Source: Cryobacterium sp. CG_9.6
GTDB lineage: Bacteria > Actinomycetota > Actinomycetes > Actinomycetales > Microbacteriaceae
Direction: 5' to 3'
DNA length: 64,000 nucleotides
NCBI RefSeq assembly: GCF_029893365.1
Contig: NZ_JARXUZ010000001.1
Coordinates: forward strand, 3,038,001 to 3,102,000
The notes under the pieces were generated by a model. That model was not told where the DNA came from. It saw nothing but the letters and a program-made list of their open reading frames with translations, and did not search any database. The translations under genes were made by a program, and so were the position numbers. Shown here piece after piece: positions 1 through 64,000 of this stretch; position 1 is the stretch's first letter; every line of letters starts with the position of its first letter.

Positions 1-1
1 G

Positions 2-607
2 GCCCCCGGAAACCGAGCCGATGTTCTCGTGACCGCAGCCGAGGGGACATCCGCTCTACACACGCTCGCGTATGACCGCGGAAACGCCGGCGGAATGATG
101 GGCGGAGGGTCCACCAGCACGGCCGACACGACCCTGGCCACACTGAACGTGGCCGGTGAGGTGGCGGCAGAGTCGGGTGCAATTCCTCGTCAACGCACGC
201 CGCGGGACCTGCGGAGCGCCGCCGTGACCGCGCGGCGCGAGCTCGTTTTCGCCATGGGTATGGGCGGCATGGGTGGCGGAATGATGTCACCGACCATTAA
301 CGGGCGCGCGTTTGATGCGTCGCGAGACGATGAGACGGTTCAGTTCGGGAGCGTGGAGGAGTGGCTGCTGACCAATACGAGCAACCTTGATCATCCGCTT
401 CACCTGCACGTGTGGCCCATGCAAATTGTGGAGCAGAACGGCCAGGCTGTGGACAGCGTGATCTAACAGGACGTCGTGAACATTCCCGCTCGCAGCACGA
501 CGCGCGTGCGCATTGCCTTCGACGATTTCAGCGGACGAACCGTGTATCACTGCCACATTCTCGATCACGAGGATGCCGGCATGATGGGCATCATTCAGGC
601 ACGCTAA
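2..607 (+). pseudogene. Multicopper oxidase, C-terminal part, interrupted by an in-frame stop
   Basis: The frame enters from the left edge and shows the C-terminal cupredoxin domain of a multicopper oxidase, a usually exported enzyme that couples substrate or Cu(I) oxidation to O2 reduction. Visible are a PGNRADVLV strand, a Met/Gly-rich segment (GMGGMGGGMM; Met-rich loops are known in CueO-like copper oxidases), the copper motif HPLHLH and, at the end, HCHILDHEDAGMM with the type 1/type 3 ligands. Between these motifs an in-frame TAA (464-466) interrupts the frame. There is no shift: the same frame continues cleanly to TAA 605-607. A product ending at 464 would lack the type 1 copper ligands. 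I read it as a nonsense-inactivated gene or a sequencing error. The N-terminal part is outside the window. Confidence 0.85.
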
Positions 608-798
608 ACCCCTGTTTGACTGGCCCGCGACACCGGAAAGCCATTCGTACGGTACAGTGAGGGTACTTGCGAGTGCGTAGTTGCGCTTGCTGCGTCGTAG
701 AACGCCCTCTTCTTATCGCGGCAGCCCCCAGGGCTAGCCCGATTTCGGAATGAAACATTCTTACGGCGAACGGATGTGCCCTTCGGCACCTTCGCCAT
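604..798 (-). CDS. Possible small basic protein (64 aa), unknown
   Basis: A short minus-strand frame starts at ATG 798 behind AGGAGG (805-810), a perfect Shine-Dalgarno with 6-nt spacing. It encodes about 64 residues with a Lys/Arg-rich start (MAKVPKGTSVRRKN). It is divergent from the helicase and convergent with the multicopper oxidase, whose stop it just overlaps. I do not recognise a family. The N-terminus looks ribosomal-protein-like, but the C-terminal half is low in recognisable features, so the true end may differ if a frameshift is present. The ribosome-binding site is the main support. Confidence 0.4.
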   Translation of the reverse strand: MAKVPKGTSVRRKNVSFRNRASPGGCRDKKRAFYDAASATTHSQVPSLYRTNGFPVSRASQTGV

Positions 799-876
799 GT
801 GAATCCTCCTGGTTCCGGCAGCCGCATGCGCGGCCTCGGTTCGGGCGAGGAGTCTGATGCCTGAAAGGCACCACTC

Positions 877-2472
877 TTGACTGAAATTGCATTTAGCGCG
901 CTCGGCGTGCCCACCCCCCTCGTAACGGTTCTCTCGTCGCAGGGCATTGACAGCGCCTTCCCCATTCAGGTGGACACGCTGCCCGACACCCTCAAGGGCC
1001 GCGACGTTCTCGGCCGCGGAAAGACCGGCTCGGGCAAGACCCTCGCCTTCTCCATCCCCATGGTGTCCCGCCTCGGCGGCAAGCTCGCCGGTGGCAAGCG
1101 CCGCCCGGGTCGCCCGCTCGGCCTGATTCTTGCGCCCACCCGCGAGCTCGCCACGCAGATCACCAATGCCATCACCCCGCTCGCCGAGGCCTACGGCCTC
1201 AACACGACCACCATCTTCGGTGGCGTCTCGCAGAACCGTCAGGTGTCCGCCCTCAAGAGCGGCGTCGACATTGTGGTGGCGTGCCCCGGCCGCCTCGAAG
1301 ACCTCATGAAGCAGGGCTTCGTGAACCTCGACTCCATCGAGATCACCGTGCTCGACGAGGCCGACCACATGGCCGACCTCGGCTTCCTCCCCGTCGTGAC
1401 GCGCATCATGGACAAGACGCCCGGCGACGGCCAGCGCATGCTCTTCTCCGCAACGCTCGACAACGGCGTGGACAAGATCGTTCGCCGCTTCCTGCACGAC
1501 CCGGTGATGCACTCCGTCGACGAGGCCAACAGCCACGTGTCGGCCATGACCCACCATGTGTTCGAGGTCACCGGCACCGACGCGAAGAAGGACCTCGTTC
1601 AGAAGCTGGCCTCGGGCAGCGGACGACGCATCCTCTTCATGCGCACCAAGCACCAGGCCAAGAAGCTCGCCAAAAGCCTCACCGACTCGGGCATTCCCGC
1701 CGTCGACCTGCACGGTAACCTCTCGCAGGTTGCGCGTGACCGTAACCTCGCCGCGTTCAGCGCCGGCGACGTGAAGGTGCTCGTAGCAACAGATGTCGCG
1801 GCTCGCGGCGTGCACGTGGACGACATTGAGCTCGTGATTCACGTTGACCCGCCCGCCGAGCACAAGGCGTACCTGCACCGTTCGGGCCGTACCGCCCGTG
1901 CCGGCAGCGCCGGTGACGTGGTGACCGTGGTTCTCCCCGAGCAGAAGCGCGACACCGACGCTCTGCTGCGCAAGGCCGCCATCAAGGTGACCCCGCAGCG
2001 CGTTGATGCTGGTTCGGCCGCCGTGGACGCCCTCGTGGGCGACGTGGCCGCGTATGTGAAGCCGGCGCCGCGCGTTGAGCAGCCGCAGCAGCAGCGCCAG
2101 TCGCAGGGTGGTCGCTCACAGGGCGGCCGTTCGCAGGGTGGCCGCTCAGGCGGGCGCTCAGAGGGTGGGCGTTCAGAAGGCGGTCACGGTCAGCGCAGTG
2201 ACCGCGATGGTGGCGGCCGCGGTTCACGCGACGGCGCCCGTGACTCGGGTGGACGCGACGGCGCACGCTCCAGCAGCGACTCGGCCTCGGCCGGTGGCGC
2301 TCGTCGCTCCTCGCGTCCGGCCTCGGCCGGCCGCAGCCAGAACGCTCCCGCCGGCACCGCAGCCGGACGCTCCGGCGGGCCCCGCGTGGGCAGCCTCCAG
2401 GTGGGCGGACTCGTTCGCGGTTCCAGCACCGGTGGAGCAGGTCGCTCGGCTCCGCGTCGGTCGCAGGGCTAA
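877..2472 (+). CDS. DEAD-box ATP-dependent RNA helicase
   Basis: Cytoplasmic RNA helicase of 531 aa that uses ATP to unwind RNA duplexes. Motifs in order: Q-motif region with FPIQ (28-31), Walker A GRGKTGSGKT (about 46-55), PTRELA, PGR, DEAD box (about 160-163), SAT (about 190), motif V ATDVAARGVHVD and motif VI HRSGRTARAG (about 334). From about residue 400 the protein becomes a low-complexity Gly/Arg/Ser tail with QGGRS and EGGRS repeats, a typical RNA-binding tail of actinobacterial DEAD-box proteins. The start is TTG 877, chosen because GAAAGG (865-870 region) lies at good spacing and the Q motif then falls at the normal place. Cold adaptation or ribosome assembly is the usual role of such helicases. 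A terminator follows. Confidence 0.95.
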   Translation: MTEIAFSALGVPTPLVTVLSSQGIDSAFPIQVDTLPDTLKGRDVLGRGKTGSGKTLAFSIPMVSRLGGKLAGGKRRPGRPLGLILAPTRELATQITNAITPLAEAYGLNTTTIFGGVSQNRQVSALKSGVDIVVACPGRLEDLMKQGFVNLDSIEITVLDEADHMADLGFLPVVTRIMDKTPGDGQRMLFSATLDNGVDKIVRRFLHDPVMHSVDEANSHVSAMTHHVFEVTGTDAKKDLVQKLASGSGRRILFMRTKHQAKKLAKSLTDSGIPAVDLHGNLSQVARDRNLAAFSAGDVKVLVATDVAARGVHVDDIELVIHVDPPAEHKAYLHRSGRTARAGSAGDVVTVVLPEQKRDTDALLRKAAIKVTPQRVDAGSAAVDALVGDVAAYVKPAPRVEQPQQQRQSQGGRSQGGRSQGGRSGGRSEGGRSEGGHGQRSDRDGGGRGSRDGARDSGGRDGARSSSDSASAGGARRSSRPASAGRSQNAPAGTAAGRSGGPRVGSLQVGGLVRGSSTGGAGRSAPRRSQG

Positions 2473-2556
2473 GCATCCGCTTGCCCTAGGCATCCGCGCG
2501 GCGTAGGCATCCGCTTCGCGTAGGCATCCGCTTCGCGTAGGCATCCGCTTCGCTAC
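2471..2556. repeat. Short tandem repeat, 17-bp unit
   Basis: Four to five copies of a 17-bp unit close to TAGGCATCCGCTTCGCG lie directly behind the helicase stop and before its terminator. The first copies are degenerate and the last three nearly identical. The unit contains GCATCCGC, the complement of a GCGGATGC word that is frequent throughout the window. No coding function is seen. Confidence 0.75.
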
Positions 2557-2562
2557 CTATCA

Positions 2563-2595
2563 ACGGGTCGGTCTCTCACGAGGCCGGCCCGTTTT
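2563..2595 (+). terminator. Rho-independent terminator of the helicase gene
   Basis: ACGGGTCGG (2563-2571) pairs with CCGGCCCGT (2584-2592), with one G-U pair and a 12-nt loop, and is followed by TTTT. It lies between the helicase and the GNAT gene on the same strand. Confidence 0.75.
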
Positions 2596-2643
2596 GCATG
2601 CCCGGGTAAAAGGCCCTGCCCAAACGCCGGTAGGGTCGCTTTT

Positions 2644-3138
2644 ATGAACACCACTGTTGTCGTTCGGCCCGTCGAAGAAGCGGATGCCGACAGCCTGGGT
2701 CGCGTGCACGCGGCCTGCTGGCACGAGACCTACGATCACCTGCTGACCGCCGCAGCCCTGTCGAAGCTACGGCCCGAGCGCCTCGCCACCATGTGGCACG
2801 GCATCACCAAGCGCGGACCGGATTACCGCCAGGTTGTGGCCATTGATGACGGCGAGATTGTGGGCTTCGCCGGCAGCTCTCCCACTGATGATCAGGACCA
2901 GCCTGCCGGTACGCGTGAACTCAAGACCATGTACCTCCTCAAGAAATATCAGGGCACCGGCGTGGGCCAGCGTCTCTTTGATGCCGTCGTCGATCCCGGC
3001 ACGTCCATTCTCTGGGTGGCCGCCGACAATCCCCGAGCGCACGCCTTTTACGCCCGCAACGGCTACGCACCCGATGGGCACGAAAAGGTTGAAGAGGTGC
3101 TCGGCGAGCAGCTGCACGAGGTCCGCCTCGTTCGCTAA
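2644..3138 (+). CDS. GNAT family N-acetyltransferase
   Basis: A 164-aa GNAT protein that transfers an acetyl group from acetyl-CoA to an unknown amine. The acetyl-CoA loop (Q/R-x-x-G-x-G/A) is visible as YQGTGVGQRLF (about residues 103-113), followed by NPRAHAFYARNGY, the usual beta5/alpha4 end of the fold. The length is normal for a single domain. The ATG has no clear Shine-Dalgarno, but a TAGGGT -10-like box ends 7 nt upstream, so a leaderless mRNA is likely. It is followed after 32 nt by the broken nucleoside hydrolase gene. The substrate cannot be told from the sequence. Confidence 0.9.
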   Translation: MNTTVVVRPVEEADADSLGRVHAACWHETYDHLLTAAALSKLRPERLATMWHGITKRGPDYRQVVAIDDGEIVGFAGSSPTDDQDQPAGTRELKTMYLLKKYQGTGVGQRLFDAVVDPGTSILWVAADNPRAHAFYARNGYAPDGHEKVEEVLGEQLHEVRLVR

Positions 3139-3170
3139 CCGTGGGGGCGGGTGCGAACTAGGCTGAACGG

Positions 3171-4136
3171 ATGCCTACCGCACCCACCATCCCGGTCATC
3201 CTCGACGTTGACACCGGCGTTGACGACGCCCTCGCCATTCTGTTTGCCGTCGCCCACCCGGGTATCGACGTGCTCGGAATCAGTTGCGTCGCCGGCAACG
3301 CCTCGCTCGAGCGGGTGGTCGAGAACACGCTGCGCATCCTCGACGTGGCCGGTGCACCCGACATTCCCGTGGCTGCCGGAGCGCGCCGCCCGCTGCTGGA
3401 GCCGGCACGCTCGGCCTCGCACGTGCACGGCGAGGGCTGACTCGGCACGCTGCGCCTCCCCCCGAGCGACCGCACCGCGGTGGCAGGCAGCTCCATCGAG
3501 CTGATGCGTTCCCTCATCGAGGCGAGCCCCCGCCCGGTCACGCTCGTGGCACTCGCTCCGCAGACCAACCTTGCGCTGCTGCTGCGTCAGTACCCCGATC
3601 TGGCCAACAACATCGAGCGCATCCTGTTCATGGGAGGTTCGGCAAGTGTCGGCAACGCCACCGCCGTCGCCGAATTCAACGTGTGGCACGACCCCGAGGC
3701 CGCTGCGATCGTGCTGGATGCCGGCATCCCCACGTTCATGTACGGCCTGGACGTGTTCAACCAGGTGGGGATTGCCGAGTCCACGGCATCCGCTCTGGCG
3801 AAAGGCGACTCGCCGCTGGGCCAGGTGGTGGGGGCGTTGCTCACCAACCGCATCGTGCTCGGAGCCGACCGGGCCAGCGAATACTCCGGGCTGATCGGCG
3901 ACGCGGGCGCGGTGTGTGCCCTCGTGGATCCGGGTGCCCTCCGCACCGAGCTGCGTCCGGTGCGCGTGCAACTCGCCGGGTACGGTCGCGGCCAGACTCT
4001 GGTTGACCTGCGCCAGCACCCGGGCGAGGACATCGTGCACGGGCTGCACGAGGAGTGGGCCGCCGTCGAGGTGGCTCTCGACGTGGATGCCGCGCGCTAC
4101 GAGCGCCTGTTCCTCAACACCCTCGGCCTCCGCTGA
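3171..4136 (+). pseudogene. Nucleoside hydrolase (IunH/RihB type) with an in-frame stop
   Basis: Inosine-uridine preferring nucleoside hydrolase family; these enzymes split ribonucleosides to ribose and base and bind Ca2+ through an N-terminal Asp cluster. The cluster is intact (DVDTGVDDA, residues 12-20), and further family signatures follow (HVHGEG, ALAPQTNLALLL, FMGGS, EFNVWHDPEAA). After codon 89 an in-frame TGA (3438-3440) stands in the HGxxGLG segment, where homologues carry Gly or Asp; GGA to TGA is a one-base change. The frame continues without shift to TGA 4134-4136, giving a total of 321 codons, the normal family length. A restart at 3480 would lose the Asp cluster. Pseudogene or sequencing error. 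Confidence 0.88.
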
Positions 4137-4159
4137 CGCGGGCCGTCCGGCGCCCTCGC

Positions 4160-4700
4160 CGCGCTCGCCTGCGCGCGGGTTCCACCTCGCGGCCCTCGTT
4201 TGCGCGCCCGGCACTCAGCTGCGCGCGGGTTCCGCCTCGCGGCACTCGTCTGCACGCCCGGCACGCGTCTGAATGAGTGCCAGTCAACCAAATGAGTGCC
4301 ACCACACGTGCACCCCTCCTGGCCACCCCCGGCACACCGCCAATGACCACCGGCTGGCACGCGTTTAGGCGGCCGGCACTCGTTCACACGACCGGCCCTC
4401 GTTTGCGCGCCCGGCACTCGTCTGCAAGCCCGGCACTCGTCTGCAAGCCCGGCACTCGTCTGCAAGCCCGGCACTCGTCTGCGTGCGGGCTCCGCCTCGC
4501 GGCACTAGTTTGCGCGCCCGGCACTCGTTTGTTTGCCCGGGACTCGTCTGAATGAGTGCCGCGCGGCCAAATGAGTGCCGCCACACGCACGACCCGCAGG
4601 CCGACGCCCGGCATGCGCCACCGAACCACCGGCCGGCACTCGTCTGCAGGCGCGGCACTCGTGTGAATCAGTGCCGACCGAGCAGATGAGTGCCGACCTA
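4160..4700. repeat. GGCACTCGT repeat region with 19-bp tandem core
   Basis: This gene-free stretch between the nucleoside hydrolase and the DUF4916 gene is filled with copies of GGCACTCGTcTG/GGCACTCGTTTG and inverted copies AAATGAGTGCC. Four perfect or near-perfect 19-bp units (GCCCGGCACTCGTCTGCAA) start at 4409, 4428, 4447 and 4466. Inverted pairs such as 4375-4590 could fold into hairpins. The same word family forms the 168-bp array at 7778. Open frames across it are repeat artefacts. Confidence 0.8.
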
Positions 4701-4729
4701 CGCTTGGCGCCACTCAGCACGAAACCGAG

Positions 4730-5314
4730 TCAGCGCAGCAGGCCCACAGAAGCCATGGCGGAGCGGAGGAGCGCGCCACGACCGCCCTCCATCTCAGCGG
4801 AAACGCCCGGGGAAACGGCTTCGTCCGGCGTCATCCAGGTGATTTCGAGGGCGTCCTGGCGGGGATCGCACGTGCCAGTGACCGGCACGACGTAGGCGAG
4901 TGACACCGCGTGCTGCCGGTCGTCGGTGAAAGCGGAGATTCCCGGCATCGGAAAATACTCTGCGATGGTGAACGGCACCGGGCTCGCGGGAAGTTGCGGG
5001 AACGCCATCGGCCCGAGGTCCTTTTCGAGGTGGCGGAACAGCGCATCGCGCAGCGTCTCGCCAAACATGACCCGCCCCGACACGAGAGTTCGCGTCATTT
5101 CGCCGGTGGAGCGCGCCCGCAGGAGCACGCCGACCTCGACAACCTGCCCGAGGCCATCAACCCGCACGGGCACAGCCTCGATATAAAGAATGGGCAGGCG
5201 GCGCCGAATTTCGGCAAGTTCCACGTCTTTCAACCACGCGGGGTTGCTATTCGGAACACTGGAGTCACCCTTGGGCAGCCAGTCCGGATCGGGGTCAGGT
5301 GTGCGCACGCTCAT
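4730..5314 (-). CDS. DUF4916 / NUDIX-like protein
   Basis: A 194-aa protein of the DUF4916 group, a branch of the NUDIX fold. The NUDIX box region is GRVMFGE...LRDALFRHLEKDLGP. The first Gly and Glu are kept, but the REUxEE core reads RHLEKD, so the catalytic glutamates are partly missing and pyrophosphohydrolase activity is uncertain. The surrounding DDRQHAVSLAYVVPVTG and ALEITWMTPDEA are typical of the group. I chose ATG 5314 because the protein then starts just before the DWLP segment; an upstream in-frame ATG would add a Cys-rich stretch that I cannot support. Divergent from the esterase gene. Confidence 0.75.
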   Translation of the reverse strand: MSVRTPDPDPDWLPKGDSSVPNSNPAWLKDVELAEIRRRLPILYIEAVPVRVDGLGQVVEVGVLLRARSTGEMTRTLVSGRVMFGETLRDALFRHLEKDLGPMAFPQLPASPVPFTIAEYFPMPGISAFTDDRQHAVSLAYVVPVTGTCDPRQDALEITWMTPDEAVSPGVSAEMEGGRGALLRSAMASVGLLR

Positions 5315-5520
5315 AGTTTCATTCTTGCGCACCCGAGAGCACATTGCGCACGGCACCGTCGGCCAGCGCGGTTCGGCTGGCACCAAACGCACCTTCCCCG
5401 GCGCCACAAACGTGCAAAGTCCGCCACCTCCCCCGAGCGGATGCCGCGCACCCGCGCCGGCAATGAAAGGATTGACTCCAGCAGTGCCGCACATGCGGCA
5501 TTTACAGCGGGAGGCTATCA

Positions 5521-6171
5521 ATGGAGAATAATAACGTCGCGCCGATTGACGCCAACGCCGTACTCTGGTCCGCCGCCGGCGCCGACCGCGTGGGCCGACC
5601 GCTCCTGCTCATCCTGCATGGCTACGGCTCGCACGAAGGCGACCTCTTCTCGCTCGCCCCGCATCTGCCGCTCCAGCCGGTGATCGCTGCCCTCCGTGCG
5701 CCGATCCCGGTCGGCGGCGGCTGGGCGTGGTTCCCGATGCGCGACCCGAACGCCGACCCTGCCGCGGTCGATGCCGCCGTGAACGCGGCGGCGACCGCCA
5801 TCCTGACGTGGCTGGATGCGCTGGCGGAGCCACCGGCATCCGTGGGGCTTCTTGGCTTTTCGCAGGGCGGCGCGATGGCCTTGCAATTGCTGCGTCGCGC
5901 ACCCGACCGCTTCACGTTTGCCGTGCAGCTCTCCGGATTCGTATCCACGGGCGAGGCCGCGGGTGATGAGCGCCTGGCCGAGCGACGTCCGCCGGTGTTT
6001 TGGGGGCGCGGCACGGCCGACCCCATCATTCCCGCCGCCGACGTCAACCGCACTCAGGCCTGGCTTCCGGGCCACAGCACGCTCACCGAACGCATTTACG
6101 AGGGCATGGGCCACACCGTTTCGCAGGCCGAGCTCGGCGATGTGGTGGCGTTCCTCCGCACCCATTACTAG
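5521..6171 (+). CDS. Carboxylesterase / phospholipase-like alpha/beta hydrolase
   Basis: A 216-aa serine hydrolase of the small carboxylesterase/phospholipase (Abhydrolase_2) family. The catalytic triad is visible: Ser in GFSQGG (about residue 116), Asp in GRGTADPIIP (about 165) and His in EGMGHTVS (about 197). The oxyanion region is LILHGYGSHE. No signal peptide, so cytoplasmic. GGGAGG stands 6-8 nt before ATG 5521. It lies alone between divergent and convergent neighbours; the natural ester substrate is unknown. Confidence 0.9.
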   Translation: MENNNVAPIDANAVLWSAAGADRVGRPLLLILHGYGSHEGDLFSLAPHLPLQPVIAALRAPIPVGGGWAWFPMRDPNADPAAVDAAVNAAATAILTWLDALAEPPASVGLLGFSQGGAMALQLLRRAPDRFTFAVQLSGFVSTGEAAGDERLAERRPPVFWGRGTADPIIPAADVNRTQAWLPGHSTLTERIYEGMGHTVSQAELGDVVAFLRTHY

Positions 6172-6256
6172 CGGATGCCGCGGCGCACCTCGACAGACGC
6201 CCTCACCCAGCCCCGGCGCACGGATGCCGTCACTGCGTCGGTGCACGCGTCGAACC

Positions 6257-6352
6257 CGCACAACCGGCCGCGTCTTGCAGCTTTTTCGCAAGTTGCTGCG
6301 CTGTTTACCGCGTCACCTGCGCCATGTTCGCGGCACGCTGGGCATCGCGGTT
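6257..6352 (-). repeat. Degenerate partial duplicate of the 3' end of the DUF5997 gene
   Basis: On the minus strand this segment resembles the last 95 bp of the neighbouring DUF5997 gene (6441-6538), shifted by about 184 bp. Both contain CGCACAACCGGC, then a line-up of CTTGCAGC...TTCGCAAGTT with CTTGCGGT...TTCGCGAGTT, then CGCGGCACGCTGGGCATCGCG with its counterpart. The matching peptide is ERANRDAQRAA against KERDAQRAAKK, and the copy has a stop inside. It explains most of the 280-bp gap between esterase and DUF5997. Confidence 0.6.
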
Positions 6353-6451
6353 GGCCCGTTCGCGTGCGACTGGCTGCTCTTGCGTGGCCGGACGCGTCAG
6401 GTGCGACATCTGCTCGGCATCCGGGGCAGCGCGTCGCCCGCGCACAACCGG

Positions 6452-6895
6452 CTAGTTCTTGCGGTTTTCCTTCGCGAGTTCCTGCGCGGCCTGACGCTCA
6501 ACGTGCGCCTTCTTCGCGGCGCGCTGCGCATCGCGCTCTTTCACCACGATCTGGTCGGCGCGAACGCCGGCCTGAGTCGAACGCTCAAGCACGAGCCACG
6601 CGGGCGGTGCCTGCAGCAGCGCGCTGATCTCAGCGGTGGTGAGGGGTTCGGTGGCGCCGCTGCGAGCGAGTCCCGAAATCGACACGCCGAGCTTGGCGGC
6701 GACAACCTGCTTGGGGTGCGGTCCGTTGGCGCGCAGCTCCACAAGCCACTCGGGCGGGGTCTCCATCAGGGCGGCGAGCTCGGTGCGGGTCACCAGCGCG
6801 GTCTGAAACTCAGCGGGTGCCGCGTCGAGCAGAATCCCGAGTTTCTGGGCCGCCGTGGCAGGCTTCATGGTCTGGGGCTTCTTTACGGACGTCAT
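6452..6895 (-). CDS. DUF5997 family protein
   Basis: A 147-aa protein recognised as the actinobacterial DUF5997 family: two similar helical segments with ETPPEWLVELRANGPHPKQVVAAKL and ALLQAPPAWLVLER signatures, followed by a charged Arg/Lys/Ala helix. No enzymatic motif is visible and the function is unknown. It is divergent from the LysR-effector-domain gene across only 64 bp, an arrangement that suggests common control. ATG 6895 was taken as start. Its 3' end seems to have been partly duplicated downstream. Confidence 0.8.
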   Translation of the reverse strand: MTSVKKPQTMKPATAAQKLGILLDAAPAEFQTALVTRTELAALMETPPEWLVELRANGPHPKQVVAAKLGVSISGLARSGATEPLTTAEISALLQAPPAWLVLERSTQAGVRADQIVVKERDAQRAAKKAHVERQAAQELAKENRKN

Positions 6896-6914
6896 CTTCT
6901 AAGCGTATAGCCTG

Positions 6915-6946
6915 AGAGCACCCCCTTTGGGGCTTTTCCGTGCTCT
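6915..6946. promoter_or_regulatory. Inverted repeat in the divergent DUF5997 / LysR-domain promoter region
   Basis: AGAGCAC (6915-6921) and GTGCTCT (6940-6946) form perfect arms around an inner CCCC-TTT-GGGG palindrome in the 64-bp divergent intergenic space. It may be an operator or a transcript hairpin; the role is inferred from position only. Confidence 0.4.
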
Positions 6947-6959
6947 AGAAGAGGATGCC

Positions 6960-7763
6960 GTGAGCTTTTCCATTGCCTTCGTCGCCGGTGTGACGCCCAC
7001 CAAGTGGACGCGCATCTGGGCCGAACGTCGACCCGACGTTCCACTCGAGGTTTTTCGCACCGAAACCCACGAGCAGGTGAGCGTTCTCCTCGACGGTCGC
7101 GCCGAGGTCAGCCTCGTGCGTCTGCCCATCGACGAGACCCAGCTCAGCGTCATCGGACTCTACAGCGAGGTGCCGGTGGTCGTCGCCGCCAAGGGCCATG
7201 CCATAGCGGATGCCGAACTCGTGTCCCTCGCAGACCTCGCCGACGAGCACCTCCTGCAGGATCCCGACGAGGTGCCCGCGTGGCGCGACGTTGCCACCGA
7301 GGTGGCCAGCGGCATCCGCCGGGCATTGCCCGTGATGAAGGACATGGACGAGGTGATGGAACAGGTGGCGGCCGGCGTGGGCATCATCATTGTGCCGCAC
7401 TCGATTGCGCGGTTGTATGGTCGCAAAGATGTGATTTCGCGGCCGGTTGACGGGGTTCCCGAGACGCAGATTGCGCTGGCGTGGATCACCGCGGAGACGA
7501 CCGACGATGTGGAGGAGTTCATTGGCATCGTGCGGGGGCGCTCGAGTGCGTCGTCCCGCGCCACGGTGCCTGAAGAGGTGACCGAAGCGGGTGCGCGACC
7601 GCCGCGCAAGCCCAAGAAAACCGATAAGGCCAAGGCTGCGGCGAAGGCCCTACGCGTGGCTGCAGCGCAGGCTAAGCCGGCCGTGAAGAAGAAGTCCGAG
7701 TCGGCGCCCGGACGCACGCGCCCCACCCGCAACCCCAAGAGCGGTAAGCGCCGCGGTCGCTGA
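6960..7763 (+). CDS. LysR-type effector-binding domain protein without HTH
   Basis: A 267-aa protein. Residues 1-190 match the substrate-binding domain of LysR-type regulators (FVAGVTPTKWTRIWAERRPDVPLEV, then GVGIIIVPHSIARL), but the N-terminal winged-helix DNA-binding domain is absent. From about residue 195 a Lys/Ala/Arg-rich tail follows (KPKKTDKAKAAAKALR...), which could bind nucleic acid. GTG 6960 is the start, with AGAGG 5 nt upstream; the protein then begins directly with the effector domain. It is divergent from DUF5997. Either a domain-only regulator or ligand-binding protein; DNA binding through the basic tail is a guess. Confidence 0.8.
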   Translation: MSFSIAFVAGVTPTKWTRIWAERRPDVPLEVFRTETHEQVSVLLDGRAEVSLVRLPIDETQLSVIGLYSEVPVVVAAKGHAIADAELVSLADLADEHLLQDPDEVPAWRDVATEVASGIRRALPVMKDMDEVMEQVAAGVGIIIVPHSIARLYGRKDVISRPVDGVPETQIALAWITAETTDDVEEFIGIVRGRSSASSRATVPEEVTEAGARPPRKPKKTDKAKAAAKALRVAAAQAKPAVKKKSESAPGRTRPTRNPKSGKRRGR

Positions 7764-7777
7764 CTGCTCGGCCTCGC

Positions 7778-8349
7778 GGCACTCGTTTAGCGGGCCGGCA
7801 CTCGGTTGGACACGTGCCAGGCAGGCAAACGAGTGCCGCGAGCCAGGTGGAGCGGCCCAGGTGTAGCCGCGCCGGCTGTGCGGCAGTACTCCGCGGGATG
7901 CACGGCACGCTCGCGGCACTCGTTTAGTGGACGCGGCCCTTTCGCGGCACTTGTTTAGCGGACCGGCACTCGGTTGGACACGTGCCGGTCAGTCAAACAA
8001 GTGCCGCGGCACAGATGGGGCGGCACAGGTGCAGCCGTCCACGCTGCGCAGCGGCACTCCGCAGGATGCCCGGCACTCTCGCGGCACTCGTTTTGTGGAC
8101 GCGGCACACTCGCGGCACTCGTTCAGTGGGCCGGCACTCGTTTGAACACGTGCCGGGCAGTCAAACGAGTGCCGCGGCCCAGATGGAGCGGCCCAGGTGC
8201 AGCCGCGCCAGCTGTGCAGCAGTACTCCGCAGGATGCCAGGCACGCTCGCGGCACTCGTTTTGTGGACGCGGCACACTCGCGGCACTTGTTTAGGCGACC
8301 GGCACTCGTTTGGACAGGTGCCGCGCAGGCAAACGAGTGCCGCGACCGC
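7778..8349. repeat. Tandem repeat array with exact 168-bp period
   Basis: Copies begin at 7778, 7946, 8114 and 8282, each exactly 168 bp apart; the fourth is partial. Each unit starts with GGCACTYGTTTAG, contains GGCACTCGKTTG and an inverted AAACGAGTGCC or AAACAAGTGCC about 60 bp on, and ends with a GCAGTACTCCGC-GGATGC segment. The arms GGCACTCGTTT / AAACGAGTGCC can form a hairpin in every unit. No gene is seen; the open frames here exist because 168 is a multiple of three. Confidence 0.9.
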
Positions 8350-8372
8350 CCGTGCCGCCGCACGCGCCGCAG

Positions 8373-8762
8373 CTACGCGTTCTGCAGCACCGAGAGGATG
8401 TTGCCCGCTGGGTCCGTAAACCAGGCGATCTCCGGGTCTCCCCCACGTTGAATACCCTTGTGGTCCTGCTCGGCGAACTGCTCGTAGCGCAGAAACTCGA
8501 CGCCGCGCTCGGTGAGCTCGTCCACGGCCACGTCGATATCGGCCACGACAAAGTTGAGAATGGTGAACACGGCAGGCACGTGGTCGGGTTTGAGGTACAC
8601 GATGACCTCGGCGCCGCCCGGCAGCATCAGCCTGAGCATCCCCCGGTCACTGTCGTCGCGCACCTCAATACCCAGCGTGTCACCGTAAAACCCGGCCGCC
8701 ACCTCAAGATCGTTCACCGCGAATCCGCTAAACGCGTGCTGAATTCCGAGAGATATTGTCAT
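8373..8762 (-). CDS. VOC (glyoxalase/bleomycin-resistance) family protein
   Basis: A 129-aa single-module vicinal-oxygen-chelate protein. The repeated beta-alpha-beta-beta-beta modules are visible: FSGFAVNDLEVAAGFYGDTLGIEV in the first half and ILNFVVADIDVAVDELTERGVEFL in the second, ending in the usual FTDPAGNILSVLQ. GGAG lies 6 nt before ATG 8762. It follows the exporter permease on the same strand after 46 bp, so co-transcription with the drug-type ABC exporter is plausible. VOC proteins near such exporters often bind or modify an antibiotic; the ligand here is unknown. Confidence 0.9.
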   Translation of the reverse strand: MTISLGIQHAFSGFAVNDLEVAAGFYGDTLGIEVRDDSDRGMLRLMLPGGAEVIVYLKPDHVPAVFTILNFVVADIDVAVDELTERGVEFLRYEQFAEQDHKGIQRGGDPEIAWFTDPAGNILSVLQNA

Positions 8763-8808
8763 GTCAAGCTCCTTGCTTCGAGACGCGTCGAGAGGGGAAC
8801 ACCGAAAA

Positions 8809-9651
8809 CTACCGGGAGCTGATGCGCGCGAACTTGCGGATACACAGCGGCACGAACACCAGCAGCATCACGGTGATGCCGATGAGCGAGGCCAGAATGG
8901 GGTTCTGCATCGTCCAGATGTCGGGCGCCGGAGCCGTGCCAAGGTTGCCAAACAGCTGCCGCACCGCCTGCACCAGCGACGACACCGGGTTCCACTCCGC
9001 GAAGATACGCAGGGGCGTGGGCAGGGTGTCGCTGGGGACGAACGCATTGGACACGAACGTGAGCGGGAACAGAATCAAGAAGGAGGCGTTGTTGATCACC
9101 TCGGGACTTTTCACGCTCATCCCGAGCAGCGCCATCACCCAGCTGAATGCGTAGGCAAAGAGCAGCAGCAGCCCCACTCCAGCCAGAAACTGCCCGGGCG
9201 ACGAGGTGACGCGCCAGCCCACGGCCAGTCCGGTGAGCATCATGATGATCATCGAAATGGTGTTCAGCGCAAGGTCGCCGTTGGTGCGGCCGATCAGCAC
9301 CGACGACGACGTCATCGGCAGGCTGCGGAACCGGTCGATGATGCCTTCCTTCAGGTCGAGCGCCATGGCAGAACCCGAGTAGGTGGCCCCGAAAACCACG
9401 GTCTGCGCAAAGATCCCGGCCATCAGAAACTGAGTGTAGTCGGTGCCCTCTACCGAAATCGCCCCGCCGTACACCTGGCTGAACAGCAGCACGAACATAA
9501 TCGGCTGAATCACCGCGAATACGAGCACGTCGGGCGACCGCTTCACCTTAATCAGGTTGCGCTTGGTCACGGTCCACCCGTCGGAATACCACTCCGACCG
9601 CGGGTTCCACGAGATCTCCGGCGCCGAACGCGTCTCGGTTACCGCACTCAT
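8809..9651 (-). CDS. ABC-2 type permease of a DrrAB-like drug exporter
   Basis: A 280-aa polytopic membrane protein with six predicted hydrophobic segments after a cytoplasmic N-terminus. RSPDVLVFAVIQPIMFVLLFSQVYGG and a long FLMAGIFAQTVVFGATYSGSAMALDLKEGIIDRFRSLPM stretch are typical of DrrB/ABC-2 permeases. The start codon overlaps the ATPase stop (ATGA at 9648-9651), so the two are translationally coupled. Together they should export a hydrophobic compound; the substrate is not visible. Confidence 0.9.
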   Translation of the reverse strand: MSAVTETRSAPEISWNPRSEWYSDGWTVTKRNLIKVKRSPDVLVFAVIQPIMFVLLFSQVYGGAISVEGTDYTQFLMAGIFAQTVVFGATYSGSAMALDLKEGIIDRFRSLPMTSSSVLIGRTNGDLALNTISMIIMMLTGLAVGWRVTSSPGQFLAGVGLLLLFAYAFSWVMALLGMSVKSPEVINNASFLILFPLTFVSNAFVPSDTLPTPLRIFAEWNPVSSLVQAVRQLFGNLGTAPAPDIWTMQNPILASLIGITVMLLVFVPLCIRKFARISSR

Positions 9652-10658
9652 GCGGTCCTCCCGGCCTTCTGCTTGGCGGGCTTCTCGGCATCCGGATCGG
9701 CGTCCTGGGTGACGTCAGCCTTGTGCCCGGTGAGCTTCAAAAACACGTCGTCCAGGGTGGGCCGACGCATCCCGGCATCGTGCAGCTCAATCCCGGCCGC
9801 GCCGAGCTCGGCCAGCACGTGCTGCAGCGCTTGCGGCCCGTCATTGACGGCCACATTCACGCCGCGTCCGTCGGTCGACACGCTCGCCTCCCCCGCACCA
9901 TGACGCATGAGGATGCCGCGGGCCGCGTCGCTATCGCGGGCATCCATCAAAGCCACCTCCAGTCGGTGCCCACCAATCTGGGCCTTCAGCTGGTCGGACG
10001 TTCCTTCAGCAATGACGCGCCCGTCGTCGATCACCACAATGTCGTCGGCGAGCTGGTCGGCCTCTTCGAGGTACTGCGTGGTGAGCAGCACGGTCGTGCC
10101 GTCGGCGACGAGCTTTTTGATGATCGTCCAGAGCGCGATGCGACTGCGCGGGTCGAGGCCCGTGGTCGGTTCGTCGAGAAACAGCACCTTGGGCCTGATC
10201 ACGAGCGCGCCGGCGAGGTCGATGCGGCGCCGCATACCGCCGGAGAAGCCCTTCACCGGCCGATTGCCGGCCGCGGTCAGTTCAAACAGGTCGATGAGTT
10301 CGTGCGCCCGCACCCGCGCCGCGTCGCCGCCCAAATGGTAGAGGCGACCCACCATTTCGAGGTTCTCGAAGCCGGTGAGGTTCTCGTCCACGGCCGCGTA
10401 CTGGCCGGATACCCCGATGATGCGCCGGACGGCCTTGGGGTTGTGCACGACGTCGATTCCGTCGAGAAAGGCGCTGCCGGCATCCGGTCGAATCAGTGTG
10501 GTGAGCATCTTGACGACGGTGGTTTTGCCGGCGCCGTTGGGCCCGAGGAGCGCCTTCACCGTGCCACGCGGCACCTGCAGGTTGAGCCCGGCGAGCGCGT
10601 GCACCGGACCCGTCTTGGAACGGTAGGTCTTCGTTAAGCCGGTGGCCTCAATGATCAC
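9648..10658 (-). CDS. ABC exporter ATP-binding protein, DrrA-like
   Basis: A 336-aa ATPase: Walker A GPNGAGKT (about 39-46), signature KGFSGGMRRRIDLA, Walker B VLFLDEPTTGLD, switch His about ten residues after the D-loop region, and the DrrA-type C-terminal regulatory domain (LAELGAAGIELHDAGMRRPTLDDVFLKLTG). The last 20 residues are Lys/Pro-rich. The start is GTG 10658 with AAGGA about 9 nt upstream. First gene of an exporter operon with the permease and the VOC gene. Antibiotic export or self-resistance is the family role. Confidence 0.92.
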   Translation of the reverse strand: MIIEATGLTKTYRSKTGPVHALAGLNLQVPRGTVKALLGPNGAGKTTVVKMLTTLIRPDAGSAFLDGIDVVHNPKAVRRIIGVSGQYAAVDENLTGFENLEMVGRLYHLGGDAARVRAHELIDLFELTAAGNRPVKGFSGGMRRRIDLAGALVIRPKVLFLDEPTTGLDPRSRIALWTIIKKLVADGTTVLLTTQYLEEADQLADDIVVIDDGRVIAEGTSDQLKAQIGGHRLEVALMDARDSDAARGILMRHGAGEASVSTDGRGVNVAVNDGPQALQHVLAELGAAGIELHDAGMRRPTLDDVFLKLTGHKADVTQDADPDAEKPAKQKAGRTA

Positions 10659-10694
10659 GCTGCGCAGTCCTTTGCCTGGTGGTTCACGGGAGGA

Positions 10695-11624
10695 TTAAAG
10701 GCTAGCCACCCGGCCTTCCCGTGACAACCGTTCGGGGGTACCGGAGTCGGCGGCGGCCCAGAGTGATGCGAAGTGGTGAATAGGGCCAGCGCCTCGGCCC
10801 ACGTGAAGCTCGTCCGCGTGGCGCAGGCTCTCGGTGACCCAGGCTTTTGCGGCCGCGAGTGCGAGTTCCCAGTCGCCGAGGCGCGCCTGCTGCGTGGCCA
10901 TCGCGCTCGAGAGGGAGCAGCCGGTGCCGTGAGTGTTGTTCGTGACCACGCGCTCGGCCCCCAGTTCCACAACCGTGCGGCCACCCGAGAGGGACCCGCT
11001 GGCATCGACGAGGGCGTCCGGCGAACGGGTGCCGGCGAGGTGTCCACCCTTCACGAGCACGATCACTCCGTGCGCCGCCGATACCGCGAGCGCTTGAGCC
11101 AACGCCTCGCCCCAGGTGAGCGCCGTCGTGGCCTGGGCGAGAACGGCCAGCTCGGGCAGGTTCGGCGTAACAACATGGGCGAGGGAGAGCAGCTCGCGCA
11201 GGGCCGCCTCTGCCGGTTCGTCAAGTAGGCGGTCGCCGCTCGTGGCGACCATCACCGGGTCGAGCACCACAATGGGCGGGCGGATGCGTCGCAGCCACCC
11301 GCTGACCTCGTCGATCACGTGCGCGTTGGAGAGCATGCCAATCTTGACCGCATCAATAACCACGTCGTCGCTGACCGCATCGAGTTGCTCTCGCAGAAAA
11401 GACACCGGCGGCACGTGCACGGCTCGCACACCCTGCGTGTTTTGGGCCACAAGCGCGGTGACCACGGCCATGCCGTAGCCGCCGTTGGCCGAGATGCTCT
11501 TAAGGTCGGCCTGAATGCCGGCACCGCCCGTGGGATCGGTTCCGGCAATGCTCAGCACCCGCGCAATCCGGCCCCCGCCCGGCCCAACTTTGGCCGCGCC
11601 CGCCCGCCCCGGCCGGACGCTCAC
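10695..11624 (-). CDS. thiD: Hydroxymethylpyrimidine/phosphomethylpyrimidine kinase
   Basis: A 309-aa ThiD: phosphorylates HMP and HMP-P to HMP-PP for thiamine synthesis. Signatures: VLSIAGTDPTGGAGIQADLKS near the start, ALVAQNTQGV, VLDPVMVATSGDRLL, and the ribokinase-like C-terminal NNTHGTGCSLSSA with the catalytic Asp position replaced by the usual ThiD G-T-G-C loop. GTG 11624 overlaps the ThiE stop (GTGA), which decides the start. The C-terminal 40 residues (after LHVGRGAGPIHHF) extend past the usual end. Last gene of thiM-thiE-thiD, under the TPP riboswitch. Confidence 0.93.
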   Translation of the reverse strand: MSVRPGRAGAAKVGPGGGRIARVLSIAGTDPTGGAGIQADLKSISANGGYGMAVVTALVAQNTQGVRAVHVPPVSFLREQLDAVSDDVVIDAVKIGMLSNAHVIDEVSGWLRRIRPPIVVLDPVMVATSGDRLLDEPAEAALRELLSLAHVVTPNLPELAVLAQATTALTWGEALAQALAVSAAHGVIVLVKGGHLAGTRSPDALVDASGSLSGGRTVVELGAERVVTNNTHGTGCSLSSAMATQQARLGDWELALAAAKAWVTESLRHADELHVGRGAGPIHHFASLWAAADSGTPERLSREGRVASL

Positions 11625-12286
11625 GCGGCACCAGCCCAGGCCTGGGCGAAGGCCCGAGTAGCTTCTTCGGGGTCGGCCGCGGCGCAGATGGCCGACACCA
11701 CGGCCATTCCCGCCGCTCCGGCGGCTCGCAGCGCCCCGGTATCGGCGAGACCGACACCGCCAATGGCCACACACGGCAACGACGTGGTAGCCGCGAGGCG
11801 TGCAAATCCGGCCACACCGAGCGGCTCCGGGTGGTCTTTCTTCGTGAGTGTGGGGCGGATCACGCCCATCCCGAGGTAGTCCACGGTTCCGGGTGCAAGC
11901 GCGTGCACCGCGTTCAGATGCGCCGGGTGGTTCGCCGTGAGGCCGAGCAGGGCGAGCGGGCCGATGAGCGTGCGTACGGCATCCGCTGGCAGGTCGGACT
12001 GGCCAACATGCACGCCGTCCACCGCCGCGCCAGCTGCCCGGGCCGCGAGGTACACGTCAACCCGGTCGTCAATCACGAGGGCGCACCGCCCGTCCGTGAG
12101 ACGCGCCGCCGCCAGCAGCAGCGCATACAGTTCCCGCGTGGACGCGGTCTTATCGCGAATCTGCACGATGGACACTCCCCCCGCCACCGCGCTCTCAATC
12201 ACCCCGAGCACGCCACGCGCACCGCTCAGGCCTGGGTCGGTCACCAAATAGGTGGATAGATCAGCGGATGCGCGCCGCACGCTCAC
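11621..12286 (-). CDS. thiE: Thiamine-phosphate synthase
   Basis: A 221-aa ThiE: joins HMP-PP and the thiazole phosphate to thiamine phosphate. Seen: [19 protein letters not shown] (the QxRxK pyrophosphate site), [30 protein letters not shown] and the C-terminal [30 protein letters not shown]. The start GTG 12286 overlaps the ThiM stop by four bases. With thiM and thiD this forms a salvage-type set: thiazole and pyrimidine kinases plus the coupling enzyme, no ThiC or ThiG in the window. Confidence 0.95.
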
Positions 12287-13095
12287 GAGATCACCGCTAA
12301 CGTGCGCACGTCTTCCGTCGTCACCGCGGCGAGGGCATCGAGGAACGCCACCGAAAAGCTGCCCGGCCCGCTGGCGACGAGCGCGGCCTGCTGCGCCGCA
12401 ATCGTGTACACCGCGCACGCGGCGACGGTCGTGGCGAGCCGATTGACATGCAGAGACGCAAAGGCCGCCATCACCGCCCCGAGGGCGCAGCCGCCGCCGG
12501 TAATGCGGGTGAGGAGGGGCGTGCCGTTGGTGATGCGCACATCCGCTTCGCCATCGGTCACGATGTCGACCGCACCCGATATGGCCACGATCGATCCAAA
12601 CTCGCGGGCCAGCGACCGCCCGGCTGCCAGCGCCGATTCGCCTCCGTCGGTGGCGTCGACGCCGCGCCCGCCCGCGCCCACTCCGGCGAGCGCCAGAATT
12701 TCGGAGGGATTGCCGCGAATAATCGTGGGTCGCAGCGCAACGAGCTCGTGCGCGAGTGCGGTGCGCACCGGCAATGCGCCAATGGCCACCGGGTCGAGCA
12801 CCCACGGCGTACCCGAAGCGGATGCCGCCCGCGCCGTCGCGAGCATCGCCACGCGCTGCTCGGCGTGCGGCGTGCCCAGGTTCACGAGCAGCCCGCTGGC
12901 GAGGGGGGCGAACATCTCGGCTTCCGTGGGCAGGTCAACCATGGCAGCCGACACTCCCAGGGCAAGCAACGCGTTGGCCGTGAAGTTGGTCACCACGGCA
13001 TTGGTGATGCACTGCACGAGCGGAGTTGTGCGGCGCAGATCGGTGAGGAGCTGTGCCGTGGCACGAGCATGGTCGTTCAACAAGCGAGAGTTCAC
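12283..13095 (-). CDS. thiM: Hydroxyethylthiazole kinase
   Basis: A 270-aa ThiM: phosphorylates 4-methyl-5-hydroxyethylthiazole in thiazole salvage. Seen: [45 protein letters not shown], and [16 protein letters not shown] with the catalytic Cys loop. I chose GTG 13095: the GAAGGG element at 13105-13110, part of the last helix of the upstream riboswitch, then lies 9 nt before it. The in-frame ATG 13104 would touch the Shine-Dalgarno, and longer starts fall inside the aptamer. First gene of the thi operon. Confidence 0.93.
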
Positions 13096-13097
13096 TC

Positions 13098-13182
13098 GCG
13101 ACATCCCTTCGCTAGTTCTGACTAGATCAGGTTCAACGGGTGTGTTCTCAGCCCTCGATCGCGACGGCACCCCGTGTCACAC
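13098..13182 (-). promoter_or_regulatory. TPP riboswitch (thi-box)
   Basis: Read on the minus strand, the thi-box core is complete: ACACGGGGTGC, GGCTGAGAACACACCC, then TTGAACCTGATCTAGTCAGAACTAGCGAAGGGATG. The CTGAGA and ACCTGATCT elements are the conserved pyrimidine and pyrophosphate sensors. A TAGGGT -10-like box lies just upstream (13187-13192), so transcription would begin at the aptamer. The terminal GAAGGG of the closing helix is also the likely ribosome-binding site of thiM, which points to translational control: TPP binding pairs and hides it. Confidence 0.93.
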
Positions 13183-13235
13183 GTCCACCCTAGCGGGGCG
13201 GGCTATGCGTGTCCGTCTCCGGCCTTTGTTGTTGT

Positions 13236-13701
13236 CGCTACTTCAGGAGATCCTCCGAAACACGCACCCGCCGCCCCGGAAACACGCGGCAGGTGACCGG
13301 CGCCCGGCCGGATCTCCTGAACTAGCAACCAGGACTGGCCGCGCTGGCCCTCTGCGAGGCCCCCGCCGGGCGTGCTGCACCAGGCCTGTCCGCATCGGTC
13401 ACGCCCGCCCCCCGTCGTTACTTCAGGAGATCCCCCGAACCACGCGCCCAGCGCCCCGGAAACACGCGGCACACGACTTGCGCCCCGCCGGATCTCCTGA
13501 ACTAGCAACCACAACCGCCAGACAGACCGCCGCACAGGCTGCCACGGGCCCTTCCCGCACGCGCAGCAGCACGCTGCCCAACCTCGATCACGCCCGCCGC
13601 AAGTCGCTACTTCAGGAGATCCCCCGAAACAGGCACCCAGCGCCCGCGGAAACACGCGGCACATCACCCGACCCGAGCCATATCTCCTGAACTAGCAACC
13701 A
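13236..13701. repeat. Three tandem copies of a hairpin repeat (TTCAGGAGATC)
   Basis: Three units at about 13236-13331, 13416-13511 and 13605-13701, spaced about 180 and 189 bp. Each begins TTCAGGAGATCC and ends GATCTCCTGAA followed by CTAGCAACCA, and contains a conserved AAACACGCGGCA centre. The ends are inverted repeats, extended by CGCTAC / CTAGCAACC. The third copy has TATCTCCTGAA. The 80-90-bp spacers are also related (TCACGCCCGCC). They fill the 520-bp gap between the riboswitch and the AAA gene and look like a tandemly amplified REP or MITE-like sequence; no gene is seen. Confidence 0.85.
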
Positions 13702-13708
13702 CACCCAC

Positions 13709-14992
13709 CTACAGCCGGGCGAGGCGCTCGATATCCTCAAGGAACTCAGCGGCGACCTCGGCCGACACGGTCGTTCGGGTGGACAAGATGGCATCCTCAT
13801 AGTCCGCTGTGCTCGGTCCTGCCATGGCGGAGGTGTCGGCAGAATCCAGCGACTGCTCGAGTGCGTTCTGTGACGCCCGGTGGGCGGCGTACTCGATGTC
13901 GGCCGGGGAGAACCCCTCGCTCTTCTCCACCAGAGTGGCGAGATCGACGACACCGACCACGGCCGACGGAATGTACCCGGCCCAGATGGCTTCGCGAGCG
14001 GCCACATCCGGAAGCCCGATCGGAATCACGTAGTCAAAACGTCCGTGGCGGAGGAAGGCCGAGTCGAGGGCGCGAATGAAGTTCGTGGCACAGACGAGCA
14101 GCCGGTCGGGCTGATCCCGGAACGCCGGAATGATCTTCAGCAGCTCATTAGTTACGCCCTGCATAGCCGAGGGCGGGTCACCCTGACGCTGGGCAGCGAT
14201 CTCCTCCACCTCGTCGATGAACACCACGGCATGCTCGAGTTCGGCGATCTTCAGGAACGTTTCGCGCAGCGCGCCGGCCAGACCCTGCGGGTCGGCAGCG
14301 AGACGGGACGGGAACACCTCCACGAACGACCACTCCAGCCGCGACGCAATGGCCTTGGCAAACGTGGTCTTGCCGGTTCCGGGAGGGCCAAACAGCACCA
14401 CGGCCTTGGGCGCCGAGACGCCATACTGCTCGGCCAGGTCGGGGTTGGCCAGCGGCAGCACGAGGCGCCGTTCGAGCAGCTCCTTCTCCCGTTGCATGCC
14501 GCCCACCTTGCTCCACAGGTTGCGCGGCAGCACACGACCGCCTAGCTCGGTGAGCAGCTTGAGTTCCTGACGCTGCACGGGAATGTGCCGTTCGAAGTAG
14601 CGCAGGTTGTGTTTCATTTCGAAGCCGCGGTTGAGGAAGGCATCCACTCGCGTTTCGCTTTCGGGCATCAACGCCGACAGTTTGGTCATACCGTCGGGCG
14701 CCATGCGCGTTTCGAGGGCGGCGAGGAGCCCGGTACCGATGCCGATGCCCTGCCATTTGCGGGCGGTTGCAAGAAATACGATCCAGCCCTGCGCGTGCGC
14801 GGCGCGACCCACGGCGGCACCGATCACCTCGTCACCGTGCACGGCGACGACCGCGTAGTCCTTCTGACAGGAGGCAAGCACCTCCGAGAGTCCGTAGACC
14901 GGCTCCGTATCGGATGCCTTGATCTCCTCCCACAGGCGCAGAATCCCGTCAAGATCATCGGAGTGAAAATCGCGCAGCCGCCAGCCGGTCAT
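13709..14992 (-). CDS. GNAT acetyltransferase fused to AAA+ ATPase
   Basis: A 427-aa two-domain protein. Residues 1-140 form a GNAT domain (acetyl-CoA loop ARKWQGIGIGTGLL, then RVDAFLNRGF); residues about 150-425 form an AAA+ ATPase of the FtsH/Cdc48 class with Walker A GPPGTGKT (202-209), Walker B VFIDEVEE (DE at 260-261), sensor VCATN and Arg-finger region FLRHGRFD. No protease domain follows. ATG 14992 was chosen because GTGAGG lies 6 nt upstream; a GTG 12 nt earlier is possible. It probably acts in the cytosol as an ATP-driven remodeller with an acetyl-transfer function. The target is unknown. Confidence 0.88.
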   Translation of the reverse strand: MTGWRLRDFHSDDLDGILRLWEEIKASDTEPVYGLSEVLASCQKDYAVVAVHGDEVIGAAVGRAAHAQGWIVFLATARKWQGIGIGTGLLAALETRMAPDGMTKLSALMPESETRVDAFLNRGFEMKHNLRYFERHIPVQRQELKLLTELGGRVLPRNLWSKVGGMQREKELLERRLVLPLANPDLAEQYGVSAPKAVVLFGPPGTGKTTFAKAIASRLEWSFVEVFPSRLAADPQGLAGALRETFLKIAELEHAVVFIDEVEEIAAQRQGDPPSAMQGVTNELLKIIPAFRDQPDRLLVCATNFIRALDSAFLRHGRFDYVIPIGLPDVAAREAIWAGYIPSAVVGVVDLATLVEKSEGFSPADIEYAAHRASQNALEQSLDSADTSAMAGPSTADYEDAILSTRTTVSAEVAAEFLEDIERLARL

Positions 14993-15004
14993 TCTGTACC
15001 TCAC

Positions 15005-15503
15005 ATCATTGGGTGTGGTGCCAATCTACGGCACTGCCCACCGGCGCCGACTCCGCGAGACCGCCCACCTCGCAGCACGTGCCGGACCCACCGCTGCCAC
15101 CGGCCACCCCTCGCCGGTGCCTCCCGCGCCCGCCACCACCGCTCAAGCGGAAGCCGATGTCACAGCGGATGCCGTCAGCCTCCGCCGTACCGCCGCCATC
15201 GAGTCGATTTCTGGGTCCACCCCCAAACTCCGTGAACGCTGCTTTCGCGAGGACTGGGTCGTCAGGTGGGCAACGAGAAACCGAATTGCGCATGGCTGCG
15301 CCCACATCAGTCTCCAGATCATCCGGGCCACAGCGTCGGGTCAGACGCGCTCGACAGACGCGCACCGACCAGCAGCAAAAGACCAGCAGTGCCAAAATGC
15401 CTGCGCCTAGATTCCCAGAACACACTAGATTGGCCGTACCGAACCACGACTCGTACATCACAGGTGTGCACCGAAGCAATGCACACCCAGTCTGGAGACA
15501 CTC
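15005..15503. other. Gene-free stretch, nothing recognised
   Basis: About 500 bp upstream of the SDR gene. Open frames on both strands are overlapping, Arg/Pro/Ala-rich and lack ribosome-binding sites. GGAGACACTC before ATG 15504 is the SDR ribosome-binding site, and AGATT words at 15410-15435 could be -10 elements. No repeat of the dispersed families is present. Confidence 0.5.
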
Positions 15504-16259
15504 ATGGCAACGTACGACGTCGACAACCGCTCCGCCATCATCACCGGAGCCGGCTCCGGCATCGGTCGGGCCGTAGCCCTCGAACTCGCCGCCAACGGCG
15601 CGTCCGTTGTCGTCGCCGACCTCCATGCCGACACAGCGGATGCCGTCGTCGCCGAAATTATCGCCGCCGGAGGCATCGCGGTCGCGTTTGCCGGCGACTC
15701 GAGCGACCCGGCCATTGCCGAGGGAGCCATTGCCGTGGCCAACGCCCTCGCTCCCCTGAAGATCGCGGTCAACAACGCCGGCATTGGTGGCCCGGCCGCT
15801 TCCATTGGCGATTACTCCCTCGAGGGCTGGCGCCATGTGATCGAGGTCAACCTCAACGCCGTGTTCTACGGGCTCAAGTTTCAGCTGCCGGCCATCGCCG
15901 CGAACGGTGGCGGTGCCGTCGTGAACATGGCGTCAATCCTCGGCTCCGTGGGCTTCCCCATGTCGAGCGCGTACGTCACCGCTAAGCACGGTCTCCTCGG
16001 CCTCACCCAGAACGCCGCCCTCGAATACGGCGCCCAGAACGTGCGCATCAACGCCGTGGGCCCCGGCTTCATTCACACCCCACTCGTCGACGCCAATCTT
16101 GATGCCGCCACTCAAGACTTCCTCGCCACCAAGCACGCGCTCGGTCGCATGGGAACCCCCCAAGAAGTCTCCGCCCTCGTGGCCTTTCTGGTCTCCGATG
16201 CCGCCTCCTTCATCAGCGGCAGCTACCACCTGGTCGACGGGGGCTACACCGCCCAGTAG
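15504..16259 (+). CDS. Short-chain dehydrogenase/reductase
   Basis: A 251-aa classical SDR, NAD(P)-dependent. Seen: TGAGSGIG cofactor loop (about 15-22), VVVADL with Asp after beta2 (points to NAD rather than NADP), NNAGIGG, the catalytic Ser in NMASILGS, YVTAK (Tyr-x3-Lys), and the C-terminal SFISGSYHLVDGGYTAQ. The closest annotation would be 3-oxoacyl-ACP reductase/glucose-1-dehydrogenase-like; the substrate is unknown. GGAG precedes the ATG. Single gene, next to the IS110 element. Confidence 0.92.
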   Translation: MATYDVDNRSAIITGAGSGIGRAVALELAANGASVVVADLHADTADAVVAEIIAAGGIAVAFAGDSSDPAIAEGAIAVANALAPLKIAVNNAGIGGPAASIGDYSLEGWRHVIEVNLNAVFYGLKFQLPAIAANGGGAVVNMASILGSVGFPMSSAYVTAKHGLLGLTQNAALEYGAQNVRINAVGPGFIHTPLVDANLDAATQDFLATKHALGRMGTPQEVSALVAFLVSDAASFISGSYHLVDGGYTAQ

Positions 16260-16268
16260 CAGCCCGTC

Positions 16269-16308
16269 GCTGGTCGAGGAGCCGGCACGCACTTCGCCGG
16301 CGTCTCGA
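16269..16308. repeat. Half copy of the dispersed GCTGGTCGAG repeat
   Basis: GCTGGTCGAGGAGCCGGCAC followed by a TTCGCCGGCGTCTCGA segment, the left half of the dispersed repeat also found at 33.5, 42.8, 51.5 and 53.4 kb. It breaks off after CGTCTCGA, where other copies continue GACCCCGTGAGCC. The matching right half lies beyond the IS110 element at 17781. Confidence 0.8.
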
Positions 16309-16443
16309 CGCTTCTATGGGAGTTGTCAAGCTGTTGAGGTCTTTTTTGATGATGTTTCGTGAGTCGTGTGGCGTGTTTTTGGGCGCGTGAGGGTGGCGGG
16401 CGGGCCGTCGAAGATGGCCTGTCCGCTGGGCGGTGGTGTCGTT

Positions 16444-17490
16444 TTAGGTGGTGTGGTTATCGAGGACGCGGAACAGGTGCCGGGCGATGTAGCGTTTCAG
16501 GACGCGTTGGATCTCTTTGGGTGTCTTGCCTTCCTTCGTCCGTTTCTCGACGTAGGCGGCGGTCGCCGGGTCGTGGTGGTAGCGGTAGAACGTGGTGACC
16601 CAGATGGCGGTGTTGAGCGCCCGGTCGCCACCGCGGTGCAGACGGTAGCGGATGGTGTTGCCCGATGACGCGGGGATGGGCGCGATGCCCGCGAAGCGGG
16701 CAAACGCGGCCTCGGAGCGGATGCGTCCCTGGTGCGACCACGACACGATCAGCTGCGCGGCGACGATCGCGCCGACGCCGTGCTCAAGCAGCAGGTAGGG
16801 GGCGAGGGCTTTCACGTGCTTGAGGAGGCCCTTCTCGTTCGCCGTGAGCTCGGCTTGACGGCTGAGGATCTCTCGCGCTTCGCGGGCAGCCTCGGCGCGG
16901 ATGGTGACCATGCCGACGTCATCGTTTCGATGGGCGCGCCAGGCTGCGACGACTTTGATTTGCTCGGCTGTGAGGGCCAGGCGAACGTCCAGGCCGAAGC
17001 CGTACCCGCGCAGCAGCGCTGTGAGGCGGTTGTTGGAGGCGCTGTGGGCCTTCTTGAGGGCGGCGCGCGCGGTCAGTAGCACCGTCAAGGCTGCGTGGTG
17101 CCCAGCGTGGTTGCGGGGCGTGATGAGGTGCTCCATTGGCAGGGCGAGGGCGTAGCGGGCGGCGTGCTCTGCGTCGATGGGGTCGGTTTTGCCGGCCCGG
17201 CGAACGCCGCGCTTGGGCGGCCTGGTTTCGGTGACGCGCACGCCGGCGGCCGTCAGGAGGTCGCAGAACTGGGCTCCGTAGGACCCGGTGCCCTCCATGG
17301 CCACCAAAACCGGCCCTGTTGTTTCGCGTTCGATCCACGCCTGAGCCCGTTTGAGTCCGGGCGGAGTTGTCGGGAATGTTTGCGCGGTGCCGTGTTTCCC
17401 GCCCAGATGGTCGAGGGCGACCAGCGTGTGTGTCTTGGCATGGGTATCCACCCCGATGACATAACTGAACTGCTGTGAGACCATGGTCAC
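16444..17490 (-). CDS. IS110-family transposase (DEDD recombinase)
   Basis: A 348-aa transposase with an N-terminal RuvC-like DEDD domain: VIGVDTHAKTH (Asp), VAMEGTGSYG (Glu), KTDPIDAEHAAR (Asp, Asp). The C-terminal Tnp_20 domain has GVGAIVAAQLI and PIPASSGNTIRYRLHRGGDR with the catalytic Ser region. The full family length and intact motifs suggest an active enzyme. GTG 17490 is preceded by GAAGGAG at 6-nt spacing; ATG 17484 is the alternative. IS110 proteins move circular intermediates guided by a bridge RNA. Confidence 0.93.
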   Translation of the reverse strand: MTMVSQQFSYVIGVDTHAKTHTLVALDHLGGKHGTAQTFPTTPPGLKRAQAWIERETTGPVLVAMEGTGSYGAQFCDLLTAAGVRVTETRPPKRGVRRAGKTDPIDAEHAARYALALPMEHLITPRNHAGHHAALTVLLTARAALKKAHSASNNRLTALLRGYGFGLDVRLALTAEQIKVVAAWRAHRNDDVGMVTIRAEAAREAREILSRQAELTANEKGLLKHVKALAPYLLLEHGVGAIVAAQLIVSWSHQGRIRSEAAFARFAGIAPIPASSGNTIRYRLHRGGDRALNTAIWVTTFYRYHHDPATAAYVEKRTKEGKTPKEIQRVLKRYIARHLFRVLDNHTT

Positions 17491-17780
17491 GATAACTCCT
17501 TCGATGGGTGTTATGTCGTGCCGGTCTGGGGTTCCTCGGAGAACATCTCTGTAATGAGTCACGACCCTGTTGGGGGTACGGACAGGCTTCTAATCAAGTC
17601 ACTCTGAGGGTCACAGGCCGGCCTGATTCGATGCGTGGAGCGGACATGTCGAGACGAAGACACCTCCGTGAAGAGAGTCAGAGACCAAAAGAGTCACGCA
17701 ACCCACACGAATCAAGACCAGCCTGCCAGCTGATAACCAGACCAGCTACAACCATTACAGAGACCTCGCAACCTAGTCTC
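17491..17780 (-). ncRNA. Candidate bridge RNA region of the IS110 element
   Basis: In IS110-group elements the non-coding segment upstream of the transposase gene encodes a bridge RNA with target- and donor-binding loops. This 290-bp non-coding segment is in the right place and has self-complementary pieces (for example GGCCGGCC and GACACC...). I did not identify the loops or a promoter; the call rests on position and family knowledge only. Confidence 0.3.
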
Positions 17781-17885
17781 GAGATCGGCTCACGGGGTCT
17801 CGACTGCTCGCAAGCTCGCGCTCAACCAGCGAGAGGGGCGCGCGTCTCTAGACCCCGTGAGCCGCACGAGATCTGGACCAGCGGG
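17781..17885. repeat. Dispersed repeat, right half, plus a further partial copy
   Basis: GATCGGCTCACGGGGTCTCGAC and CTGCTCGCAAGCTCGCGCTC, AACCAGCGAGAGG, then a partial inverted unit GTCTCTAGACCCCGTGAGCC ending in GGACCAGCGGGAC. It is the complement of the half repeat at 16269, on the other side of the IS element. Confidence 0.75.
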
Positions 17886-17926
17886 ACCCCGCACTGGTTT
17901 TACAGGCCGCCGACAAGTGCACCAAC

Positions 17927-17943
17927 GTTCCGCCCAAAGGAAC
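17927..17943. promoter_or_regulatory. Operator-like palindrome 1 of the IclR module
   Basis: GTTCCGCCCAAAGGAAC: arms GTTCC/GGAAC with the left half identical to the perfect site at 24961. It lies about 160 bp before the CoA-transferase gene. One of four related 17-bp sites. Confidence 0.55.
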
Positions 17944-18077
17944 ACTTTGCATTGCAGAATTCACACGGAGAATGAAAGTCTCGGGCCGTCTGGTCCACGA
18001 TCCTATTGCTTACTGTGCTTTATTGGCCATGGGGCTATCGATTGTTGCGTATTGTCGCTACGCTAGGTGAATTCAGT

Positions 18078-18094
18078 GTTTCACTCAGCGGAAC
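18078..18094. promoter_or_regulatory. Operator-like palindrome 2 of the IclR module
   Basis: GTTTCACTCAGCGGAAC: the right half is the consensus AGCGGAAC; the left half agrees in six of eight positions. It ends 8 bp before ATG 18102 of the CoA-transferase gene, a position suited to blocking transcription or initiation. Confidence 0.55.
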
Positions 18095-18101
18095 GAGAAA
18101 A

Positions 18102-19301
18102 ATGTCGAATTCCCCCTCACCCCTGGCGGGCATCCGCGTCTTGGATGTCTCCACAATTTTGGCTGGCCCGTTGTGCTGCCAAATTCTGGGTGATTTTGGC
18201 GCTGATGTGATCAAGATCGAGCACCCCGTCCGCGGCGACAGCATGCGCGGGCACGGCGAAAGCAAGAACGGCGTGCCGATTTGGTGGAAAGAAGTTTCCC
18301 GAAACAAGCGTGCCCTCGCGCTCATCCTAAGCACCGAGTACGGGGCCGCCGTCTTCAAGAAGCTCGTCGCCACGGCCGACATCGTGGTCGAGAACTTTCG
18401 CCCGGGAACCCTCGAGAAGTGGGGCCTCGGTCCCGAGGAGCTTCTCGCCATCAACCCCGGTCTTGTATTGGTGCGCTTGACCGGCTTCGGCCAGACCGGC
18501 CCGTACTCCTCCCGTGCCGGGTTCGGAACCCTCGCAGAAGCAATGAGCGGGTTCGCTCACCTCACGGGCCAGGCCGACGGCCCACCCACGCTTCCCGCCT
18601 TCGGCTTGGCCGACAGTATTTGCGGAATCGCCGCTTCATCGGCGGCACTGATGGCGTTGCGTCACCGCGACCAAACCGGTACGGGACAAGTCGTCGATCT
18701 GAGCATCCTCGAGCCCATCATGACCGCAGTGGGGCCCGGCCCCAGCAACTATGACCAGCTCGGGATCATTGGCCAGCGAAATGGTAACCGTTCCACAAAT
18801 AATGCTCCTCGAAACACCTATCTCACGCAAGACAACAAATGGGTGGCGGTGTCCACAAGCGCTCAAACCATTGCCGAGCGCGTCATGCACATCGTGGGTC
18901 ACCCCGAGGTGATCGAGGAACCGTGGTTCGCCGCTGGAAGCACCCGCGTGCAGCACGTCGAAGAACTCGATGCCTACGTTGGCTCCTGGATCAGTGATCA
19001 CACCCGCGCCGACGTCATGGAGATCTTCTCTGTCGCGGGTGCTGCCGTCGCCGCCGTCTATGACGCGCAAGACATCGTCGAGGATCCCCACATTCGTGAA
19101 ACCAACATGCTCGTGGATGTCCCCGACAAAGATTTCGGCACCGTACTTCAACACAACGTGATGTGGCGCATGAGCGAAACACCAGGAAGCATCCGCTTCA
19201 CCGGACGAGGTCTGGGCGAAGACAGCGACAGCATTCTGGCCGAAATTGGTTATGACGCTGGAGAAATAACCACGCTACGAGAAAGTGGAACAGTTAGATG
19301 A
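18102..19301 (+). CDS. CaiB/BaiF-type (family III) CoA-transferase
   Basis: A 399-aa family III CoA-transferase, moving CoA between carboxylic acids. Typical opening LAGIRVLDVSTILAGPLCCQILGDFGADVIKIEHP, NKRALAL, VENFRPGTLEKWGLG, LVRLTGFGQTGPYSSRAGFG, and the catalytic Asp in GLADSICG (about residue 171). The start ATG 18102 gives the normal N-terminus; upstream in-frame codons run through the operator. First gene of the operon; its stop overlaps the cyclase start (ATGA). It most likely activates an organic acid intermediate of the pathway as its CoA ester. Confidence 0.93.
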   Translation: MSNSPSPLAGIRVLDVSTILAGPLCCQILGDFGADVIKIEHPVRGDSMRGHGESKNGVPIWWKEVSRNKRALALILSTEYGAAVFKKLVATADIVVENFRPGTLEKWGLGPEELLAINPGLVLVRLTGFGQTGPYSSRAGFGTLAEAMSGFAHLTGQADGPPTLPAFGLADSICGIAASSAALMALRHRDQTGTGQVVDLSILEPIMTAVGPGPSNYDQLGIIGQRNGNRSTNNAPRNTYLTQDNKWVAVSTSAQTIAERVMHIVGHPEVIEEPWFAAGSTRVQHVEELDAYVGSWISDHTRADVMEIFSVAGAAVAAVYDAQDIVEDPHIRETNMLVDVPDKDFGTVLQHNVMWRMSETPGSIRFTGRGLGEDSDSILAEIGYDAGEITTLRESGTVR

Positions 19302-20110
19302 CGGACGCACTGATCGAAGCCGTAGCCCAAGGGCTGCACATGGTTGATTTGGGCAGGCAGCTGAAAGTGGGCATGCCACAATCCCCGAACCACCCGCAGT
19401 TTTGGCACACCCTCCCCCGTAGGCACGGAGACAGCATGCGTGCCGATGGTGGGAGCGCCGCCAACGACATGATTTCCACCGGTACCCATGTCGGCACGCA
19501 CATTGATGCCCTGGCGCACGTGAGCCAAGACGGCAAACTGTTCGGTGGAGCAGATGCCGGAAGCGCGTGTCTCGGGGGTAAGTATGTGGAACACGGCGTG
19601 CACACCATCAAGCCGATGGTGTGTCGGGGGGTCCTGCTCGACGTTCCCACCTACCTCGGGGTTGCTGACCTCGAAGGCGGCTATGAAATTACGGCCGAGG
19701 ACATTGCGGGAACGATCAACACGCAGCACACACCGGTGGGCCCGGGCGACGTTGTGCTGATCCGCTCCGGCTGGGGCAAGAAGTTCGCCGAAGGAGCCGC
19801 CTACGTGGGTGGCCCCTCGGGAGTGCCTGGAATCGGCGAAGGTGCCGCGACCTGGCTGGCAGCGCAGCACATTCACGCGGCCGGTGCCGACACCATTGCG
19901 TTCGAACGGCTGGCACCGGGCGGCGGGCACGCCCATCTGCCGGCTCATCGCGTGTTCCTCGTAGAAAACGGGATCTACATTATTGAAGCGCTCGACCTTG
20001 AGGAGCTAGCAAGCCGGCGTCTGTACGAATTTATCTTCGTCTTGGTGCCCTTGAATATCTTCGGGGCAACGGGGTCTCCCGTGCGACCGCTGGCGTTGGT
20101 CTCCGCATGA
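19298..20110 (+). CDS. Cyclase-family metal-dependent hydrolase
   Basis: A 270-aa member of the cyclase family (Pfam Cyclase; relatives are kynurenine formamidase and isatin hydrolase), which hydrolyses amide bonds with bound Mn or Zn. The metal motif HxGTHxDxxxH is visible as GTHVGTHIDALAH (about residues 66-78); further signatures are GDVVLIRSGWG and GPSGVPGIGEGAATWLAAQ. No signal peptide. It overlaps the CoA-transferase stop and the MmgE/PrpD start, so the three are translationally coupled. Ring opening or amide cleavage of the substrate is the likely step. Confidence 0.9.
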   Translation: MTDALIEAVAQGLHMVDLGRQLKVGMPQSPNHPQFWHTLPRRHGDSMRADGGSAANDMISTGTHVGTHIDALAHVSQDGKLFGGADAGSACLGGKYVEHGVHTIKPMVCRGVLLDVPTYLGVADLEGGYEITAEDIAGTINTQHTPVGPGDVVLIRSGWGKKFAEGAAYVGGPSGVPGIGEGAATWLAAQHIHAAGADTIAFERLAPGGGHAHLPAHRVFLVENGIYIIEALDLEELASRRLYEFIFVLVPLNIFGATGSPVRPLALVSA

Positions 20111-21573
20111 GCACCGAGACGACACTCGCCCAACAACTGGCCGACTTTGCAGCCAATCTGCACTACGACGACATCCCTGTCGCTGTGGTCGAGAGCATCA
20201 AAGCCCGGGTGCTGGATATCCTCGGCATCTGCGCTGCAGCAGCTCCGCTGGAGACGAGTCGCGGCGCGCGCGCCTGGGCCATGGAGCAGGGGGGCAGCGC
20301 ACAGGCCAATGCCGTTGGGGTGGCGCAGGCTCTGCCTGCGTCACTTGCAGCCTTTGTCAACGGCGTACTTGCGCATTCGCTCGACTATGACGACACACAC
20401 CTTCCATCGGTGTTGCATCCGAGCGCCAGCGTCATTCCGGCGGTTCTCGCTGCCGCGCAGGCCAAGGGCGCCAACGGTACTGAGGTCATTCGCGCCATTG
20501 CGATTGGACTCGAGACCACGGTGCGTCTCGGCATGGCTGGTTTTGACAAGGAGAGCGGCAACTCGGTGTTCTTCGAACACGGGCAGCATGCAACCTCAAT
20601 TTGCGGAACGATGGGGGCCGCTACCGCTGTCGCCGCGCTCTATGGTGATGCCACGCTCATACGAAACTCACTCGGTGTCGCAGCATCAATGGCCTCGGGA
20701 ATTATCGAATCAAACCGAACCGGCGGAACCGTCAAGCGCATCCACTGTGGCTGGGCTGCGCACTCGGCAATCAGCGCCGTCAACTTGGTGCGCTTCGGGC
20801 TGACCGGGCCACCCACGGTGCTGGAAGGCCGATTCGGCTTTTATCAGGCGTGGCTGCACGGCAAATTTAAGGCCAGCGAGATCACCGACGGCCTCGGCAA
20901 GACGTGGTCCATCCAAGACATCTTCTTCAAGCCCTACCCGGCGAATCACTTCACTCACGCAGCGGTCGACGCCGCTGCGGCACTCCGACGCGCGGGGATC
21001 ACCCCCGAGCTGATCGAGTCCCTCGTATTGGGCGTGCCTGCTCCTAATCTGCGAACCATTGGGGAGCCAATCGAGGTGAAGCGCCGGCCAGAGACGGGGT
21101 ACATGGCTCAGTTCTCTGGACCGTATGCCGTGGCAGCTGGTCTCCTCGGCGGCGGCGGACTTGAAGTCGGCCTCGATGACTATACCGACGAGCTCGCGCA
21201 GGACCCGGTTCGGCGACAGATTATGGCTAAGGTCAACGTGGTACCTGACGCCGAATGCACCGCGATCTTCCCGATGCAATTTCCGGCAGTGTTGACCGCC
21301 CATCTTGTGGATGGCCGCACCATTGTGGAAAAGGTGCTCACCACCCGCGGGGGCCCCGATCGTCCCCTCAGTTTCGACGAGCTCAGCCGCAAGTTCCGTG
21401 ACAACGCTCAGCGAACGCTGAGCAGTGACGCCATGGATCACCTTGAGGCGGGTTGTCGCGACCTCGACCAGAGTGAGAACGTCAACGACATCTTCGTGCA
21501 CCTCTCCACAATCGACGCGGATGCACCTACCGCGTCGATTCCTTCAACTCACTTCACCTCCGCCACCGTTTAG
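20107..21573 (+). CDS. MmgE/PrpD family protein 1
   Basis: A 488-aa MmgE/PrpD protein, the family of 2-methylcitrate dehydratase and cis-aconitate decarboxylase. Seen: LVxDILGICAAAA at the start, SLDYDDTHLPSVLHPSASVIPAVLA, CGTMGAATAVAAL, KRIHCGWAAHSAISA, and FFKPYPANHFTHAAVDAA. It would add or remove water from, or decarboxylate, a branched di- or tricarboxylic acid. It overlaps the cyclase gene by 4 bp. A second family member lies at 30786 in the same regulon. The two proteins are not close copies, so they probably act on different intermediates. Confidence 0.9.
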   Translation: MSTETTLAQQLADFAANLHYDDIPVAVVESIKARVLDILGICAAAAPLETSRGARAWAMEQGGSAQANAVGVAQALPASLAAFVNGVLAHSLDYDDTHLPSVLHPSASVIPAVLAAAQAKGANGTEVIRAIAIGLETTVRLGMAGFDKESGNSVFFEHGQHATSICGTMGAATAVAALYGDATLIRNSLGVAASMASGIIESNRTGGTVKRIHCGWAAHSAISAVNLVRFGLTGPPTVLEGRFGFYQAWLHGKFKASEITDGLGKTWSIQDIFFKPYPANHFTHAAVDAAAALRRAGITPELIESLVLGVPAPNLRTIGEPIEVKRRPETGYMAQFSGPYAVAAGLLGGGGLEVGLDDYTDELAQDPVRRQIMAKVNVVPDAECTAIFPMQFPAVLTAHLVDGRTIVEKVLTTRGGPDRPLSFDELSRKFRDNAQRTLSSDAMDHLEAGCRDLDQSENVNDIFVHLSTIDADAPTASIPSTHFTSATV

Positions 21574-21584
21574 AAAGGCACGAC

Positions 21585-23048
21585 ATGTTCACTTATGACC
21601 TGTTGATCAAGAATGTCCACGTGGTCCGGCCAGACCAAGATCACGTGGAATCTCTGGATGTCGCCATCAAGGACGGCAAGTTTGCGTCCATCGCGGCCGA
21701 CATTGACCCCAGCACCGCTGCTGACGTGGTTGACGGCCAGGGGCGGCATCTCTTCCCGGGCGTCGTGGATGCCCACCAGCACTGGGGCATCTACAACGAG
21801 CTGTCCGAGGACACCAATATTGAGAGCCGCGCGAGCGCCCAGGGTGGGGTGACCAGCGGAATTACATATGTACGCACCGGTGCGTACTACCTCAACAAGT
21901 CCGGCCCGTATAAGACCATTTTCCCCGAGATCCTGCAGGCGGCCGAAGGCCGGGCCTTCATCGACTACGCCTTTCACGTCGCCCCGATTCTCAAGGAGCA
22001 CATCGACGAAATCCCTGATCTGATCGACATGGGCGTGCCCTCGTTCAAGATCTTCATGTTTTATGGGATTCACGGTCTCCATGGCCGGTCGAGTGATCAG
22101 GGAAAGTTCCTCATGATTCCCGAGGACGAATCCTACGACTACGCCCATTTCGAGTTCATCATGCGCGGCATTGAGAAGGCCCGCCGTAACCCGAAGTACG
22201 CGGCAATCAAGGATCAGATCTCGCTGTCACTGCACTGTGAGACCGCCGAGATCATGCGCGCGTATACCAAGCTCGTGGAAGAGGAGGGCGTGCTCACCGG
22301 GCTCGAGGCCTACAGCGCCTCCCGTCCACCGCACTCGGAGGGCCTCGCAATCACAATCGCGTCTTATCTGGCCTACGAGACTGAGATGCCGAATATCAAT
22401 CTCCTGCACCTCAGCTCACGCAAAGCCATCGAAGCGGCCATGCTCATGCAGACGACTTTTCCGCACATCAATTTTCGCCGCGAAGTCACCGTCGGGCACC
22501 TGCTCGCCGACTGCGAAACCACCGGGATTGGCGGCAAAGTCAACCCGCCGCTGCGCCCTCGCGAAGACGTCGAGGCAATGTGGACACACCTCTTGGCCGG
22601 GGACTTCTCCTGGGTGAGCTCGGACCACGCCTGCTGCAAAGACGAGGCCAAGTTCGGCGATCCGAAGGACGACGTCTTTCTGGCCAAGTCGGGGTTCGGC
22701 GGGGCCGAGTACCTGCTGCCCGGACTCATCTCCGAAGGACGCAAGCGCGGCCTGTCATACAACAAGATTGCGCAGCTGGTGTCTCAGAACCCCGCCGCAC
22801 GCTTCGGCTTGGCGGGCAAGGGCAACATTGCCGTTGGGTACGACGCCGACTTCTGTCTCATCGACGACACGGTCGGCCAGACCGTACGCGCCGATGACTC
22901 GCTCTCAGCCCAGGAATACACCCCGTTCGAAGGGTATGAGCTCACCGCCACCGTCACCGATACCTACCTCCGTGGCGGGGCCGTTTACCGCGACGGAGCC
23001 ATCCTCGGCGAACCGCGTGGGCAGTTCGTGAAGCGCTCCGGCAACTAG
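21585..23048 (+). CDS. Dihydropyrimidinase/allantoinase-like amidohydrolase
   Basis: A 487-aa cyclic amidohydrolase of the dihydroorotase/hydantoinase superfamily. Metal site: HxH in VVDAHQHWG (about residues 60-64), the Lys that is carbamylated in this family in PSFKIFMFYG, His in LSLHCET, LLHLSS and the Asp in WVSSDHACC. The C-terminus NPAARFGLAGKGNIAVGYDADFCLID is typical. It should open a cyclic imide, lactam or ureide ring. GAAAGG lies 6 nt before ATG. Last gene of the plus-strand operon, ending at a strong hairpin. Its exact substrate cannot be read from the sequence. Confidence 0.92.
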   Translation: MFTYDLLIKNVHVVRPDQDHVESLDVAIKDGKFASIAADIDPSTAADVVDGQGRHLFPGVVDAHQHWGIYNELSEDTNIESRASAQGGVTSGITYVRTGAYYLNKSGPYKTIFPEILQAAEGRAFIDYAFHVAPILKEHIDEIPDLIDMGVPSFKIFMFYGIHGLHGRSSDQGKFLMIPEDESYDYAHFEFIMRGIEKARRNPKYAAIKDQISLSLHCETAEIMRAYTKLVEEEGVLTGLEAYSASRPPHSEGLAITIASYLAYETEMPNINLLHLSSRKAIEAAMLMQTTFPHINFRREVTVGHLLADCETTGIGGKVNPPLRPREDVEAMWTHLLAGDFSWVSSDHACCKDEAKFGDPKDDVFLAKSGFGGAEYLLPGLISEGRKRGLSYNKIAQLVSQNPAARFGLAGKGNIAVGYDADFCLIDDTVGQTVRADDSLSAQEYTPFEGYELTATVTDTYLRGGAVYRDGAILGEPRGQFVKRSGN

Positions 23049-23070
23049 CCAACCAACTAGGTCACAAAGA

Positions 23071-23102
23071 AAGGAGGCAGCGGCGCCCGCCGCTGCCTCC
23101 TT
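23071..23102. terminator. Strong bidirectional terminator
   Basis: A perfect 14-bp stem AAGGAGGCAGCGGC / GCCGCTGCCTCCTT with a GCCC loop, between the convergent amidohydrolase and CitE-like genes. Flanking A and T runs serve both directions. Confidence 0.92.
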
Positions 23103-23133
23103 GACATGTCGTCAAATTAGTTTGTCGCCCAGG

Positions 23134-24039
23134 CTAGAACTCCAACGTGCTGCGCAGGAGAACCTCGTGGGCGCCCCGAACAACAGCGGCGTCGATCATG
23201 CGGCCATCAGCATCCAGTGCAACGCCGCCCTGTGCCTGCTCCATGCATGCGACCACAGCTCGTGCAGCCTCAATGTCGGCCGCACCCGGAGTGAATACAC
23301 CGTGGATGACGGGCACCTGTTTGGGATGCACTGCCGTGCGGGAACGAAACCCGAGGTCGAACATTTTTTGGCTGCTGTCGGCAAATGCCTCAAGGGCATG
23401 CACCGCAGTCGATGTGGGGGCGACCGGCGGCAACAACCCCGCCGCCGCCGCACTCACAACGAACCGCACTCGAAGCGAGTCCAAAGCCACCTCGGACTGC
23501 GCGCTGCGGGTCATTCGCAGATCGGCCATGAGGTCAACCTCACCGATGGCAAACGTAACCAGTCGTGGGTTGCTCGCCATAACGTCAAGCTGGAGCAGTG
23601 CTGCGGCGCTCTCAACGAGCCCAATAACGCCCGCGGTTCCGGGTGCAAGCCCATGCTCAAGTTCCAACGCGGTAATCGTTTCGACAGCCTGTTCGAGAAG
23701 TGGGACGGTACATTTGGCCAAGAAAACCCCGGCGAGACCCGCTCCAACGACGGCTGTGAGGTCGGCGACGACGTCTTCTGCGCTCACACGCACCCAGTGT
23801 TGCTGTCGTGGGCGTTCGGTTGCCGCTACGGCTGCGGGTCGACCTGCGAACCAGGTGCGGAGGTTCTGCCGTGCAACCGATTTTCGGTCGGTCGGAACCG
23901 CGTCCTCGAGGTCAAGAATAAGAGCGTCTGCGGGGCCGTTCGCACCTTTGTCGAACAGCGCTGGCTGGTCTGCTGGCACATAGAGAAAAGATCGTGGCAG
24001 GAATAGCGGCCGAACGACGGCCGTGGCGAGCGCAAACAC
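23134..24039 (-). CDS. CitE-like HpcH/HpaI aldolase family lyase
   Basis: A 301-aa CitE-like protein (citrate lyase beta/malyl-CoA or citramalyl-CoA lyase family), cleaving or forming C-C bonds of acyl-CoA or acid intermediates with Mg2+. Seen: PRSFLYVPADQPALFDKGANGPADALILDLEDAVP (substrate/Mg segment), VRVSAEDVV, GVIGLVESAAALL (Mg Glu), FAIGEVDLMADLR and GFRSRTAVHPKQVPVIHGVF. GTG 24039 follows the IclR stop by one base, so the two form an operon. In the pathway it could be the final retro-aldol step releasing acetyl-CoA or pyruvate. Confidence 0.88.
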   Translation of the reverse strand: MFALATAVVRPLFLPRSFLYVPADQPALFDKGANGPADALILDLEDAVPTDRKSVARQNLRTWFAGRPAAVAATERPRQQHWVRVSAEDVVADLTAVVGAGLAGVFLAKCTVPLLEQAVETITALELEHGLAPGTAGVIGLVESAAALLQLDVMASNPRLVTFAIGEVDLMADLRMTRSAQSEVALDSLRVRFVVSAAAAGLLPPVAPTSTAVHALEAFADSSQKMFDLGFRSRTAVHPKQVPVIHGVFTPGAADIEAARAVVACMEQAQGGVALDADGRMIDAAVVRGAHEVLLRSTLEF

Positions 24040-24040
24040 C

Positions 24041-24817
24041 TCAGCGACTCAGCAGCGCGGTAATTTGACGTGCCGCTGCGGTGACCTTCTCAGCGTGCCC
24101 TTCAACGTCGGCAGCGTCATAGCGAAAGATCGGCCCGCAGGAGCTGATCGAGCCCATGACGTTCCCGGCTTTGTCAAAGAAGGCGGCGGCAATGGACGCA
24201 GCGCCGATGTTTCGCTCGTTGAGCGACGAAGCATAGCCATCCACTCGAACTTTGGTGAGCTTGCGTCGGTAATCAACCTCGTCAAAGTCTGCATGGAGCA
24301 CCCTCAGCTGCTCAACGGCCTCGTCCACACGTGCCGGTGCTAAGAAAGCCAAAATCGCCCGGCTTGACGCACCCGAATGAAGCGGATGACGCACCCCGAT
24401 TTCAACGACCATCTTTATTTCGCGCGGGCTCTCGTACTGGTCGAGGTAGATTCTCGAATCATTCGAGAGAACAGACAGTGTCGTGGTCTCCATGGTCTTA
24501 TCCCGGAGTGCTCGAAGAACTGGGGAGGCGATCGTGCGAAAGTCGAGCTGGTTCCATGCATTGTTTCCGAGCCGAATCGCACTCGGCCCCAACACGTAGT
24601 TTGAGGACTGCGGCAACGTCTGTAGCAGCCCGCGAGAACTGAGCGATTGCAAAATACGGTGCACCACGGCTTTGCTGAGGTCGAGTGTGCGCGCAATCTC
24701 GGAAACACCGATTGCGCCATCGACTCGGCTGAAGAGCAAAAGCACGTCCGCGACTCTGTCACCAGCCTCCGTGCCTCCGGCGCTCGGACGAACATTTGTG
24801 ATGTTTTGCCGTTGCAT
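24041..24817 (-). CDS. IclR family transcriptional regulator
   Basis: A 258-aa IclR protein: N-terminal winged helix (RVADVLLLFSRVDGAIGVSEIARTLDLSKAVVHRILQSL..., about residues 20-75) and C-terminal GAF-like effector domain (IYLDQYESPREIKMVVEIG, HSGASSRAILAFL, GYASSLNERNIGAASIAAAFFD). ATG 24817 was chosen because GAGAGG lies 7 nt upstream. A palindrome (24852-24868) stands 35 bp before the start, implying autoregulation, and identical half sites precede the ABC operon and the CoA-transferase operon. It is the likely switch for the whole module A. Confidence 0.93.
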   Translation of the reverse strand: MQRQNITNVRPSAGGTEAGDRVADVLLLFSRVDGAIGVSEIARTLDLSKAVVHRILQSLSSRGLLQTLPQSSNYVLGPSAIRLGNNAWNQLDFRTIASPVLRALRDKTMETTTLSVLSNDSRIYLDQYESPREIKMVVEIGVRHPLHSGASSRAILAFLAPARVDEAVEQLRVLHADFDEVDYRRKLTKVRVDGYASSLNERNIGAASIAAAFFDKAGNVMGSISSCGPIFRYDAADVEGHAEKVTAAARQITALLSR

Positions 24818-24851
24818 CGACAATCCTCTCGTTGGGACCAGCTTAACGAAT

Positions 24852-24868
24852 TAGTCCGCTGAGCGGAA
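24852..24868. promoter_or_regulatory. Operator-like palindrome 3, iclR promoter
   Basis: TCCGCTGAGCGGA is a perfect palindrome with a 3-bp centre, within AGTCCGCTGAGCGGAAT. It matches the core of the 24960 site and lies just upstream of the iclR start. Confidence 0.7.
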
Positions 24869-24959
24869 TGGCCAATCGTGTTACGTTCCTGTAAATCGAT
24901 AGCTATCTTGGCTGCTCTCGTGTAACACTAGGCAAACGCGGCCTTCTCGCCGCAATTAA

Positions 24960-24978
24960 CGTTCCGCTTTGCGGAACG
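24960..24978. promoter_or_regulatory. Operator-like palindrome 4, ABC operon promoter
   Basis: CGTTCCGCTTTGCGGAACG: a perfect 8-bp inverted repeat around TTT, the best copy of the family, 75 bp before the substrate-binding protein gene. IclR regulators usually bind such 15-19-bp palindromes. Confidence 0.75.
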
Positions 24979-25052
24979 GCTTCACGTTCTTCATTCCTCT
25001 CAGCGCACCGCCGCGCGAGAGCATCTGAAACTGAAAGGTCGCAGGAAGCAAC

Positions 25053-26279
25053 ATGACCAAGAGAATCTTGAGCGCAGCGGCGATCGTAGTCGCCATGTTC
25101 GGAGTGACCGCCTGTTCAACAGGCGGCGGTGACACGGCCTCCGCCGCAGACACCATCATGATTGGATCCGTTCACCCGCTGAGCGGAGGGCTGGCGGGTG
25201 TCGGCGGTCTCATGAACGACGGAGCCAAACTCGCAATTGAAGACATCAACGCCGCCGGCGGGATCGAGTCACTGGATGGTGCTCTCCTTGAGCTCATCGA
25301 CGGTGACAGCCAGGGCAGCGCCGAAACCGGCCAGAGCGAAGCTCAGCGCCTCATCAGTGCTGGCGCAGTCGCCCTTGTAGGTACGTACCAGTCTGACGTC
25401 ACGCAGAATGTGGCATCCGTTGCGGAGCGCGCCAAGGTGCCGCTGGTGATTGACGTGGCCGTTGACGACAAGATTCTCAGCCAGGGCTACCAATACAGCT
25501 TCAGAATTCAGCCTGACGCCAGCAGCATGGGCCAGTCGGGAGCAAACGAACTCGTTGCGATGGCTGCCGCGAGCGACCTCACGATCAACACAGTGTCGTA
25601 CATCCACATTGAGGGTGCTTTCGGCGGCAGCGTCTTCGAGGCGTTCAAAGCTGAGGCCGAGGGCCTCGGTATCACCGTCGCTAAGGAAGTCACCTACTCA
25701 GGTACCAACTTCTCTGATGCCACGACACAGGTTGCCGATGCACTCACTGTCAACCCCGACGTGATTGTCGTCACCGGATACTTTCCCGACAACCTGCTTG
25801 TAGCACAGGCCGTGAAGGCCATGAGCCCCGACATCAAGGCCGTATACGGCATCGCGAGTGGCGCCTTCGACGACAGTTCCTTCCCGACCAGCGCCGGCGA
25901 GGCCGCGAGCGGAATCCTGAGTGCGAACTACCACTACAGTGCCACAAGCGACCGTGCCGCCGACATCCGCACTCGCTTCGAGGCGAAGTACGGCAAGGCA
26001 ATGGAAACCTCAGCAATGCTGTCGTACCAGGCCGTTGAGGTCATTGCGGCCGGCCTCGAAGAGGGTGCTTCTGCTGACCCCGTCGAACTCCGAGACGCCA
26101 TTTCTGGCCTGAGTCTGGAAGACCCCCTTCTCGCCTTCAAAGGTCCGATCGAATTCGATGAACGTGGCCAGAACAAGAACGCGTCGGTGATCGTGATGCA
26201 GGTTCAAGATGGTGTGATCCAGCAGGTGTATCCCATCGACTTCGCTACAGCAGATCTCGTCTTTCCGACCGGACAGTAG
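25053..26279 (+). CDS. ABC transporter substrate-binding lipoprotein, branched-chain amino acid type
   Basis: A 408-aa type I periplasmic-binding-protein of the LivK/urea/amide family. The lipobox VTAC (about residues 17-20) after a short hydrophobic segment marks a membrane-anchored lipoprotein. GSVHPLSGGLAGVGGLMNDGAKLAIEDINAAGG and LVGTYQSDVTQNVASVAERAKVPLV are typical. It captures the substrate outside the cell. First gene of a nine-gene plus-strand operon, 75 bp behind the best palindrome. The ligand is probably the substrate of module A rather than an amino acid. Confidence 0.92.
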   Translation: MTKRILSAAAIVVAMFGVTACSTGGGDTASAADTIMIGSVHPLSGGLAGVGGLMNDGAKLAIEDINAAGGIESLDGALLELIDGDSQGSAETGQSEAQRLISAGAVALVGTYQSDVTQNVASVAERAKVPLVIDVAVDDKILSQGYQYSFRIQPDASSMGQSGANELVAMAAASDLTINTVSYIHIEGAFGGSVFEAFKAEAEGLGITVAKEVTYSGTNFSDATTQVADALTVNPDVIVVTGYFPDNLLVAQAVKAMSPDIKAVYGIASGAFDDSSFPTSAGEAASGILSANYHYSATSDRAADIRTRFEAKYGKAMETSAMLSYQAVEVIAAGLEEGASADPVELRDAISGLSLEDPLLAFKGPIEFDERGQNKNASVIVMQVQDGVIQQVYPIDFATADLVFPTGQ

Positions 26280-26285
26280 ACGATC

Positions 26286-27308
26286 ATGACTCCCAGCACG
26301 TCCAACGTACTCATACACGACACTGAAACAGAGGAGCCAACCCGGCGGGCATTTGTTCTGTCCCCGGCGTGGAAGGTGAGCCTGGGCGTCACCGCCCTCG
26401 CGATCGCGGCCCTCGCGCTGATCTACCTCGTAGGCGACCGTGCCGATTCGCTGGTTACTCAGGCGATTGTCACCGGGCTGCTCCTCGGCGGAGTCTATGC
26501 GCTCGCGTCATTGGGCTTGACGTTGATCTTCGGCGTGCTGGGAATCGTAAATTTTGCCCAGGGAGCAATGCTCTCCATGTCAATGTTCATCGTCTACTTC
26601 ATGGTGTCGACGTTCGGCATGAACACCTATCTCGCCGTCATTGTGACGGTACCGATCATGTTCGGCTTCGGCTGGCTATTTCAATCCACACTCATGAACC
26701 GGTTGTCCGGCGACAGCGGCCACGAGCGTCCGCTGCTGGTGACACTCGGGCTTTCCTTGCTCATCATCAACACGCTGCTGATGATTTTTGGCGGACGCCC
26801 TCTCTCCGTCGACGCACCGATTGAAGGTTCGCTTCGCATTCTCGGAGCCATCGCCGACTATCCCCGCATGATCGCTTTCGGTGGTGCCGTCATCGTGGCT
26901 GCCGCCCTGGCACTCATTCTGAAAAAGTCACCCCTGGGCTTGGCCATTCGGGCGGTGTCTGAAAACAACGAGGGTGCGTCACTCGTGGGAATCAACGTGC
27001 GTCGAATCTACGCTCTGACCTTTGGGCTGGGCTCGGCTGCGGTGGCAGTTGCGGGTGGCTTGCTCACCCCCTTCACCAGCCTCATCCCCTCTGTGGGTGA
27101 TCAGTACACCACTCTGGCATTCGTCATCGTGGTTCTCGGCGGGCTCGGCAGTATCCCCGGAGCCGTGATCGGTGGCCTCTTCATCGGTCTCCTGCAAACG
27201 GTCGGGTCGCTGTACCTCCCGGGCAGCGGCTCTCTATTGCTCGTCTTCGTTGTGTTCGTTCTCATTCTCTTCTTACGCCCTCAAGGACTCCTCGGAGCAA
27301 AAAAATGA
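26286..27308 (+). CDS. Branched-chain amino acid-type ABC permease, LivH-like
   Basis: A 340-aa inner permease with about eight hydrophobic helices. The N-terminus is extended by about 50 residues, including one extra hydrophobic segment. GLLLGGVYALASLGLTLIFGVLGIVNFAQGAM is the LivH signature and NEGASLVGINVRRIYALTFGLGSA the coupling region. It starts 6 bp after the binding protein and overlaps the next permease by 4 bp. Confidence 0.92.
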   Translation: MTPSTSNVLIHDTETEEPTRRAFVLSPAWKVSLGVTALAIAALALIYLVGDRADSLVTQAIVTGLLLGGVYALASLGLTLIFGVLGIVNFAQGAMLSMSMFIVYFMVSTFGMNTYLAVIVTVPIMFGFGWLFQSTLMNRLSGDSGHERPLLVTLGLSLLIINTLLMIFGGRPLSVDAPIEGSLRILGAIADYPRMIAFGGAVIVAAALALILKKSPLGLAIRAVSENNEGASLVGINVRRIYALTFGLGSAAVAVAGGLLTPFTSLIPSVGDQYTTLAFVIVVLGGLGSIPGAVIGGLFIGLLQTVGSLYLPGSGSLLLVFVVFVLILFLRPQGLLGAKK

Positions 27309-28351
27309 CGAAAGTCGATACTTCACGGCGTGCAGTCGCGCCCCGAGCGCCCCGCACCTCGCAGAGTGGCGCACGCCGCCAGTACATGTACCTGACCATT
27401 GGACTTGCCGTCTTCTTCTTTCTGCCCTTCGTGCTCCCCGAATCAGCCCAACCCGTGGCCGTGCGCACGCTCATCTTCGCCATCATGGCTGTGGGCTGGA
27501 ACCTGATGAGCGGTTACGGCGGCATGTTCAGCTTCGGCCATGCGGCATTCTTCGGCGTTGGCGCCTACACCGTAGCTTTTCTCCTGACGGAATATGGCAT
27601 CTCCCCGTGGATCTCCATGATCGTTGGAGCCATTCTCTCGGCTGGCGTCGGGGTACTCATTGCCTACATGTGCCTGCGATACAAGCTCGCAGGGTCATAC
27701 TTTGCACTCGCAACTTTCGCCTTCGCGCAAATGTTTCTGCTCATTGCCCAGGGCGCAGAATTTCTCAACAAGACCGAAGGCATCAACATCCCTCTGCTTC
27801 CGCAGGAATCCTGGGTAATGATGCAGTTCGATCAGAACAGCTATTACTACTACTGGATTCCCTTAGGACTTCTGGCCATCGTCGTGGCCGTCTCCATCTA
27901 TTACGTCAATTCCCGAGCTGGTCAGTTCACGCAGGCCATCCGCGACGATGCGATTGCAGCTGAGTCGCTAGGAATCAACGTCATGCGGTATCGGCTCATC
28001 ACAGTGGCATTGAGCTGTGCAATCACCGCAATTGCCGGTGCTTATTACACCCAGTACTACCTCTTCGTCGGTCCCGAACAGGCCTTTGGCCTGCATGTTT
28101 CCATTGATGCGCTGATTCCTGCGGTGATCGGAGGCATGGGAACCATTTGGGGTCCACTCGTGGGTGCGGCTGTGATGGGGCCCCTATCCGAAGTGATCGC
28201 GGGGCTGTTGCGTAATCCCCCACCCTTCCTGGAGTTCTTGCAGGGGCGAAGTGGACTCGATGTGGCGGTCTATGCCGTTCTTCTGATCGCAATCGTGGTC
28301 TTCATGCCCAAGGGCATATTCGGAACTATCCGGGATAGGTGGCGCAAATGA
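27305..28351 (+). CDS. Branched-chain amino acid-type ABC permease, LivM-like
   Basis: A 348-aa polytopic permease. Signature AVGWNLMSGYGGMFSFGHAAFFGVGAYT, then AIRDDAIAAESLGINVMRYRL as the ATPase-contacting loop and GGMGTIWGPLVGAAVMG near the end. ATG 27305 overlaps the LivH-like stop. Works as heterodimer with the preceding permease. Confidence 0.92.
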   Translation: MTKVDTSRRAVAPRAPRTSQSGARRQYMYLTIGLAVFFFLPFVLPESAQPVAVRTLIFAIMAVGWNLMSGYGGMFSFGHAAFFGVGAYTVAFLLTEYGISPWISMIVGAILSAGVGVLIAYMCLRYKLAGSYFALATFAFAQMFLLIAQGAEFLNKTEGINIPLLPQESWVMMQFDQNSYYYYWIPLGLLAIVVAVSIYYVNSRAGQFTQAIRDDAIAAESLGINVMRYRLITVALSCAITAIAGAYYTQYYLFVGPEQAFGLHVSIDALIPAVIGGMGTIWGPLVGAAVMGPLSEVIAGLLRNPPPFLEFLQGRSGLDVAVYAVLLIAIVVFMPKGIFGTIRDRWRK

Positions 28352-29067
28352 GTCTGCTCACAATCGAGGGGCTGTCCAAGTCTTTTGGCGGGCTCAAAGC
28401 CCTCAAGGACATCTCCATTGAGATTCCCGAAGACGAATTTCTGGGAATCATCGGCCCGAATGGTGCTGGCAAAACCACACTGTTCTCTGTGTTGGCCGGG
28501 CAGATTCCGCCCACGTCGGGCCAGGTGACGTTCGACGGTCGTGACATCACGGGGTGGGCGGCCGACCGGGTCGCATCCATTGGCCTGGTGCGCACCTTTC
28601 AGCTCATGCGACCGTTCGAAAGCATGACCGTGCTCGAGAATGTTGCCATCGCCTCACACAGCAAGCATCGTTCTGTGGTGAACGCTCGCACGCACGCAGC
28701 GGCCGTGATCGAGCGCGTGGGCCTGGGTCCCTACATCAACTCCATGTCGGGGACTCTCCCGACCGCTGGACTCAAGCGGCTCGAGCTCGCGCGAGCACTC
28801 GCCTTGGAACCCAAGATGATTCTTCTCGATGAAGTGTTAGCCGGACTCGTTCCCACCGAGCGCGCACCGATCATTGAGCTGCTGCGCGACATTCACCGCG
28901 AGGGCGTGACGGTGATGTTCGTTGAGCACATCATGGCAGCAGTGATGGCACTTTCTCAGCGCCTGCTCGTGATGCATGAGGGCCAACAGCTTGCGCTGGG
29001 TGACCCTGCGTCGGTCATTCAAGACACTCGAGTTGTTGACGCTTATCTCGGAGAGGACTACGCCTGA
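28348..29067 (+). CDS. ABC ATP-binding protein, LivG-like
   Basis: A 239-aa ATPase: FGGLKALKDISIEIPEDEFLGIIGPNGAGKTT (Walker A), signature-like TLPTAGLKRLELARALA, Walker B MILLDEVLAGL. The signature LSGGQ is altered to LPTAG, and the DEP of Walker B is DEV, both as often seen in LivG. ATG 28348 overlaps the permease stop; a GTG 9 bases earlier is less likely. Pairs with the LivF-like ATPase. Confidence 0.92.
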   Translation: MSLLTIEGLSKSFGGLKALKDISIEIPEDEFLGIIGPNGAGKTTLFSVLAGQIPPTSGQVTFDGRDITGWAADRVASIGLVRTFQLMRPFESMTVLENVAIASHSKHRSVVNARTHAAAVIERVGLGPYINSMSGTLPTAGLKRLELARALALEPKMILLDEVLAGLVPTERAPIIELLRDIHREGVTVMFVEHIMAAVMALSQRLLVMHEGQQLALGDPASVIQDTRVVDAYLGEDYA

Positions 29068-29768
29068 TGCTGCAAATGAAGAATGTCTGCGCCGGATACC
29101 GCAGACTCGCAATTCTGCATGACCTCACCCTGCACATCAATCAGGGTGAAATTGTCTCGGTGATCGGAGCCAACGGAGCGGGCAAGACCACTGCACTGCG
29201 GGCACTGGCCGGCATCATCAACGCCACGAGCGGAGACATTCTCTTCGAGGGAAAGTCCATCGCCAAGTCGCGGCCTGACCAGATCGTTCGGGCGGGTCTC
29301 GTGCACGTGCCCCAAGATCGCGCACTTTTCGGCGGTCTCCCGGTCATAGAAAACCTTGTCGCGGGGGCATACACCCAACCGAAATCAACGATCAGCGCAT
29401 CCCTCGACGAGGTCTTCGAGCTCTTCCCCATTCTGAAAGACCGTCGCGCCCAGCTCGCCAACACTATGTCGGGCGGCCAACAGCAGATGCTCGCCATCGG
29501 GCGTGCACTCATGGCCCGGCCCACGTGCCTCACGCTTGACGAACCGTCGATTGGGCTGGCTCCCAACCTGGTGGCGCAGGTGTTTAACGCCATTACCCGC
29601 ATCAGCGAGACCGGAGTAACCGTGCTCATCATCGAGCAAAACGCCTCTCAAGCCCTCGCCATCTCCGACCGCGCGTACGTCATGGAGAGTGGGGCCATTG
29701 CCTTAGAGGGAACCGGACTCGAACTGGCCGACAGCCCAGCAGTACGCAAGGCCTACCTCGGCATGTAG
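29067..29768 (+). CDS. ABC ATP-binding protein, LivF-like
   Basis: A 233-aa ATPase: VSVIGANGAGKTT, VPQDRALFGGLPVIENL, MSGGQQQMLAIGRALM, CLTLDEPSIGLAP and IIEQNASQAL, the standard LivF layout. It shares one base with the LivG-like stop (TGATG). Completes the five-gene importer. Confidence 0.92.
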   Translation: MLQMKNVCAGYRRLAILHDLTLHINQGEIVSVIGANGAGKTTALRALAGIINATSGDILFEGKSIAKSRPDQIVRAGLVHVPQDRALFGGLPVIENLVAGAYTQPKSTISASLDEVFELFPILKDRRAQLANTMSGGQQQMLAIGRALMARPTCLTLDEPSIGLAPNLVAQVFNAITRISETGVTVLIIEQNASQALAISDRAYVMESGAIALEGTGLELADSPAVRKAYLGM

Positions 29769-29782
29769 CCGCAAAGGACATC

Positions 29783-30109
29783 ATGGAATTTCTTGTAAAG
29801 ATTGACATCAACTGGCCACCAGAAACCGATGAAGCACGCCGAGCAGAGATCTTTGAGCGCGAGTTGGCTCGCGGTCAGGAATTAGCCCGAGAAGGAAAGA
29901 TCCGCCGCATCTGGCGCATTCCGGGCAGATGGGCCAACTGGAGCCTCTATGTGGTTGCGGACGCGACAGAGCTCCACGCCGCGCTCACGTCCCTGCCGCT
30001 GTATCCCTGGATGGACATTGAGGTACATGCGCTGGCTGAGCATCCCAATGACCCCCGCGCTTTGGGCATCACTCCACCGATCGAAGAGCCAACGGCGGTG
30101 CGCTCATGA
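29783..30109 (+). CDS. Muconolactone delta-isomerase-like protein
   Basis: A 108-aa protein of the muconolactone isomerase family (MIase), small ferredoxin-fold enzymes that shift a double bond in a lactone. Seen: MEFLVKIDINWPPETDEARRAEIFERELARGQEL, then KIRRIWRIPGRWANWSLYVVADATELHAALTSLPLYPWMDIEVHAL, the full family pattern. It is slightly longer than usual (about 95) because of the C-terminal tail. No catechol pathway genes are near, so its substrate is probably a lactone or unsaturated acid of module A. Overlaps the racemase start by 4 bp. Confidence 0.85.
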   Translation: MEFLVKIDINWPPETDEARRAEIFERELARGQELAREGKIRRIWRIPGRWANWSLYVVADATELHAALTSLPLYPWMDIEVHALAEHPNDPRALGITPPIEEPTAVRS

Positions 30110-30789
30110 GACTCCTCGCGATCACCCCGTTGTGTGTCGACGCGGGAGAGTTACTGAGACGGCAACAGCGCTACAACAGGCTGGCACCGGTTGGCCTGTC
30201 GATTCAACTTCTCAATCTGGGTAACGGCTCCGAGATACCGCGCGCCCTTAACACGAACGAGGACATCATCGCGTCCGAGGCAGCCCTCCTCGCGCGATTT
30301 CGAGCCATCGACACCGGGAATGATCCCGAAGCCAATCTCACGGCAGTCGATGCCTACCTGCCCGACTGCGTCCTGGATCCGGTCGTCGATCTGCCCTACA
30401 GCGGCCTATCCCGTCCGGTTTTGGGCCTGCTCAAACTGACCGCACACTTTCTGGTCAGCCTCGGGGGGACCGTCGGCGCCGTGGCACGGAATGAGGCCAT
30501 CGCCCAAGAACTGGACCGCAAATTTGTGAGCTATGGCCTCGGTCAACCCCACGGTGCGACATCCGTTCTGGGCCTTTCCGTTGCTGACATCGCCAACGAT
30601 GAGATCTGGGCTCGGGCCGTGAACGCTCATCTTCAGACAATGCCAGCACACGTAGTCATTAACGGTTGCTCGGCTGTCGAAGCCGCGGGGCCGAGCGGTC
30701 GGCCCGTGCTGGTGGACCCAACAAAGACTGCCCTCCAACTCATCGCGCTGGGTGCGGCCGTTGGTGCCGTGTCGACGGCCGGCGAATGA
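30106..30789 (+). CDS. Asp/Glu/hydantoin racemase superfamily protein
   Basis: A 227-aa protein of the Asp/Glu racemase superfamily, which also includes hydantoin racemase and maleate isomerase. Two Cys candidates sit where the catalytic pair is expected: the first in LPDCVLDP (about residue 87), the second in INGCSAVEAAG (about residue 187). LRLLAITPL-type opening and LVDPTKTALQLIALGAA at the end match. It probably epimerises or isomerises an acid or cyclic intermediate. Translationally coupled on both sides (ATGA overlaps). Confidence 0.8.
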   Translation: MRLLAITPLCVDAGELLRRQQRYNRLAPVGLSIQLLNLGNGSEIPRALNTNEDIIASEAALLARFRAIDTGNDPEANLTAVDAYLPDCVLDPVVDLPYSGLSRPVLGLLKLTAHFLVSLGGTVGAVARNEAIAQELDRKFVSYGLGQPHGATSVLGLSVADIANDEIWARAVNAHLQTMPAHVVINGCSAVEAAGPSGRPVLVDPTKTALQLIALGAAVGAVSTAGE

Positions 30790-32138
30790 GTGCCGCATCC
30801 GCTCAAATTGCAGCGGTCAACGAACTTGCCGACTTTGCTGCCGACTTGCGGTATCGAGATTTACCCCTGGCGGTGCGCGAACGACTGACGCTTATGCTGG
30901 TTGATCTCCTGGGAGTGACGGCGGCTGGTGCCCGCACGCCGGAGCTCACGGCCCTCGCCGAGGTGTGGCCCAGAAGCACCGGCAGTGCACCCATTATTGG
31001 CACTCGCCGCACCACCAGCCCCGAGACCGCTGCCTATCTCAACGCCATCGCTGCCTGCTGTCTTGAACTGGATGAGGGCAACAAGCACGCCCAGGGACAC
31101 CCTGCGGCGCACGTGGTTTTCAGCGCCATGGCGGCCGTGCAGCTGGCCTCTCGTCCCATCACCGGGGCGGAATTTCTCACTGCCGTAGCGGCGGGATACG
31201 AGGTTGCGGCCAGATTCGGACGCGCCCTCGACCGCAAAGCGGAGTGGCACACCCATGGTCACTGGGGCGTCACGGGTGCCGCGTGCGCCGCAGCACTGAT
31301 CATGGGAGCATCGCGTTCTCAGATTGCTGCGGCTATCGACACCTCCACAGCTCTGATGAATGTGACCCCCTGGGCGACGGTATTGGGCGGCAACTTTGTG
31401 CGAAATCTCTGGGTTGCCAGCGCGAACATGGCGGGCCTCCAGGCGGCGCGACTGGCACTGGCCGGGCTAGCCGACAACAATGCAACTGCTCTCGACACTC
31501 TCGGCAACATCGTTGGCGAACTGCGCACTGACACGCTGACCCGTGAGCTTGGTACCCACTGGCTACTTGCGGAAGGGTACGTAAAGCAACATTCCTCCTG
31601 CTCTTACACTCACGCGGCCGTGGATGCGGTTCAGAGTCTCAAAGCACGTGGCACCTTCGGCGTGGACGACATCAGCAGCGTCAGAGTGCGCACACACTCT
31701 CTGGCGAAGCCGCTCTTCACTCGAGACCCGCACAACCGTTTATCGGCCATGTTCTCCCTCCCGTTTGTGGTCAGCTCCGCCATCGTCAATGCGACCCTGG
31801 ACCCCGCGGCGATGGAGCCCGGGTCGCCTGAATTTGAGTCGTCGCAAGCATTCAGCGCCCGAGTTTCCGTGGAGACCTCGGCCGAATTCGATCGACAGCT
31901 ACCTCTGGAACGCTGGTCGGGTGTGGATATCACCCTCAACGATGGCTCCGTGCTCTCCGAATCACGTCCCAACCCCATCGGTGACGTGGACTACTTTCCC
32001 ATGGGCGCGGCCGAGATTGAGGCCAAACTCACCGCGCTCCTCGGTACGGGAGACAGCCAAAGTCTTCACCACATACTTTCTGATTTGGAAGACAGCACCG
32101 ATGCTGTCCTCATCTTCAACAAACTCAGCGCTGTCTAA
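30786..32138 (+). CDS. MmgE/PrpD family protein 2
   Basis: A 450-aa MmgE/PrpD protein. ATG 30786 overlaps the racemase stop and decides the start; longer frames run antiparallel to nothing known. Seen: LMLVDLLGVTAAGARTPE, CCLELDEGNKHAQGHPAAHVVFSAMAA, HWGVTGAACAAAL and EGYVKQHSSCSYTHAAVDAV. The active-site segment (ELDEGNKHAQGHPAA) differs from that of paralogue 1 (LDYDDTHLPSVLHPSA), so it belongs to a different branch. Predicted dehydratase or decarboxylase of a carboxylic acid intermediate. Confidence 0.9.
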   Translation: MSAASAQIAAVNELADFAADLRYRDLPLAVRERLTLMLVDLLGVTAAGARTPELTALAEVWPRSTGSAPIIGTRRTTSPETAAYLNAIAACCLELDEGNKHAQGHPAAHVVFSAMAAVQLASRPITGAEFLTAVAAGYEVAARFGRALDRKAEWHTHGHWGVTGAACAAALIMGASRSQIAAAIDTSTALMNVTPWATVLGGNFVRNLWVASANMAGLQAARLALAGLADNNATALDTLGNIVGELRTDTLTRELGTHWLLAEGYVKQHSSCSYTHAAVDAVQSLKARGTFGVDDISSVRVRTHSLAKPLFTRDPHNRLSAMFSLPFVVSSAIVNATLDPAAMEPGSPEFESSQAFSARVSVETSAEFDRQLPLERWSGVDITLNDGSVLSESRPNPIGDVDYFPMGAAEIEAKLTALLGTGDSQSLHHILSDLEDSTDAVLIFNKLSAV

Positions 32139-32168
32139 CTCAGCCCACCACACCGCAAGGAGAACAAC

Positions 32169-33545
32169 ATGACGCAGGAAGAATTTGATGGGCCGGACCT
32201 CGTTGTCGTGGGAGCTGGCGGAGGGTTGGTAGCGGCGCTGCGCGCGGCACAGCTTGGATTGTCCGTGCTCGTGGTCGAAGCCAACAGCCGCTTTCGACGC
32301 GGAAACAACACCGCAATGTCGACCGCCATGATTCCCGGAGCGGGAAGCCGGTGGCAGACCGAGGCCGGAATTGTCGACTCACCAGAACAGTTTCTCGCCG
32401 ACATCATGGCAAAAACGCACGATGAAGCCGACCCGCAACTTGCGCGAGCACTCGCGGGGGTAAGCGCACGGCTCGTAGAGTGGATGGCCGACGATCTGAA
32501 GCTTCCCATGTCTCTCGTCACTGATTTTCCCTACCCTGGGCATTCACGTCTCCGCTGCCACACCGTGCCTGGTCGAATCGGTACAGCGCTGCTCACCTCT
32601 ATGCACGCGCAGGTGGAAGAGTCACCTCTCATCGACCTGTACCTCCCGGCTCGCCTCGTCGACGTCATCGTCACCGACGGTGCCGTGAGTGCCGTCGTGG
32701 TGGAGACGGCCGACGGGCGCGAAGAGATCCCTACACGGGCAGTCCTGATGGCCACGAATGGTTTTGGTGGCAACAGCGCGCTGGTGGCGGAGCACCTGCC
32801 ACAGATTGCGGACGCCATCTATTACGGCAGCGAAGAATCGCAGGGCGATGCCCTGCGCATCGGAACCACACTGGGTGCGGCAACCGGCTTTCTCGATGCG
32901 TATCAGGGCCATGCCGCACTCGCGATGCCATCAGCCACTCTCGCTGGCTGGGCAACGGTCATGCACGGGGGCTTTCTGGTGAATAAGGCCGGTCTTCGAT
33001 TTGGCGACGAAACGATGGGCTATTCCGAATATGCGCGCGAGTCTCTCCTGCACGCTGACGGACAGGCATGGATCATTCTGGATCTACGCATTCATGACGC
33101 CTGCGAACCCTTCCAGGATTTTCGTGACACCGTTTCGTCGGGCGGGCTGCGCTGGGCCGAGTCCATCGAAGAGCTAGCGACAACCACAGGCATTGACGCT
33201 GCTGGGCTTCAGCAGACGCTCGAGAGCACTCGAAGCTTTGGCCGCGGCGAAACGCAGGACGACTTCGGCCGTACGTTGTGGGAGGCGCCCCTCGCTGGGC
33301 GTCTGGGTGCGATCGCCGTTCGTCCCGCGTTGTTCCATACCCAGGGCGGTCTGCGTGTGAACGGAGATGCTCAGGTGCTGACCGAGAGCGGCGAGGCAAT
33401 TCCGGGCCTGTACGCCTCCGGTGGTGCAGCAATGGGCATATCGGGCCACGGGGCCGGTGGGTATCTGGCGGGCAACGGTCTGCTGCCGGCACTGGGACTC
33501 GCGCTTCTGGCCGCCGAGCACGCGGCCGGTTCCCGTACCGTCTAG
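32169..33545 (+). CDS. FAD-dependent oxidoreductase, fumarate reductase/KstD-like
   Basis: A 458-aa flavoprotein of the FAD_binding_2 family (fumarate reductase flavoprotein, 3-ketosteroid dehydrogenase). N-terminal dinucleotide fold DLVVVGAGGGLVAALRAAQLGLSVLVVEA, RGNNTAMSTAMIPGAG, the middle ATNGFGGN and the C-terminal GLYASGGAAMGISGHGAGGYLAGNGLL FAD segment. The GxGxxG loop appears one residue short (GAGGGL). No covalent-flavin His or heme motif. It may introduce or reduce a C=C bond next to a carboxyl group. GGAG stands before ATG; last gene of the operon, followed directly by dispersed repeats. Confidence 0.88.
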   Translation: MTQEEFDGPDLVVVGAGGGLVAALRAAQLGLSVLVVEANSRFRRGNNTAMSTAMIPGAGSRWQTEAGIVDSPEQFLADIMAKTHDEADPQLARALAGVSARLVEWMADDLKLPMSLVTDFPYPGHSRLRCHTVPGRIGTALLTSMHAQVEESPLIDLYLPARLVDVIVTDGAVSAVVVETADGREEIPTRAVLMATNGFGGNSALVAEHLPQIADAIYYGSEESQGDALRIGTTLGAATGFLDAYQGHAALAMPSATLAGWATVMHGGFLVNKAGLRFGDETMGYSEYARESLLHADGQAWIILDLRIHDACEPFQDFRDTVSSGGLRWAESIEELATTTGIDAAGLQQTLESTRSFGRGETQDDFGRTLWEAPLAGRLGAIAVRPALFHTQGGLRVNGDAQVLTESGEAIPGLYASGGAAMGISGHGAGGYLAGNGLLPALGLALLAAEHAAGSRTV

Positions 33546-33727
33546 CGCTGGTCGAGGAGCTGGCACTCGGGACCACGTGAGCCGCACGAGGTCTCGACTG
33601 CTCGCAAGCTCGCGCTCGACCAGCGAGTCCCGCTGGTCGAGGAGCCGGCACGCTTTTCGCCGGCGTCTCGAGACCCCGTGAGCTACACAAGGTCTCGACT
33701 GCTCGCAAGCTCGCGCTCGACCAGAGA
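33546..33727. repeat. Dispersed GCTGGTCGAG repeat, two units
   Basis: Two units of GCTGGTCGAGGAGC-(T/C)GGCAC ... CCCCGTGAGC ... GGTCTCGACTGCTCGCAAGC and TCGCGCTCGACCAGCGAG, beginning directly at the flavoprotein stop. Each half can fold into a hairpin. It separates module A from module B. Confidence 0.85.
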
Positions 33728-33769
33728 GGGGGGAGCACCACCGGCCTGCGGGCCGTAGTATTTCCATTC

Positions 33770-34474
33770 ATGAGCATCCCCTCTCCGCACTCCGTGCTCG
33801 CAGATCTTTTTCAGGACCCATTGACCGTCGCACTCGTCGAACAGATCATGGCCATGGCGCCCGGCACCCGCCTCCCCGGCGAGCGCGAACAGGCCGAACT
33901 GCTCGGGGTCAGCCGCACGGCACTTCGCGACCGGCTTAGTCGCATGGAGTCGCTCGGCATTCTCGAACGGCGGATGCGCGCGGGCACCTTCGTCAAGCGC
34001 CTGAGCCCCACGACCGTGAGCGAAGTGCTGCTTCTAGGCATCCTCTCCGAACAAATGCCGCTCGAATCGATGCGCCCGGTGCGCGTTGCACTTGAGCGCC
34101 AGGCCGCCTGCGAAGCCTCACGTCGCCGGGACCACCTCAGCATCGCGCACATGGCCATCGCCGTCGATACGATGGATAACACCGATGACTCCGCCGAACT
34201 GCACGCGGCCGACCTCGACTTTCACTCGGCCCTGTTCGCCGCCTCAGGCTCTCCAGCGCTGATCTTCATGGCCGAAGTGCTCTCAGGCGTCATGCGCCGC
34301 ACGGTGCAGCAGGTCGCCCTCTCTGATGGCCGGCTGATCATGCGCACCCTGCACCGCGACATCTACGCGGCTGTGGTGGCGGGTGACGAAGCAGCGGCAT
34401 CAGCCGCCGTCGACCGCCACTTCGAGTGGCTCGAAGAACTGCTCATCAGACCCTCCGGAGCCCCGCAAACTTAA
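33770..34474 (+). CDS. GntR family regulator, FadR/FCD subfamily
   Basis: A 234-aa GntR-type regulator: N-terminal winged helix (LVEQIMAMAPGTRLPGEREQAELLGVSRTALRDRLSRMESLGILERRMRAGTFV) and an all-helical FCD effector domain with the metal-site Asp/His pattern (DLDFHSALFAASG, LHRDIYAAVVAGD, VDRHFEWLEEL). The ATG is 7-9 nt behind a TAGTAT box with no Shine-Dalgarno, so a leaderless mRNA is likely. A perfect palindrome lies 44 bp downstream over the TRAP promoter, the probable target. Confidence 0.93.
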   Translation: MSIPSPHSVLADLFQDPLTVALVEQIMAMAPGTRLPGEREQAELLGVSRTALRDRLSRMESLGILERRMRAGTFVKRLSPTTVSEVLLLGILSEQMPLESMRPVRVALERQAACEASRRRDHLSIAHMAIAVDTMDNTDDSAELHAADLDFHSALFAASGSPALIFMAEVLSGVMRRTVQQVALSDGRLIMRTLHRDIYAAVVAGDEAAASAAVDRHFEWLEELLIRPSGAPQT

Positions 34475-34515
34475 CCCACACCCGCTGAATAAACACGGCA
34501 GGTCAACCAGACGAT

Positions 34516-34544
34516 TTGCTTGGTACTACCAAGCCGTGCATACT
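34516..34544 (+). promoter_or_regulatory. TRAP operon promoter with overlapping GntR operator
   Basis: The palindrome GCTTGGTACTACCAAGC (34518-34534) is perfect with 8-bp arms and contains the TGGT-N-ACCA pattern of FadR-subfamily operators. It overlaps a -35 TTGCTT (34516-34521) that stands 17 bp before a -10 CATACT (34539-34544). Occupation would block the polymerase, fitting repression relieved by an effector acid. Confidence 0.78.
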
Positions 34545-34657
34545 GAGTCAAGCGACGGGTCAAAACCTGACTTGTCGAAGGGAACAGGTGCCTACCCGGC
34601 GCGATCGAGCGGGCATTCCTGTGACTTCAATGAAGAAGCCCCACAGAAAGCAGCACA

Positions 34658-35683
34658 ATGCTCAAGAAGCTCGCATCTGTTAGCGCACTAGCCCTCGCCG
34701 TGACCCTTACCGGCTGTTCAGCTGGCGGCACCAATCCCGACGCCTCGGGCGCCGAGTCCTACTCCTGGGACATGACCATCACTGTCGGTAACACGTCAAC
34801 ATGGTACGAGGGGGCGGAATACTTCGCCGATACCCTCAATGACGAAACCGATGGTCGCATCGAGGTGAACATCTTCACCAACGAGCAGCTCTCGGGCGGC
34901 GATCCAGCGGCCGGGGTCGAACAGCTCATGAACGGCGACAAAGACCTGTCCTACAACTCCACCATCATCTACGCCGGTATCGACCCAAAGTACGGTGCTG
35001 TTAACGCTCCCTTCCTATATGCCGACTATGAAGAGGCCGAGGACACTCTCGCGGCAACCGGCCTCGATGCCTATCGCGCCCTCGCCGCCCCGGCCGGTGT
35101 GCAGGTTCTCGGCTTCGGTGAAAGCGGCTTCCGCCAGATCACGAACAATGTGCGCGCCATAAGCACACCCGACGACCTAGCTGCGATGAAAATGCGGATT
35201 CCCGGTATCGGGTTGTTCACGGACATCTACCGAGAACTCGGCGCGAATCCCACGACACTGAATTTCTCTGAGGTCTTCACCGCCTTGCAGCAGGGAACGA
35301 TCGACGGCCAAGAGAACCCCGTCGAGGTCACCCATTCCTCCGGTATCACCGAGGTGCAGGACCACATGACCATGTGGAACTACGTATACGACCCGCTGAT
35401 CCTCGGTATGAACAAGGCCCTCTTCGACTCGCTCAGCGCTGACGACCAGGAACTCGTGCTCCGCGTTTCAGCCGAGGCCAACGCCATCCAGATCCAGGCT
35501 AACCGCGACAAAGACGCCGACTCGCTGCAGGAGATGAAGGATTCAGGCATGGAGGTCACCGAACTGACCGCCGCCGAACGCAACGTCTTCGTCGAGCGCA
35601 TGGTCTCAGTCAAGGAGAAATATGCTTCCACATGGGGTGAGGACATGGTTGCCGGCGTCACGCCCAACAGCACCCAGCCGTGA
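34658..35683 (+). CDS. dctP: TRAP transporter substrate-binding lipoprotein (DctP type)
   Basis: A 341-aa DctP-family binding protein. The lipobox LTGC (about residues 17-20) marks a lipoprotein, usual in Gram-positives. Seen: GNTSTWYEGAEYFADTLNDETDGRIEVNIFTNEQL and the selectivity region GFRQITNNVRAISTPDDLAAMKMRIPGIGLFTD with the conserved Arg that binds a carboxylate, then QGTIDGQENPVEV. The ligand is therefore probably an organic acid. The stop overlaps the small permease start (GTGA). Confidence 0.93.
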   Translation: MLKKLASVSALALAVTLTGCSAGGTNPDASGAESYSWDMTITVGNTSTWYEGAEYFADTLNDETDGRIEVNIFTNEQLSGGDPAAGVEQLMNGDKDLSYNSTIIYAGIDPKYGAVNAPFLYADYEEAEDTLAATGLDAYRALAAPAGVQVLGFGESGFRQITNNVRAISTPDDLAAMKMRIPGIGLFTDIYRELGANPTTLNFSEVFTALQQGTIDGQENPVEVTHSSGITEVQDHMTMWNYVYDPLILGMNKALFDSLSADDQELVLRVSAEANAIQIQANRDKDADSLQEMKDSGMEVTELTAAERNVFVERMVSVKEKYASTWGEDMVAGVTPNSTQP

Positions 35684-36171
35684 ACCGCGTCACAACCCTT
35701 TTCGAGAACACGTTCGCGGCCACGGCCTTTGCCGTCATCAGCATCATCGCCTTCACGAACGTCATCTCCCGATATGTGCTCAACGCCTCACTCGCCTTCA
35801 CCACAGAGATCACCGTGAACCTCGCGGTGGCCCTCACCCTGGTCGGCGCCGTCATCGGCATCCGTGAAAACGCTCACCTCGGCTTCAGTCTCCTCTACGA
35901 CAAGGCCATACCCGCGCTGAAGCGGGCGCTCACGATGATGGTCTGCGGAGTAATCGTGCTGTTCTTTGCCGTGCTGTTTTATTACAGCCTGCAGCTCGTG
36001 CTCGCCCAGGCCGCAAACGGCCGGGTCACTCCGTCCATCGGCATCCCTCAGTGGCTCTTCACTGCTGCCCTGCCCGTGGGCGCCGCCCTCGGCATCTACC
36101 GAAGCATCCAGTCCGCACTCCGCACACTGCGCAGGCAAGCGGATGCCCCGCTCACCGAACAGGAGACCTAG
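35680..36171 (+). CDS. dctQ: TRAP transporter small permease (DctQ type)
   Basis: A 163-aa four-helix membrane protein. AFTNVISRYVLNASLAFTTEITVNLAVALTLVGAVIGIRENAHLGF is the DctQ signature. GTG 35680 overlaps the DctP stop; the large permease follows after 3 bp. Structural partner of DctM. Confidence 0.92.
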   Translation: MNRVTTLFENTFAATAFAVISIIAFTNVISRYVLNASLAFTTEITVNLAVALTLVGAVIGIRENAHLGFSLLYDKAIPALKRALTMMVCGVIVLFFAVLFYYSLQLVLAQAANGRVTPSIGIPQWLFTAALPVGAALGIYRSIQSALRTLRRQADAPLTEQET

Positions 36172-36174
36172 GCA

Positions 36175-37644
36175 ATGGTTGAACTCGTGCTGTTCGGTCT
36201 CTTCGCGGTGCTGCTCCTTGCGAGCGTTCCGGTCGCCTTCGCCCTCGGGCTCGCCGCCCTCGGCGCACTTGTAGTGGGCCGAGGGCTCGACGCTCTCAAC
36301 GTTCTGCCGAGCGTAATGTACGCCTCGCTCTCGTCAGAAACGCTGTTGGCCATTCCGTTTTTCATTCTCGCCGGCGCCATCATGGAGGCCGCCGGAATCT
36401 CGAAACGGCTCGTCGACCTCGCCAATGCGTGTCTCGGCCATCTCAAGCACGGTCTCGTTCTGGTAGTGATCATCGCCGCGTTTTTCTTCTCCGCGATCTC
36501 GGGTTCAGGCCCGGCCACGGTCGCGGCGATCGGGTCGATCCTGATCCCGGCTCTGGTTCGCAATGGCTACGAGAAACGCCATGCGGCCGCCCTGCTGGCT
36601 AGCTCGGGCTCAATGGGCATCGTGATTCCGCCCAGCGTCACATTCATCGTCTTCGCCGTTGTCGCCGGTGAGTATGCGCGGGTGTCGATTGCTAGGCTCT
36701 TCGTCGCTGGAGTCATTCCCGGCATCCTGATGGCCCTGGCATTCCTCATCGCGTGCTTTTTCATCCCGCGCCGGGCCGCGGTGGTGGAGCAAGCTGGCAC
36801 TCTCAACCCTGTCCAAGTTCTCTCCGGAGCTGGCGTGTCGATGGCGGCATACGCCAACGGCCGGCGCGAGAAGGATGCCAGCTCAGGCAACACGGGCCTC
36901 GTCGGAATCGCCCGGGCACCCGGCACCCTCGCCGCGGTGACCGGGGCCGTCATCCGACCGCGCACTCAACGGGCACCTTGGAACGAGATCGGCACGGCAT
37001 TCATCTCGGCCGCTCCCGGGCTGCTAGTTCCCGTGATTATTCTGGGCGGTATTTATGGCGGAATCTTTACGCCCACCGAAGCTGCCGTTGTCGCCGCTTT
37101 CTACGCATTCCTTGCTGGCTTGCTGTTCTCTAAGGAGTTCACACTTCGCTCGGTGCCGAAGCTGCTCGTGACGGCCGCAGCACAATCGGCGGTGATCATG
37201 CTCATCGTGGGCTGCGCATCCGTTTTCGCGTACGTCATCACGGCTGAGCAGATCGCCCGCCGTATGGCTGATGCAATTCTGGGTGTCACAGAGAACCAAT
37301 TTTTGATTCTGCTGCTGGTGACGCTGCTACTGCTCTTGGTCGGAGCGTTCATCGACGCAATCAGCGCGTTCTACCTTTTTATACCGATCCTCGTGCCGGT
37401 ACTGCTGGCGGTCGGTGTGGACCCCACCCAGATCGGCGTGCTGATGACCGTCAACCTGGCGATCGGACTGTTCACCCCACCGGTCGGCGTGAACCTGTTC
37501 ATCGCCGCCGGCATCGGCAAGGTCACTCTCGCAGAGATTACGAGAGGCATCGTCCCGTTCCTCATCGCCGGCCTCGTGGTGCTGTTCCTCGTGACGTACA
37601 TTCCAGCCGTCTCGACCTGGCTACCCGACCTGCTCGGCGTTTAG
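36175..37644 (+). CDS. dctM: TRAP transporter large permease (DctM type) with insertion
   Basis: A 489-aa ion-coupled permease, about 60 residues longer than the usual 425-430. Family signatures: PFFILAGAIMEAAGISKRLVDLANA, FSAISGSGPATVAAIGSILIPAL, GIVIPPSVTFIVF, LLVPVIILGGIYGGIFTPTEAAVVAAFYA, GLFTPPVGVNLFIAAGIGKV. The extra segment (residues about 201-267, Gln/Gly/Ser/Arg-rich) lies in a loop between two transmembrane blocks. The frame is intact, so the insertion seems tolerated. Confidence 0.92.
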   Translation: MVELVLFGLFAVLLLASVPVAFALGLAALGALVVGRGLDALNVLPSVMYASLSSETLLAIPFFILAGAIMEAAGISKRLVDLANACLGHLKHGLVLVVIIAAFFFSAISGSGPATVAAIGSILIPALVRNGYEKRHAAALLASSGSMGIVIPPSVTFIVFAVVAGEYARVSIARLFVAGVIPGILMALAFLIACFFIPRRAAVVEQAGTLNPVQVLSGAGVSMAAYANGRREKDASSGNTGLVGIARAPGTLAAVTGAVIRPRTQRAPWNEIGTAFISAAPGLLVPVIILGGIYGGIFTPTEAAVVAAFYAFLAGLLFSKEFTLRSVPKLLVTAAAQSAVIMLIVGCASVFAYVITAEQIARRMADAILGVTENQFLILLLVTLLLLLVGAFIDAISAFYLFIPILVPVLLAVGVDPTQIGVLMTVNLAIGLFTPPVGVNLFIAAGIGKVTLAEITRGIVPFLIAGLVVLFLVTYIPAVSTWLPDLLGV

Positions 37645-37672
37645 GCGCCAACCCTTTCGAAAGGCTGACAGC

Positions 37673-38449
37673 ATGACTGCTACCCTCACCGAATCACTCC
37701 ACGGCCAGGTGTGTCTGGTCACCGGCGCTGCCCGGGGCATCGGCGCCGCAATCGCGCGCACGCTCGCCGACCGAGGTTCCGACGTTGTCATCGTCGATGT
37801 CATCGACGGATGCGACACGGTTGCCACCCTGCTAACGGAATTTCCCGAGCGTCGCATCCACTCACTCGTTGTGGATGTGAAGGAACGCGACCAAGTGCGC
37901 GGCGCGGTCGACTGGACCGTCACCAATTTCGGTCGCATCGACACCGTCGTCAACAATGCCGGAACCTGCGGCCGCGTAAGCCTGGAGGACATGACTGACG
38001 ACCTATGGGAACGCGACCTCGACACCAACCTGCGCGGCACATTCCTCTTCACCCAGGCCGCCGTCTATCCGTATATGCGCGACCAGGGCTCTGGCAGCAT
38101 CGTGAACATCAGTTCAATCTCGGGAATCATGGGCGGGCCGATGTCGCACGGCGAAGACGCAGCCCGTTCCGGCCCTGCCTATGCCGCGTCGAAGGGCGGC
38201 GTGATTGCCCTCACCAAATGGGTGGCCAAGGAGGTGGGACCCCTCGGCATCACCTGCAACTCGGTAGCTCCCGGCCCGATTGCGACCCCGATGACGCAGA
38301 TCCTTGAATACGACCTCAGCGGACAGGCGATCCAGCGCATGGGGTCTCCCGAAGACATCGCGAGCGCGGTGGCTTACCTCGCATCACCGGGCGCTCGTTA
38401 CGTGACCGGCGATGTGCTCAAGGTCTGCGGAGGCTCAGCGATCGGCTAA
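37673..38449 (+). CDS. Short-chain dehydrogenase/reductase
   Basis: A 258-aa classical SDR: TGAARGIGAAIA, VVIVDVID, NNAGTCG, catalytic Ser in VNISSISG, YAASKGG, and the C-terminal ARYVTGDVLKVCGG. An Asp after beta2 favours NAD. An insertion MSHGEDAARSG lies before the catalytic Tyr. GAAAGG is 8 nt before ATG. Behind the TRAP genes it would oxidise a hydroxy acid or polyol taken up by the transporter. Confidence 0.92.
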   Translation: MTATLTESLHGQVCLVTGAARGIGAAIARTLADRGSDVVIVDVIDGCDTVATLLTEFPERRIHSLVVDVKERDQVRGAVDWTVTNFGRIDTVVNNAGTCGRVSLEDMTDDLWERDLDTNLRGTFLFTQAAVYPYMRDQGSGSIVNISSISGIMGGPMSHGEDAARSGPAYAASKGGVIALTKWVAKEVGPLGITCNSVAPGPIATPMTQILEYDLSGQAIQRMGSPEDIASAVAYLASPGARYVTGDVLKVCGGSAIG

Positions 38450-38602
38450 CCGCCCTGCACGACACTTCGGCACAACCACTCTTCACCCACATTCGTGTCA
38501 TCTGCGCGCCCACAAGGCTCGCCGGCGGCACTCCGGCACACCCCCTGGAGATGAAATGATGCTTTTTACGTTCCTGCACCCTACCAATCTCAACACCCCG
38601 TC

Positions 38603-39556
38603 ATGCTGACCCTCGACCACCCGGGACCGCCCACCCAACCTCGCATTTTGAGTGTTGTCACGACCCCCGTGTCCGCCATGCAGCATCTAGTTTGCAACAC
38701 AACGCTCGCGGATGAGCTCTTCCGCATTCTCGCCGACCTCGAGCTGACCAGCGGAATGGCGGAACTCATCGGCGGCAGCCTCGCCCCGATCAGCTACTGT
38801 GTGCCGGCTCGCGGTGAAGACGGTCGCGAGGTCAGCTACAGTGAAAAGCGGTCAGAGACTCACGGCCAGCTTATCTTCGGGGCCGCGACCCTCGGACTGC
38901 GCGATGGAAAGCAGTGGATGCACAGCCACTGCGTCTGGCTCACCCCTGAAGGCCGCCTGCAGGCCGGGCATCTCTGGCCCGAGACCGGCGTCGGCTCTCT
39001 TCCACCCGTCGCCGTGGTGCAGGGCTTGCCGGGGGTCGATCTCGAGAGCACCGACGATCCAGAGACCCGGCTGCCGGTGTTCACGCCTCATCCGTCGGCA
39101 AACACCGGGCGGCGCTCGCCGGCCACCGGGTTGAACCGCACGGTCGTTGCGCGCGTCTGCCCCAATGAGGACATCACCCTGGCGGTCGAGAAAATCTGCG
39201 CAGAAAACGGCTTTGACCATGCCGTGGTGCGCGGCGGCATCGGCAGCCTCATCGGGGCCACCTTCATGCCTTACAACGGCATCACCCGGGAGCCGGTCGC
39301 GGGGCCCTGCACCGAAGTCGTCACCTTGGTGGGCCACGTCATGAGAACGGCTGATGACATCCGTTCGCAGCTCATGTGCACGCTCGTCGACACCCAAGGT
39401 GTCGTGCACGCCGGCGGGCTGGTGCGCGGCGAAAACCCGGTGGCCGTGACATATGAACTGTTCGTGCAGGAAATCACCCTCACAGTCTCCCAACACACCG
39501 ACCTCCCCACTGATTCCCCCACTTTGCCCGCAACACAACAAGGAGAACACTCATGA
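38603..39556 (+). CDS. Protein with two PCC (DUF296) domains
   Basis: A 317-aa protein made of two PCC/DUF296 domains. The first half has the metal-like HxH and Gly loops in GKQWMHSHCVWLTPEGRLQAGHLWPETG; the second half has FDHAVVRGGIGSLIGATF and the degenerate VHAGGLVRGENPV. PCC domains of bacteria form trimers; AT-hook versions bind DNA, but no AT-hook is seen here. ATG 38603 overlaps the stop of a 17-codon frame (38556-38609) that has GGAG upstream and may be a coupled leader. The stop overlaps the lipoyl gene start. Role in the pathway unknown; a small-molecule binding or lyase role is possible. Confidence 0.75.
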   Translation: MLTLDHPGPPTQPRILSVVTTPVSAMQHLVCNTTLADELFRILADLELTSGMAELIGGSLAPISYCVPARGEDGREVSYSEKRSETHGQLIFGAATLGLRDGKQWMHSHCVWLTPEGRLQAGHLWPETGVGSLPPVAVVQGLPGVDLESTDDPETRLPVFTPHPSANTGRRSPATGLNRTVVARVCPNEDITLAVEKICAENGFDHAVVRGGIGSLIGATFMPYNGITREPVAGPCTEVVTLVGHVMRTADDIRSQLMCTLVDTQGVVHAGGLVRGENPVAVTYELFVQEITLTVSQHTDLPTDSPTLPATQQGEHS

Positions 39557-39780
39557 ATGTTGTCATCACCGCCGACTTTCTCGGCAGCGAATCCGACGCC
39601 GACTTGGTTCAGTGGCTCGTCGCCGACGGCGACAGCGTGACCCTCGGCCAGTCGATCGCGGCCCTGGAAACTGCGAAGTCCACCGTGGAGTTCGCCTCAC
39701 CCGCTGCCGGCGTGATCACGCTGAGCGCCGCAGAGGGCGACCTGATCGAAGCCGATCAGACCATCGCAGTGATCGCCTAG
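39553..39780 (+). CDS. Stand-alone lipoyl/biotinyl domain protein
   Basis: A 75-aa protein that is just one lipoyl domain: the Lys for lipoate is in LETAKSTVEF (about residue 38), flanked by the usual hammerhead strands. No E1-binding or catalytic acyltransferase domain follows; the stop and the E1-alpha start are 9 bp apart. It would swing an acyl group from the E1 enzyme to an acceptor encoded elsewhere. In normal acetoin or pyruvate dehydrogenases this domain is the N-terminus of E2. Confidence 0.9.
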   Translation: MNVVITADFLGSESDADLVQWLVADGDSVTLGQSIAALETAKSTVEFASPAAGVITLSAAEGDLIEADQTIAVIA

Positions 39781-39789
39781 GAGGGCATC

Positions 39790-40782
39790 GTGACCACACA
39801 AACGCTTACCGCGCACTACGACCCTGCCGTGCAGGGCTTCACGGGCCTAGCCACCATGACCATGATTCGCGCCTTCGAGTCGCGCATGCCGCTGCTCTCA
39901 GAAGAAGGCCTGATTCGCGGCTCGACGCATCCTTCGGTGGGCATGGAGGCGGTGGCGACCGGGGTGTCCCTGGCACTCGGCCCGCGCGATACCATCGCCA
40001 GCAACCACCGCGGCCACGCGCACTGTCTCGCACGCGGCTCTGACCCGGGCCGCACCATGGCCGAGATCCTCGGCCGGGTCGACGGGTACGGCCAGGGCAA
40101 AGGCGGGTCGATGCACATCGGCGTAAAGGAGCTCGGTATCATCGGCACGAATGGCATTGTCGGCGCAGGGATCGGGCTAGCCACGGGAGCAGCGCTCGCT
40201 GCCAAGCAGCAGGGCAGCGATGCAGTCGCGGTGGTGTACTTCGGAGACGGAGCCTCCAATCAGGGCGTGCTCGGCGAGGCCTTCAACCTCTGCGCTATCT
40301 GGAACCTGGCCGTGGTCTTCGTCTGCGAGAACAACCATTACGCCCAGTCGGCCTCGATCGAGGAGATGGTGGCGCAGCCCGACCTCTCCCAGCGGGGCAC
40401 CGCCTACGGGGTGAAGTCCGTGAATGTGAATGGGATGCACCTCGACGCGGTCTACGAGGCGGCCGCCGAAGCAGTGGCACGTGGACGGGCGGGCGACGGT
40501 CCCACACTGATCGTCGCCGACACATATCGGTACCTCGGTCACATGGCCGGCGACACCGAGATCTACCGCAGCGCCGATGAGGTGCAGGAGTGGAAGGACA
40601 AAGACCCCATCGGTTATCTCGCCCGAGCGCTGGAGCAGCAGGGCGTGCTCACCGCTGGGCAGTTCGCGCAACTCGAAGCGGATGCCGCACGAGTCGTCGC
40701 CGAGGCCGAAGCCTTTGCACGCAATTCCCCCTATCCGGAAGAGTTTCGGGCGGGTACTGACGTATATGAGGAGACGGTCTAA
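39790..40782 (+). CDS. Thiamine-dependent dehydrogenase E1 component, alpha subunit
   Basis: A 330-aa E1-alpha of the acetoin/pyruvate dehydrogenase family. Seen: the TPP motif GDGASNQGVLGEAFNLCAIWNLAVVFVCENNHYAQS, RGHAHCLARG, GKGGSMHI and the phosphorylation-loop equivalent TYRYLGHMAGD. It forms a heterotetramer with the beta subunit and decarboxylates or cleaves a 2-oxo acid or acetoin, passing the acyl group to lipoate. GTG 39790 with GGAGGG upstream. It shares one base with the beta gene. Confidence 0.92.
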   Translation: MTTQTLTAHYDPAVQGFTGLATMTMIRAFESRMPLLSEEGLIRGSTHPSVGMEAVATGVSLALGPRDTIASNHRGHAHCLARGSDPGRTMAEILGRVDGYGQGKGGSMHIGVKELGIIGTNGIVGAGIGLATGAALAAKQQGSDAVAVVYFGDGASNQGVLGEAFNLCAIWNLAVVFVCENNHYAQSASIEEMVAQPDLSQRGTAYGVKSVNVNGMHLDAVYEAAAEAVARGRAGDGPTLIVADTYRYLGHMAGDTEIYRSADEVQEWKDKDPIGYLARALEQQGVLTAGQFAQLEADAARVVAEAEAFARNSPYPEEFRAGTDVYEETV

Positions 40783-41840
40783 TGGGCATCGCAACAGCAA
40801 CCACATCCGCCGCTGCCGTACCGGCAACATCCGCCGCTCGGCCGGCGAAGCCGATGGCCCTGTGGCGGGCGCTCAACACCGCGCTTCATGACATCCTCGA
40901 GGACACGCCCGAAGCATTTTTGCTGGGAGAAGACATCACGACGTGGGGCACCGGTGGTGGAATCTATGGAGTCACTAAGAAGCTGGCCGACGACTTCGGC
41001 CGCGGGCGCGTGATGGACACCCCGATCAGCGAGGAGGTGCTGATTTCTGCCGCTGTGGGTGCCGCAATGCAGGGCTGCCGGCCGATTCTGGAGATCATGT
41101 ACTCCGACTTCACGTTTCTGGGCTTCGACGGAATTATCAACCAGGCAGCGAAGGCGCGCTACATGTTCGGGGGGCAGTTCGATGTGCCGTTCGTTCTGCG
41201 CACAAACGGCGGTTCCGGAATCGGAAAGGCTGGGCAGCACTCGCAATCCCTCGAGACGCTCTTCGCCCACATTCCCGGCTTAGAAGTGGTTGTGCCGGCG
41301 ACGGCCGGTGATGCCTATGGGCTGTTGCGCACGGCCGTAGCGAGCAACAATCCCACCATCTTTCTTGAGCATAAGAACCTTTACAACGACCGCGGCCCGG
41401 TGTCGTTCGAGCCAATCCCTTTCGGCGTGGCCCGAATCGCTAGGCACGGCACAGACCTCACGATTGTGGCTACGCAGCAGATGCTCAAACGATCGCTTGA
41501 GGCGGCCGAGGTGCTCCAGGAACAGCACGACCTCAGCGCCGAGGTCATCGACCCACGCACCCTGTTCCCATTCGACATGCAAACCGTGATCACATCGGTA
41601 AAGAAGACCCGTCACCTTGTGGTGGCCCACGAGGCCGTGCGGGACTACGGCTGGGGCGCCGAGTTCGTGGCGCAGGTCGTGGAGGAGGCGTGGAACGACC
41701 TCGATGCGCCGCCGCGCCGGCTCGGCGGACTGCGCACGCCGATTCCCTACAGCGAGGTGCTGGAGAACGCGGTCATCCCGTCGGCAAACCAGATCGTCGC
41801 GACGGCGCTCGCCACTCGCCGCGACCGCCAGCATGTCTAG
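40782..41840 (+). CDS. Thiamine-dependent dehydrogenase E1 component, beta subunit
   Basis: A 352-aa E1-beta: ALNTALHDILEDTPEAFLLGEDI, GRVMDTPISEEVLISAAVGAAMQGCRPILEIMYSDF, RTNGGSGIGKAGQHSQSLE and the C-terminal transketolase domain VIDPRTLFPFDMQTVITSVKKTRHLVVAHEAV. The first 25 residues are Ala/Thr/Pro-rich. With the alpha subunit it makes the active site. The next gene overlaps its last 8 bases. Neither E2 nor E3 genes follow. Confidence 0.92.
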   Translation: MGIATATTSAAAVPATSAARPAKPMALWRALNTALHDILEDTPEAFLLGEDITTWGTGGGIYGVTKKLADDFGRGRVMDTPISEEVLISAAVGAAMQGCRPILEIMYSDFTFLGFDGIINQAAKARYMFGGQFDVPFVLRTNGGSGIGKAGQHSQSLETLFAHIPGLEVVVPATAGDAYGLLRTAVASNNPTIFLEHKNLYNDRGPVSFEPIPFGVARIARHGTDLTIVATQQMLKRSLEAAEVLQEQHDLSAEVIDPRTLFPFDMQTVITSVKKTRHLVVAHEAVRDYGWGAEFVAQVVEEAWNDLDAPPRRLGGLRTPIPYSEVLENAVIPSANQIVATALATRRDRQHV

Positions 41841-42672
41841 GGCGGATGCCGTGTGCCCCAGCCAGCGACTGGCTGGCAAGACAGCGATCGTTTTTGGTGG
41901 GGGCTCGGTCGGCGGACAGATCAACAACGGCCTGGCTGCGGCGCTTGCCTACGCGGCGGCCGCTGCGAACGTGTTCGTGGTCGACATGTCGGCCGCAGCC
42001 GTGGAGGGTGCCCTCGCCGAGCTCGAGCGCTACCGTAGCGCGTCGGGCTCGACCGTTCGGGTGGGCGGCACCATAGCCGACGTAACGGACAGCGCAAGGG
42101 TGCTCGCCGCCGTGGATGCCTGCGTGGAGTCCGTTGGACGGCCAAATATTCTGCACAACAATGTGGGGATTGCGCGCATGGGAGGGCCGATCGAGATGTC
42201 CGTCGAGGAGTGGGACACGGTCCTGAACGTAAACCTCACCAGCGCTTTCATTACGACGAAGCACGTTCTTCCGCACATGCTCGCTCTCGGCGGTGGCGCC
42301 ATCGTGAACATCGGTTCCATTGGTGGCATGCGGTATCTGGGCTACAACTATCCGAGCTACTCAGCGACCAAGGGCGGTCTCACCCAGTTCACCGTGAACG
42401 TGGCACTCGAGTACGCGAGCCGCGGCATACGTGCGAACTGCATTGCACCGGGCCTCATCGAGACACCCATGATGTACCAGCAGATTGCTGGCAGCTACGA
42501 CTCCGTGGAGGACATGCTGGCAAAACGCAACGCGCTAAGCCCCACCGGGATGATGGGCGATTCGTTCGATATCGCCCACGCCGCGGTGTTCCTCGCCTCC
42601 GACGAGGCACGGTACATCAACGGCACCTGCCTGCCCGTAGACGGGGGCCTGACGGCGGCAGTGGCCCAGTAG
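41833..42672 (+). CDS. Short-chain dehydrogenase/reductase
   Basis: A 279-aa SDR with a variant cofactor loop (FGGGSVGGQINNGLA in place of TGxxxGIG), VFVVDMS, NNVGIARMGG, catalytic Ser in NIGSIGG, YSATKGG and ARYINGTCLPVDGG. The unusual loop has an insertion before the helix; NAD use is suggested by the Asp. ATG 41833 overlaps the E1-beta end, so it is the last gene of module B. With the SDR at 37673 it offers two successive oxidations. Confidence 0.88.
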   Translation: MSRADAVCPSQRLAGKTAIVFGGGSVGGQINNGLAAALAYAAAAANVFVVDMSAAAVEGALAELERYRSASGSTVRVGGTIADVTDSARVLAAVDACVESVGRPNILHNNVGIARMGGPIEMSVEEWDTVLNVNLTSAFITTKHVLPHMLALGGGAIVNIGSIGGMRYLGYNYPSYSATKGGLTQFTVNVALEYASRGIRANCIAPGLIETPMMYQQIAGSYDSVEDMLAKRNALSPTGMMGDSFDIAHAAVFLASDEARYINGTCLPVDGGLTAAVAQ

Positions 42673-42747
42673 CGCCCGGCGCGCGGCAGCGGCCTGCTTC
42701 TGGAATACTGGGCCGCGATCAATCCGCTGGTGGAGCTGCGAGCGTGC

Positions 42748-42813
42748 CGAAACCCGGCGGGACGAACTACGAAACCCCGCCCCGGCATCCGCAAATCGTC
42801 CCGCCGGGTTTCG
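42748..42813. terminator. Long hairpin between convergent operons
   Basis: CGAAACCCGGCGGGACGA (42748-42765) and TCGTCCCGCCGGGTTTCG (42796-42813) are perfect 18-bp inverted arms around 30 bp. It lies between the module B end and the module C end, which run towards each other, so a bidirectional terminator is likely. It borders the dispersed repeat. Confidence 0.75.
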
Positions 42814-42962
42814 ACACGGGCGCGAAGTGCGTGCGCCCCGCTCAACCAGCGAGATGGGCCCGCTGGTCGAGGAGCCGGCACGCTTTTCGCCGACGTCTCG
42901 AGACCCCGTGAGCCGAAAGAGGTTTCGACTGCTCGCAAGCTCGCGCTCAACAAGCGAGGCCA
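42814..42962. repeat. Dispersed GCTGGTCGAG repeat
   Basis: A GCGCCCCGCTCAACCAGCGAG piece is followed by a full unit: GCTGGTCGAGGAGCCGGCAC, the TTCGCC...GTCTCGAGACC segment, CCCGTGAGCC, then CTGCTCGCAAGCTCGCGCTC and AACAAGCGAGG. It lies between module B and module C. Confidence 0.85.
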
Positions 42963-42965
42963 GCG

Positions 42966-43856
42966 CTAGGGGCGGGCCAGAGAGACACCGGACTCGGCCG
43001 CCAGAGCCTTGATCAGCGCAGAGGCGTTCTCCTCCGACCACCCAGCCTCCACGGCGGCATCCACATAGTGTGCCGCTGCGGTCACACTCGGCACGGCTGC
43101 CCCGAGTCCCGCCGCAAAGTCCTGAATCAGGCCCACGTCCTTCTGCATCAGCTTCAACGCAAATGACGGTGCGTAATCGTCGGCGAGCACCGCCGGGCCG
43201 ACGCCATCGAAGATCGGCGACCGAAAATCGGTCACCTTCAGCACATCAAGCACCTTCGGCAGATCCAGCCCCGCCTTCGCGGCGAGCGCGAGCGACTCCC
43301 CCAGCGCCAGCAGCTGCGACGCCACCACCAGGTTGCCCACCAGCTTCATGCGCACTCCCGAGCCGCCGGGGCCCATCAGGTGCACCGTCTCACTAATCGG
43401 CTCGAACACGTGCGCCGCCTCCGCAAACACGTCCGCGTCACCGCCCGCCACGATCCACAGTCCGCCACTGTTGGCCTCACCGCGAGAACCAAAGACAGGC
43501 GCATCGAGAAAGCGGATGCCGCGCGCGTCATATGCCGCACGCTCGGCCGCACTCACCTCGGGGCTGATGGTCGACAGGTCAATCACGATCGAGCTGGTCT
43601 CCACCACGGAGGCCAAACCATCCTCGTCGAGCACCACCGCGCGCACGGCGGCATCGTTGCTCAAGCAATACATCACGATGTCGGCCCCCGCCACGGCGGC
43701 CGCAACGCTCGGGGCAGCCGTGGCGCCCGCAGCAACAGCTTCGGCCACCGGAGCCGCCGAGCGGTTCCATACCGTTACGGTGTGCGACGCAGCGAGCAGG
43801 TTTTTGACCATGCCGAGCCCCATAGTTCCGAGGCCGAGGAATGCGATCGATGTCAT
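42966..43856 (-). CDS. Beta-hydroxyacid dehydrogenase (3-hydroxyisobutyrate dehydrogenase-like)
   Basis: A 296-aa NAD(P)-dependent dehydrogenase of the 6-phosphogluconate/3-hydroxyisobutyrate family. Seen: FLGLGTMGLGMVKNLL (Rossmann), DLSTISPEVSA, LDAPVFGSRGEANSGGLWIVAGGD (substrate loop), GPGGSGVRMKLVGNLVVAS with the catalytic Lys, and KLMQKDVGLIQ. L-threonate dehydrogenase is in the same family. ATG 43856 overlaps the DhaL stop. Last gene of the six-gene minus-strand operon; it may oxidise the sugar acid or polyol before phosphorylation. Confidence 0.9.
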   Translation of the reverse strand: MTSIAFLGLGTMGLGMVKNLLAASHTVTVWNRSAAPVAEAVAAGATAAPSVAAAVAGADIVMYCLSNDAAVRAVVLDEDGLASVVETSSIVIDLSTISPEVSAAERAAYDARGIRFLDAPVFGSRGEANSGGLWIVAGGDADVFAEAAHVFEPISETVHLMGPGGSGVRMKLVGNLVVASQLLALGESLALAAKAGLDLPKVLDVLKVTDFRSPIFDGVGPAVLADDYAPSFALKLMQKDVGLIQDFAAGLGAAVPSVTAAAHYVDAAVEAGWSEENASALIKALAAESGVSLARP

Positions 43857-44512
43857 TTGATGTTCTCTCCTGCTGTGATGAGCGCTGCCTTGGTGTTCGT
43901 GGCTTTCCACGACTGTAAGAAACGAAGGAATGCCGTGGCGCCCGGATCCTGCAGCCCAATGCTGCGCTCCTGCAGCCACGAGGCACGGCCGCGACGAGAT
44001 TGCAGTTCCTTCGAGGCGATGACTCCCGCTTCGGCGGCGTTGATCGCCGCGTCGAGGGCGCTCCCGCCGGCCGGAGCGTTCACCAGGGCGTCCGCGGCCG
44101 GGAACATGGCATCAAGAATGGTCTTGTCGCCGATCTTCGACTTGCCTCGTTGGCTGATCGATTCCGCCGCGGCCACCGCGAAGGCACCAATCTGGCCTTC
44201 AGCGAGCGACGTGGAGGGACCCCACACCTTCGAGCCGGCCAGCAGTGCGCCGGCAACGAGAGCAGCCATCGTGGACGGGTTCGCGTTGGCGAATGCTTTG
44301 GCGCAGGCCAGCACTACCTCGGCGGGAGTGGAGTCGGCCGGCAGCACGGCCAGGGCCTCTTCCACGGCTGCGGCTCCGAGCGACACGGTGATACCGAGAT
44401 CGCCATCGCCGAGGGCACGGTCAAGTTCACCCAGCTCGTCCGAGTAGCTGGTGAACTCGCCGAGGCAATTGCGAATTGCGGTACTGAGGTCATTTCCATT
44501 CATGGGGGTCAC
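43853..44512 (-). CDS. dhaL: Dihydroxyacetone kinase-type L subunit (DhaL, DAK2 domain)
   Basis: A 219-aa DAK2-domain protein that binds ADP/ATP and two Mg ions. The Asp cluster is LDRALGDGDLGITVS, and AFANANPSTMAALVAGALLAGSKVW is the nucleotide cap segment in the variant form seen in non-PTS tetrose/triose kinases. No DhaM gene is present, so the phosphate donor is presumably ATP. GTG 44512 overlaps the DhaK stop (GTGA). Confidence 0.88.
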   Translation of the reverse strand: MTPMNGNDLSTAIRNCLGEFTSYSDELGELDRALGDGDLGITVSLGAAAVEEALAVLPADSTPAEVVLACAKAFANANPSTMAALVAGALLAGSKVWGPSTSLAEGQIGAFAVAAAESISQRGKSKIGDKTILDAMFPAADALVNAPAGGSALDAAINAAEAGVIASKELQSRRGRASWLQERSIGLQDPGATAFLRFLQSWKATNTKAALITAGENIK

Positions 44513-45510
44513 GCTTCCTTGAAAAATGGTGATTCCGCCGGCGCGTTGAGCAGCGCGAGGCGCTCGTCGTTCAGCGCGAGCAGCGAGATGGAGGCTCCGG
44601 ACATTTCCAGGCTCGTGGCATATTCACCGATGTAGTTCTTGTCGATGCTGATTCCCTGCTCGGTGAGCAGCTGGTGCACGCGGCGAAAGAGCAGGTACAG
44701 CTCTTCGAGCGGTGTCGCTCCCATGCCGTTCACGAGCACGGCCACGCGGGCTCCCGACGTCAGTCCCAGGTCGGCAACGAGGCGTTCCATCAGGGTTTCC
44801 GCAATCCGATCGGCTGTTTCCACGGCTCCACGATGAAAACCGGGTTCCCCGTGGATGCCGATGCCCACCTCCATCTCGCCGTCATCGAGGTCGAAGCTCG
44901 CCTTGCCCGTGGTGGGCAGAATCGTCGGCGACAGGCCGATGCCCATGGTGGCGGTGTTGTCGATGATGTCTTCCGCCACCGCCGCCACCTGCTCGAGGGA
45001 ATCTCCGCGCTCGGCCGCAGCGCCGGCGGCCTTGAAGGCGAACATGATCCCGGCCACGCCGCGGCGGTCGGCCGCGCGTTCCTTGGGCTGGCTGGCCACG
45101 TCGTCACGGCCCACGGCGGTGAGCGTGGCGATGCCCTCCAGTTCGGCCATGTCGGTGGCGAGGTCGAAGTTGAACACGTCGCCGCCGTAGTTGCCATACA
45201 GGTAGAGCACTCCGGCCCCGCCGCTCACGGCTTTGGTTGCTTCGAGCACCTGAGCGGAGGAGGGCGACGAGAACACGTTTCCAATCGCCACCCCATCACA
45301 CAGGCCGCGGCCCACGTAGCCCTTGAAGAGGGGAAGGTGTCCGGAACCGCCTCCGGTGATGATGCCGACTTTGCCGGCGATGGGGGCATCCGCTCGAACG
45401 AGCACGCGTCGATCGCTACCCGGGGTTTTGAGGAGGCCGGGGTGGGCCAGCAGGATGCCCTCGACGAACTCGTCCACGAAGGCGCTGGGCTCATTGATTA
45501 TCTTTTTCAT
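44509..45510 (-). CDS. dhaK: Dihydroxyacetone kinase-type K subunit (DhaK, DAK1 domain)
   Basis: A 333-aa DAK1-domain protein, which binds the ketose covalently through a His. ITGGGSGHLPLFKGYVGRGLCDGVAIGNVFSSPS is the family signature; the substrate His is in MEVGIGIHGEPG (about residue 220). The kinase with DhaL phosphorylates dihydroxyacetone or related ketoses such as erythrulose. In module C the ABC importer and the dehydrogenase suggest a tetrose- or triose-derived substrate rather than free DHA. AAGGA precedes ATG. Confidence 0.92.
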   Translation of the reverse strand: MKKIINEPSAFVDEFVEGILLAHPGLLKTPGSDRRVLVRADAPIAGKVGIITGGGSGHLPLFKGYVGRGLCDGVAIGNVFSSPSSAQVLEATKAVSGGAGVLYLYGNYGGDVFNFDLATDMAELEGIATLTAVGRDDVASQPKERAADRRGVAGIMFAFKAAGAAAERGDSLEQVAAVAEDIIDNTATMGIGLSPTILPTTGKASFDLDDGEMEVGIGIHGEPGFHRGAVETADRIAETLMERLVADLGLTSGARVAVLVNGMGATPLEELYLLFRRVHQLLTEQGISIDKNYIGEYATSLEMSGASISLLALNDERLALLNAPAESPFFKEA

Positions 45511-45533
45511 GTGTATCTTGGTCCTTTTCCAGC

Positions 45534-46670
45534 TCAGGTTCGTATCAGGGAAGTGTCAGACGTCGGCGTCGCAACACCAGGCGGAGGGGTGGTCTTTGGG
45601 GGTCGTCTCGTGCGGGTGGACATGACAGAGTCGAGAATCATCACCGCGATGAGGATCACACCCTGGGCGATGGCGTACTCATACGACGAGAGTCGAATGG
45701 CGGTGAATCCGCTCGACACCACCTGCAGGGTGAGGGTGGCCAGCACCACACCGAACACCGAGGCAAAGCCGCCGGTGGGGTTCGTGCCTCCGAGCACCGC
45801 AATCACAATCACCAGCAGAACGTACGACGAGCCATAGTCAGCGGATGCGGTGGGGTTGCGTGCCAGAAACAGCACACCAGCCAGGCCCGCGAGCATGCCG
45901 CCCACGGTGTAGGTCTTCATGAGCACGGCGCGGGTGGGGATGGCCGAGTAGCGTGCCGCCACGGGGTTGGCGCCCTCCAGCTGAATCATGCGGCCCAGCG
46001 CCGTGCGGTTCACGAGCACCGCCACCAGGATGGCCGTGATCACGAAGATGATGAACAGCACCGGCACGTTGGCGAGCGCCGCTTGCCCGATGGCGCCCAG
46101 CACGGTCGGCGCCCCGTAGAGGGTCGACCCTCCGGTCCACACAATCGCGATTCCGTTGTAGATCTGCATGGTGGCCAACGTGGCCAAAATGGGGGTAATT
46201 CCCACCACGCTCACCAGGAATCCGTTGAAGGCTCCCCCGAGCATCCCCGCCCCGATCCCGGCCAGCACAATCACAAACCCGAGGCTGTTCGCCAGGTCCG
46301 GGTTGGTGGCGGCAATGGCCGTGTGCAGGGTGGAGATGGTGATGGCCGAGAAGTTGGCAATGGCCACAAGTGACAAGTCGATGCCGCCGGTGAGCATCAC
46401 CAGCATCATCGCGATGGCAATGATCCCAATTTCGGGGGCAGCAACGGCAATGTTCTGCAGGTTGATCGGGCTCAAAAACACCCGCGGGTTCAAAAAGGTG
46501 AAGAGGGCCATGGCGAGCAGGAGCGCCACCACCATGCGGCCGGCTCCCCGCTGAGCGCCGCCGGGACGCACGAAGCGTCTCGTGACGCGCCCCAGCTGAT
46601 CGTTGAGGTTTTTCAGCGGCGGGGTGTTCGAAGCGGATGCCCTCTCGCGCTTGTCCGTTGTGGGCGTCAT
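45534..46670 (-). CDS. Sugar-type ABC permease 2 (RbsC-like)
   Basis: A 378-aa permease of the ribose/xylose class: 8-10 hydrophobic segments, signature GGIDLSLVAIANFSAITIS, GFLVSVVGITPILATLATMQIYNGIAI, and AVLGGTNPTGGFASVFGVVLATL. The N-terminal 45 residues are cytoplasmic and charged, and the C-terminal TRTRRPPKTTPPPG tail is Pro-rich. ATG 46670 overlaps the other permease stop (ATGA). Confidence 0.92.
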   Translation of the reverse strand: MTPTTDKRERASASNTPPLKNLNDQLGRVTRRFVRPGGAQRGAGRMVVALLLAMALFTFLNPRVFLSPINLQNIAVAAPEIGIIAIAMMLVMLTGGIDLSLVAIANFSAITISTLHTAIAATNPDLANSLGFVIVLAGIGAGMLGGAFNGFLVSVVGITPILATLATMQIYNGIAIVWTGGSTLYGAPTVLGAIGQAALANVPVLFIIFVITAILVAVLVNRTALGRMIQLEGANPVAARYSAIPTRAVLMKTYTVGGMLAGLAGVLFLARNPTASADYGSSYVLLVIVIAVLGGTNPTGGFASVFGVVLATLTLQVVSSGFTAIRLSSYEYAIAQGVILIAVMILDSVMSTRTRRPPKTTPPPGVATPTSDTSLIRT

Positions 46671-47713
46671 GAGGCCAGCTCCTGCTCTGTCTTCTGCTCC
46701 GTGTCGAGGTCCTGAATCACGCGCATGCGTCGGGCATCCCGTCTGGCGGCAATGGCCTGGATGCCCACACCCACCACGAGCAGCACGCCCACGGCGGTGC
46801 GCAGCCAGGCGCTCGGCACGCCCACCAGCAGCAGGCTGTTCTTGATCACCTGCACGAGGAGGACTCCGAGCACGGTGCCGGTCACCGAACCGCGACCCCC
46901 GAAGATGGCGGCACCACCGAGGATCACGGCGGCAATGATGTCGAGCTCCCCGCCCACCAGGTCGCGCGGATTGGCGCTGCGGCTGAGCACAATATGAATG
47001 ACACCCGCGATGGCGGCGAGCGCACCGACGAGCATGTACACCGAGATCTGGGTGCGCTTCACCTGAAAACCGGCGCGGCGGGCCGCTTCAATGTCGCCGC
47101 CAATGGCATAGAGGGAACGTCCGAACATGGTGCGCTTCAGCATCCACCCTACGGCCAGGCACAGCACCAGAACGGGAACAACCAGTACGTGCAGGTAGGC
47201 CCGCCCAATGTCGGTGGTGATGTCGAACAGGTTGCTGGTGGCGAGGTCGGCCATCGACTTGGGCAGATCCGCGTAGTAGGTGGCTCCCACGTAGGTGTAC
47301 ATCGCGCCGAAGAAGATCCCCTGGGTACCGAGGGTCACAATCAGCGTGGGCAGGTTGAACCGGGCAATCACCACACCGTTGATCAGCCCCAGAGCTGCTC
47401 CCACCCCGATGGCAATGAGGAAGATGCCCGGCAGACCCGGGTCAAAGCCGGCGCTCAGGCAGAACGTCACCGTGGAGTAGCCAGCAAAGATGGCAATCGC
47501 GGCGAAGGACACATCGATGCCGCCGGTAATCACCACGATCAGAACGCCGAGGGCAAAGATCACCGGAACGATGGAGCTTCGCAAAATGGAGAACCCGGTA
47601 TTGAGGGTGAAGAATGTAGGGTTGGCGATCGACATCGCCACAATGAGTCCGAGCAGCACTAGGGCGAGGACGCCCTCGTTGTTGGTACCGCGGAGTTTGC
47701 GTGCGAGTTCCAT
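46667..47713 (-). CDS. Sugar-type ABC permease 1 (RbsC-like)
   Basis: A 348-aa RbsC-type permease: GVLIVVITGGIDVSFAAIAIFAGYS, GVVIARFNLPTLIVTLGTQGIFFGAMY, YAIGGDIEAARRAGFQVKRTQISVYMLVG and ILGGAAIFGGRGSVTGTVLGVLLVQV. ATG 47713 shares one base with the ATPase stop (TAATG), which sets the start; longer frames overlap the ATPase. A different permease follows, so the importer has a heterodimeric channel. Confidence 0.92.
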   Translation of the reverse strand: MELARKLRGTNNEGVLALVLLGLIVAMSIANPTFFTLNTGFSILRSSIVPVIFALGVLIVVITGGIDVSFAAIAIFAGYSTVTFCLSAGFDPGLPGIFLIAIGVGAALGLINGVVIARFNLPTLIVTLGTQGIFFGAMYTYVGATYYADLPKSMADLATSNLFDITTDIGRAYLHVLVVPVLVLCLAVGWMLKRTMFGRSLYAIGGDIEAARRAGFQVKRTQISVYMLVGALAAIAGVIHIVLSRSANPRDLVGGELDIIAAVILGGAAIFGGRGSVTGTVLGVLLVQVIKNSLLLVGVPSAWLRTAVGVLLVVGVGIQAIAARRDARRMRVIQDLDTEQKTEQELAS

Positions 47714-49227
47714 TAGGCCGACATCCGCTCTTGAATGGTGTCCACAGAGATTTGGTCTCCTTCGAGAACGTGGGTGAGTCGACCATTGCGAATCACCAGC
47801 ACGCGGTGGCACGAGGCCACGAGTTCCGGGGCGTCATCGGAGATGATGATCACCGACATACCTGTGGCCGCCTCACCGCGCAACAACTCCAGAATTTCTT
47901 CTTTTGAGCCGATGTCGACACCCACCGTGGGTCCGTTCAGCATGAGCACGGTGGGGGCCGTGGCCAACCACTTGGCGAGGACCACGCGCTGGGCGTTTCC
48001 GCCCGACAGTGTGCGAACCGGTGCTTCCGCGTGGGGGGCGTTAATCTTCAGCCCGGTAAAGAAGCGTTTGATGGTGGCCGCTGTTGCGGTGCGGCTCAGC
48101 ATGCCCCACCGGGTGCGGTGGGAGTTGAGTGAGGCGGCCACGATGTTGTCGGCAATGGACTTGTTCAGGAACAATCCCTGCGACAGGCGGTCTTCGGGAA
48201 CATAACCGATGCCTGCCCGAACGGCGTCTTGAATGGTGCGAATGGTCGCCACCTCGCCGCCCACTCGAATCTCGCCCGCATCGGCAGGTGTCACGCCAAA
48301 GAGCGCTTCCGCAATCTCGGTGCGGCCCGATCCGAGCAGTCCCGTGACGCCGAGGATTTCACCGCAGCGCAGTTGGAAGGAGATGTCGCGAAACGCACCG
48401 GCCAGAGACAGGTTGGTGACTTCGAGGGCGAGTGGTGCAGCGGCATCGAGTTCACTCACCACGCGGGATTCGTCAACCTGACGCCCGGTCATGTGGTGCG
48501 AGATGGAGCGCTGATCGAAGTCGGAGGTGGGACCGCTCACGACGCGTTGACCCGAGCGCATGATGGTGAGCCGTTGGGAGATGGCGAGCACCTCTTCGAG
48601 CTTGTGCGACACAAACATCAGCGCCACGCCCCGGGCGCGCAGGCGTTCCACGAGAGCGAAGAGTCGGCTGACTTCGGTGTGGGTGAGGGCCGTGGTGGGC
48701 TCGTCCATGATGATGGCGCGGGCGTCGTTCACGAGTGCACGGCAGATGGCGGTGAGCTGCTTGTCGGCCACCGACAGGGAGCCCACTTCGCGGTCCAGGT
48801 CGAGGTCCAGGTCGAGTTCCTGAATGATGGCTGCCGCTCGGGGCCGCACGGAGCGGGATGAATACAGGCGTCGCCCGCCGGCCACCTCGGCTGTGATCAC
48901 GATGTTCTCGGCCACGGTCAGGTTGGGAAAGAGCGAAAAGTCTTGGTAGATCACCTGGATGCCGCCCTGAATGGCCGCATGCGCATTGATGTGGTCGAAC
49001 GAGACGCCGTCAATGATGATCTCGCCGGAGTCGGGGCGCTCGGCGCCCGAAATGATCTTGATCAGGGTGGATTTGCCACACCCGTTCTCGCCGGCGAGAC
49101 AGTGCACTTCGCCGGGGATCAGATCGATGGATACATCTCTGAGGGCGGGCACTCCCCCGAAGCTTTTATTAATTCCTCGTGCGGAGACGAACGGGGTTGT
49201 CGTCGAAGCAATAGTCGTGGAATCCAC
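47713..49227 (-). CDS. Sugar ABC transporter ATP-binding protein, two NBDs (RbsA/MglA-like)
   Basis: A 504-aa fused double ATPase. NBD1 is complete: Walker A AGENGCGKST, VGSLSVADKQLTAICRAL and Walker B IIMDEPTTALT. NBD2 has the usual degenerate Walker A (GLLGSGRTE), signature TLSGGNAQRVVLAKWLA, but its Walker B reads VLMLNGPTVGVDIGSK, with Asn and Gly where DE is expected. GTG 49227 stands 7 nt behind GAAAGG. It energises the two RbsC-like permeases. A strong hairpin separates it from the binding-protein gene. Confidence 0.93.
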   Translation of the reverse strand: MDSTTIASTTTPFVSARGINKSFGGVPALRDVSIDLIPGEVHCLAGENGCGKSTLIKIISGAERPDSGEIIIDGVSFDHINAHAAIQGGIQVIYQDFSLFPNLTVAENIVITAEVAGGRRLYSSRSVRPRAAAIIQELDLDLDLDREVGSLSVADKQLTAICRALVNDARAIIMDEPTTALTHTEVSRLFALVERLRARGVALMFVSHKLEEVLAISQRLTIMRSGQRVVSGPTSDFDQRSISHHMTGRQVDESRVVSELDAAAPLALEVTNLSLAGAFRDISFQLRCGEILGVTGLLGSGRTEIAEALFGVTPADAGEIRVGGEVATIRTIQDAVRAGIGYVPEDRLSQGLFLNKSIADNIVAASLNSHRTRWGMLSRTATAATIKRFFTGLKINAPHAEAPVRTLSGGNAQRVVLAKWLATAPTVLMLNGPTVGVDIGSKEEILELLRGEAATGMSVIIISDDAPELVASCHRVLVIRNGRLTHVLEGDQISVDTIQERMSA

Positions 49228-49250
49228 AGCACTACCTTTCTTACCAGAAC

Positions 49251-49285
49251 GCTGGGGTGTGCACGTGTTTCGTGCACACCCCAGC
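49251..49285 (-). terminator. Perfect 15-bp hairpin between binding-protein and ATPase genes
   Basis: GCTGGGGTGTGCACG (49251-49265) pairs fully with CGTGCACACCCCAGC (49271-49285) around a 5-nt loop. It follows the binding-protein stop (49298) by 13 bp inside the operon. An attenuator or mRNA-stabilising 3' end would give more binding protein than membrane components. Confidence 0.85.
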
Positions 49286-49297
49286 CGGTCGAACTAC

Positions 49298-50332
49298 TTA
49301 GAAGTTGTACTTGGCTGCTGTGGCTGCGTCAGCGGCTACCGAGGCAGCACCGACGAAGACGTTGTCGTAGCCGTCCAGCTTCTTGAGCGAGTTGTAGCCC
49401 TCGATGCCGAGGTCGGTGCCGTCTTCGATGGTTCCACCGTCGGCGAGGATCAGGGCGATGGCGAGCTGTGCTTCACCGGCGAGGGCAGGATCCCAGAAGA
49501 AGATCTTGTCAATGGAGCCGTCGGCGAGGTACTGGTTGGCGACCGAGGGGATGGACGTTCCCATCACGCACACCTGGTCTTCGAGGCCTGCTTCCTGCAC
49601 GGCGCGGGCGATGCCGGGAACGTCGTTTCCGGCCGATCCCTGGAAGCCAGCGATGTTCGGGTACTTGGCCAGAACTTCCTTGGCTCGCTCGTAGGCCGTG
49701 CCCTGGTCGTCCGTGCTCTCGATCGGCGTTTCCACGCGCGTCATGTTCGGGAAGTTGGCCTGCTGGTTGTCGTAGGCGGCACCCACCCATTCCATGTGGG
49801 TCTTGGCCGTCAGGCCACCCACGAACTGCACGTACTCACCTGTGTCACCCATGCACTCGGCGAGGTTGTCCATGATCTCGGAGCCATAGGAGGGGTTGTC
49901 AAACGCCTCAATGTCGATGTCCACGTTTTCGATGCCCGTTGCCTCGTGCGAGACCACGATGATTCCCTGGTCACGGGCCTGCTTCAGCACCGAGCTGAGC
50001 GCCTCGGGCGAGTTGGGCACCACGGTGATGGCCGTGGGCTGCTGCGCAATGAGGTCCTGAACGATCTGCACCTGCTTCTCGGGGCTCACGTCGTCGGCGC
50101 CCTCCTGACGTGCATCGATGCCGGTGCGTTCTGCGAAGGACTGGACGCCCACCTCCATGCGCTGAAACCACGGGATGGTTTGGGCCTTCACGACCGTCAC
50201 CATCACCATGTCGTCAGCGGCTGGAGCTGTGCTTGATCCAGCTGCAACGCTGCCCACTGAGGAGCAACCGGTGAGCGCGATAGCGGCTCCAACGAGTAGT
50301 GCCGTGCCCCGAAGGGCGTGCTTGTGATTCAT
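49298..50332 (-). CDS. Sugar ABC transporter substrate-binding lipoprotein (RbsB-like)
   Basis: A 344-aa type I binding protein with lipobox LTGC (about residues 19-22). Seen: MVTVVKAQTIPWFQRMEVGVQSFAERTG, QVQIVQDLIAQQPTAITVVPNSPEALSSVLKQARDQGIIVVSHEA, FQGSAGNDVPGIARAVQEAGLEDQVCVMGTS; this is the RbsB/autoinducer-2 type layout. GGAG lies 8 nt before ATG 50332, which decides the start. First gene of the operon; the substrate is probably a polyol, ketose or sugar acid of module C. Confidence 0.93.
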   Translation of the reverse strand: MNHKHALRGTALLVGAAIALTGCSSVGSVAAGSSTAPAADDMVMVTVVKAQTIPWFQRMEVGVQSFAERTGIDARQEGADDVSPEKQVQIVQDLIAQQPTAITVVPNSPEALSSVLKQARDQGIIVVSHEATGIENVDIDIEAFDNPSYGSEIMDNLAECMGDTGEYVQFVGGLTAKTHMEWVGAAYDNQQANFPNMTRVETPIESTDDQGTAYERAKEVLAKYPNIAGFQGSAGNDVPGIARAVQEAGLEDQVCVMGTSIPSVANQYLADGSIDKIFFWDPALAGEAQLAIALILADGGTIEDGTDLGIEGYNSLKKLDGYDNVFVGAASVAADAATAAKYNF

Positions 50333-50410
50333 TCCGTTAACTCCTTTGTAAACGCTTCGTGACTCGGTCACGACCGGGGGCGGCACGTTTGCGATGCGCG
50401 CTAGTTGAGG

Positions 50411-50481
50411 AACATATCCGCAAACTGCACGGTACGTCAAGCGATAATGAGCACAATCTGCGCAGTTTCACGCAATTGTGC
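50411..50481 (-). promoter_or_regulatory. Promoter of the sugar ABC operon with DeoR-type operator
   Basis: On the minus strand, -35 TTGACG (50435-50440) and -10 TATGTT (50411-50416) are separated by 18 bp. Upstream lies TGCGCAGTTTCACGCA (50459-50474) within the inverted repeat GCACAAT (50451-50457) / ATTGTGC (50475-50481). The inner motif is repeated near deoR, so both promoters seem to share a regulator. Confidence 0.7.
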
Positions 50482-50629
50482 GCGTACTGTGACCAAATTC
50501 TGCGCGCGAGAATGACACATCCGCTGGGTGAAGAGCAGGAGAAATCCTGATCAACTTTATATTCGGACCAAATTTCGACCAAGACCGCTACGTCTCATCG
50601 TGAGAAAAGAAATCTCAAGAATCGTCGTC

Positions 50630-50680
50630 TGCGCGTTTTTGTTCGTATATGTGCGCGTTTTCGCGCAGAAGGCCTACAGT
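50630..50680 (+). promoter_or_regulatory. deoR promoter region with operator-like repeats
   Basis: TGCGCGTTTTCGCGCA (50652-50667) is a perfect 6-bp inverted repeat around TTTT, and TGCGCGTTTTTGTTCG (50630-50645) is a direct partial copy 22 bp upstream. A TACAGT -10-like box lies at 50675-50680. The arrangement, two or more 16-bp boxes, is usual for DeoR/GlpR-type regulators. Confidence 0.65.
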
Positions 50681-50733
50681 GGAATGATGGCGCAGCGCAC
50701 ATTCGTCAGAACAACCTCAGGGGAGCCACACGC

Positions 50734-51480
50734 ATGTCAAGACAGCTAGAAATTGCCGAGATTCTCAAAGCTCAGGGTTTCCAGTCCGTCAACAGCCTCG
50801 CCACGCACTTTGCCGTGACCACCTCCACCATTCGGCGAGACCTGGAACGACTCGAATCGAAGTCGCTCATTCAACGCACGCACGGTGGCGCCATCCCCGT
50901 TGAGCCAGCGGACGCCTTCGACACGTTCACCGGGCCGCTGCACCACGCCGAGAAGTCGGCCATTGGGCAGGCCATGGCTGATCGCATTCTCGACGGCCAG
51001 ATCGTGCTGCTCGATGGCGGAAGCACCACATTGGAAGTGGCCCGTCATCTCACGAAGCGACGCCTCACCGTGGTGACCAATGACCTCGCCGTTGCCATGG
51101 AAATCGCGCAGAAGCGATCGGCGCACCTGGTGTTCATTGGCGGCGAACTGCTCCCCGACGTGTACACAATGTGGGGCCCCGCCTCCGTGCTGCAACTGTC
51201 CAACCTACGAGTGGACGTAGCCGTTTTTGGGGCAGACACCGTCTGCGACGACGGGCTGTACCACACGAGCAGTTACGAGGTGGAGCTCAAACGGCTGATG
51301 CGGTCCATCGCCAAAGAGGCCTTCTTCGTTGCCGACAGTTCCAAGTTTGGTCGCGAGGCGCTCTTCAAGGTTCTCGAGGTGAAAGACTTCACGGCTGGCA
51401 TCACCGACGACCTTCTGGATCCCCTTCGTGCCTCCCAATTCCCCATCCCCCTAATCCAGGTTCCGAAGCATCTCGCGTAG
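50734..51480 (+). CDS. DeoR/GlpR family transcriptional regulator
   Basis: A 248-aa DeoR regulator: N-terminal HTH (EIAEILKAQGFQSVNSLATHFAVTTSTIRRDLERLESKSLIQRTHGGAI) and the C-terminal sugar-phosphate sensor domain (ILDGQIVLLDGGSTTLEVARHL, VTNDLAVAMEIA, GGELLPDVYTMWGP, FVADSSKFGREALF). GGGGAG stands 8 nt before ATG. Divergent from the ABC-DhaKL operon, which it most likely represses in the absence of a phosphorylated intermediate. Confidence 0.93.
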   Translation: MSRQLEIAEILKAQGFQSVNSLATHFAVTTSTIRRDLERLESKSLIQRTHGGAIPVEPADAFDTFTGPLHHAEKSAIGQAMADRILDGQIVLLDGGSTTLEVARHLTKRRLTVVTNDLAVAMEIAQKRSAHLVFIGGELLPDVYTMWGPASVLQLSNLRVDVAVFGADTVCDDGLYHTSSYEVELKRLMRSIAKEAFFVADSSKFGREALFKVLEVKDFTAGITDDLLDPLRASQFPIPLIQVPKHLA

Positions 51481-51484
51481 CCTC

Positions 51485-51693
51485 CGCTGGTCGAGGAGCC
51501 GGCACGCTATTCGCCGGTCCTTCGCTGGTCGAGGAGCCGGCACGCTGTTCGCCGGCGTCTCGAGACCCGGTGAGCCGGTCCCAGAGACCAACTCACCAGG
51601 TTTCGACTGCGCGCACGCTCGCGCTCAACCAGCGAGCCCCGCTGGTCGAGGAGCGCGCACGCACTTCGCGCGCGTCTCGAGACCCCGTGAGCC
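51485..51693. repeat. Dispersed GCTGGTCGAG repeat, three units
   Basis: Three GCTGGTCGAGGAGC starts (51486, 51524, 51642), with TTCGCCGGCGTCTCGAGACC hairpin halves, one CTGCGCGCACGCTCGCGCTC variant and CCCCGTGAGCC at the end. It fills the gap between deoR and the convergent DUF222 gene. Confidence 0.85.
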
Positions 51694-51714
51694 AACGCAC
51701 CAGCACGAGCCGTC

Positions 51715-53199
51715 TCACCGGCTATCGGATGCCCAGGGCGGGTCGGTGCTGGGGGTGTTGGCCCGATGGCTAGCCGCTGGTCGCCACGTTTGACCGGGGT
51801 CAAAGAGCACGGGCCCAAGAATCCACGGCCTGCCATCAACCATCTTGATCTGCCACCCGGACGCATCAATGCTGTGGTGGTGATACCAGCACAGCAAACA
51901 CCCATTATCAATGTTCGTTGGCCCATTGAACTTCCACGGGAAGACGTGATGCACCTCGCACCACGCGGCAGCAATGGTGCAGCCGGGAATGACACACCCA
52001 CCATCGCGGGCCGCAATGGCCCGGCGCTGTGCCGGGCTGAAGAACCGTTCCTTCTCCCCGAGATGCAGTACCTGGCCGTTCTCACCAATGATCACCTGCT
52101 GATACCCACCCGCACACAGTCGCTCCTGCACCGCCTTCAGACTGATCGGTGCATCCACGCCGTCGATCCAGCCGACGCCGCGCCCGTTCTTCAGGTCACG
52201 GGCATTCACGTGCACCATCACCGTCGGCGCCGCACCGCCCATCCGCGGTGTTTTCGGGTCCCGTGCGGTCTTGTCAAACACCGCCCGGAGGATGTCGGCG
52301 CACTTCTCCCCGCCAGTACGGTCATCACAGATCTCTTCGGCACCGGGGATCAGTTCCCCGGCCGCCATGCGGGCCTGATCCTCGGCCGACGGGAACGCGG
52401 GCGTCGCGTGGGCGCTAATGAAGGTCGCAAAGACACCGTTCATTACGCCGCGCAGTTCCGGTGTCACCCCACCCCGTAACGGATACAACCCATTCTTCAG
52501 GAGTCCGAACCCCACAGTGCTGGTCGCCGCGGTCTGCTCATCACTCGGTGCGGCGCCGTCGGGGTCCAGGATCGCTCCCCACTCATGTGCTTGCGCCCGA
52601 ATCAAATCGGCCGGGAACGCAATCCCCGCTCCGGGGAGTCCCTCCGTCTCGGGGGTGATGGCGCCGGTTGCCGAGGCGACGAGAGCGCGCTCGGCGCGGT
52701 CGAGATCATCCGGGGCAACCCGTGTGGCAATTTGTTCGAGGGCGGAGACGATCACGTCGGCGGCATCAACGCCGAGGTTCCCTGAGGTGAGTCCTTCAGC
52801 GACGGCCGGGTGTCGCACCGGAACGCTCTGGCCAAGCAGACCGCTCGTGGCCGCCGCAGTACCGGTGACGATGCCACCGAGGCGCATCCGCCTCTTGGCT
52901 TCGGAGGCGGACACCCGGGTGATGCCGGTGATGAGTTCGTACTTGGTGCGGCATCCGCTCTTCCACGCCAACGAGTCATGGCCTCTACTGGTTTCAGCGC
53001 GCATACCCACGTCGGCGGCGGACCAGATCCGGCCCCCATCCACCCGGCGCCCCACCGCCTCCAACGCGCCCATCACGCTCAGGGCCGCGTCATCGTCGAG
53101 GAGGGGGAAGCTCACTCCGTCAAGAGCGTCACCGATCAGATCGCTGGCCTGCTGTAGCAGAGCGACCACTTCGGGACCGGACTTCATCGTCGTGAACAT
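51715..53199 (-). CDS. DUF222 domain HNH endonuclease-like protein
   Basis: A 494-aa protein with an N-terminal DUF222 domain (about residues 30-330) and a C-terminal HNH nuclease motif: CVIPGCTIAAAWCEVHHVFPWKFNG followed by NGCLLCWYHHHSID. The two CxxC pairs and the HH/N/H residues are intact. Such proteins are multi-copy in actinobacteria; their role is unknown and they may be mobile. A TAAAAT -10-like box ends 7 nt before ATG 53199 and there is no Shine-Dalgarno, so a leaderless mRNA is likely. It is flanked on both sides by dispersed repeats. Confidence 0.92.
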   Translation of the reverse strand: MFTTMKSGPEVVALLQQASDLIGDALDGVSFPLLDDDAALSVMGALEAVGRRVDGGRIWSAADVGMRAETSRGHDSLAWKSGCRTKYELITGITRVSASEAKRRMRLGGIVTGTAAATSGLLGQSVPVRHPAVAEGLTSGNLGVDAADVIVSALEQIATRVAPDDLDRAERALVASATGAITPETEGLPGAGIAFPADLIRAQAHEWGAILDPDGAAPSDEQTAATSTVGFGLLKNGLYPLRGGVTPELRGVMNGVFATFISAHATPAFPSAEDQARMAAGELIPGAEEICDDRTGGEKCADILRAVFDKTARDPKTPRMGGAAPTVMVHVNARDLKNGRGVGWIDGVDAPISLKAVQERLCAGGYQQVIIGENGQVLHLGEKERFFSPAQRRAIAARDGGCVIPGCTIAAAWCEVHHVFPWKFNGPTNIDNGCLLCWYHHHSIDASGWQIKMVDGRPWILGPVLFDPGQTWRPAASHRANTPSTDPPWASDSR

Positions 53200-53219
53200 G
53201 TCCCCATTTTACCCTGAAT

Positions 53220-53424
53220 AGAACAAGAAAGCGAGGCTTGCTCACGTTTAAAACTCGTGACCTTAGTAAATATTTCCACGCACAGCATCGGCTCCAACAG
53301 CGCCCTTCAGAGCTTCTATGCGCCCAGCTGACGCCTGTTCCCGCCACCCACAGACCCCGCCTATCCCCATAATCAGGCCCCCCACGCTGCCGCCAACGCC
53401 CGCACCGCCCCTTCGCCCCCGTCT
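53220..53424. other. Gene-free stretch before the repeat cluster
   Basis: Upstream of the DUF222 gene on its strand. It should hold that gene's promoter; apart from the -10-like TAAAAT at 53207-53212 nothing is recognised. The AT content is a little higher at 53215-53290. Confidence 0.4.
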
Positions 53425-53840
53425 TCGTTGGTCGGCGTCTCGAGACCCCGTGAGCCGACTCTGAAAATCGGCTCACGAGGTCTCGACTGCTCGCAAGCTC
53501 GCGCTCGACCAGCGAGAGGCTGGCCGCACGGCTGCGCACCCCCCTCTCGCTGGTCGAGGAGCCGGCACGCACTTCGCCGGCGTATCGAAACCCCGTGAGC
53601 CAGTCCCTCAGACCAGCTCCCGAGGTCTCGACTGCTCGCAAGCTCGCGCTCGACCAGCGGGTGGGTCTCGCTGGTCGAGGAGCCGGCACGCTTTTCGCCG
53701 GCGTCTCGAGACCCCGTGACCCAGTCCTGCAAACCGGCTCACCAGGTTTCGACTGCTCGCAAGCTCGCCCTCAACCAGCGGAAGGGTCTCGCTGGTCGAG
53801 GAGCCGGCACGCACTTCGCCGGCGTCTCGAGACCCCGCAA
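53425..53840. repeat. Dispersed GCTGGTCGAG repeat cluster, about four units
   Basis: The densest cluster in the window: full units run from 53435, 53545, 53668 and 53790, each with the left half GCTGGTCGAGGAGCCGGCAC...GCGTCTCGAGACCCCGTGA and the right half GGTCTCGACTGCTCGCAAGC...CTCGACCAGCG. Units share 90-100% over these segments and vary in the 10-30 bp between halves. Confidence 0.88.
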
Positions 53841-53848
53841 CCCATCCC

Positions 53849-54847
53849 TCACGCCCCAACCATCCCCACCGCCCACTCCCCCACATGCAGCGCTGGCCAC
53901 GCCACCCCCAGCACCGCCCCCAAATAAACCAAATTCCACCGCGTCAGCACCAATCCGTCCACCCCATACCGCCCCATCATCAGCTTGGTCAGCCCCGTAA
54001 TCGGCCCCACCGCCGCCGTCGCCGTCCCCCACCCCATGCTGGCGGCCAGAACAAACAGCGTCGGTTCCGGGTTCAGCGGCAGCACCAGCGCCGCCACAAT
54101 CGCCACCGACACCACCGGGTGCACACCCACCAGCGCCAGCAGAATCATCGCGAGCATCGCGCACCACGCCACCGTGAACCTCTCAACCGGCAACTCAACA
54201 TTCAGCGCCGGCATCAGCACTTGCAACCCCACCGCGAGCACCCCGGCTGAGGCGAACAGCGTCACCTCGCCGCGCTTCATCGGCAGGTCATGCCGTGCGT
54301 GCCGGGCCAGCCTCCGCAGCGCCCTCCGCCAGCCCGAGACCAGCAGCCCCACCACCGTCACATTCAGCCCTGCGAACACCACAATCCGCGGCACCGACAC
54401 ATCCGGCGACAGCTGATGCGCCACAATCACCAGTGCTACCAGCACCAGCGGCACGCGCAGCAGCGCCCAGCTGAGCGCGTACCCCTGATACCCGCGCAGT
54501 TCCCCGCCTCACAGCCAAAAAATGTCCCACACGCTCAGCAGCAACACCACGGCCGCGGCCGCCAACCCCACCAGCAGCAGCACCATCGAGTTCGTGCCGG
54601 GCACCAGCGTGGTCGCGGCGGCAGCGGCCGCCCAAAACGGCGACCAGAACGCCCCCGCCGAGAACGACCGGTTCAGCAGCATGGCATCGGGCAGCCGCAG
54701 CGTACCCCGGCCCCGCAGGTGGTCGCCCACAATGCTCACCACGCCAATATTCACCACGGATCCCAGCAAATGCGTCGCCATCGCCGTCCGCAGCACAGCA
54801 ACGCGCCCCCGCACGCCGTCTGCCTCAAAGGCTGCGCAGTCCTCCAT
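53849..54847 (-). pseudogene. Polytopic membrane transporter-like protein, truncated and with in-frame stop
   Basis: One frame of 333 codons with at least eight hydrophobic segments (SMVLLLVGLAAAAVVLLLSVWDIFWL, LLRVPLVLVALVIVAHQL, VLAVGLQVLMPALNV, WCAMLAMILLALVGVHPVVSVAIVAALVLPLN, GWGTATAAVGPITGL). The GVHPVVS and ...NPEPTLFVLAAS-type segments recall DASS/ArsB-like permeases. A TGA (54509-54511) interrupts the frame after DIFWL, with no shift (GGELRGYQGYALSW follows). At the N-terminal side the frame becomes meaningless at about 54847, without a Shine-Dalgarno, at the border to another decayed gene. I consider it a truncated pseudogene of a membrane transporter of unknown substrate. Confidence 0.75.
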
Positions 54848-54867
54848 AAGGAGGTCTTCGTCGCCGA

Positions 54868-55430
54868 CGCGTGATGGTTGCGATGCCGGAATAGAACCTG
54901 AACTCGATCTCTGCGATAGCGCGCAGCAAGTATTCCGGGGCGAGCTGACAGATGTGGCGCGCCTAGTGGATGGTGATGTTGTTCTCGTTCCCAGCGGACT
55001 CGAGACAGGTGATGGCGTTCTCCTCGTCGAGGCAGTAGAAGGCCTGCCAGACGGCATCCACAAGGGAAATGAGCCAAGACGGGCCGGTATCGGCACAGCG
55101 AAGCGCACCAAACCACAGCGAACATGGAGACCCCGGCCCCAGGTGAACCGGAGCCAAGCCTCGCGTGGGACGGTCGCCGCCGATGGAGCTCGGACTTGAG
55201 GCCGACCCAGACACCCGCTCGTCGCAGGGCACTGACGCACACGATCTGCGCGTGGGCCTCTGCTACGACGCTCCGGTCGGCACCGTGTGCACACAGCTGT
55301 ACATGCCCCGAGCGACCTTTTCAATGAGACTCTCTGCGATTTCCGCGCGAATCTTGCGCACGGTCAAGCCGTAATGAGTAAATTCCGCGGCGGTGGCCAC
55401 CTCGCCGACGGAACCGCTGACCTGAAATGC
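54868..55430 (-). pseudogene. Decayed AbiEi/DUF559-type protein gene
   Basis: Pieces of one protein can be read in two minus-strand frames. They are an N-terminal winged-helix (GSVGEVATAAEFTHYGLTVR ... IEKVARGMYS, 55427-55290), then in another frame CVSALRRAGVWVG (about 55237-55200), then back in the first frame LISLVDAVWQAFYCLDEENA...CLESAG. After a TAG at about 54963 the frame goes on with ARHICQLAPEYLL and AEIEFRFYSGIATITR. This order is that of actinobacterial AbiEi antitoxin-like/DUF559 proteins (TATAAEL-type wHTH, TCVSAL, ALRCL..ALDSAL, SGIE). Two frameshifts and at least two stops make it a pseudogene. The C-terminal nuclease-like part is missing where the transporter remnant begins. 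Confidence 0.6.
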
Positions 55431-55541
55431 TCGTGTGACATGAGTGCGCCCGAGGTAGCGCGAGCACAGACATCCGCTCAGAAAAAGACCGACGCAAACC
55501 AAAGCTCCGAAGATAACTGCGGGAGCGCAGGCGCGGGGCCG

Positions 55542-56135
55542 TCAGTCGGTGTCGTCGGCCACCCAGTAGCCGGTGAGGGCGAGCAGCTCGATCTCGCGGT
55601 TCGCGTGGGACGGCATGGCCACCGCCGGCGGAAAGACACCCATGGCCCGCCACTCGCGCACCACGGGAACGATCTGGTCCCAGAGCATATCCACCAGCGG
55701 CGCACCAAGACTGAAGTCGATCCGCGCGAGATGCGCAATCGACCAGGCCTGAAAGGCTCGGTAAAAGGCCGCGTGCTGCAGATACTCGTGGATGGCAAAG
55801 TCTCCGTAACTGAGATGCACGGTGGCTTCGGGATTGACCACGGCGGTCACCGCAGCCGTGGCCACGTCGTTCAGCCGGTCGTAGCTGGTGATGGGGTCAT
55901 CACCCAGAAGGTCACCGTCATACTCCGTGCCGGCGTCCTCAATGGTGCGGCCGGCGAGCACGTCGGGAACCCAGGCTTCGTCCCGGGCATGGGTGGCGAG
56001 CACATCGCGCAGGGTGGGGTTCGGGGTGCGGGACCAATCGGCCGGAGTGGCCAGCGCGAGGTGCTCGGACGTGAGGCGGTCAATCACGGATCGCAACGCG
56101 GCATCCGCTTGGAGGAAAAGGTCGCTCTGGTTCAT
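55542..56135 (-). CDS. Maleylpyruvate isomerase/DinB-like family protein
   Basis: A 197-aa protein with the four-helix MDMPI/DinB layout: DAALRSVIDRLTSEHLALATPADW, LRDVLATHARDEAWVPDVLAGR, YDGDLLGDDP and FAIHEYLQHAAFYRAFQAW (His pattern for a metal). Actinobacterial TIGR03083-like proteins use mycothiol; the reaction here is unknown. ATG 56135 was chosen as the first codon of the conserved part; no Shine-Dalgarno is seen. Single gene on the minus strand. Confidence 0.8.
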   Translation of the reverse strand: MNQSDLFLQADAALRSVIDRLTSEHLALATPADWSRTPNPTLRDVLATHARDEAWVPDVLAGRTIEDAGTEYDGDLLGDDPITSYDRLNDVATAAVTAVVNPEATVHLSYGDFAIHEYLQHAAFYRAFQAWSIAHLARIDFSLGAPLVDMLWDQIVPVVREWRAMGVFPPAVAMPSHANREIELLALTGYWVADDTD

Positions 56136-56275
56136 GACCGGCACGCTAGCACTCGCGTGCCACTGTGGCTACGGCTTCGCGGCGAGTGCGGCGTCGTCGG
56201 GGGCGCGGACATCCGTTCTGGAAAGAGGGCAATGAAATGGCCGGGAGCGCGCGCTCCCGGCCAGATCAGGTATGG

Positions 56276-57064
56276 CTAGCGGCTGGATTCGCTCGTGACG
56301 TCACCGGACTGCAGGTGCTCGGCAATCTTCTGAATCTCGGCACCGTACTCGCCGGAAAGAGCGTTGGCCTCGATCGCATCGGCGGCTGCCGCGCGGTCAG
56401 CCGCCAGGGAGTCCTGGAGCGCGATGAGGTCATTCTGCAACGCCGTCGGCAGGTTCGCGAAGAGCGCGGGGTTGTCAATCAGCGCGCTCGTCACGGTCTC
56501 GGCGGTGGCCTCAGCCTTGCTACCTCGCCCTTCGTCGGCTTGGCCAGCGTCGGTCGAAAGCAGTGCGTTCACGGCCGCAGCAAGCGGATGCTTCGGATCC
56601 TGCTGCACCGCCATGGCTACCTTTTGCGCTTCGGCTCCGTACCCGCCGTCGAGCGCAGTGGCTCCCACCTGCGTGGCGAGCGCCTCACGCTCGGTGTCTG
56701 ACGCCGCGTTGAGCTCGGTGAGGTCGGCCTGCAGGTTTGCGGGAAGGCTTGCGAAGAGCTCGGCGTGGCTCTCGAGGGTGATCGACACGTTCTGCGCCTT
56801 CTCACCAATGCTGCCACCCGAGCGGATGTCCGCGCGGAGCTCCTTCTGCACCGCCGCGATCACATCGTCAGTGCTGCTGGCCGAGCCCTCGGCCGACGCG
56901 CTGGTCGTGGTGGGGGTGTCGGTGGTCTGGTCAATCAGGCTCGCCTGGGCGCCCACCGCTCCGAGGCCGAGCAGGGATCCTGCGGTCATCACAGTGATGG
57001 CACCGCCGAACAGCTTTTTCTTGAGGGGAGTGTTGAACGCCTTGAGGGTGTGGTTCTGGGGCAT
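56276..57064 (-). CDS. Secreted protein with duplicated helical domain, unknown
   Basis: A 262-aa protein. Positively charged N-terminus (KKK at 15-17), hydrophobic core and VGAQA cleavage site (about 37-41) form a signal peptide. A Thr/Ser/Ala-rich linker (45-65) follows. Residues 95-154 and 192-252 are repeats of each other (ELFASLPANLQADL against ALFANLPTALQNDL; GGYGAEAQKVAMAVQ against GEYGAEIQKIAEHLQ), each about 60 aa and alpha-helical, rich in Ala/Glu. GAAAGGA is 7 nt before ATG 57064. It is divergent from the two-component system, so it could be its target or signal partner. I do not recognise the family. Confidence 0.82.
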   Translation of the reverse strand: MPQNHTLKAFNTPLKKKLFGGAITVMTAGSLLGLGAVGAQASLIDQTTDTPTTTSASAEGSASSTDDVIAAVQKELRADIRSGGSIGEKAQNVSITLESHAELFASLPANLQADLTELNAASDTEREALATQVGATALDGGYGAEAQKVAMAVQQDPKHPLAAAVNALLSTDAGQADEGRGSKAEATAETVTSALIDNPALFANLPTALQNDLIALQDSLAADRAAAADAIEANALSGEYGAEIQKIAEHLQSGDVTSESSR

Positions 57065-57405
57065 TTGTCGTTCCTTTCGATAGCTCGTGGCCTCCGACGG
57101 TGTCGGCTGCCACTGGGGCAATGCCCGAGCATAGATATCGATCCGTTGCCGCGGCTTCGTGCCGGCTGAGTACTCAGGTTCCCGCGGGGCTGCCGTGTGG
57201 GGGTGCGGGCCGGTCGCTGACTGTCTCGGGAGGGCGCCGCGGGGCATCCGTTGGGGCCGCCGGCAGCGCCCGAGGCTCAGGCTTCTCCCACGACTCTCAC
57301 ATGTGCGGGCACGGGATGGCCGGCACTCGCGTGCCGATGTGGCTCCGGCTTCGCGGCGCGTGCGGCGCAGCGGCCTGGAGCCGCGAGAATGGCAGTGTGG
57401 TGACT

Positions 57406-58095
57406 ATGGGCGAGGCACGCGGCCGACTGTTGGTAGTGGAAGACGACGAGGAGATGGGGCGCCTGCTGGTGCGCGGCCTCAGCGAAGACGGCTACGAGGT
57501 GGACTGGGCACGGAACGGCGTGGACGCGCTGATTGTGGCCGGGGAACAGGACTTTGCCGCCACCATTCTGGACGTGATGCTGCCCGGCATGTCGGGGTTC
57601 GAGGTGTGCCGACGGCTGCGCGTGGCGCAGCCGCTGCTGCCGATTCTGCTGCTCACTGCGCGGGACGCCGTGGACGACCGGGTGCGCGGCCTCGACGCCG
57701 GCGCCGACGACTACCTGATTAAACCGTTTGCGTTCACGGAGCTGCATGCACGCCTGCGGGCGATTCGGCGGCGCGAACAGCTGGTGCCGGCGCAGGTGCT
57801 GCGCGTGGGGGCGCTCCGCATTGACAGCCACGATCACGAGGTGACGAGTGACGACCGGGCCATCTCACTCAGCCCCAAAGAATTTGCGGTGCTGCGCCTG
57901 CTGGCCGAAAACGTGAACGCCACGGTGAGCCGGGAAACGATTCTCACCGAAATCTGGGGATCCAGCGACTACACCGACGCCAACGTGGTGGACCAGTATG
58001 TGAGCTACCTGCGGCGCAAAATGAGTCCGGAGCACGACGGCGTGACGATTATGACCGAGCGCGGCATCGGCTTTCGACTGCAGCTGCCGGAGTGA
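57406..58095 (+). CDS. Two-component response regulator, OmpR/PhoB family
   Basis: A 229-aa regulator: receiver domain with DD at 11-12 (VVEDDEE), phospho-Asp in ILDVMLPGMSG (about residue 52), TARDAVDDRVRGLDAGADDYLIKPF, and the OmpR winged helix (ALRIDSHDHEV..., VDQYVSYLRRKM, GIGFRLQ). ATG 57406 was taken; a GTG 6 bases upstream is possible. The stop overlaps the kinase start. It probably controls the divergent secreted-protein gene. Confidence 0.93.
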   Translation: MGEARGRLLVVEDDEEMGRLLVRGLSEDGYEVDWARNGVDALIVAGEQDFAATILDVMLPGMSGFEVCRRLRVAQPLLPILLLTARDAVDDRVRGLDAGADDYLIKPFAFTELHARLRAIRRREQLVPAQVLRVGALRIDSHDHEVTSDDRAISLSPKEFAVLRLLAENVNATVSRETILTEIWGSSDYTDANVVDQYVSYLRRKMSPEHDGVTIMTERGIGFRLQLPE

Positions 58096-59447
58096 TCGTG
58101 CTGAACCGGCTGTCGATTCGCACCCGCATCACCATGGGCACGCTGCTGCTCGCGGCGGTGTTTTTTGGCGGCGCTGCCTTCGTGGTGCACGCTCAGGTTC
58201 AGGACGTGCTGCTGAACGCATCCGCTGAGCTGCTGCGCAGTGATGCCTCGCCGTATGTGTCGGCCATTGCGCGGGAGGCGGGCGAGCTGGACAGCCCCGG
58301 CGAAGGACAGCTGATTATGGTGGTGGACCCGAGCGGCGAGGTGGCGCTCTCCACGCTGCCGCGGGTGCTGGCCGAGGAGGTGTCCCTGAGTGCCGACGAG
58401 CAGAGCGCACCGCAGACGATCAGCGTGGGGCGCGCGGACTATCTCGTGCTCGTAACGGATGTGCCCTCCGCCACGGGAACCTGGCGAGTGTATTCGGCGG
58501 TGAACGACGCCGCGTCCCGCCTGGTGCTGGCCGGCATCACCGAGCAGCTGGGGCTGGCCCTGGCGGTGCTCACGCTGGTGTTCGGTGCCGCATCGTGGCT
58601 GCTCACGGGTGCCGCGCTGCGCCCGGTCGCACACCTGCGACGGAGCGCCGACTCGCTGATCGGGGCGGACTCGGCCGAGACGCTTCCGGTGAGCCCCGCC
58701 CACGACGAGGTGCAGCAACTGGCCCGCACCCTGAATACCCTGATTGGGAGCCTGCGCGCCGCCGCAGAGCGCGAACGTCAGCTGGTGTCCGACGCGAGTC
58801 ACGAGCTGCGAACGCCGGTGGCTATTTTGCAAGCGCAGCTGGAACTCATTCGCACCGGAGACCGCTCCACCCTCACGAGCGATGTGGCCGCCGCCGAACG
58901 GGCCGTGCAGCGCCTCGGCGGGCTGGTGTCGAACCTGCTGGAGCTCTCGCGCATCGAGGCGGGATCCGAGACCGGCCACGCCACCGTGCGGCAACTGGCC
59001 GAGGAGTTGGTGGCCGCGGTGGACCGGGCGCGGTTCGTGGCGCGCACCACCGACATCCGCATTGATTTTGAGTCGCCTCAGGCCGCTCCTGGGAATGGTC
59101 AGGTGCCCATCGCGGCCCATGAGTTTGGCCGAATTGTGGACAACCTGCTGGGGAACGCCATCCATGCGCTCGGGAGTACCGGAGTGGTGACGGCGTCGCT
59201 CACGTTGACCGACGCTGGGGTGCTGCTCACCGTGGTGGATACCGGCCCGGGAATTGACGCCGAGTTTTTGCCGCGCGCCCTCGACCGGTTCTCGCAGGCG
59301 CAACCCGCCCGCACCGGTGGCGCCGGAACCGGACTGGGCCTGGCCATTGTGGCCGCCGCCGTGCGCGCCGCCCGCGGCACGGTGACGTTGTCGAACGTGC
59401 CGGGTTCGGGTCTGCAGGTGGTGGTGACGCTGCCGGATACCGCCTGA
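58092..59447 (+). CDS. Sensor histidine kinase
   Basis: A 451-aa membrane kinase: TM1 at about 13-31, an extracytoplasmic segment of about 120 residues, TM2 at about 152-174, HAMP (ALRPVAHLRRSADSL), HisKA with the phospho-His in SDASHELRTPV (about residue 236), and HATPase with N box LLGNAIHALG and G boxes VDTGPGID and GAGTGLGLAIV. GTG 58092 overlaps the regulator stop (GTGA). The signal is unknown. Confidence 0.93.
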   Translation: MIVLNRLSIRTRITMGTLLLAAVFFGGAAFVVHAQVQDVLLNASAELLRSDASPYVSAIAREAGELDSPGEGQLIMVVDPSGEVALSTLPRVLAEEVSLSADEQSAPQTISVGRADYLVLVTDVPSATGTWRVYSAVNDAASRLVLAGITEQLGLALAVLTLVFGAASWLLTGAALRPVAHLRRSADSLIGADSAETLPVSPAHDEVQQLARTLNTLIGSLRAAAERERQLVSDASHELRTPVAILQAQLELIRTGDRSTLTSDVAAAERAVQRLGGLVSNLLELSRIEAGSETGHATVRQLAEELVAAVDRARFVARTTDIRIDFESPQAAPGNGQVPIAAHEFGRIVDNLLGNAIHALGSTGVVTASLTLTDAGVLLTVVDTGPGIDAEFLPRALDRFSQAQPARTGGAGTGLGLAIVAAAVRAARGTVTLSNVPGSGLQVVVTLPDTA

Positions 59448-59467
59448 CCGCCGCTGCGACGCAAATC

Positions 59468-59501
59468 GGTGGCCGCTACGGAAATTACCGTAGCGGCCAC
59501 C
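59468..59501. terminator. Bidirectional terminator behind the two-component system
   Basis: GGTGGCCGCTACGG (59468-59481) and CCGTAGCGGCCACC (59488-59501) form a perfect 14-bp stem with AAATTA loop, between the convergent kinase and membrane-protein genes. The arm is repeated as GTAGCGGCCACCG at 59530. Confidence 0.8.
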
Positions 59502-59584
59502 GAGAGCGGTGGCGGCCGCGCGCCATGTGCGTAGCGGCCACCGAAACGCGGCGCGACCATACCCAGCGGATGCCGCCAGCCGGG

Positions 59585-60022
59585 CTAGCGCGCGGGCATC
59601 GGCTTCGAAAGCTGAACCACCGCGGCAACGGCCTGCCACAGCACGAAGGCCTCGACAACCAGCGAGAGCATCCCCAGCGGCTCAAACCAGTTGCCGATGT
59701 CATCCATGGCACCGGGCATGCCCACCGTGCGGTTGATGGTGAACCCCACCAGCACGGCGGCGGCGAGCGCGGCCGCTGCAGCAAAGTCGAGGCGCGTGCC
59801 GCCCGTGATCAGCCGCTCCATAAGGACGAACGACACCACAATGATGCCGAGGTAGAAGTAGGCGAGGTACGGCGTCTCCGCAAACTTGCCCGGCAAATCG
59901 AGAATGTGCACCGCGGCGATGCCAGCCAGTCCGAGGGCAACGGCAATGCGCCGGCTCGCCAAAACCATGGCGTGCCGGGGTGTGGTGGAGCCGGTTTCAA
60001 CGCGTTCACTAACAGTGGTCAT
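59585..60022 (-). CDS. Small membrane protein with four helices, unknown
   Basis: A 145-aa protein with four hydrophobic segments (IAVALGLAGIAAVHIL, LAYFYLGIIVVSFVLM, FAAAAALAAAVLVGFTI, MLSLVVEAFVLWQAVAAVV), no signal peptide and no recognised motif. GGAGGA stands 4 nt before ATG 60022. Divergent from the carbonic anhydrase gene. Actinobacterial integral membrane protein of unknown function. Confidence 0.8.
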   Translation of the reverse strand: MTTVSERVETGSTTPRHAMVLASRRIAVALGLAGIAAVHILDLPGKFAETPYLAYFYLGIIVVSFVLMERLITGGTRLDFAAAAALAAAVLVGFTINRTVGMPGAMDDIGNWFEPLGMLSLVVEAFVLWQAVAAVVQLSKPMPAR

Positions 60023-60276
60023 GATTCCTCCGAAGCCTGACGGATGCTCGCCGTGCGGCGATCTTGACGCAACGCTAGGTCGCTCCCCGGCGCGCAGGCT
60101 GGGGAAACATTGTTCATGTGAGCTTTCACACCCAATCGGGCATCGCTGCCGGGCGCATTCAAAGTCTCGGCATGCGAAACCGACAAAAAGCCCCGGTGAC
60201 GCCATGTGACACGCACTCGTGGTGCGCACATGTTGGCGTGACAGAGTGCGATTCACCACCTAACTGAAGGACGACC

Positions 60277-60771
60277 ATGACGTTCACCGACCAGCTACTC
60301 ATCAACAACGAGGCCTACGCGGCGAACTTCACCGGGCCGCTTCCCCTCCCGCCCAGCAAGCACCTCGCCGTGGTGGCCTGCATGGACGCCCGAATGGACG
60401 TCTACCGCGTGCTCGGCCTCGCCGAGGGCGAGTCGCACGTGATTCGCAACGCCGGCGGCGTGATCACCGAAGACGAGATCCGCTCGCTCGCCATCAGCCA
60501 GCGCCTGCTCGGCACACGCGAAATCATCCTCATTCACCACACCGATTGCGGCATGCTCACCTTCACCGACGACGAGTTCAAGCAGTCGGTCACGGCCGAC
60601 ACCGGCATCCGCCCGCCGTGGGCTCCGGAGTCCTTCACCGACCCGGCCACCGACGTGCTGCAGTCCATGCGCCGCATCGCGGCGAGCCCGTTCATTCCGT
60701 TCAAGGACTCCGTGCGCGGCTTCGTGTTCGACGTGGCCACCGGACTCCTCACCGAGGCCGTGGCGGCGTAA
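60277..60771 (+). CDS. Beta-class carbonic anhydrase
   Basis: A 164-aa carbonic anhydrase, CO2 hydration. The zinc site is intact: Cys35, Asp37 and Arg39 in CMDAR, His88 and Cys91 in HHTDCG. RNAGGVITEDEIRSLAISQRLLGT is the family core. It belongs to the short actinobacterial branch. No signal peptide, so cytoplasmic. GAAGGA lies 5 nt before ATG. Single gene with its own terminator. Confidence 0.94.
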   Translation: MTFTDQLLINNEAYAANFTGPLPLPPSKHLAVVACMDARMDVYRVLGLAEGESHVIRNAGGVITEDEIRSLAISQRLLGTREIILIHHTDCGMLTFTDDEFKQSVTADTGIRPPWAPESFTDPATDVLQSMRRIAASPFIPFKDSVRGFVFDVATGLLTEAVAA

Positions 60772-60781
60772 CCCCCGGTGA

Positions 60782-60821
60782 AGCGGATGCCGTGGGCCTG
60801 AGCCGGCCAGCGGCATCCGCT
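60782..60821 (+). terminator. Terminator of the carbonic anhydrase gene
   Basis: AGCGGATGCCG (60782-60792) and CGGCATCCGCT (60811-60821) pair perfectly around an 18-nt loop, 11 bp after the stop. The arms contain the frequent GCGGATGCCG word. No T-run follows. Confidence 0.6.
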
Positions 60822-60962
60822 CCCCCACGCGTCACGGTTTAGTGCAGCCTGCCCTGCGTGGCGGCGCGGGGCCGCGTTGTTTAGCATTGATTATGGGGAT
60901 CCGCGTGTGATCCCACCCTCGGCAGGTCGGCGACCGGCCCACGCACGCTCACCAGGAGACTC

Positions 60963-61457
60963 ATGTTTGATACGTTTTTCGGCCTTCCGCTGCATCCCTT
61001 TATTGTTCACTCCACCGAGGTGGTCGTGCCCACCGCCGCCCTCGTGGTTCTGCTCGCCGCCGTGTGGCCGCGGTTTCGCCGCTGGGCGCGGTTCCTGCCG
61101 CTCGGCCTCGCCCTGGCCGCCGTTGTTCTCGTGCCGATTTCGACCGAATCCGGCGAGAGCCTGCAGGCGCGTGTGGGCGGTTCCGCACTCATTAACATTC
61201 ACGCGAACCAGGCCGAGGGTCTGCTGCCCTGGGTGATCGGGCTGCTCGTGGTGGCCGCCGTGATGCAGTTCTGGAATTACACGCAGCGCGCCAAAACCCG
61301 CTCGCCCAAGTGGGTGGCCATTGTCATCGCGCTTGCGGCCGTGCTCACCGCCACCGGAACCACCGTGCAGGCCGTGATCATCGGTCACAGTGGCGCGACC
61401 GCGGTGTGGTCCGAAGACATGGGCACCCCAGCTGCGCCCACCGGAGACAACGACTAG
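60963..61457 (+). CDS. DUF2231 family membrane protein
   Basis: A 164-aa membrane protein with four hydrophobic segments. LPLHPFIVHSTEVVVPTAALVVLLAAVW at the start is the DUF2231 signature; His in LHP and the loop HANQAEGLLPW are conserved. The last helix is followed by HSGATAVWSEDMG. Some family members are linked to heme or redox proteins; no such partner is seen here. ATG 60963 is preceded by CAGGAG at 5 nt. Confidence 0.85.
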   Translation: MFDTFFGLPLHPFIVHSTEVVVPTAALVVLLAAVWPRFRRWARFLPLGLALAAVVLVPISTESGESLQARVGGSALINIHANQAEGLLPWVIGLLVVAAVMQFWNYTQRAKTRSPKWVAIVIALAAVLTATGTTVQAVIIGHSGATAVWSEDMGTPAAPTGDND

Positions 61458-61474
61458 CCAGACCCAGACACACA

Positions 61475-61510
61475 GATGCCGCGGCCGCCTCGAGAGGGGG
61501 CCGCGGCATC
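61475..61510. terminator. Bidirectional terminator
   Basis: GATGCCGCGGCC (61475-61486) and GGCCGCGGCATC (61499-61510) form a perfect 12-bp stem between the convergent DUF2231 and GH15 genes. Confidence 0.8.
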
Positions 61511-61524
61511 CGCTGTTAAAGGGG

Positions 61525-63915
61525 TTAGGCGAGACCCATCATCACGTAGGGCACGGCGTCGCGCTTGCGGTGCTCGTCGAGCAGCTGCGCACAGCGGATG
61601 AAGCCCAGGTGCGAGTAGGCCTGCGGGTGGTTGCCGAGGTGCGTCTCGGTGGCCGGGTCGAACTCCTCGGAGAGTAGTCCGGTGGGGCCGGTGAGGCCCA
61701 CGAGCTGGTCGAACAGGGCCTCGGCCTCGTCGAAGCGGCCGGTCACGAGGTAGGCCTCAATCAGCCACGTGGTGCAAATGTGGAAGCCACCCTCGAGTCC
61801 CGGCAGGCCGTCGTCATAGCGATAGCGGAACACCGTGGGGCCCACGCGCAGCTCGCGCTCCACCGCACTCACGGTTTGGTAGAAGCGCGGGTCTGACACG
61901 TCGAGCAGGCCCGAGAGGCCAATGTGCAGCACGGCGGCGTCGAGGTCGGGGCTGTCGTAGGCCACGGTGTACGACTTCACGTCGTCATCCCAGCCCTGGC
62001 GCAGCACGTCTTCACGAATGGTTTCGGCGAGCAGCTCCCAGTGCGGTTCGGGCGTGCGGCCGTGGCGGGCGGCCACGCGCAGGGCACGGTTCACCGTCAC
62101 CCAGCACATGGTCTTCGTGTAGGTGTGGTGGCGCGGGCTGCGACGGGCTTCCCAGATGCCGTGGTCGGGCTCATTCCAGCGGCTGTCCACGGCCTCCACC
62201 ATCTGCGAGAGCAGACCCCACTGAAACTCGGTGATCTCGCCATTTTGCGCACTCACGGTGTCGATCAGCTCGGCAACCGGGCCGAACACGTCGAGCTGCA
62301 CCTGGTTATCGGCAGCGTTTCCGATACGCACCGGGCGTGAGCCGGCATAGCCGGGCAGCGACTCGAGGCTGGCCTCGGTGGACAGTGACGATCCACTCAC
62401 CGAATACAGCGGATGCAGCCACTCGGCCCCCGGGCTCCGCTCCAGAATGTCGTTCAGCCAGAGCAAAAAGCCCTCGGCCTCGGCGGTCGAGCCGAGGTCG
62501 GCGAGCGCCTTCACGGTCATGGCGCCGTCGCGCAGCCAGCAGTAGCGGTAATCCCAGTTGCGGGTTCCGCCAATACCCTCGGGCAGTGAGGTGGTGGACG
62601 CGGCCAAAACCGCACCGGTGGGCTCGTAGACCAGGGCGCGCAGCACGAGTGCGGACCGACCCACGAGGGCCGGCTTCACGCTCGGCAGGTTCAGGGTGCT
62701 CACCCACGCGCGCGATGCGGACGCGATGGCCGCGCGGCGCTGACGTTCGGTGTTGATGTCGGGAACCACGGGCTCGGTGTCGCCGGCGCGCAGGTTGAGC
62801 ACCACCGGGCCCTTCGAGAGGTCCACCACGGCGGTGGCCGTGGCGTTACGACCATCCGAGGTGATGGCAAAGTCCACACCCGGCGAGGCGAGGGTAATCG
62901 GGTCGGGAGTTCCAGTGATGTGCACGCCCACGGCATCCGCGTGCATGTTGAAGTAGGCGGAGGCATAGTCGGGACGCGGCGCAAAAACGATGCGTGCCGA
63001 ACCGGTGCCCGTGAGCACCCGCACCAGGTTGGTGATGCCGAGGGGCGAGGGGGCGATGTAGTCGGTCACCGTCACATCTGCCCAGCGCGTTTCCACGATC
63101 ATGGTGTTGTCGAGGTAGCGCTGACCGAGCACGCGCGACTTCTTTACCGGCTCAATCGAAAAGTGTCCGGCCTCGTCGCTGCCGAGAATGCTCGCGAACA
63201 GGGAGCCCGAATCGGGGAGCGGATGCGTCATCCAGCAGATGCGGGCCTCCGGCGTCACGAGGGCGGTGGTCGTGCCGTCGCCGATCATGGAGTGACGCTC
63301 AATGGCCACAACTTCCTGACCGAACAGCCAGTCCTTGCGCAGTTCGAAGAGCAGCGCCAGCATCTGGGCGAGCACCTCGGGTCCGCTGATGTGGTGACGG
63401 GCCACGGACTGGCCGGCACCCACCCGCACGCCCATGTCGGGGCCGTGCAGCGTGCTCATGGCGTGCTCATCGCTCGCGGCATCGCCGGCAAAGAAGGCGG
63501 CACCCACACCAAGGCGGCTCCGGAGGCGATCCAGCGCCACGCCGGAGTCCTGGGCTTCGGTCATGCCGTCGGCCGCGGTGAAGAACTCGCTGTCGAACTC
63601 GGCACCGTGGCTTCCCACGAGGTGCACCTCGCGGGGCAGGCGTGAATCGGCGGCGAGGTCGCGTAGCGGGCGACCGGACAACACAGCGGCATGGGTGTTG
63701 GGCAGAGCCGCCAGGGCACGCAGTGCGGTCGCCGATTCGGCGAGCGGCTGCGAGGCCACCGCGGAGTCACCGTGGTACGACAGCGTGCCGCCGTAGTTGC
63801 ACGCCACCAGCAGTGAGGGTGTGCGGGCAAGCTGTTGCAGGTCTTGCAGCAGGCCCAGGGAGAGACCAGCGACAGAGCGAGGAAGATGACTCGAACGAAT
63901 CAGACTTTGTGGCAT
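61525..63915 (-). CDS. Glucoamylase-family (GH15) protein with degenerate trehalose-phosphatase-like domain
   Basis: A 796-aa cytoplasmic protein. Residues about 30-190 resemble a HAD phosphatase of the OtsB type (SLLVACNYGGTLSYHG, AVLSGRPLRDLAADSRL, VGSHGAE, FFAGDAASDEHAM), but the catalytic DxD is NxG, and the cap subdomain between GAEF and AGD is nearly absent. From about 195 a complete GH15 domain follows (IERHSMIGDGTTTALV, IGGTRNWDYRYCWLRDGAMTVKAL, VQLDVFGPVAELID, GIWEARRSPRHHTYTKTMCWVTVNRAL, GLLSEEFDP). AAGGA is 7 nt before ATG 63915. GH15 cytoplasmic enzymes of actinobacteria include trehalases and glucan hydrolases. The HAD remnant may be a structural or regulatory leftover of a fusion. 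Confidence 0.9.
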   Translation of the reverse strand: MPQSLIRSSHLPRSVAGLSLGLLQDLQQLARTPSLLVACNYGGTLSYHGDSAVASQPLAESATALRALAALPNTHAAVLSGRPLRDLAADSRLPREVHLVGSHGAEFDSEFFTAADGMTEAQDSGVALDRLRSRLGVGAAFFAGDAASDEHAMSTLHGPDMGVRVGAGQSVARHHISGPEVLAQMLALLFELRKDWLFGQEVVAIERHSMIGDGTTTALVTPEARICWMTHPLPDSGSLFASILGSDEAGHFSIEPVKKSRVLGQRYLDNTMIVETRWADVTVTDYIAPSPLGITNLVRVLTGTGSARIVFAPRPDYASAYFNMHADAVGVHITGTPDPITLASPGVDFAITSDGRNATATAVVDLSKGPVVLNLRAGDTEPVVPDINTERQRRAAIASASRAWVSTLNLPSVKPALVGRSALVLRALVYEPTGAVLAASTTSLPEGIGGTRNWDYRYCWLRDGAMTVKALADLGSTAEAEGFLLWLNDILERSPGAEWLHPLYSVSGSSLSTEASLESLPGYAGSRPVRIGNAADNQVQLDVFGPVAELIDTVSAQNGEITEFQWGLLSQMVEAVDSRWNEPDHGIWEARRSPRHHTYTKTMCWVTVNRALRVAARHGRTPEPHWELLAETIREDVLRQGWDDDVKSYTVAYDSPDLDAAVLHIGLSGLLDVSDPRFYQTVSAVERELRVGPTVFRYRYDDGLPGLEGGFHICTTWLIEAYLVTGRFDEAEALFDQLVGLTGPTGLLSEEFDPATETHLGNHPQAYSHLGFIRCAQLLDEHRKRDAVPYVMMGLA

Positions 63916-64000
63916 TGCGCGTCCTTGGGGTTCGGGAACAGGGGCATCGGCTCAGCGCTGTGCCGTCATCGGGAGAGTCCCCCGAGTTTGATAGTGTCAC

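Follow-up and report, generated by a model that had tools for sequence, protein, structure and literature searches.

A regulated gene cluster of Cryobacterium sp. CG_9.6 that may encode the breakdown of a small cyclic imide

Results and discussion

Gene content and limits of the cluster

The window analysed here is a 64,000-nucleotide stretch of the Cryobacterium sp. CG_9.6 genome. Fifteen adjacent genes lie at positions 18102-33545 (Table 1), and the coordinates and enzyme classes given for them in a preliminary description are borne out as open frames with domain matches. Profile searches identify a family III CoA-transferase (CoAT, PF02515), a cyclase-type hydrolase (CYC, PF04199), two MmgE/PrpD proteins (PrpD1 and PrpD2, each with PF03972 and PF19305 over cut-off), an allantoinase/hydantoinase-like amidohydrolase (AHY), an IclR regulator, a Liv-type ABC importer, a muconolactone-isomerase family protein (MIase, PF02426) and a FAD_binding_2 flavoprotein (FAD). 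Together, these look like genes for the uptake of a small ring that contains nitrogen, its opening and the passage of the pieces into central metabolism. Profile searches found neither a PLP enzyme nor an amino-acid oxidase among the cluster proteins, so nitrogen should leave by hydrolysis; the two hydrolases would allow such release from an imide.

The flanking genes (IS110, GntR, two TRAP genes and SDR) have no match of at least 38% identity in 57 long related loci (described below), so the outer limits fit a conserved unit. The IS110 gene, at 16444-17562, adjoins the cluster. No description of a cluster with the same gene set was found in the literature searched, in keeping with the earlier suggestion of an undescribed pathway.

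Table 1. Genes and operator sites of the cluster (window positions)
Feature	Position	Strand	Evidence or proposed role
Operator palindrome GTTCC-N7-GGAAC	17927..17943		Exact match; upstream of CoAT operon
Possible second operator half/variant	18078..18094	+	One mismatch; weak alone
CoAT, family III CoA-transferase	18102..19301	+	PF02515, E 1.9e-115
CYC, metal-dependent hydrolase	19298..20110	+	PF04199; proposed second C-N (half-amide) hydrolase
PrpD1, MmgE/PrpD	20107..21573	+	PF03972/PF19305; proposed unsaturated-diacid hydratase
AHY, cyclic amidohydrolase	21585..23048	+	Profile matches, metal ligands; proposed ring-opening enzyme
CitE-like acyl-CoA lyase	23134..24039	-	Solved relatives, RipC_Ccl profile
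IclR-family regulator	24041..24817	-	PF01614 and PF09339 over cut-off
Operator palindrome	24961..24977		Exact match; IclR/SBP divergent promoter region
SBP, Liv-type substrate-binding protein	25053..26279	+	PF13458
LivH-type permease	26286..27308	+	PF02653
LivM-type permease	27305..28351	+	PF02653
LivG-type ATPase	28348..29067	+	PF00005; start from gene call
LivF-type ATPase	29067..29768	+	PF00005
MIase, muconolactone-isomerase family, accessory	29783..30109	+	PF02426, E 2.5e-33
RAC, Asp/Glu-racemase superfamily, accessory	30106..30789	+	Allantoin/hydantoin-racemase fold
PrpD2, MmgE/PrpD of other subgroup, accessory	30786..32138	+	PF03972/PF19305; start corrected
FAD, FAD_binding_2 flavoprotein	32169..33545	+	PF00890; proposed ring desaturase beside carbonyl

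Enzymes of the cluster

The best NCBIfam model for CoAT is succinate-glutarate CoA-transferase (240.8 of 750 bits), and Asp171 is kept in at least 95% of 61 sequences. The start at 18102 is favoured because the operator-like site at 18078-18094 directly precedes its ATG. Solved relatives of CYC are the uncharacterised 5ibz and isatin hydrolases; residues H64, H68, D70 and H74 are kept in at least 95% of 51 sequences. For PrpD1, the best solved relatives are cis-aconitate decarboxylases, IDS epimerase is another solved relative, and H90, D93, D95, D96, T97 and H98 are kept in at least 95% of 49 sequences. That the MmgE/PrpD family also includes decarboxylases and epimerases would count against the hydratase role assigned to PrpD1.

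AHY fits the metal-ligand pattern of the cyclic amidohydrolase superfamily (HxH, Lys, His, His, Asp): H64, H66, K155, H217, H275 and D347 are invariant in 18 aligned relatives. Among its best 25 of 58 matches, the NCBIfam allantoinase, hydantoinase and dihydroorotase models are all under cut-off. An AlphaFold model of AHY built from the 18-row alignment was unusable (mean pLDDT 44.6). The CitE-like lyase is present as previously described, with R84, E143 and D169 kept in 12 sequences; it is nearest to RipC/Ccl, yet at 125.4 of 375 bits it falls far under that model's cut-off.

Sequence relatives of SBP comprise amino-acid, urea and unassigned binders, and we draw no substrate hint from them. 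MIase scores 93.2 of 130.6 bits against TIGR03221. RAC, at 28.4 bits, is below the 31-bit cut-off of PF01177. Its earlier designation as racemase-like stands, as both catalytic cysteines are present and the fold is that of a racemase, with the change that the nearest structures are allantoin and hydantoin racemases; RAC should thus act ahead of ring opening. PrpD2, with its start corrected to 30786, has an E94-D96-E97-G98 motif kept in at least 95% of 28 sequences.

The flavoprotein had been called fumarate-reductase-like. In fumarate reductases of the flavocytochrome c type, Arg402 is catalytic and Arg544 substrate-binding; in an alignment with flavocytochrome c3, these positions correspond to Tyr285/Ser286 and Tyr432 of FAD. 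Two flavocytochrome c3 histidines align with H248 and H390, and H248, Y285, H390 and Y432 are kept in at least 95% of 31 sequences. We reject a fumarate reductase role on the two missing arginines; as the reaction of FAD, desaturation beside a carbonyl is more likely than reduction of a fumarate.

Distribution in relatives

We collected 80 related loci; linkage counts use the 57 of at least 21 kb (the 23 shorter loci were left out), and a gene match was counted only if at least 50% of the query was covered. In these 57 long loci carrying AHY, CoAT is found in 54, CYC and PrpD1 in 42 each, and FAD in 25. The gene set proposed earlier thus recurs elsewhere, and the linkage of core genes, in 42-54 of 57 loci, is more than chance. 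MIase, RAC and PrpD2 are accessories, absent from many relatives (MIase is present in 6 of the 80 loci). A second, evenly drawn sample, covering 395 other genomes of the phylum, gave 15 loci: ten have two or more of CoAT, CYC, PrpD1, FAD, RAC and PrpD2 at 38% identity or above, two have one such gene and three have none (two of these five are contigs shorter than 8 kb). The core of the set is common to many actinobacteria and not unique to Cryobacterium sp. CG_9.6. One Cryobacterium locus (L005) has the order IclR-CitE-CoAT-CYC-PrpD1-AHY-Liv-RAC-PrpD2-FAD, all on one strand. Within the family, AHY was found at E<=1e-120 only in its own genome of 150, two same-genus genomes included; given its presence in L005, the distribution is patchy. 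The cluster may have been transferred.

In other actinobacterial loci, a molybdenum hydroxylase and an OYE-type reductase, which could make a ring imide, stand ahead of the AHY core. An apparent mutual exclusion of OYE and FAD (5 and 25 of 57 loci, both in 0) was set aside, with a one-sided p of 0.048 for loci that are not independent. More distantly, relatives of Liv, PrpD2 (33-36%) and FAD (40-44%) recur on plasmids of Haloferax, Roseomonas, Neorhizobium, Tistrella and Azospirillum; the plasmid search gave no match to RAC. At four annotated plasmid loci, the neighbours include, in varying sets, HyuAB or an amidohydrolase, isochorismatase-type hydrolases, LeuCD or a second MmgE/PrpD, and a methylisocitrate-lyase-like or HMG-CoA-lyase-like enzyme. 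These neighbours may represent different enzymes of matching chemistry in some alphaproteobacteria and haloarchaea, an argument drawn from 12 loci chosen among the 60 matches listed, of 998 and 463 matching records. The Neorhizobium HyuA is nearest to caprolactamase, a likeness that suits a lactam substrate and counts against an imide.

Operator and regulator

The palindrome GTTCC-N7-GGAAC occurs exactly at both main promoter regions of the cluster. Within the window, four matches with at most one mismatch were found against 2.18 expected, a number that is not significant alone. Across the 80 related loci there are 47 exact sites in 31 loci, compared with 0-4 for each of 11 other spacings; 46 sites were counted as intergenic, including one in a locus without gene calls (L041). 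The site upstream of the CoAT operon recurs in relatives (e.g. L012, L013, L014 and L017). Nine of the 15 second-sample loci also have the exact operator, and none of the 12 plasmid loci does.

The operator is present in 24 of 44 loci with IclR versus 1 of 13 without (p 0.003, uncorrected, for loci that are not phylogenetically independent). It is absent in exact form from 26 of the 57 long loci, which absence of IclR explains only in part: 20 of the 44 IclR-bearing loci lack the exact site. The 17-bp site is not rare in the genome as a whole, where it occurs at four exact places, two of them in the cluster, versus nine for a reversed control pattern. Of the two off-cluster sites, one is within a called gene and the other between convergent gene ends, positions for which neither was counted in the regulon. 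Judged from the shared operator, the cluster looks like one regulon, as had been proposed, and we infer that the IclR protein binds these sites.

Proposed pathway

We propose that the cluster is regulated and serves the catabolism of a small chiral nitrogen heterocycle, most likely a cyclic imide (-CO-NH-CO-) with five or six ring members, by a full route whose substrate, step order and hydratase assignment we infer as follows; as a whole, this is a serious possibility, if a little short of probable. The Liv-type importer would take up the substrate, RAC would equilibrate its enantiomers and FAD would introduce a C=C bond adjacent to a carbonyl. AHY would open the ring to a half-amide, and CYC would hydrolyse the second C-N bond, so that ammonia is set free and a maleate-type unsaturated diacid remains. 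This diacid would be hydrated by PrpD1 to a malate-type acid, onto which CoAT would transfer CoA from a donor such as succinyl-CoA, and cleavage of the product by the CitE-like lyase would yield an acyl-CoA together with pyruvate or glyoxylate as the 2-oxoacid. The range of isomers accepted may be broadened by PrpD2 and MIase, and the IclR protein would control the set via the GTTCC-N7-GGAAC sites. The two C-N hydrolases, diacid-type middle part and CoA/lyase end envisaged in the preliminary description are supported; the step order and the branched dicarboxylic acid suggested there are putative.

In microbial cyclic-imide metabolism, an imidase and a half-amidase yield a dicarboxylate. The cluster would likewise hydrolyse two C-N bonds in turn and so reach a dicarboxylate; to our knowledge, the cyclic-imide route has no MmgE/PrpD, CoA-transferase or CitE-like step. 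The literature searched yielded no paper on microbial cyclic-imide metabolism. A cyclic imide fits best, with hydantoins possible.

Alternative interpretations

The nearest folds of RAC are ureide-ring racemases, and in this respect a hydantoin suits as well as an imide. RAC could racemise a 5-substituted hydantoin, which AHY would open to give an N-carbamoyl compound; CYC would then be a carbamoylase or other amidase. The cluster shares the RAC fold and AHY superfamily with hydantoin/allantoin utilisation, and AHY is nearest to allantoinases and hydantoinases; however, it scores far under their cut-offs (allantoinase 234 of 631 bits; 230 of 358). Profile searches found no known carbamoylase family (CYC as a carbamoylase is possible) and no amino-group-removing enzyme among the cluster proteins, and the diacid and CoA-dependent lower half would be left unexplained. 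We consider a hydantoin route somewhat unlikely. Decidedly unlikely is a route in which PrpD1, in line with its best solved relatives, works like cis-aconitate decarboxylase, and CoAT and the CitE-like lyase, aided by a hydratase whose gene lies outside the cluster, degrade the resulting itaconate-type acid as in itaconate catabolism. Itaconate degradation (CoA-transferase, RipB/Ich, RipC/Ccl) resembles the cluster in its family III CoA-transferase and its lyase of CitE type, the cluster's own lyase being nearest to RipC/Ccl, and a RipB/Ich-like MaoC hydratase is near such a cluster in L085. In contrast, profile searches found no MaoC hydratase among the proteins of our cluster, which has an extra ring-opening half; the genome has a single RipB-like match, which is unlinked to the cluster and, at 139 of 340 bits, below cut-off, and the CoA-transferase and RipC_Ccl matches are both far below theirs. 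Moreover, Neorhizobium and Roseomonas have LeuCD-type hydratases where PrpD1 is expected.

The ring might instead derive from nicotinate or isonicotinate, with the cluster degrading a glutarimide-type intermediate. The Hxn nicotinate pathway of Aspergillus nidulans, in the parts of the account consulted, uses a molybdenum hydroxylase and OYE upstream, as in some actinobacterial relatives of the cluster, and then a cyclic imidase and amidase to give a dicarboxylic acid, 2-hydroxyglutarate (PMC9304392). Neither upstream enzyme was found by profile search among the cluster proteins, and the fungal imidase is related to HpPgdA and PuuE, apparently a family other than that of AHY; those parts of the account do not mention MmgE/PrpD, CoA-transferase or lyase (PMC9304392). 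For isonicotinate, nothing was found in the literature searched. We regard a pyridine-carboxylate origin as highly unlikely. Within these comparisons, nicotinate- and hydantoin-type routes share parts of the set and not the whole, as noted previously. We give very little credence to a nitrogen-free route in which a lactone or oxygen ring is the substrate of the MIase- and cyclase-type proteins: the family of MIase and the VOC-type genes beside operator sites in a Dactylosporangium locus (L016) would suit it, but MIase is in so few loci, and the distant counterparts have C-N hydrolase families (HyuAB, isochorismatase).

Implications

The cyclic-imide reading can be extended, more tentatively, to a widespread undescribed funnel, which we think possible but rather doubtful: one AHY-CYC-PrpD1-CoAT-CitE core in Actinomycetota would be fed by several upper modules (Liv import with racemase and desaturase; molybdenum hydroxylase with OYE; others), with the same chemistry performed by other enzyme families in Alphaproteobacteria and haloarchaea. 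Its natural substrates would be imides, or heterocycles that form imides, of kinds common in soil, and conceivably substituted maleimides released when chlorophyll and haem break down. If the proposal is correct, the cluster would represent an entire route of catabolism, its regulator and operator included, for a class of nitrogen heterocycles whose degradation in soil is poorly assigned. It would also provide functions for related loci, numbering in the tens, that currently carry dihydroorotase, cyclase or MmgE/PrpD family annotations. The operator would offer a simple means of finding further members, and SBP a means of finding the substrate.

Gene content and surroundings of the cluster

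The proposed catabolic cluster for a small nitrogen-containing ring is filled by fifteen open genes, whose arrangement is listed in the table below together with neighbouring features. Pfam cut-offs are exceeded for the families that were assigned by Pfam, with the exception of the Asp/Glu-racemase-type protein RAC (28.4 vs 31 bits). The CitE-like protein was assigned from its solved relatives and NCBIfam rather than from Pfam.

Features in and around the proposed cluster (window positions)
Feature	Position	Strand
Protein with GNAT-like N-terminal part and proteasome-activating-nucleotidase-like AAA C-terminal part	13709-15004	
IS110-family transposase	16444-17562	
Exact GTTCC-N7-GGAAC site	17927	
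Family III CoA-transferase (CoAT), PF04199 cyclase-type hydrolase (CYC), MmgE/PrpD protein (PrpD1), cyclic amidohydrolase (AHY)	18102-33545, left part	+
CitE-like lyase, IclR	18102-33545, middle	-
Exact GTTCC-N7-GGAAC site	24961	
Liv-type binding protein (SBP), LivH, LivM, LivG, LivF, muconolactone-isomerase-family protein (MIase), RAC, second MmgE/PrpD protein (PrpD2), FAD_binding_2 flavoprotein (FAD)	18102-33545, right part	+
Second catabolic-looking cluster	33770-42672	

The transposase adjoins the left edge of the cluster (155 bits, above cut-off). Directly to the right, the second catabolic-looking cluster comprises a GntR regulator, a TRAP transporter (DctP, DctQ and DctM) and an SDR, after which there are more gene calls with no family given.

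Linkage of the gene set in other genomes

Searching with an alignment of 18 AHY relatives yielded 80 loci in named genomes, these being the best 80 of at least 417 confirmed candidates. All placeable named records among the 80 are actinobacterial or are labelled as such. They include two records labelled as a Bifidobacterium breve MAG (L041 and L052), in which AHY is accompanied by linked core genes and the label looks wrong.

Linkage was counted in those loci of at least 21 kb (57 from the best 80 of at least 417 candidates). At 45% identity or more, CoAT is present in 54 of these long loci, CYC and PrpD1 in 42 each, FAD in 25 and LivH in 16; CoAT, CYC and PrpD1 occur all together in 39 of the 57. 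With the threshold at 38% identity, IclR is found in 44 long loci, CitE in 21, PrpD2 in 19 and RAC in 18. Three of the 57 (L016, L028 and L071) carry at most one of the six enzymes CoAT, CYC, PrpD1, FAD, RAC and PrpD2. Genes outside the set were searched for in the same 57 loci: there were no matches to the IS110 transposase, the GntR regulator or the TRAP large permease, one weak match to the TRAP binding protein and seven to the SDR, none of these weak matches reaching 38% identity.

The preliminary description proposed an undescribed pathway and called for a search for the same gene set in other genomes; the set does recur in some loci, as in L005, L014 and L017, most of which include RAC, PrpD2 and FAD. 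A literature search returned no paper on this gene set, with subscription papers and preprints thinly covered and a description elsewhere possible.

A second sample was drawn evenly from the phylum (396 genomes, including that of Cryobacterium sp. CG_9.6 itself). AHY was present at E<=1e-120 in 16 of the 396, own genome included. Among the 15 loci from other genomes, 10 combine AHY with two or more of the six enzymes and two (L104 and L110) with one, while the remaining three (L099, L108 and L111) have none of the six. AHY identity is just 43-44% in five of the second-sample loci; in three of these five (L109, L112 and L113), FAD, CoAT, CYC, PrpD1, CitE and IclR are still alongside.

Operator and regulation

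An inverted repeat lies in the IclR/SBP intergenic region, and the same 17 bp palindrome, GTTCC-N7-GGAAC, is found upstream of CoAT. Across the 80 loci (1,544,206 bases scanned), there are 47 copies of it, spread over 31 loci; eleven other spacings in the range 2 to 13, tested on the same loci, gave 0-4 occurrences each. All but one of the 47 sites are intergenic by the gene calls, and most of these directly precede SBP, CoAT, FAD, IclR, PrpD2 or a transporter gene. The palindrome is also present in 9 of the 15 second-sample loci. From the association of the site with IclR across loci and from its position, we infer that IclR is the protein that binds GTTCC-N7-GGAAC. In L016, three sites lie beside VOC-type genes and a FAD_binding_2 gene.

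Counterparts on plasmids

Twelve of 60 plasmid loci among the matches listed were inspected. Five of these, from Haloferax (L086), Roseomonas (L088), Neorhizobium (L089), Tistrella (L091) and Azospirillum (L094, a record without annotation), carry Liv genes together with PrpD2 (33-36% identity) and FAD (40-44%). The neighbours in L086 are an amidohydrolase (29% identity to AHY), an isochorismatase, LeuCD, a CoA-transferase (47%) and an HMG-CoA lyase. Those in L088 and L089 are HyuAB, a cysteine hydrolase, LeuCD and an ICL/PEPM protein, with two racemases also in L089; in L091 they are an ICL/PEPM protein, two racemases and a second MmgE/PrpD protein, with an amidase at greater distance. HMG-CoA lyase and LeuC of the plasmid loci score above subfamily model cut-offs. 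The closest model to the ICL/PEPM protein is methylisocitrate lyase (297 vs a cut-off of 354 bits), and that to HyuA is caprolactamase alpha (498 vs 1000 bits). A Neorhizobium gene annotated as 'nitronate monooxygenase' (L089:5386-6357) matches an OYE model, NamA, with 284 bits, which is below that model's cut-off.

Poorer fits are L092 and L096, in which Liv and PrpD2 are present with no FAD match (an FAD gene is truncated at the edge of L096), and L087, L090, L093 and L095, which have one or two parts in common. The Halomarina plasmid island L096:7301-41248 encodes amidohydrolases, isochorismatases and LeuCD pairs (two of each), three CoA-transferases, an ICL/PEPM protein, an LLM flavoprotein, an HMG-CoA lyase and a CoA ester lyase.

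Variants among actinobacterial loci

Some loci, for example L073 and L078, combine FAD-AHY-CoAT with an MFS transporter and have neither RAC nor PrpD2; because of such loci, we regard RAC, PrpD2 and MIase as accessories. FAD is absent from L044, L045 and L082, which have a molybdenum hydroxylase and an OYE-type reductase (called by Pfam in L082 and by 64-75% identity in L044 and L045). An M20-type hydrolase is found in L019, L026, L030 and L061, and L033 encodes an OYE, a carboxymuconolactone-decarboxylase-family protein, a DUF2848 protein and an arylmalonate-decarboxylase-family protein. Different upper parts are thus attached to the core in different loci.
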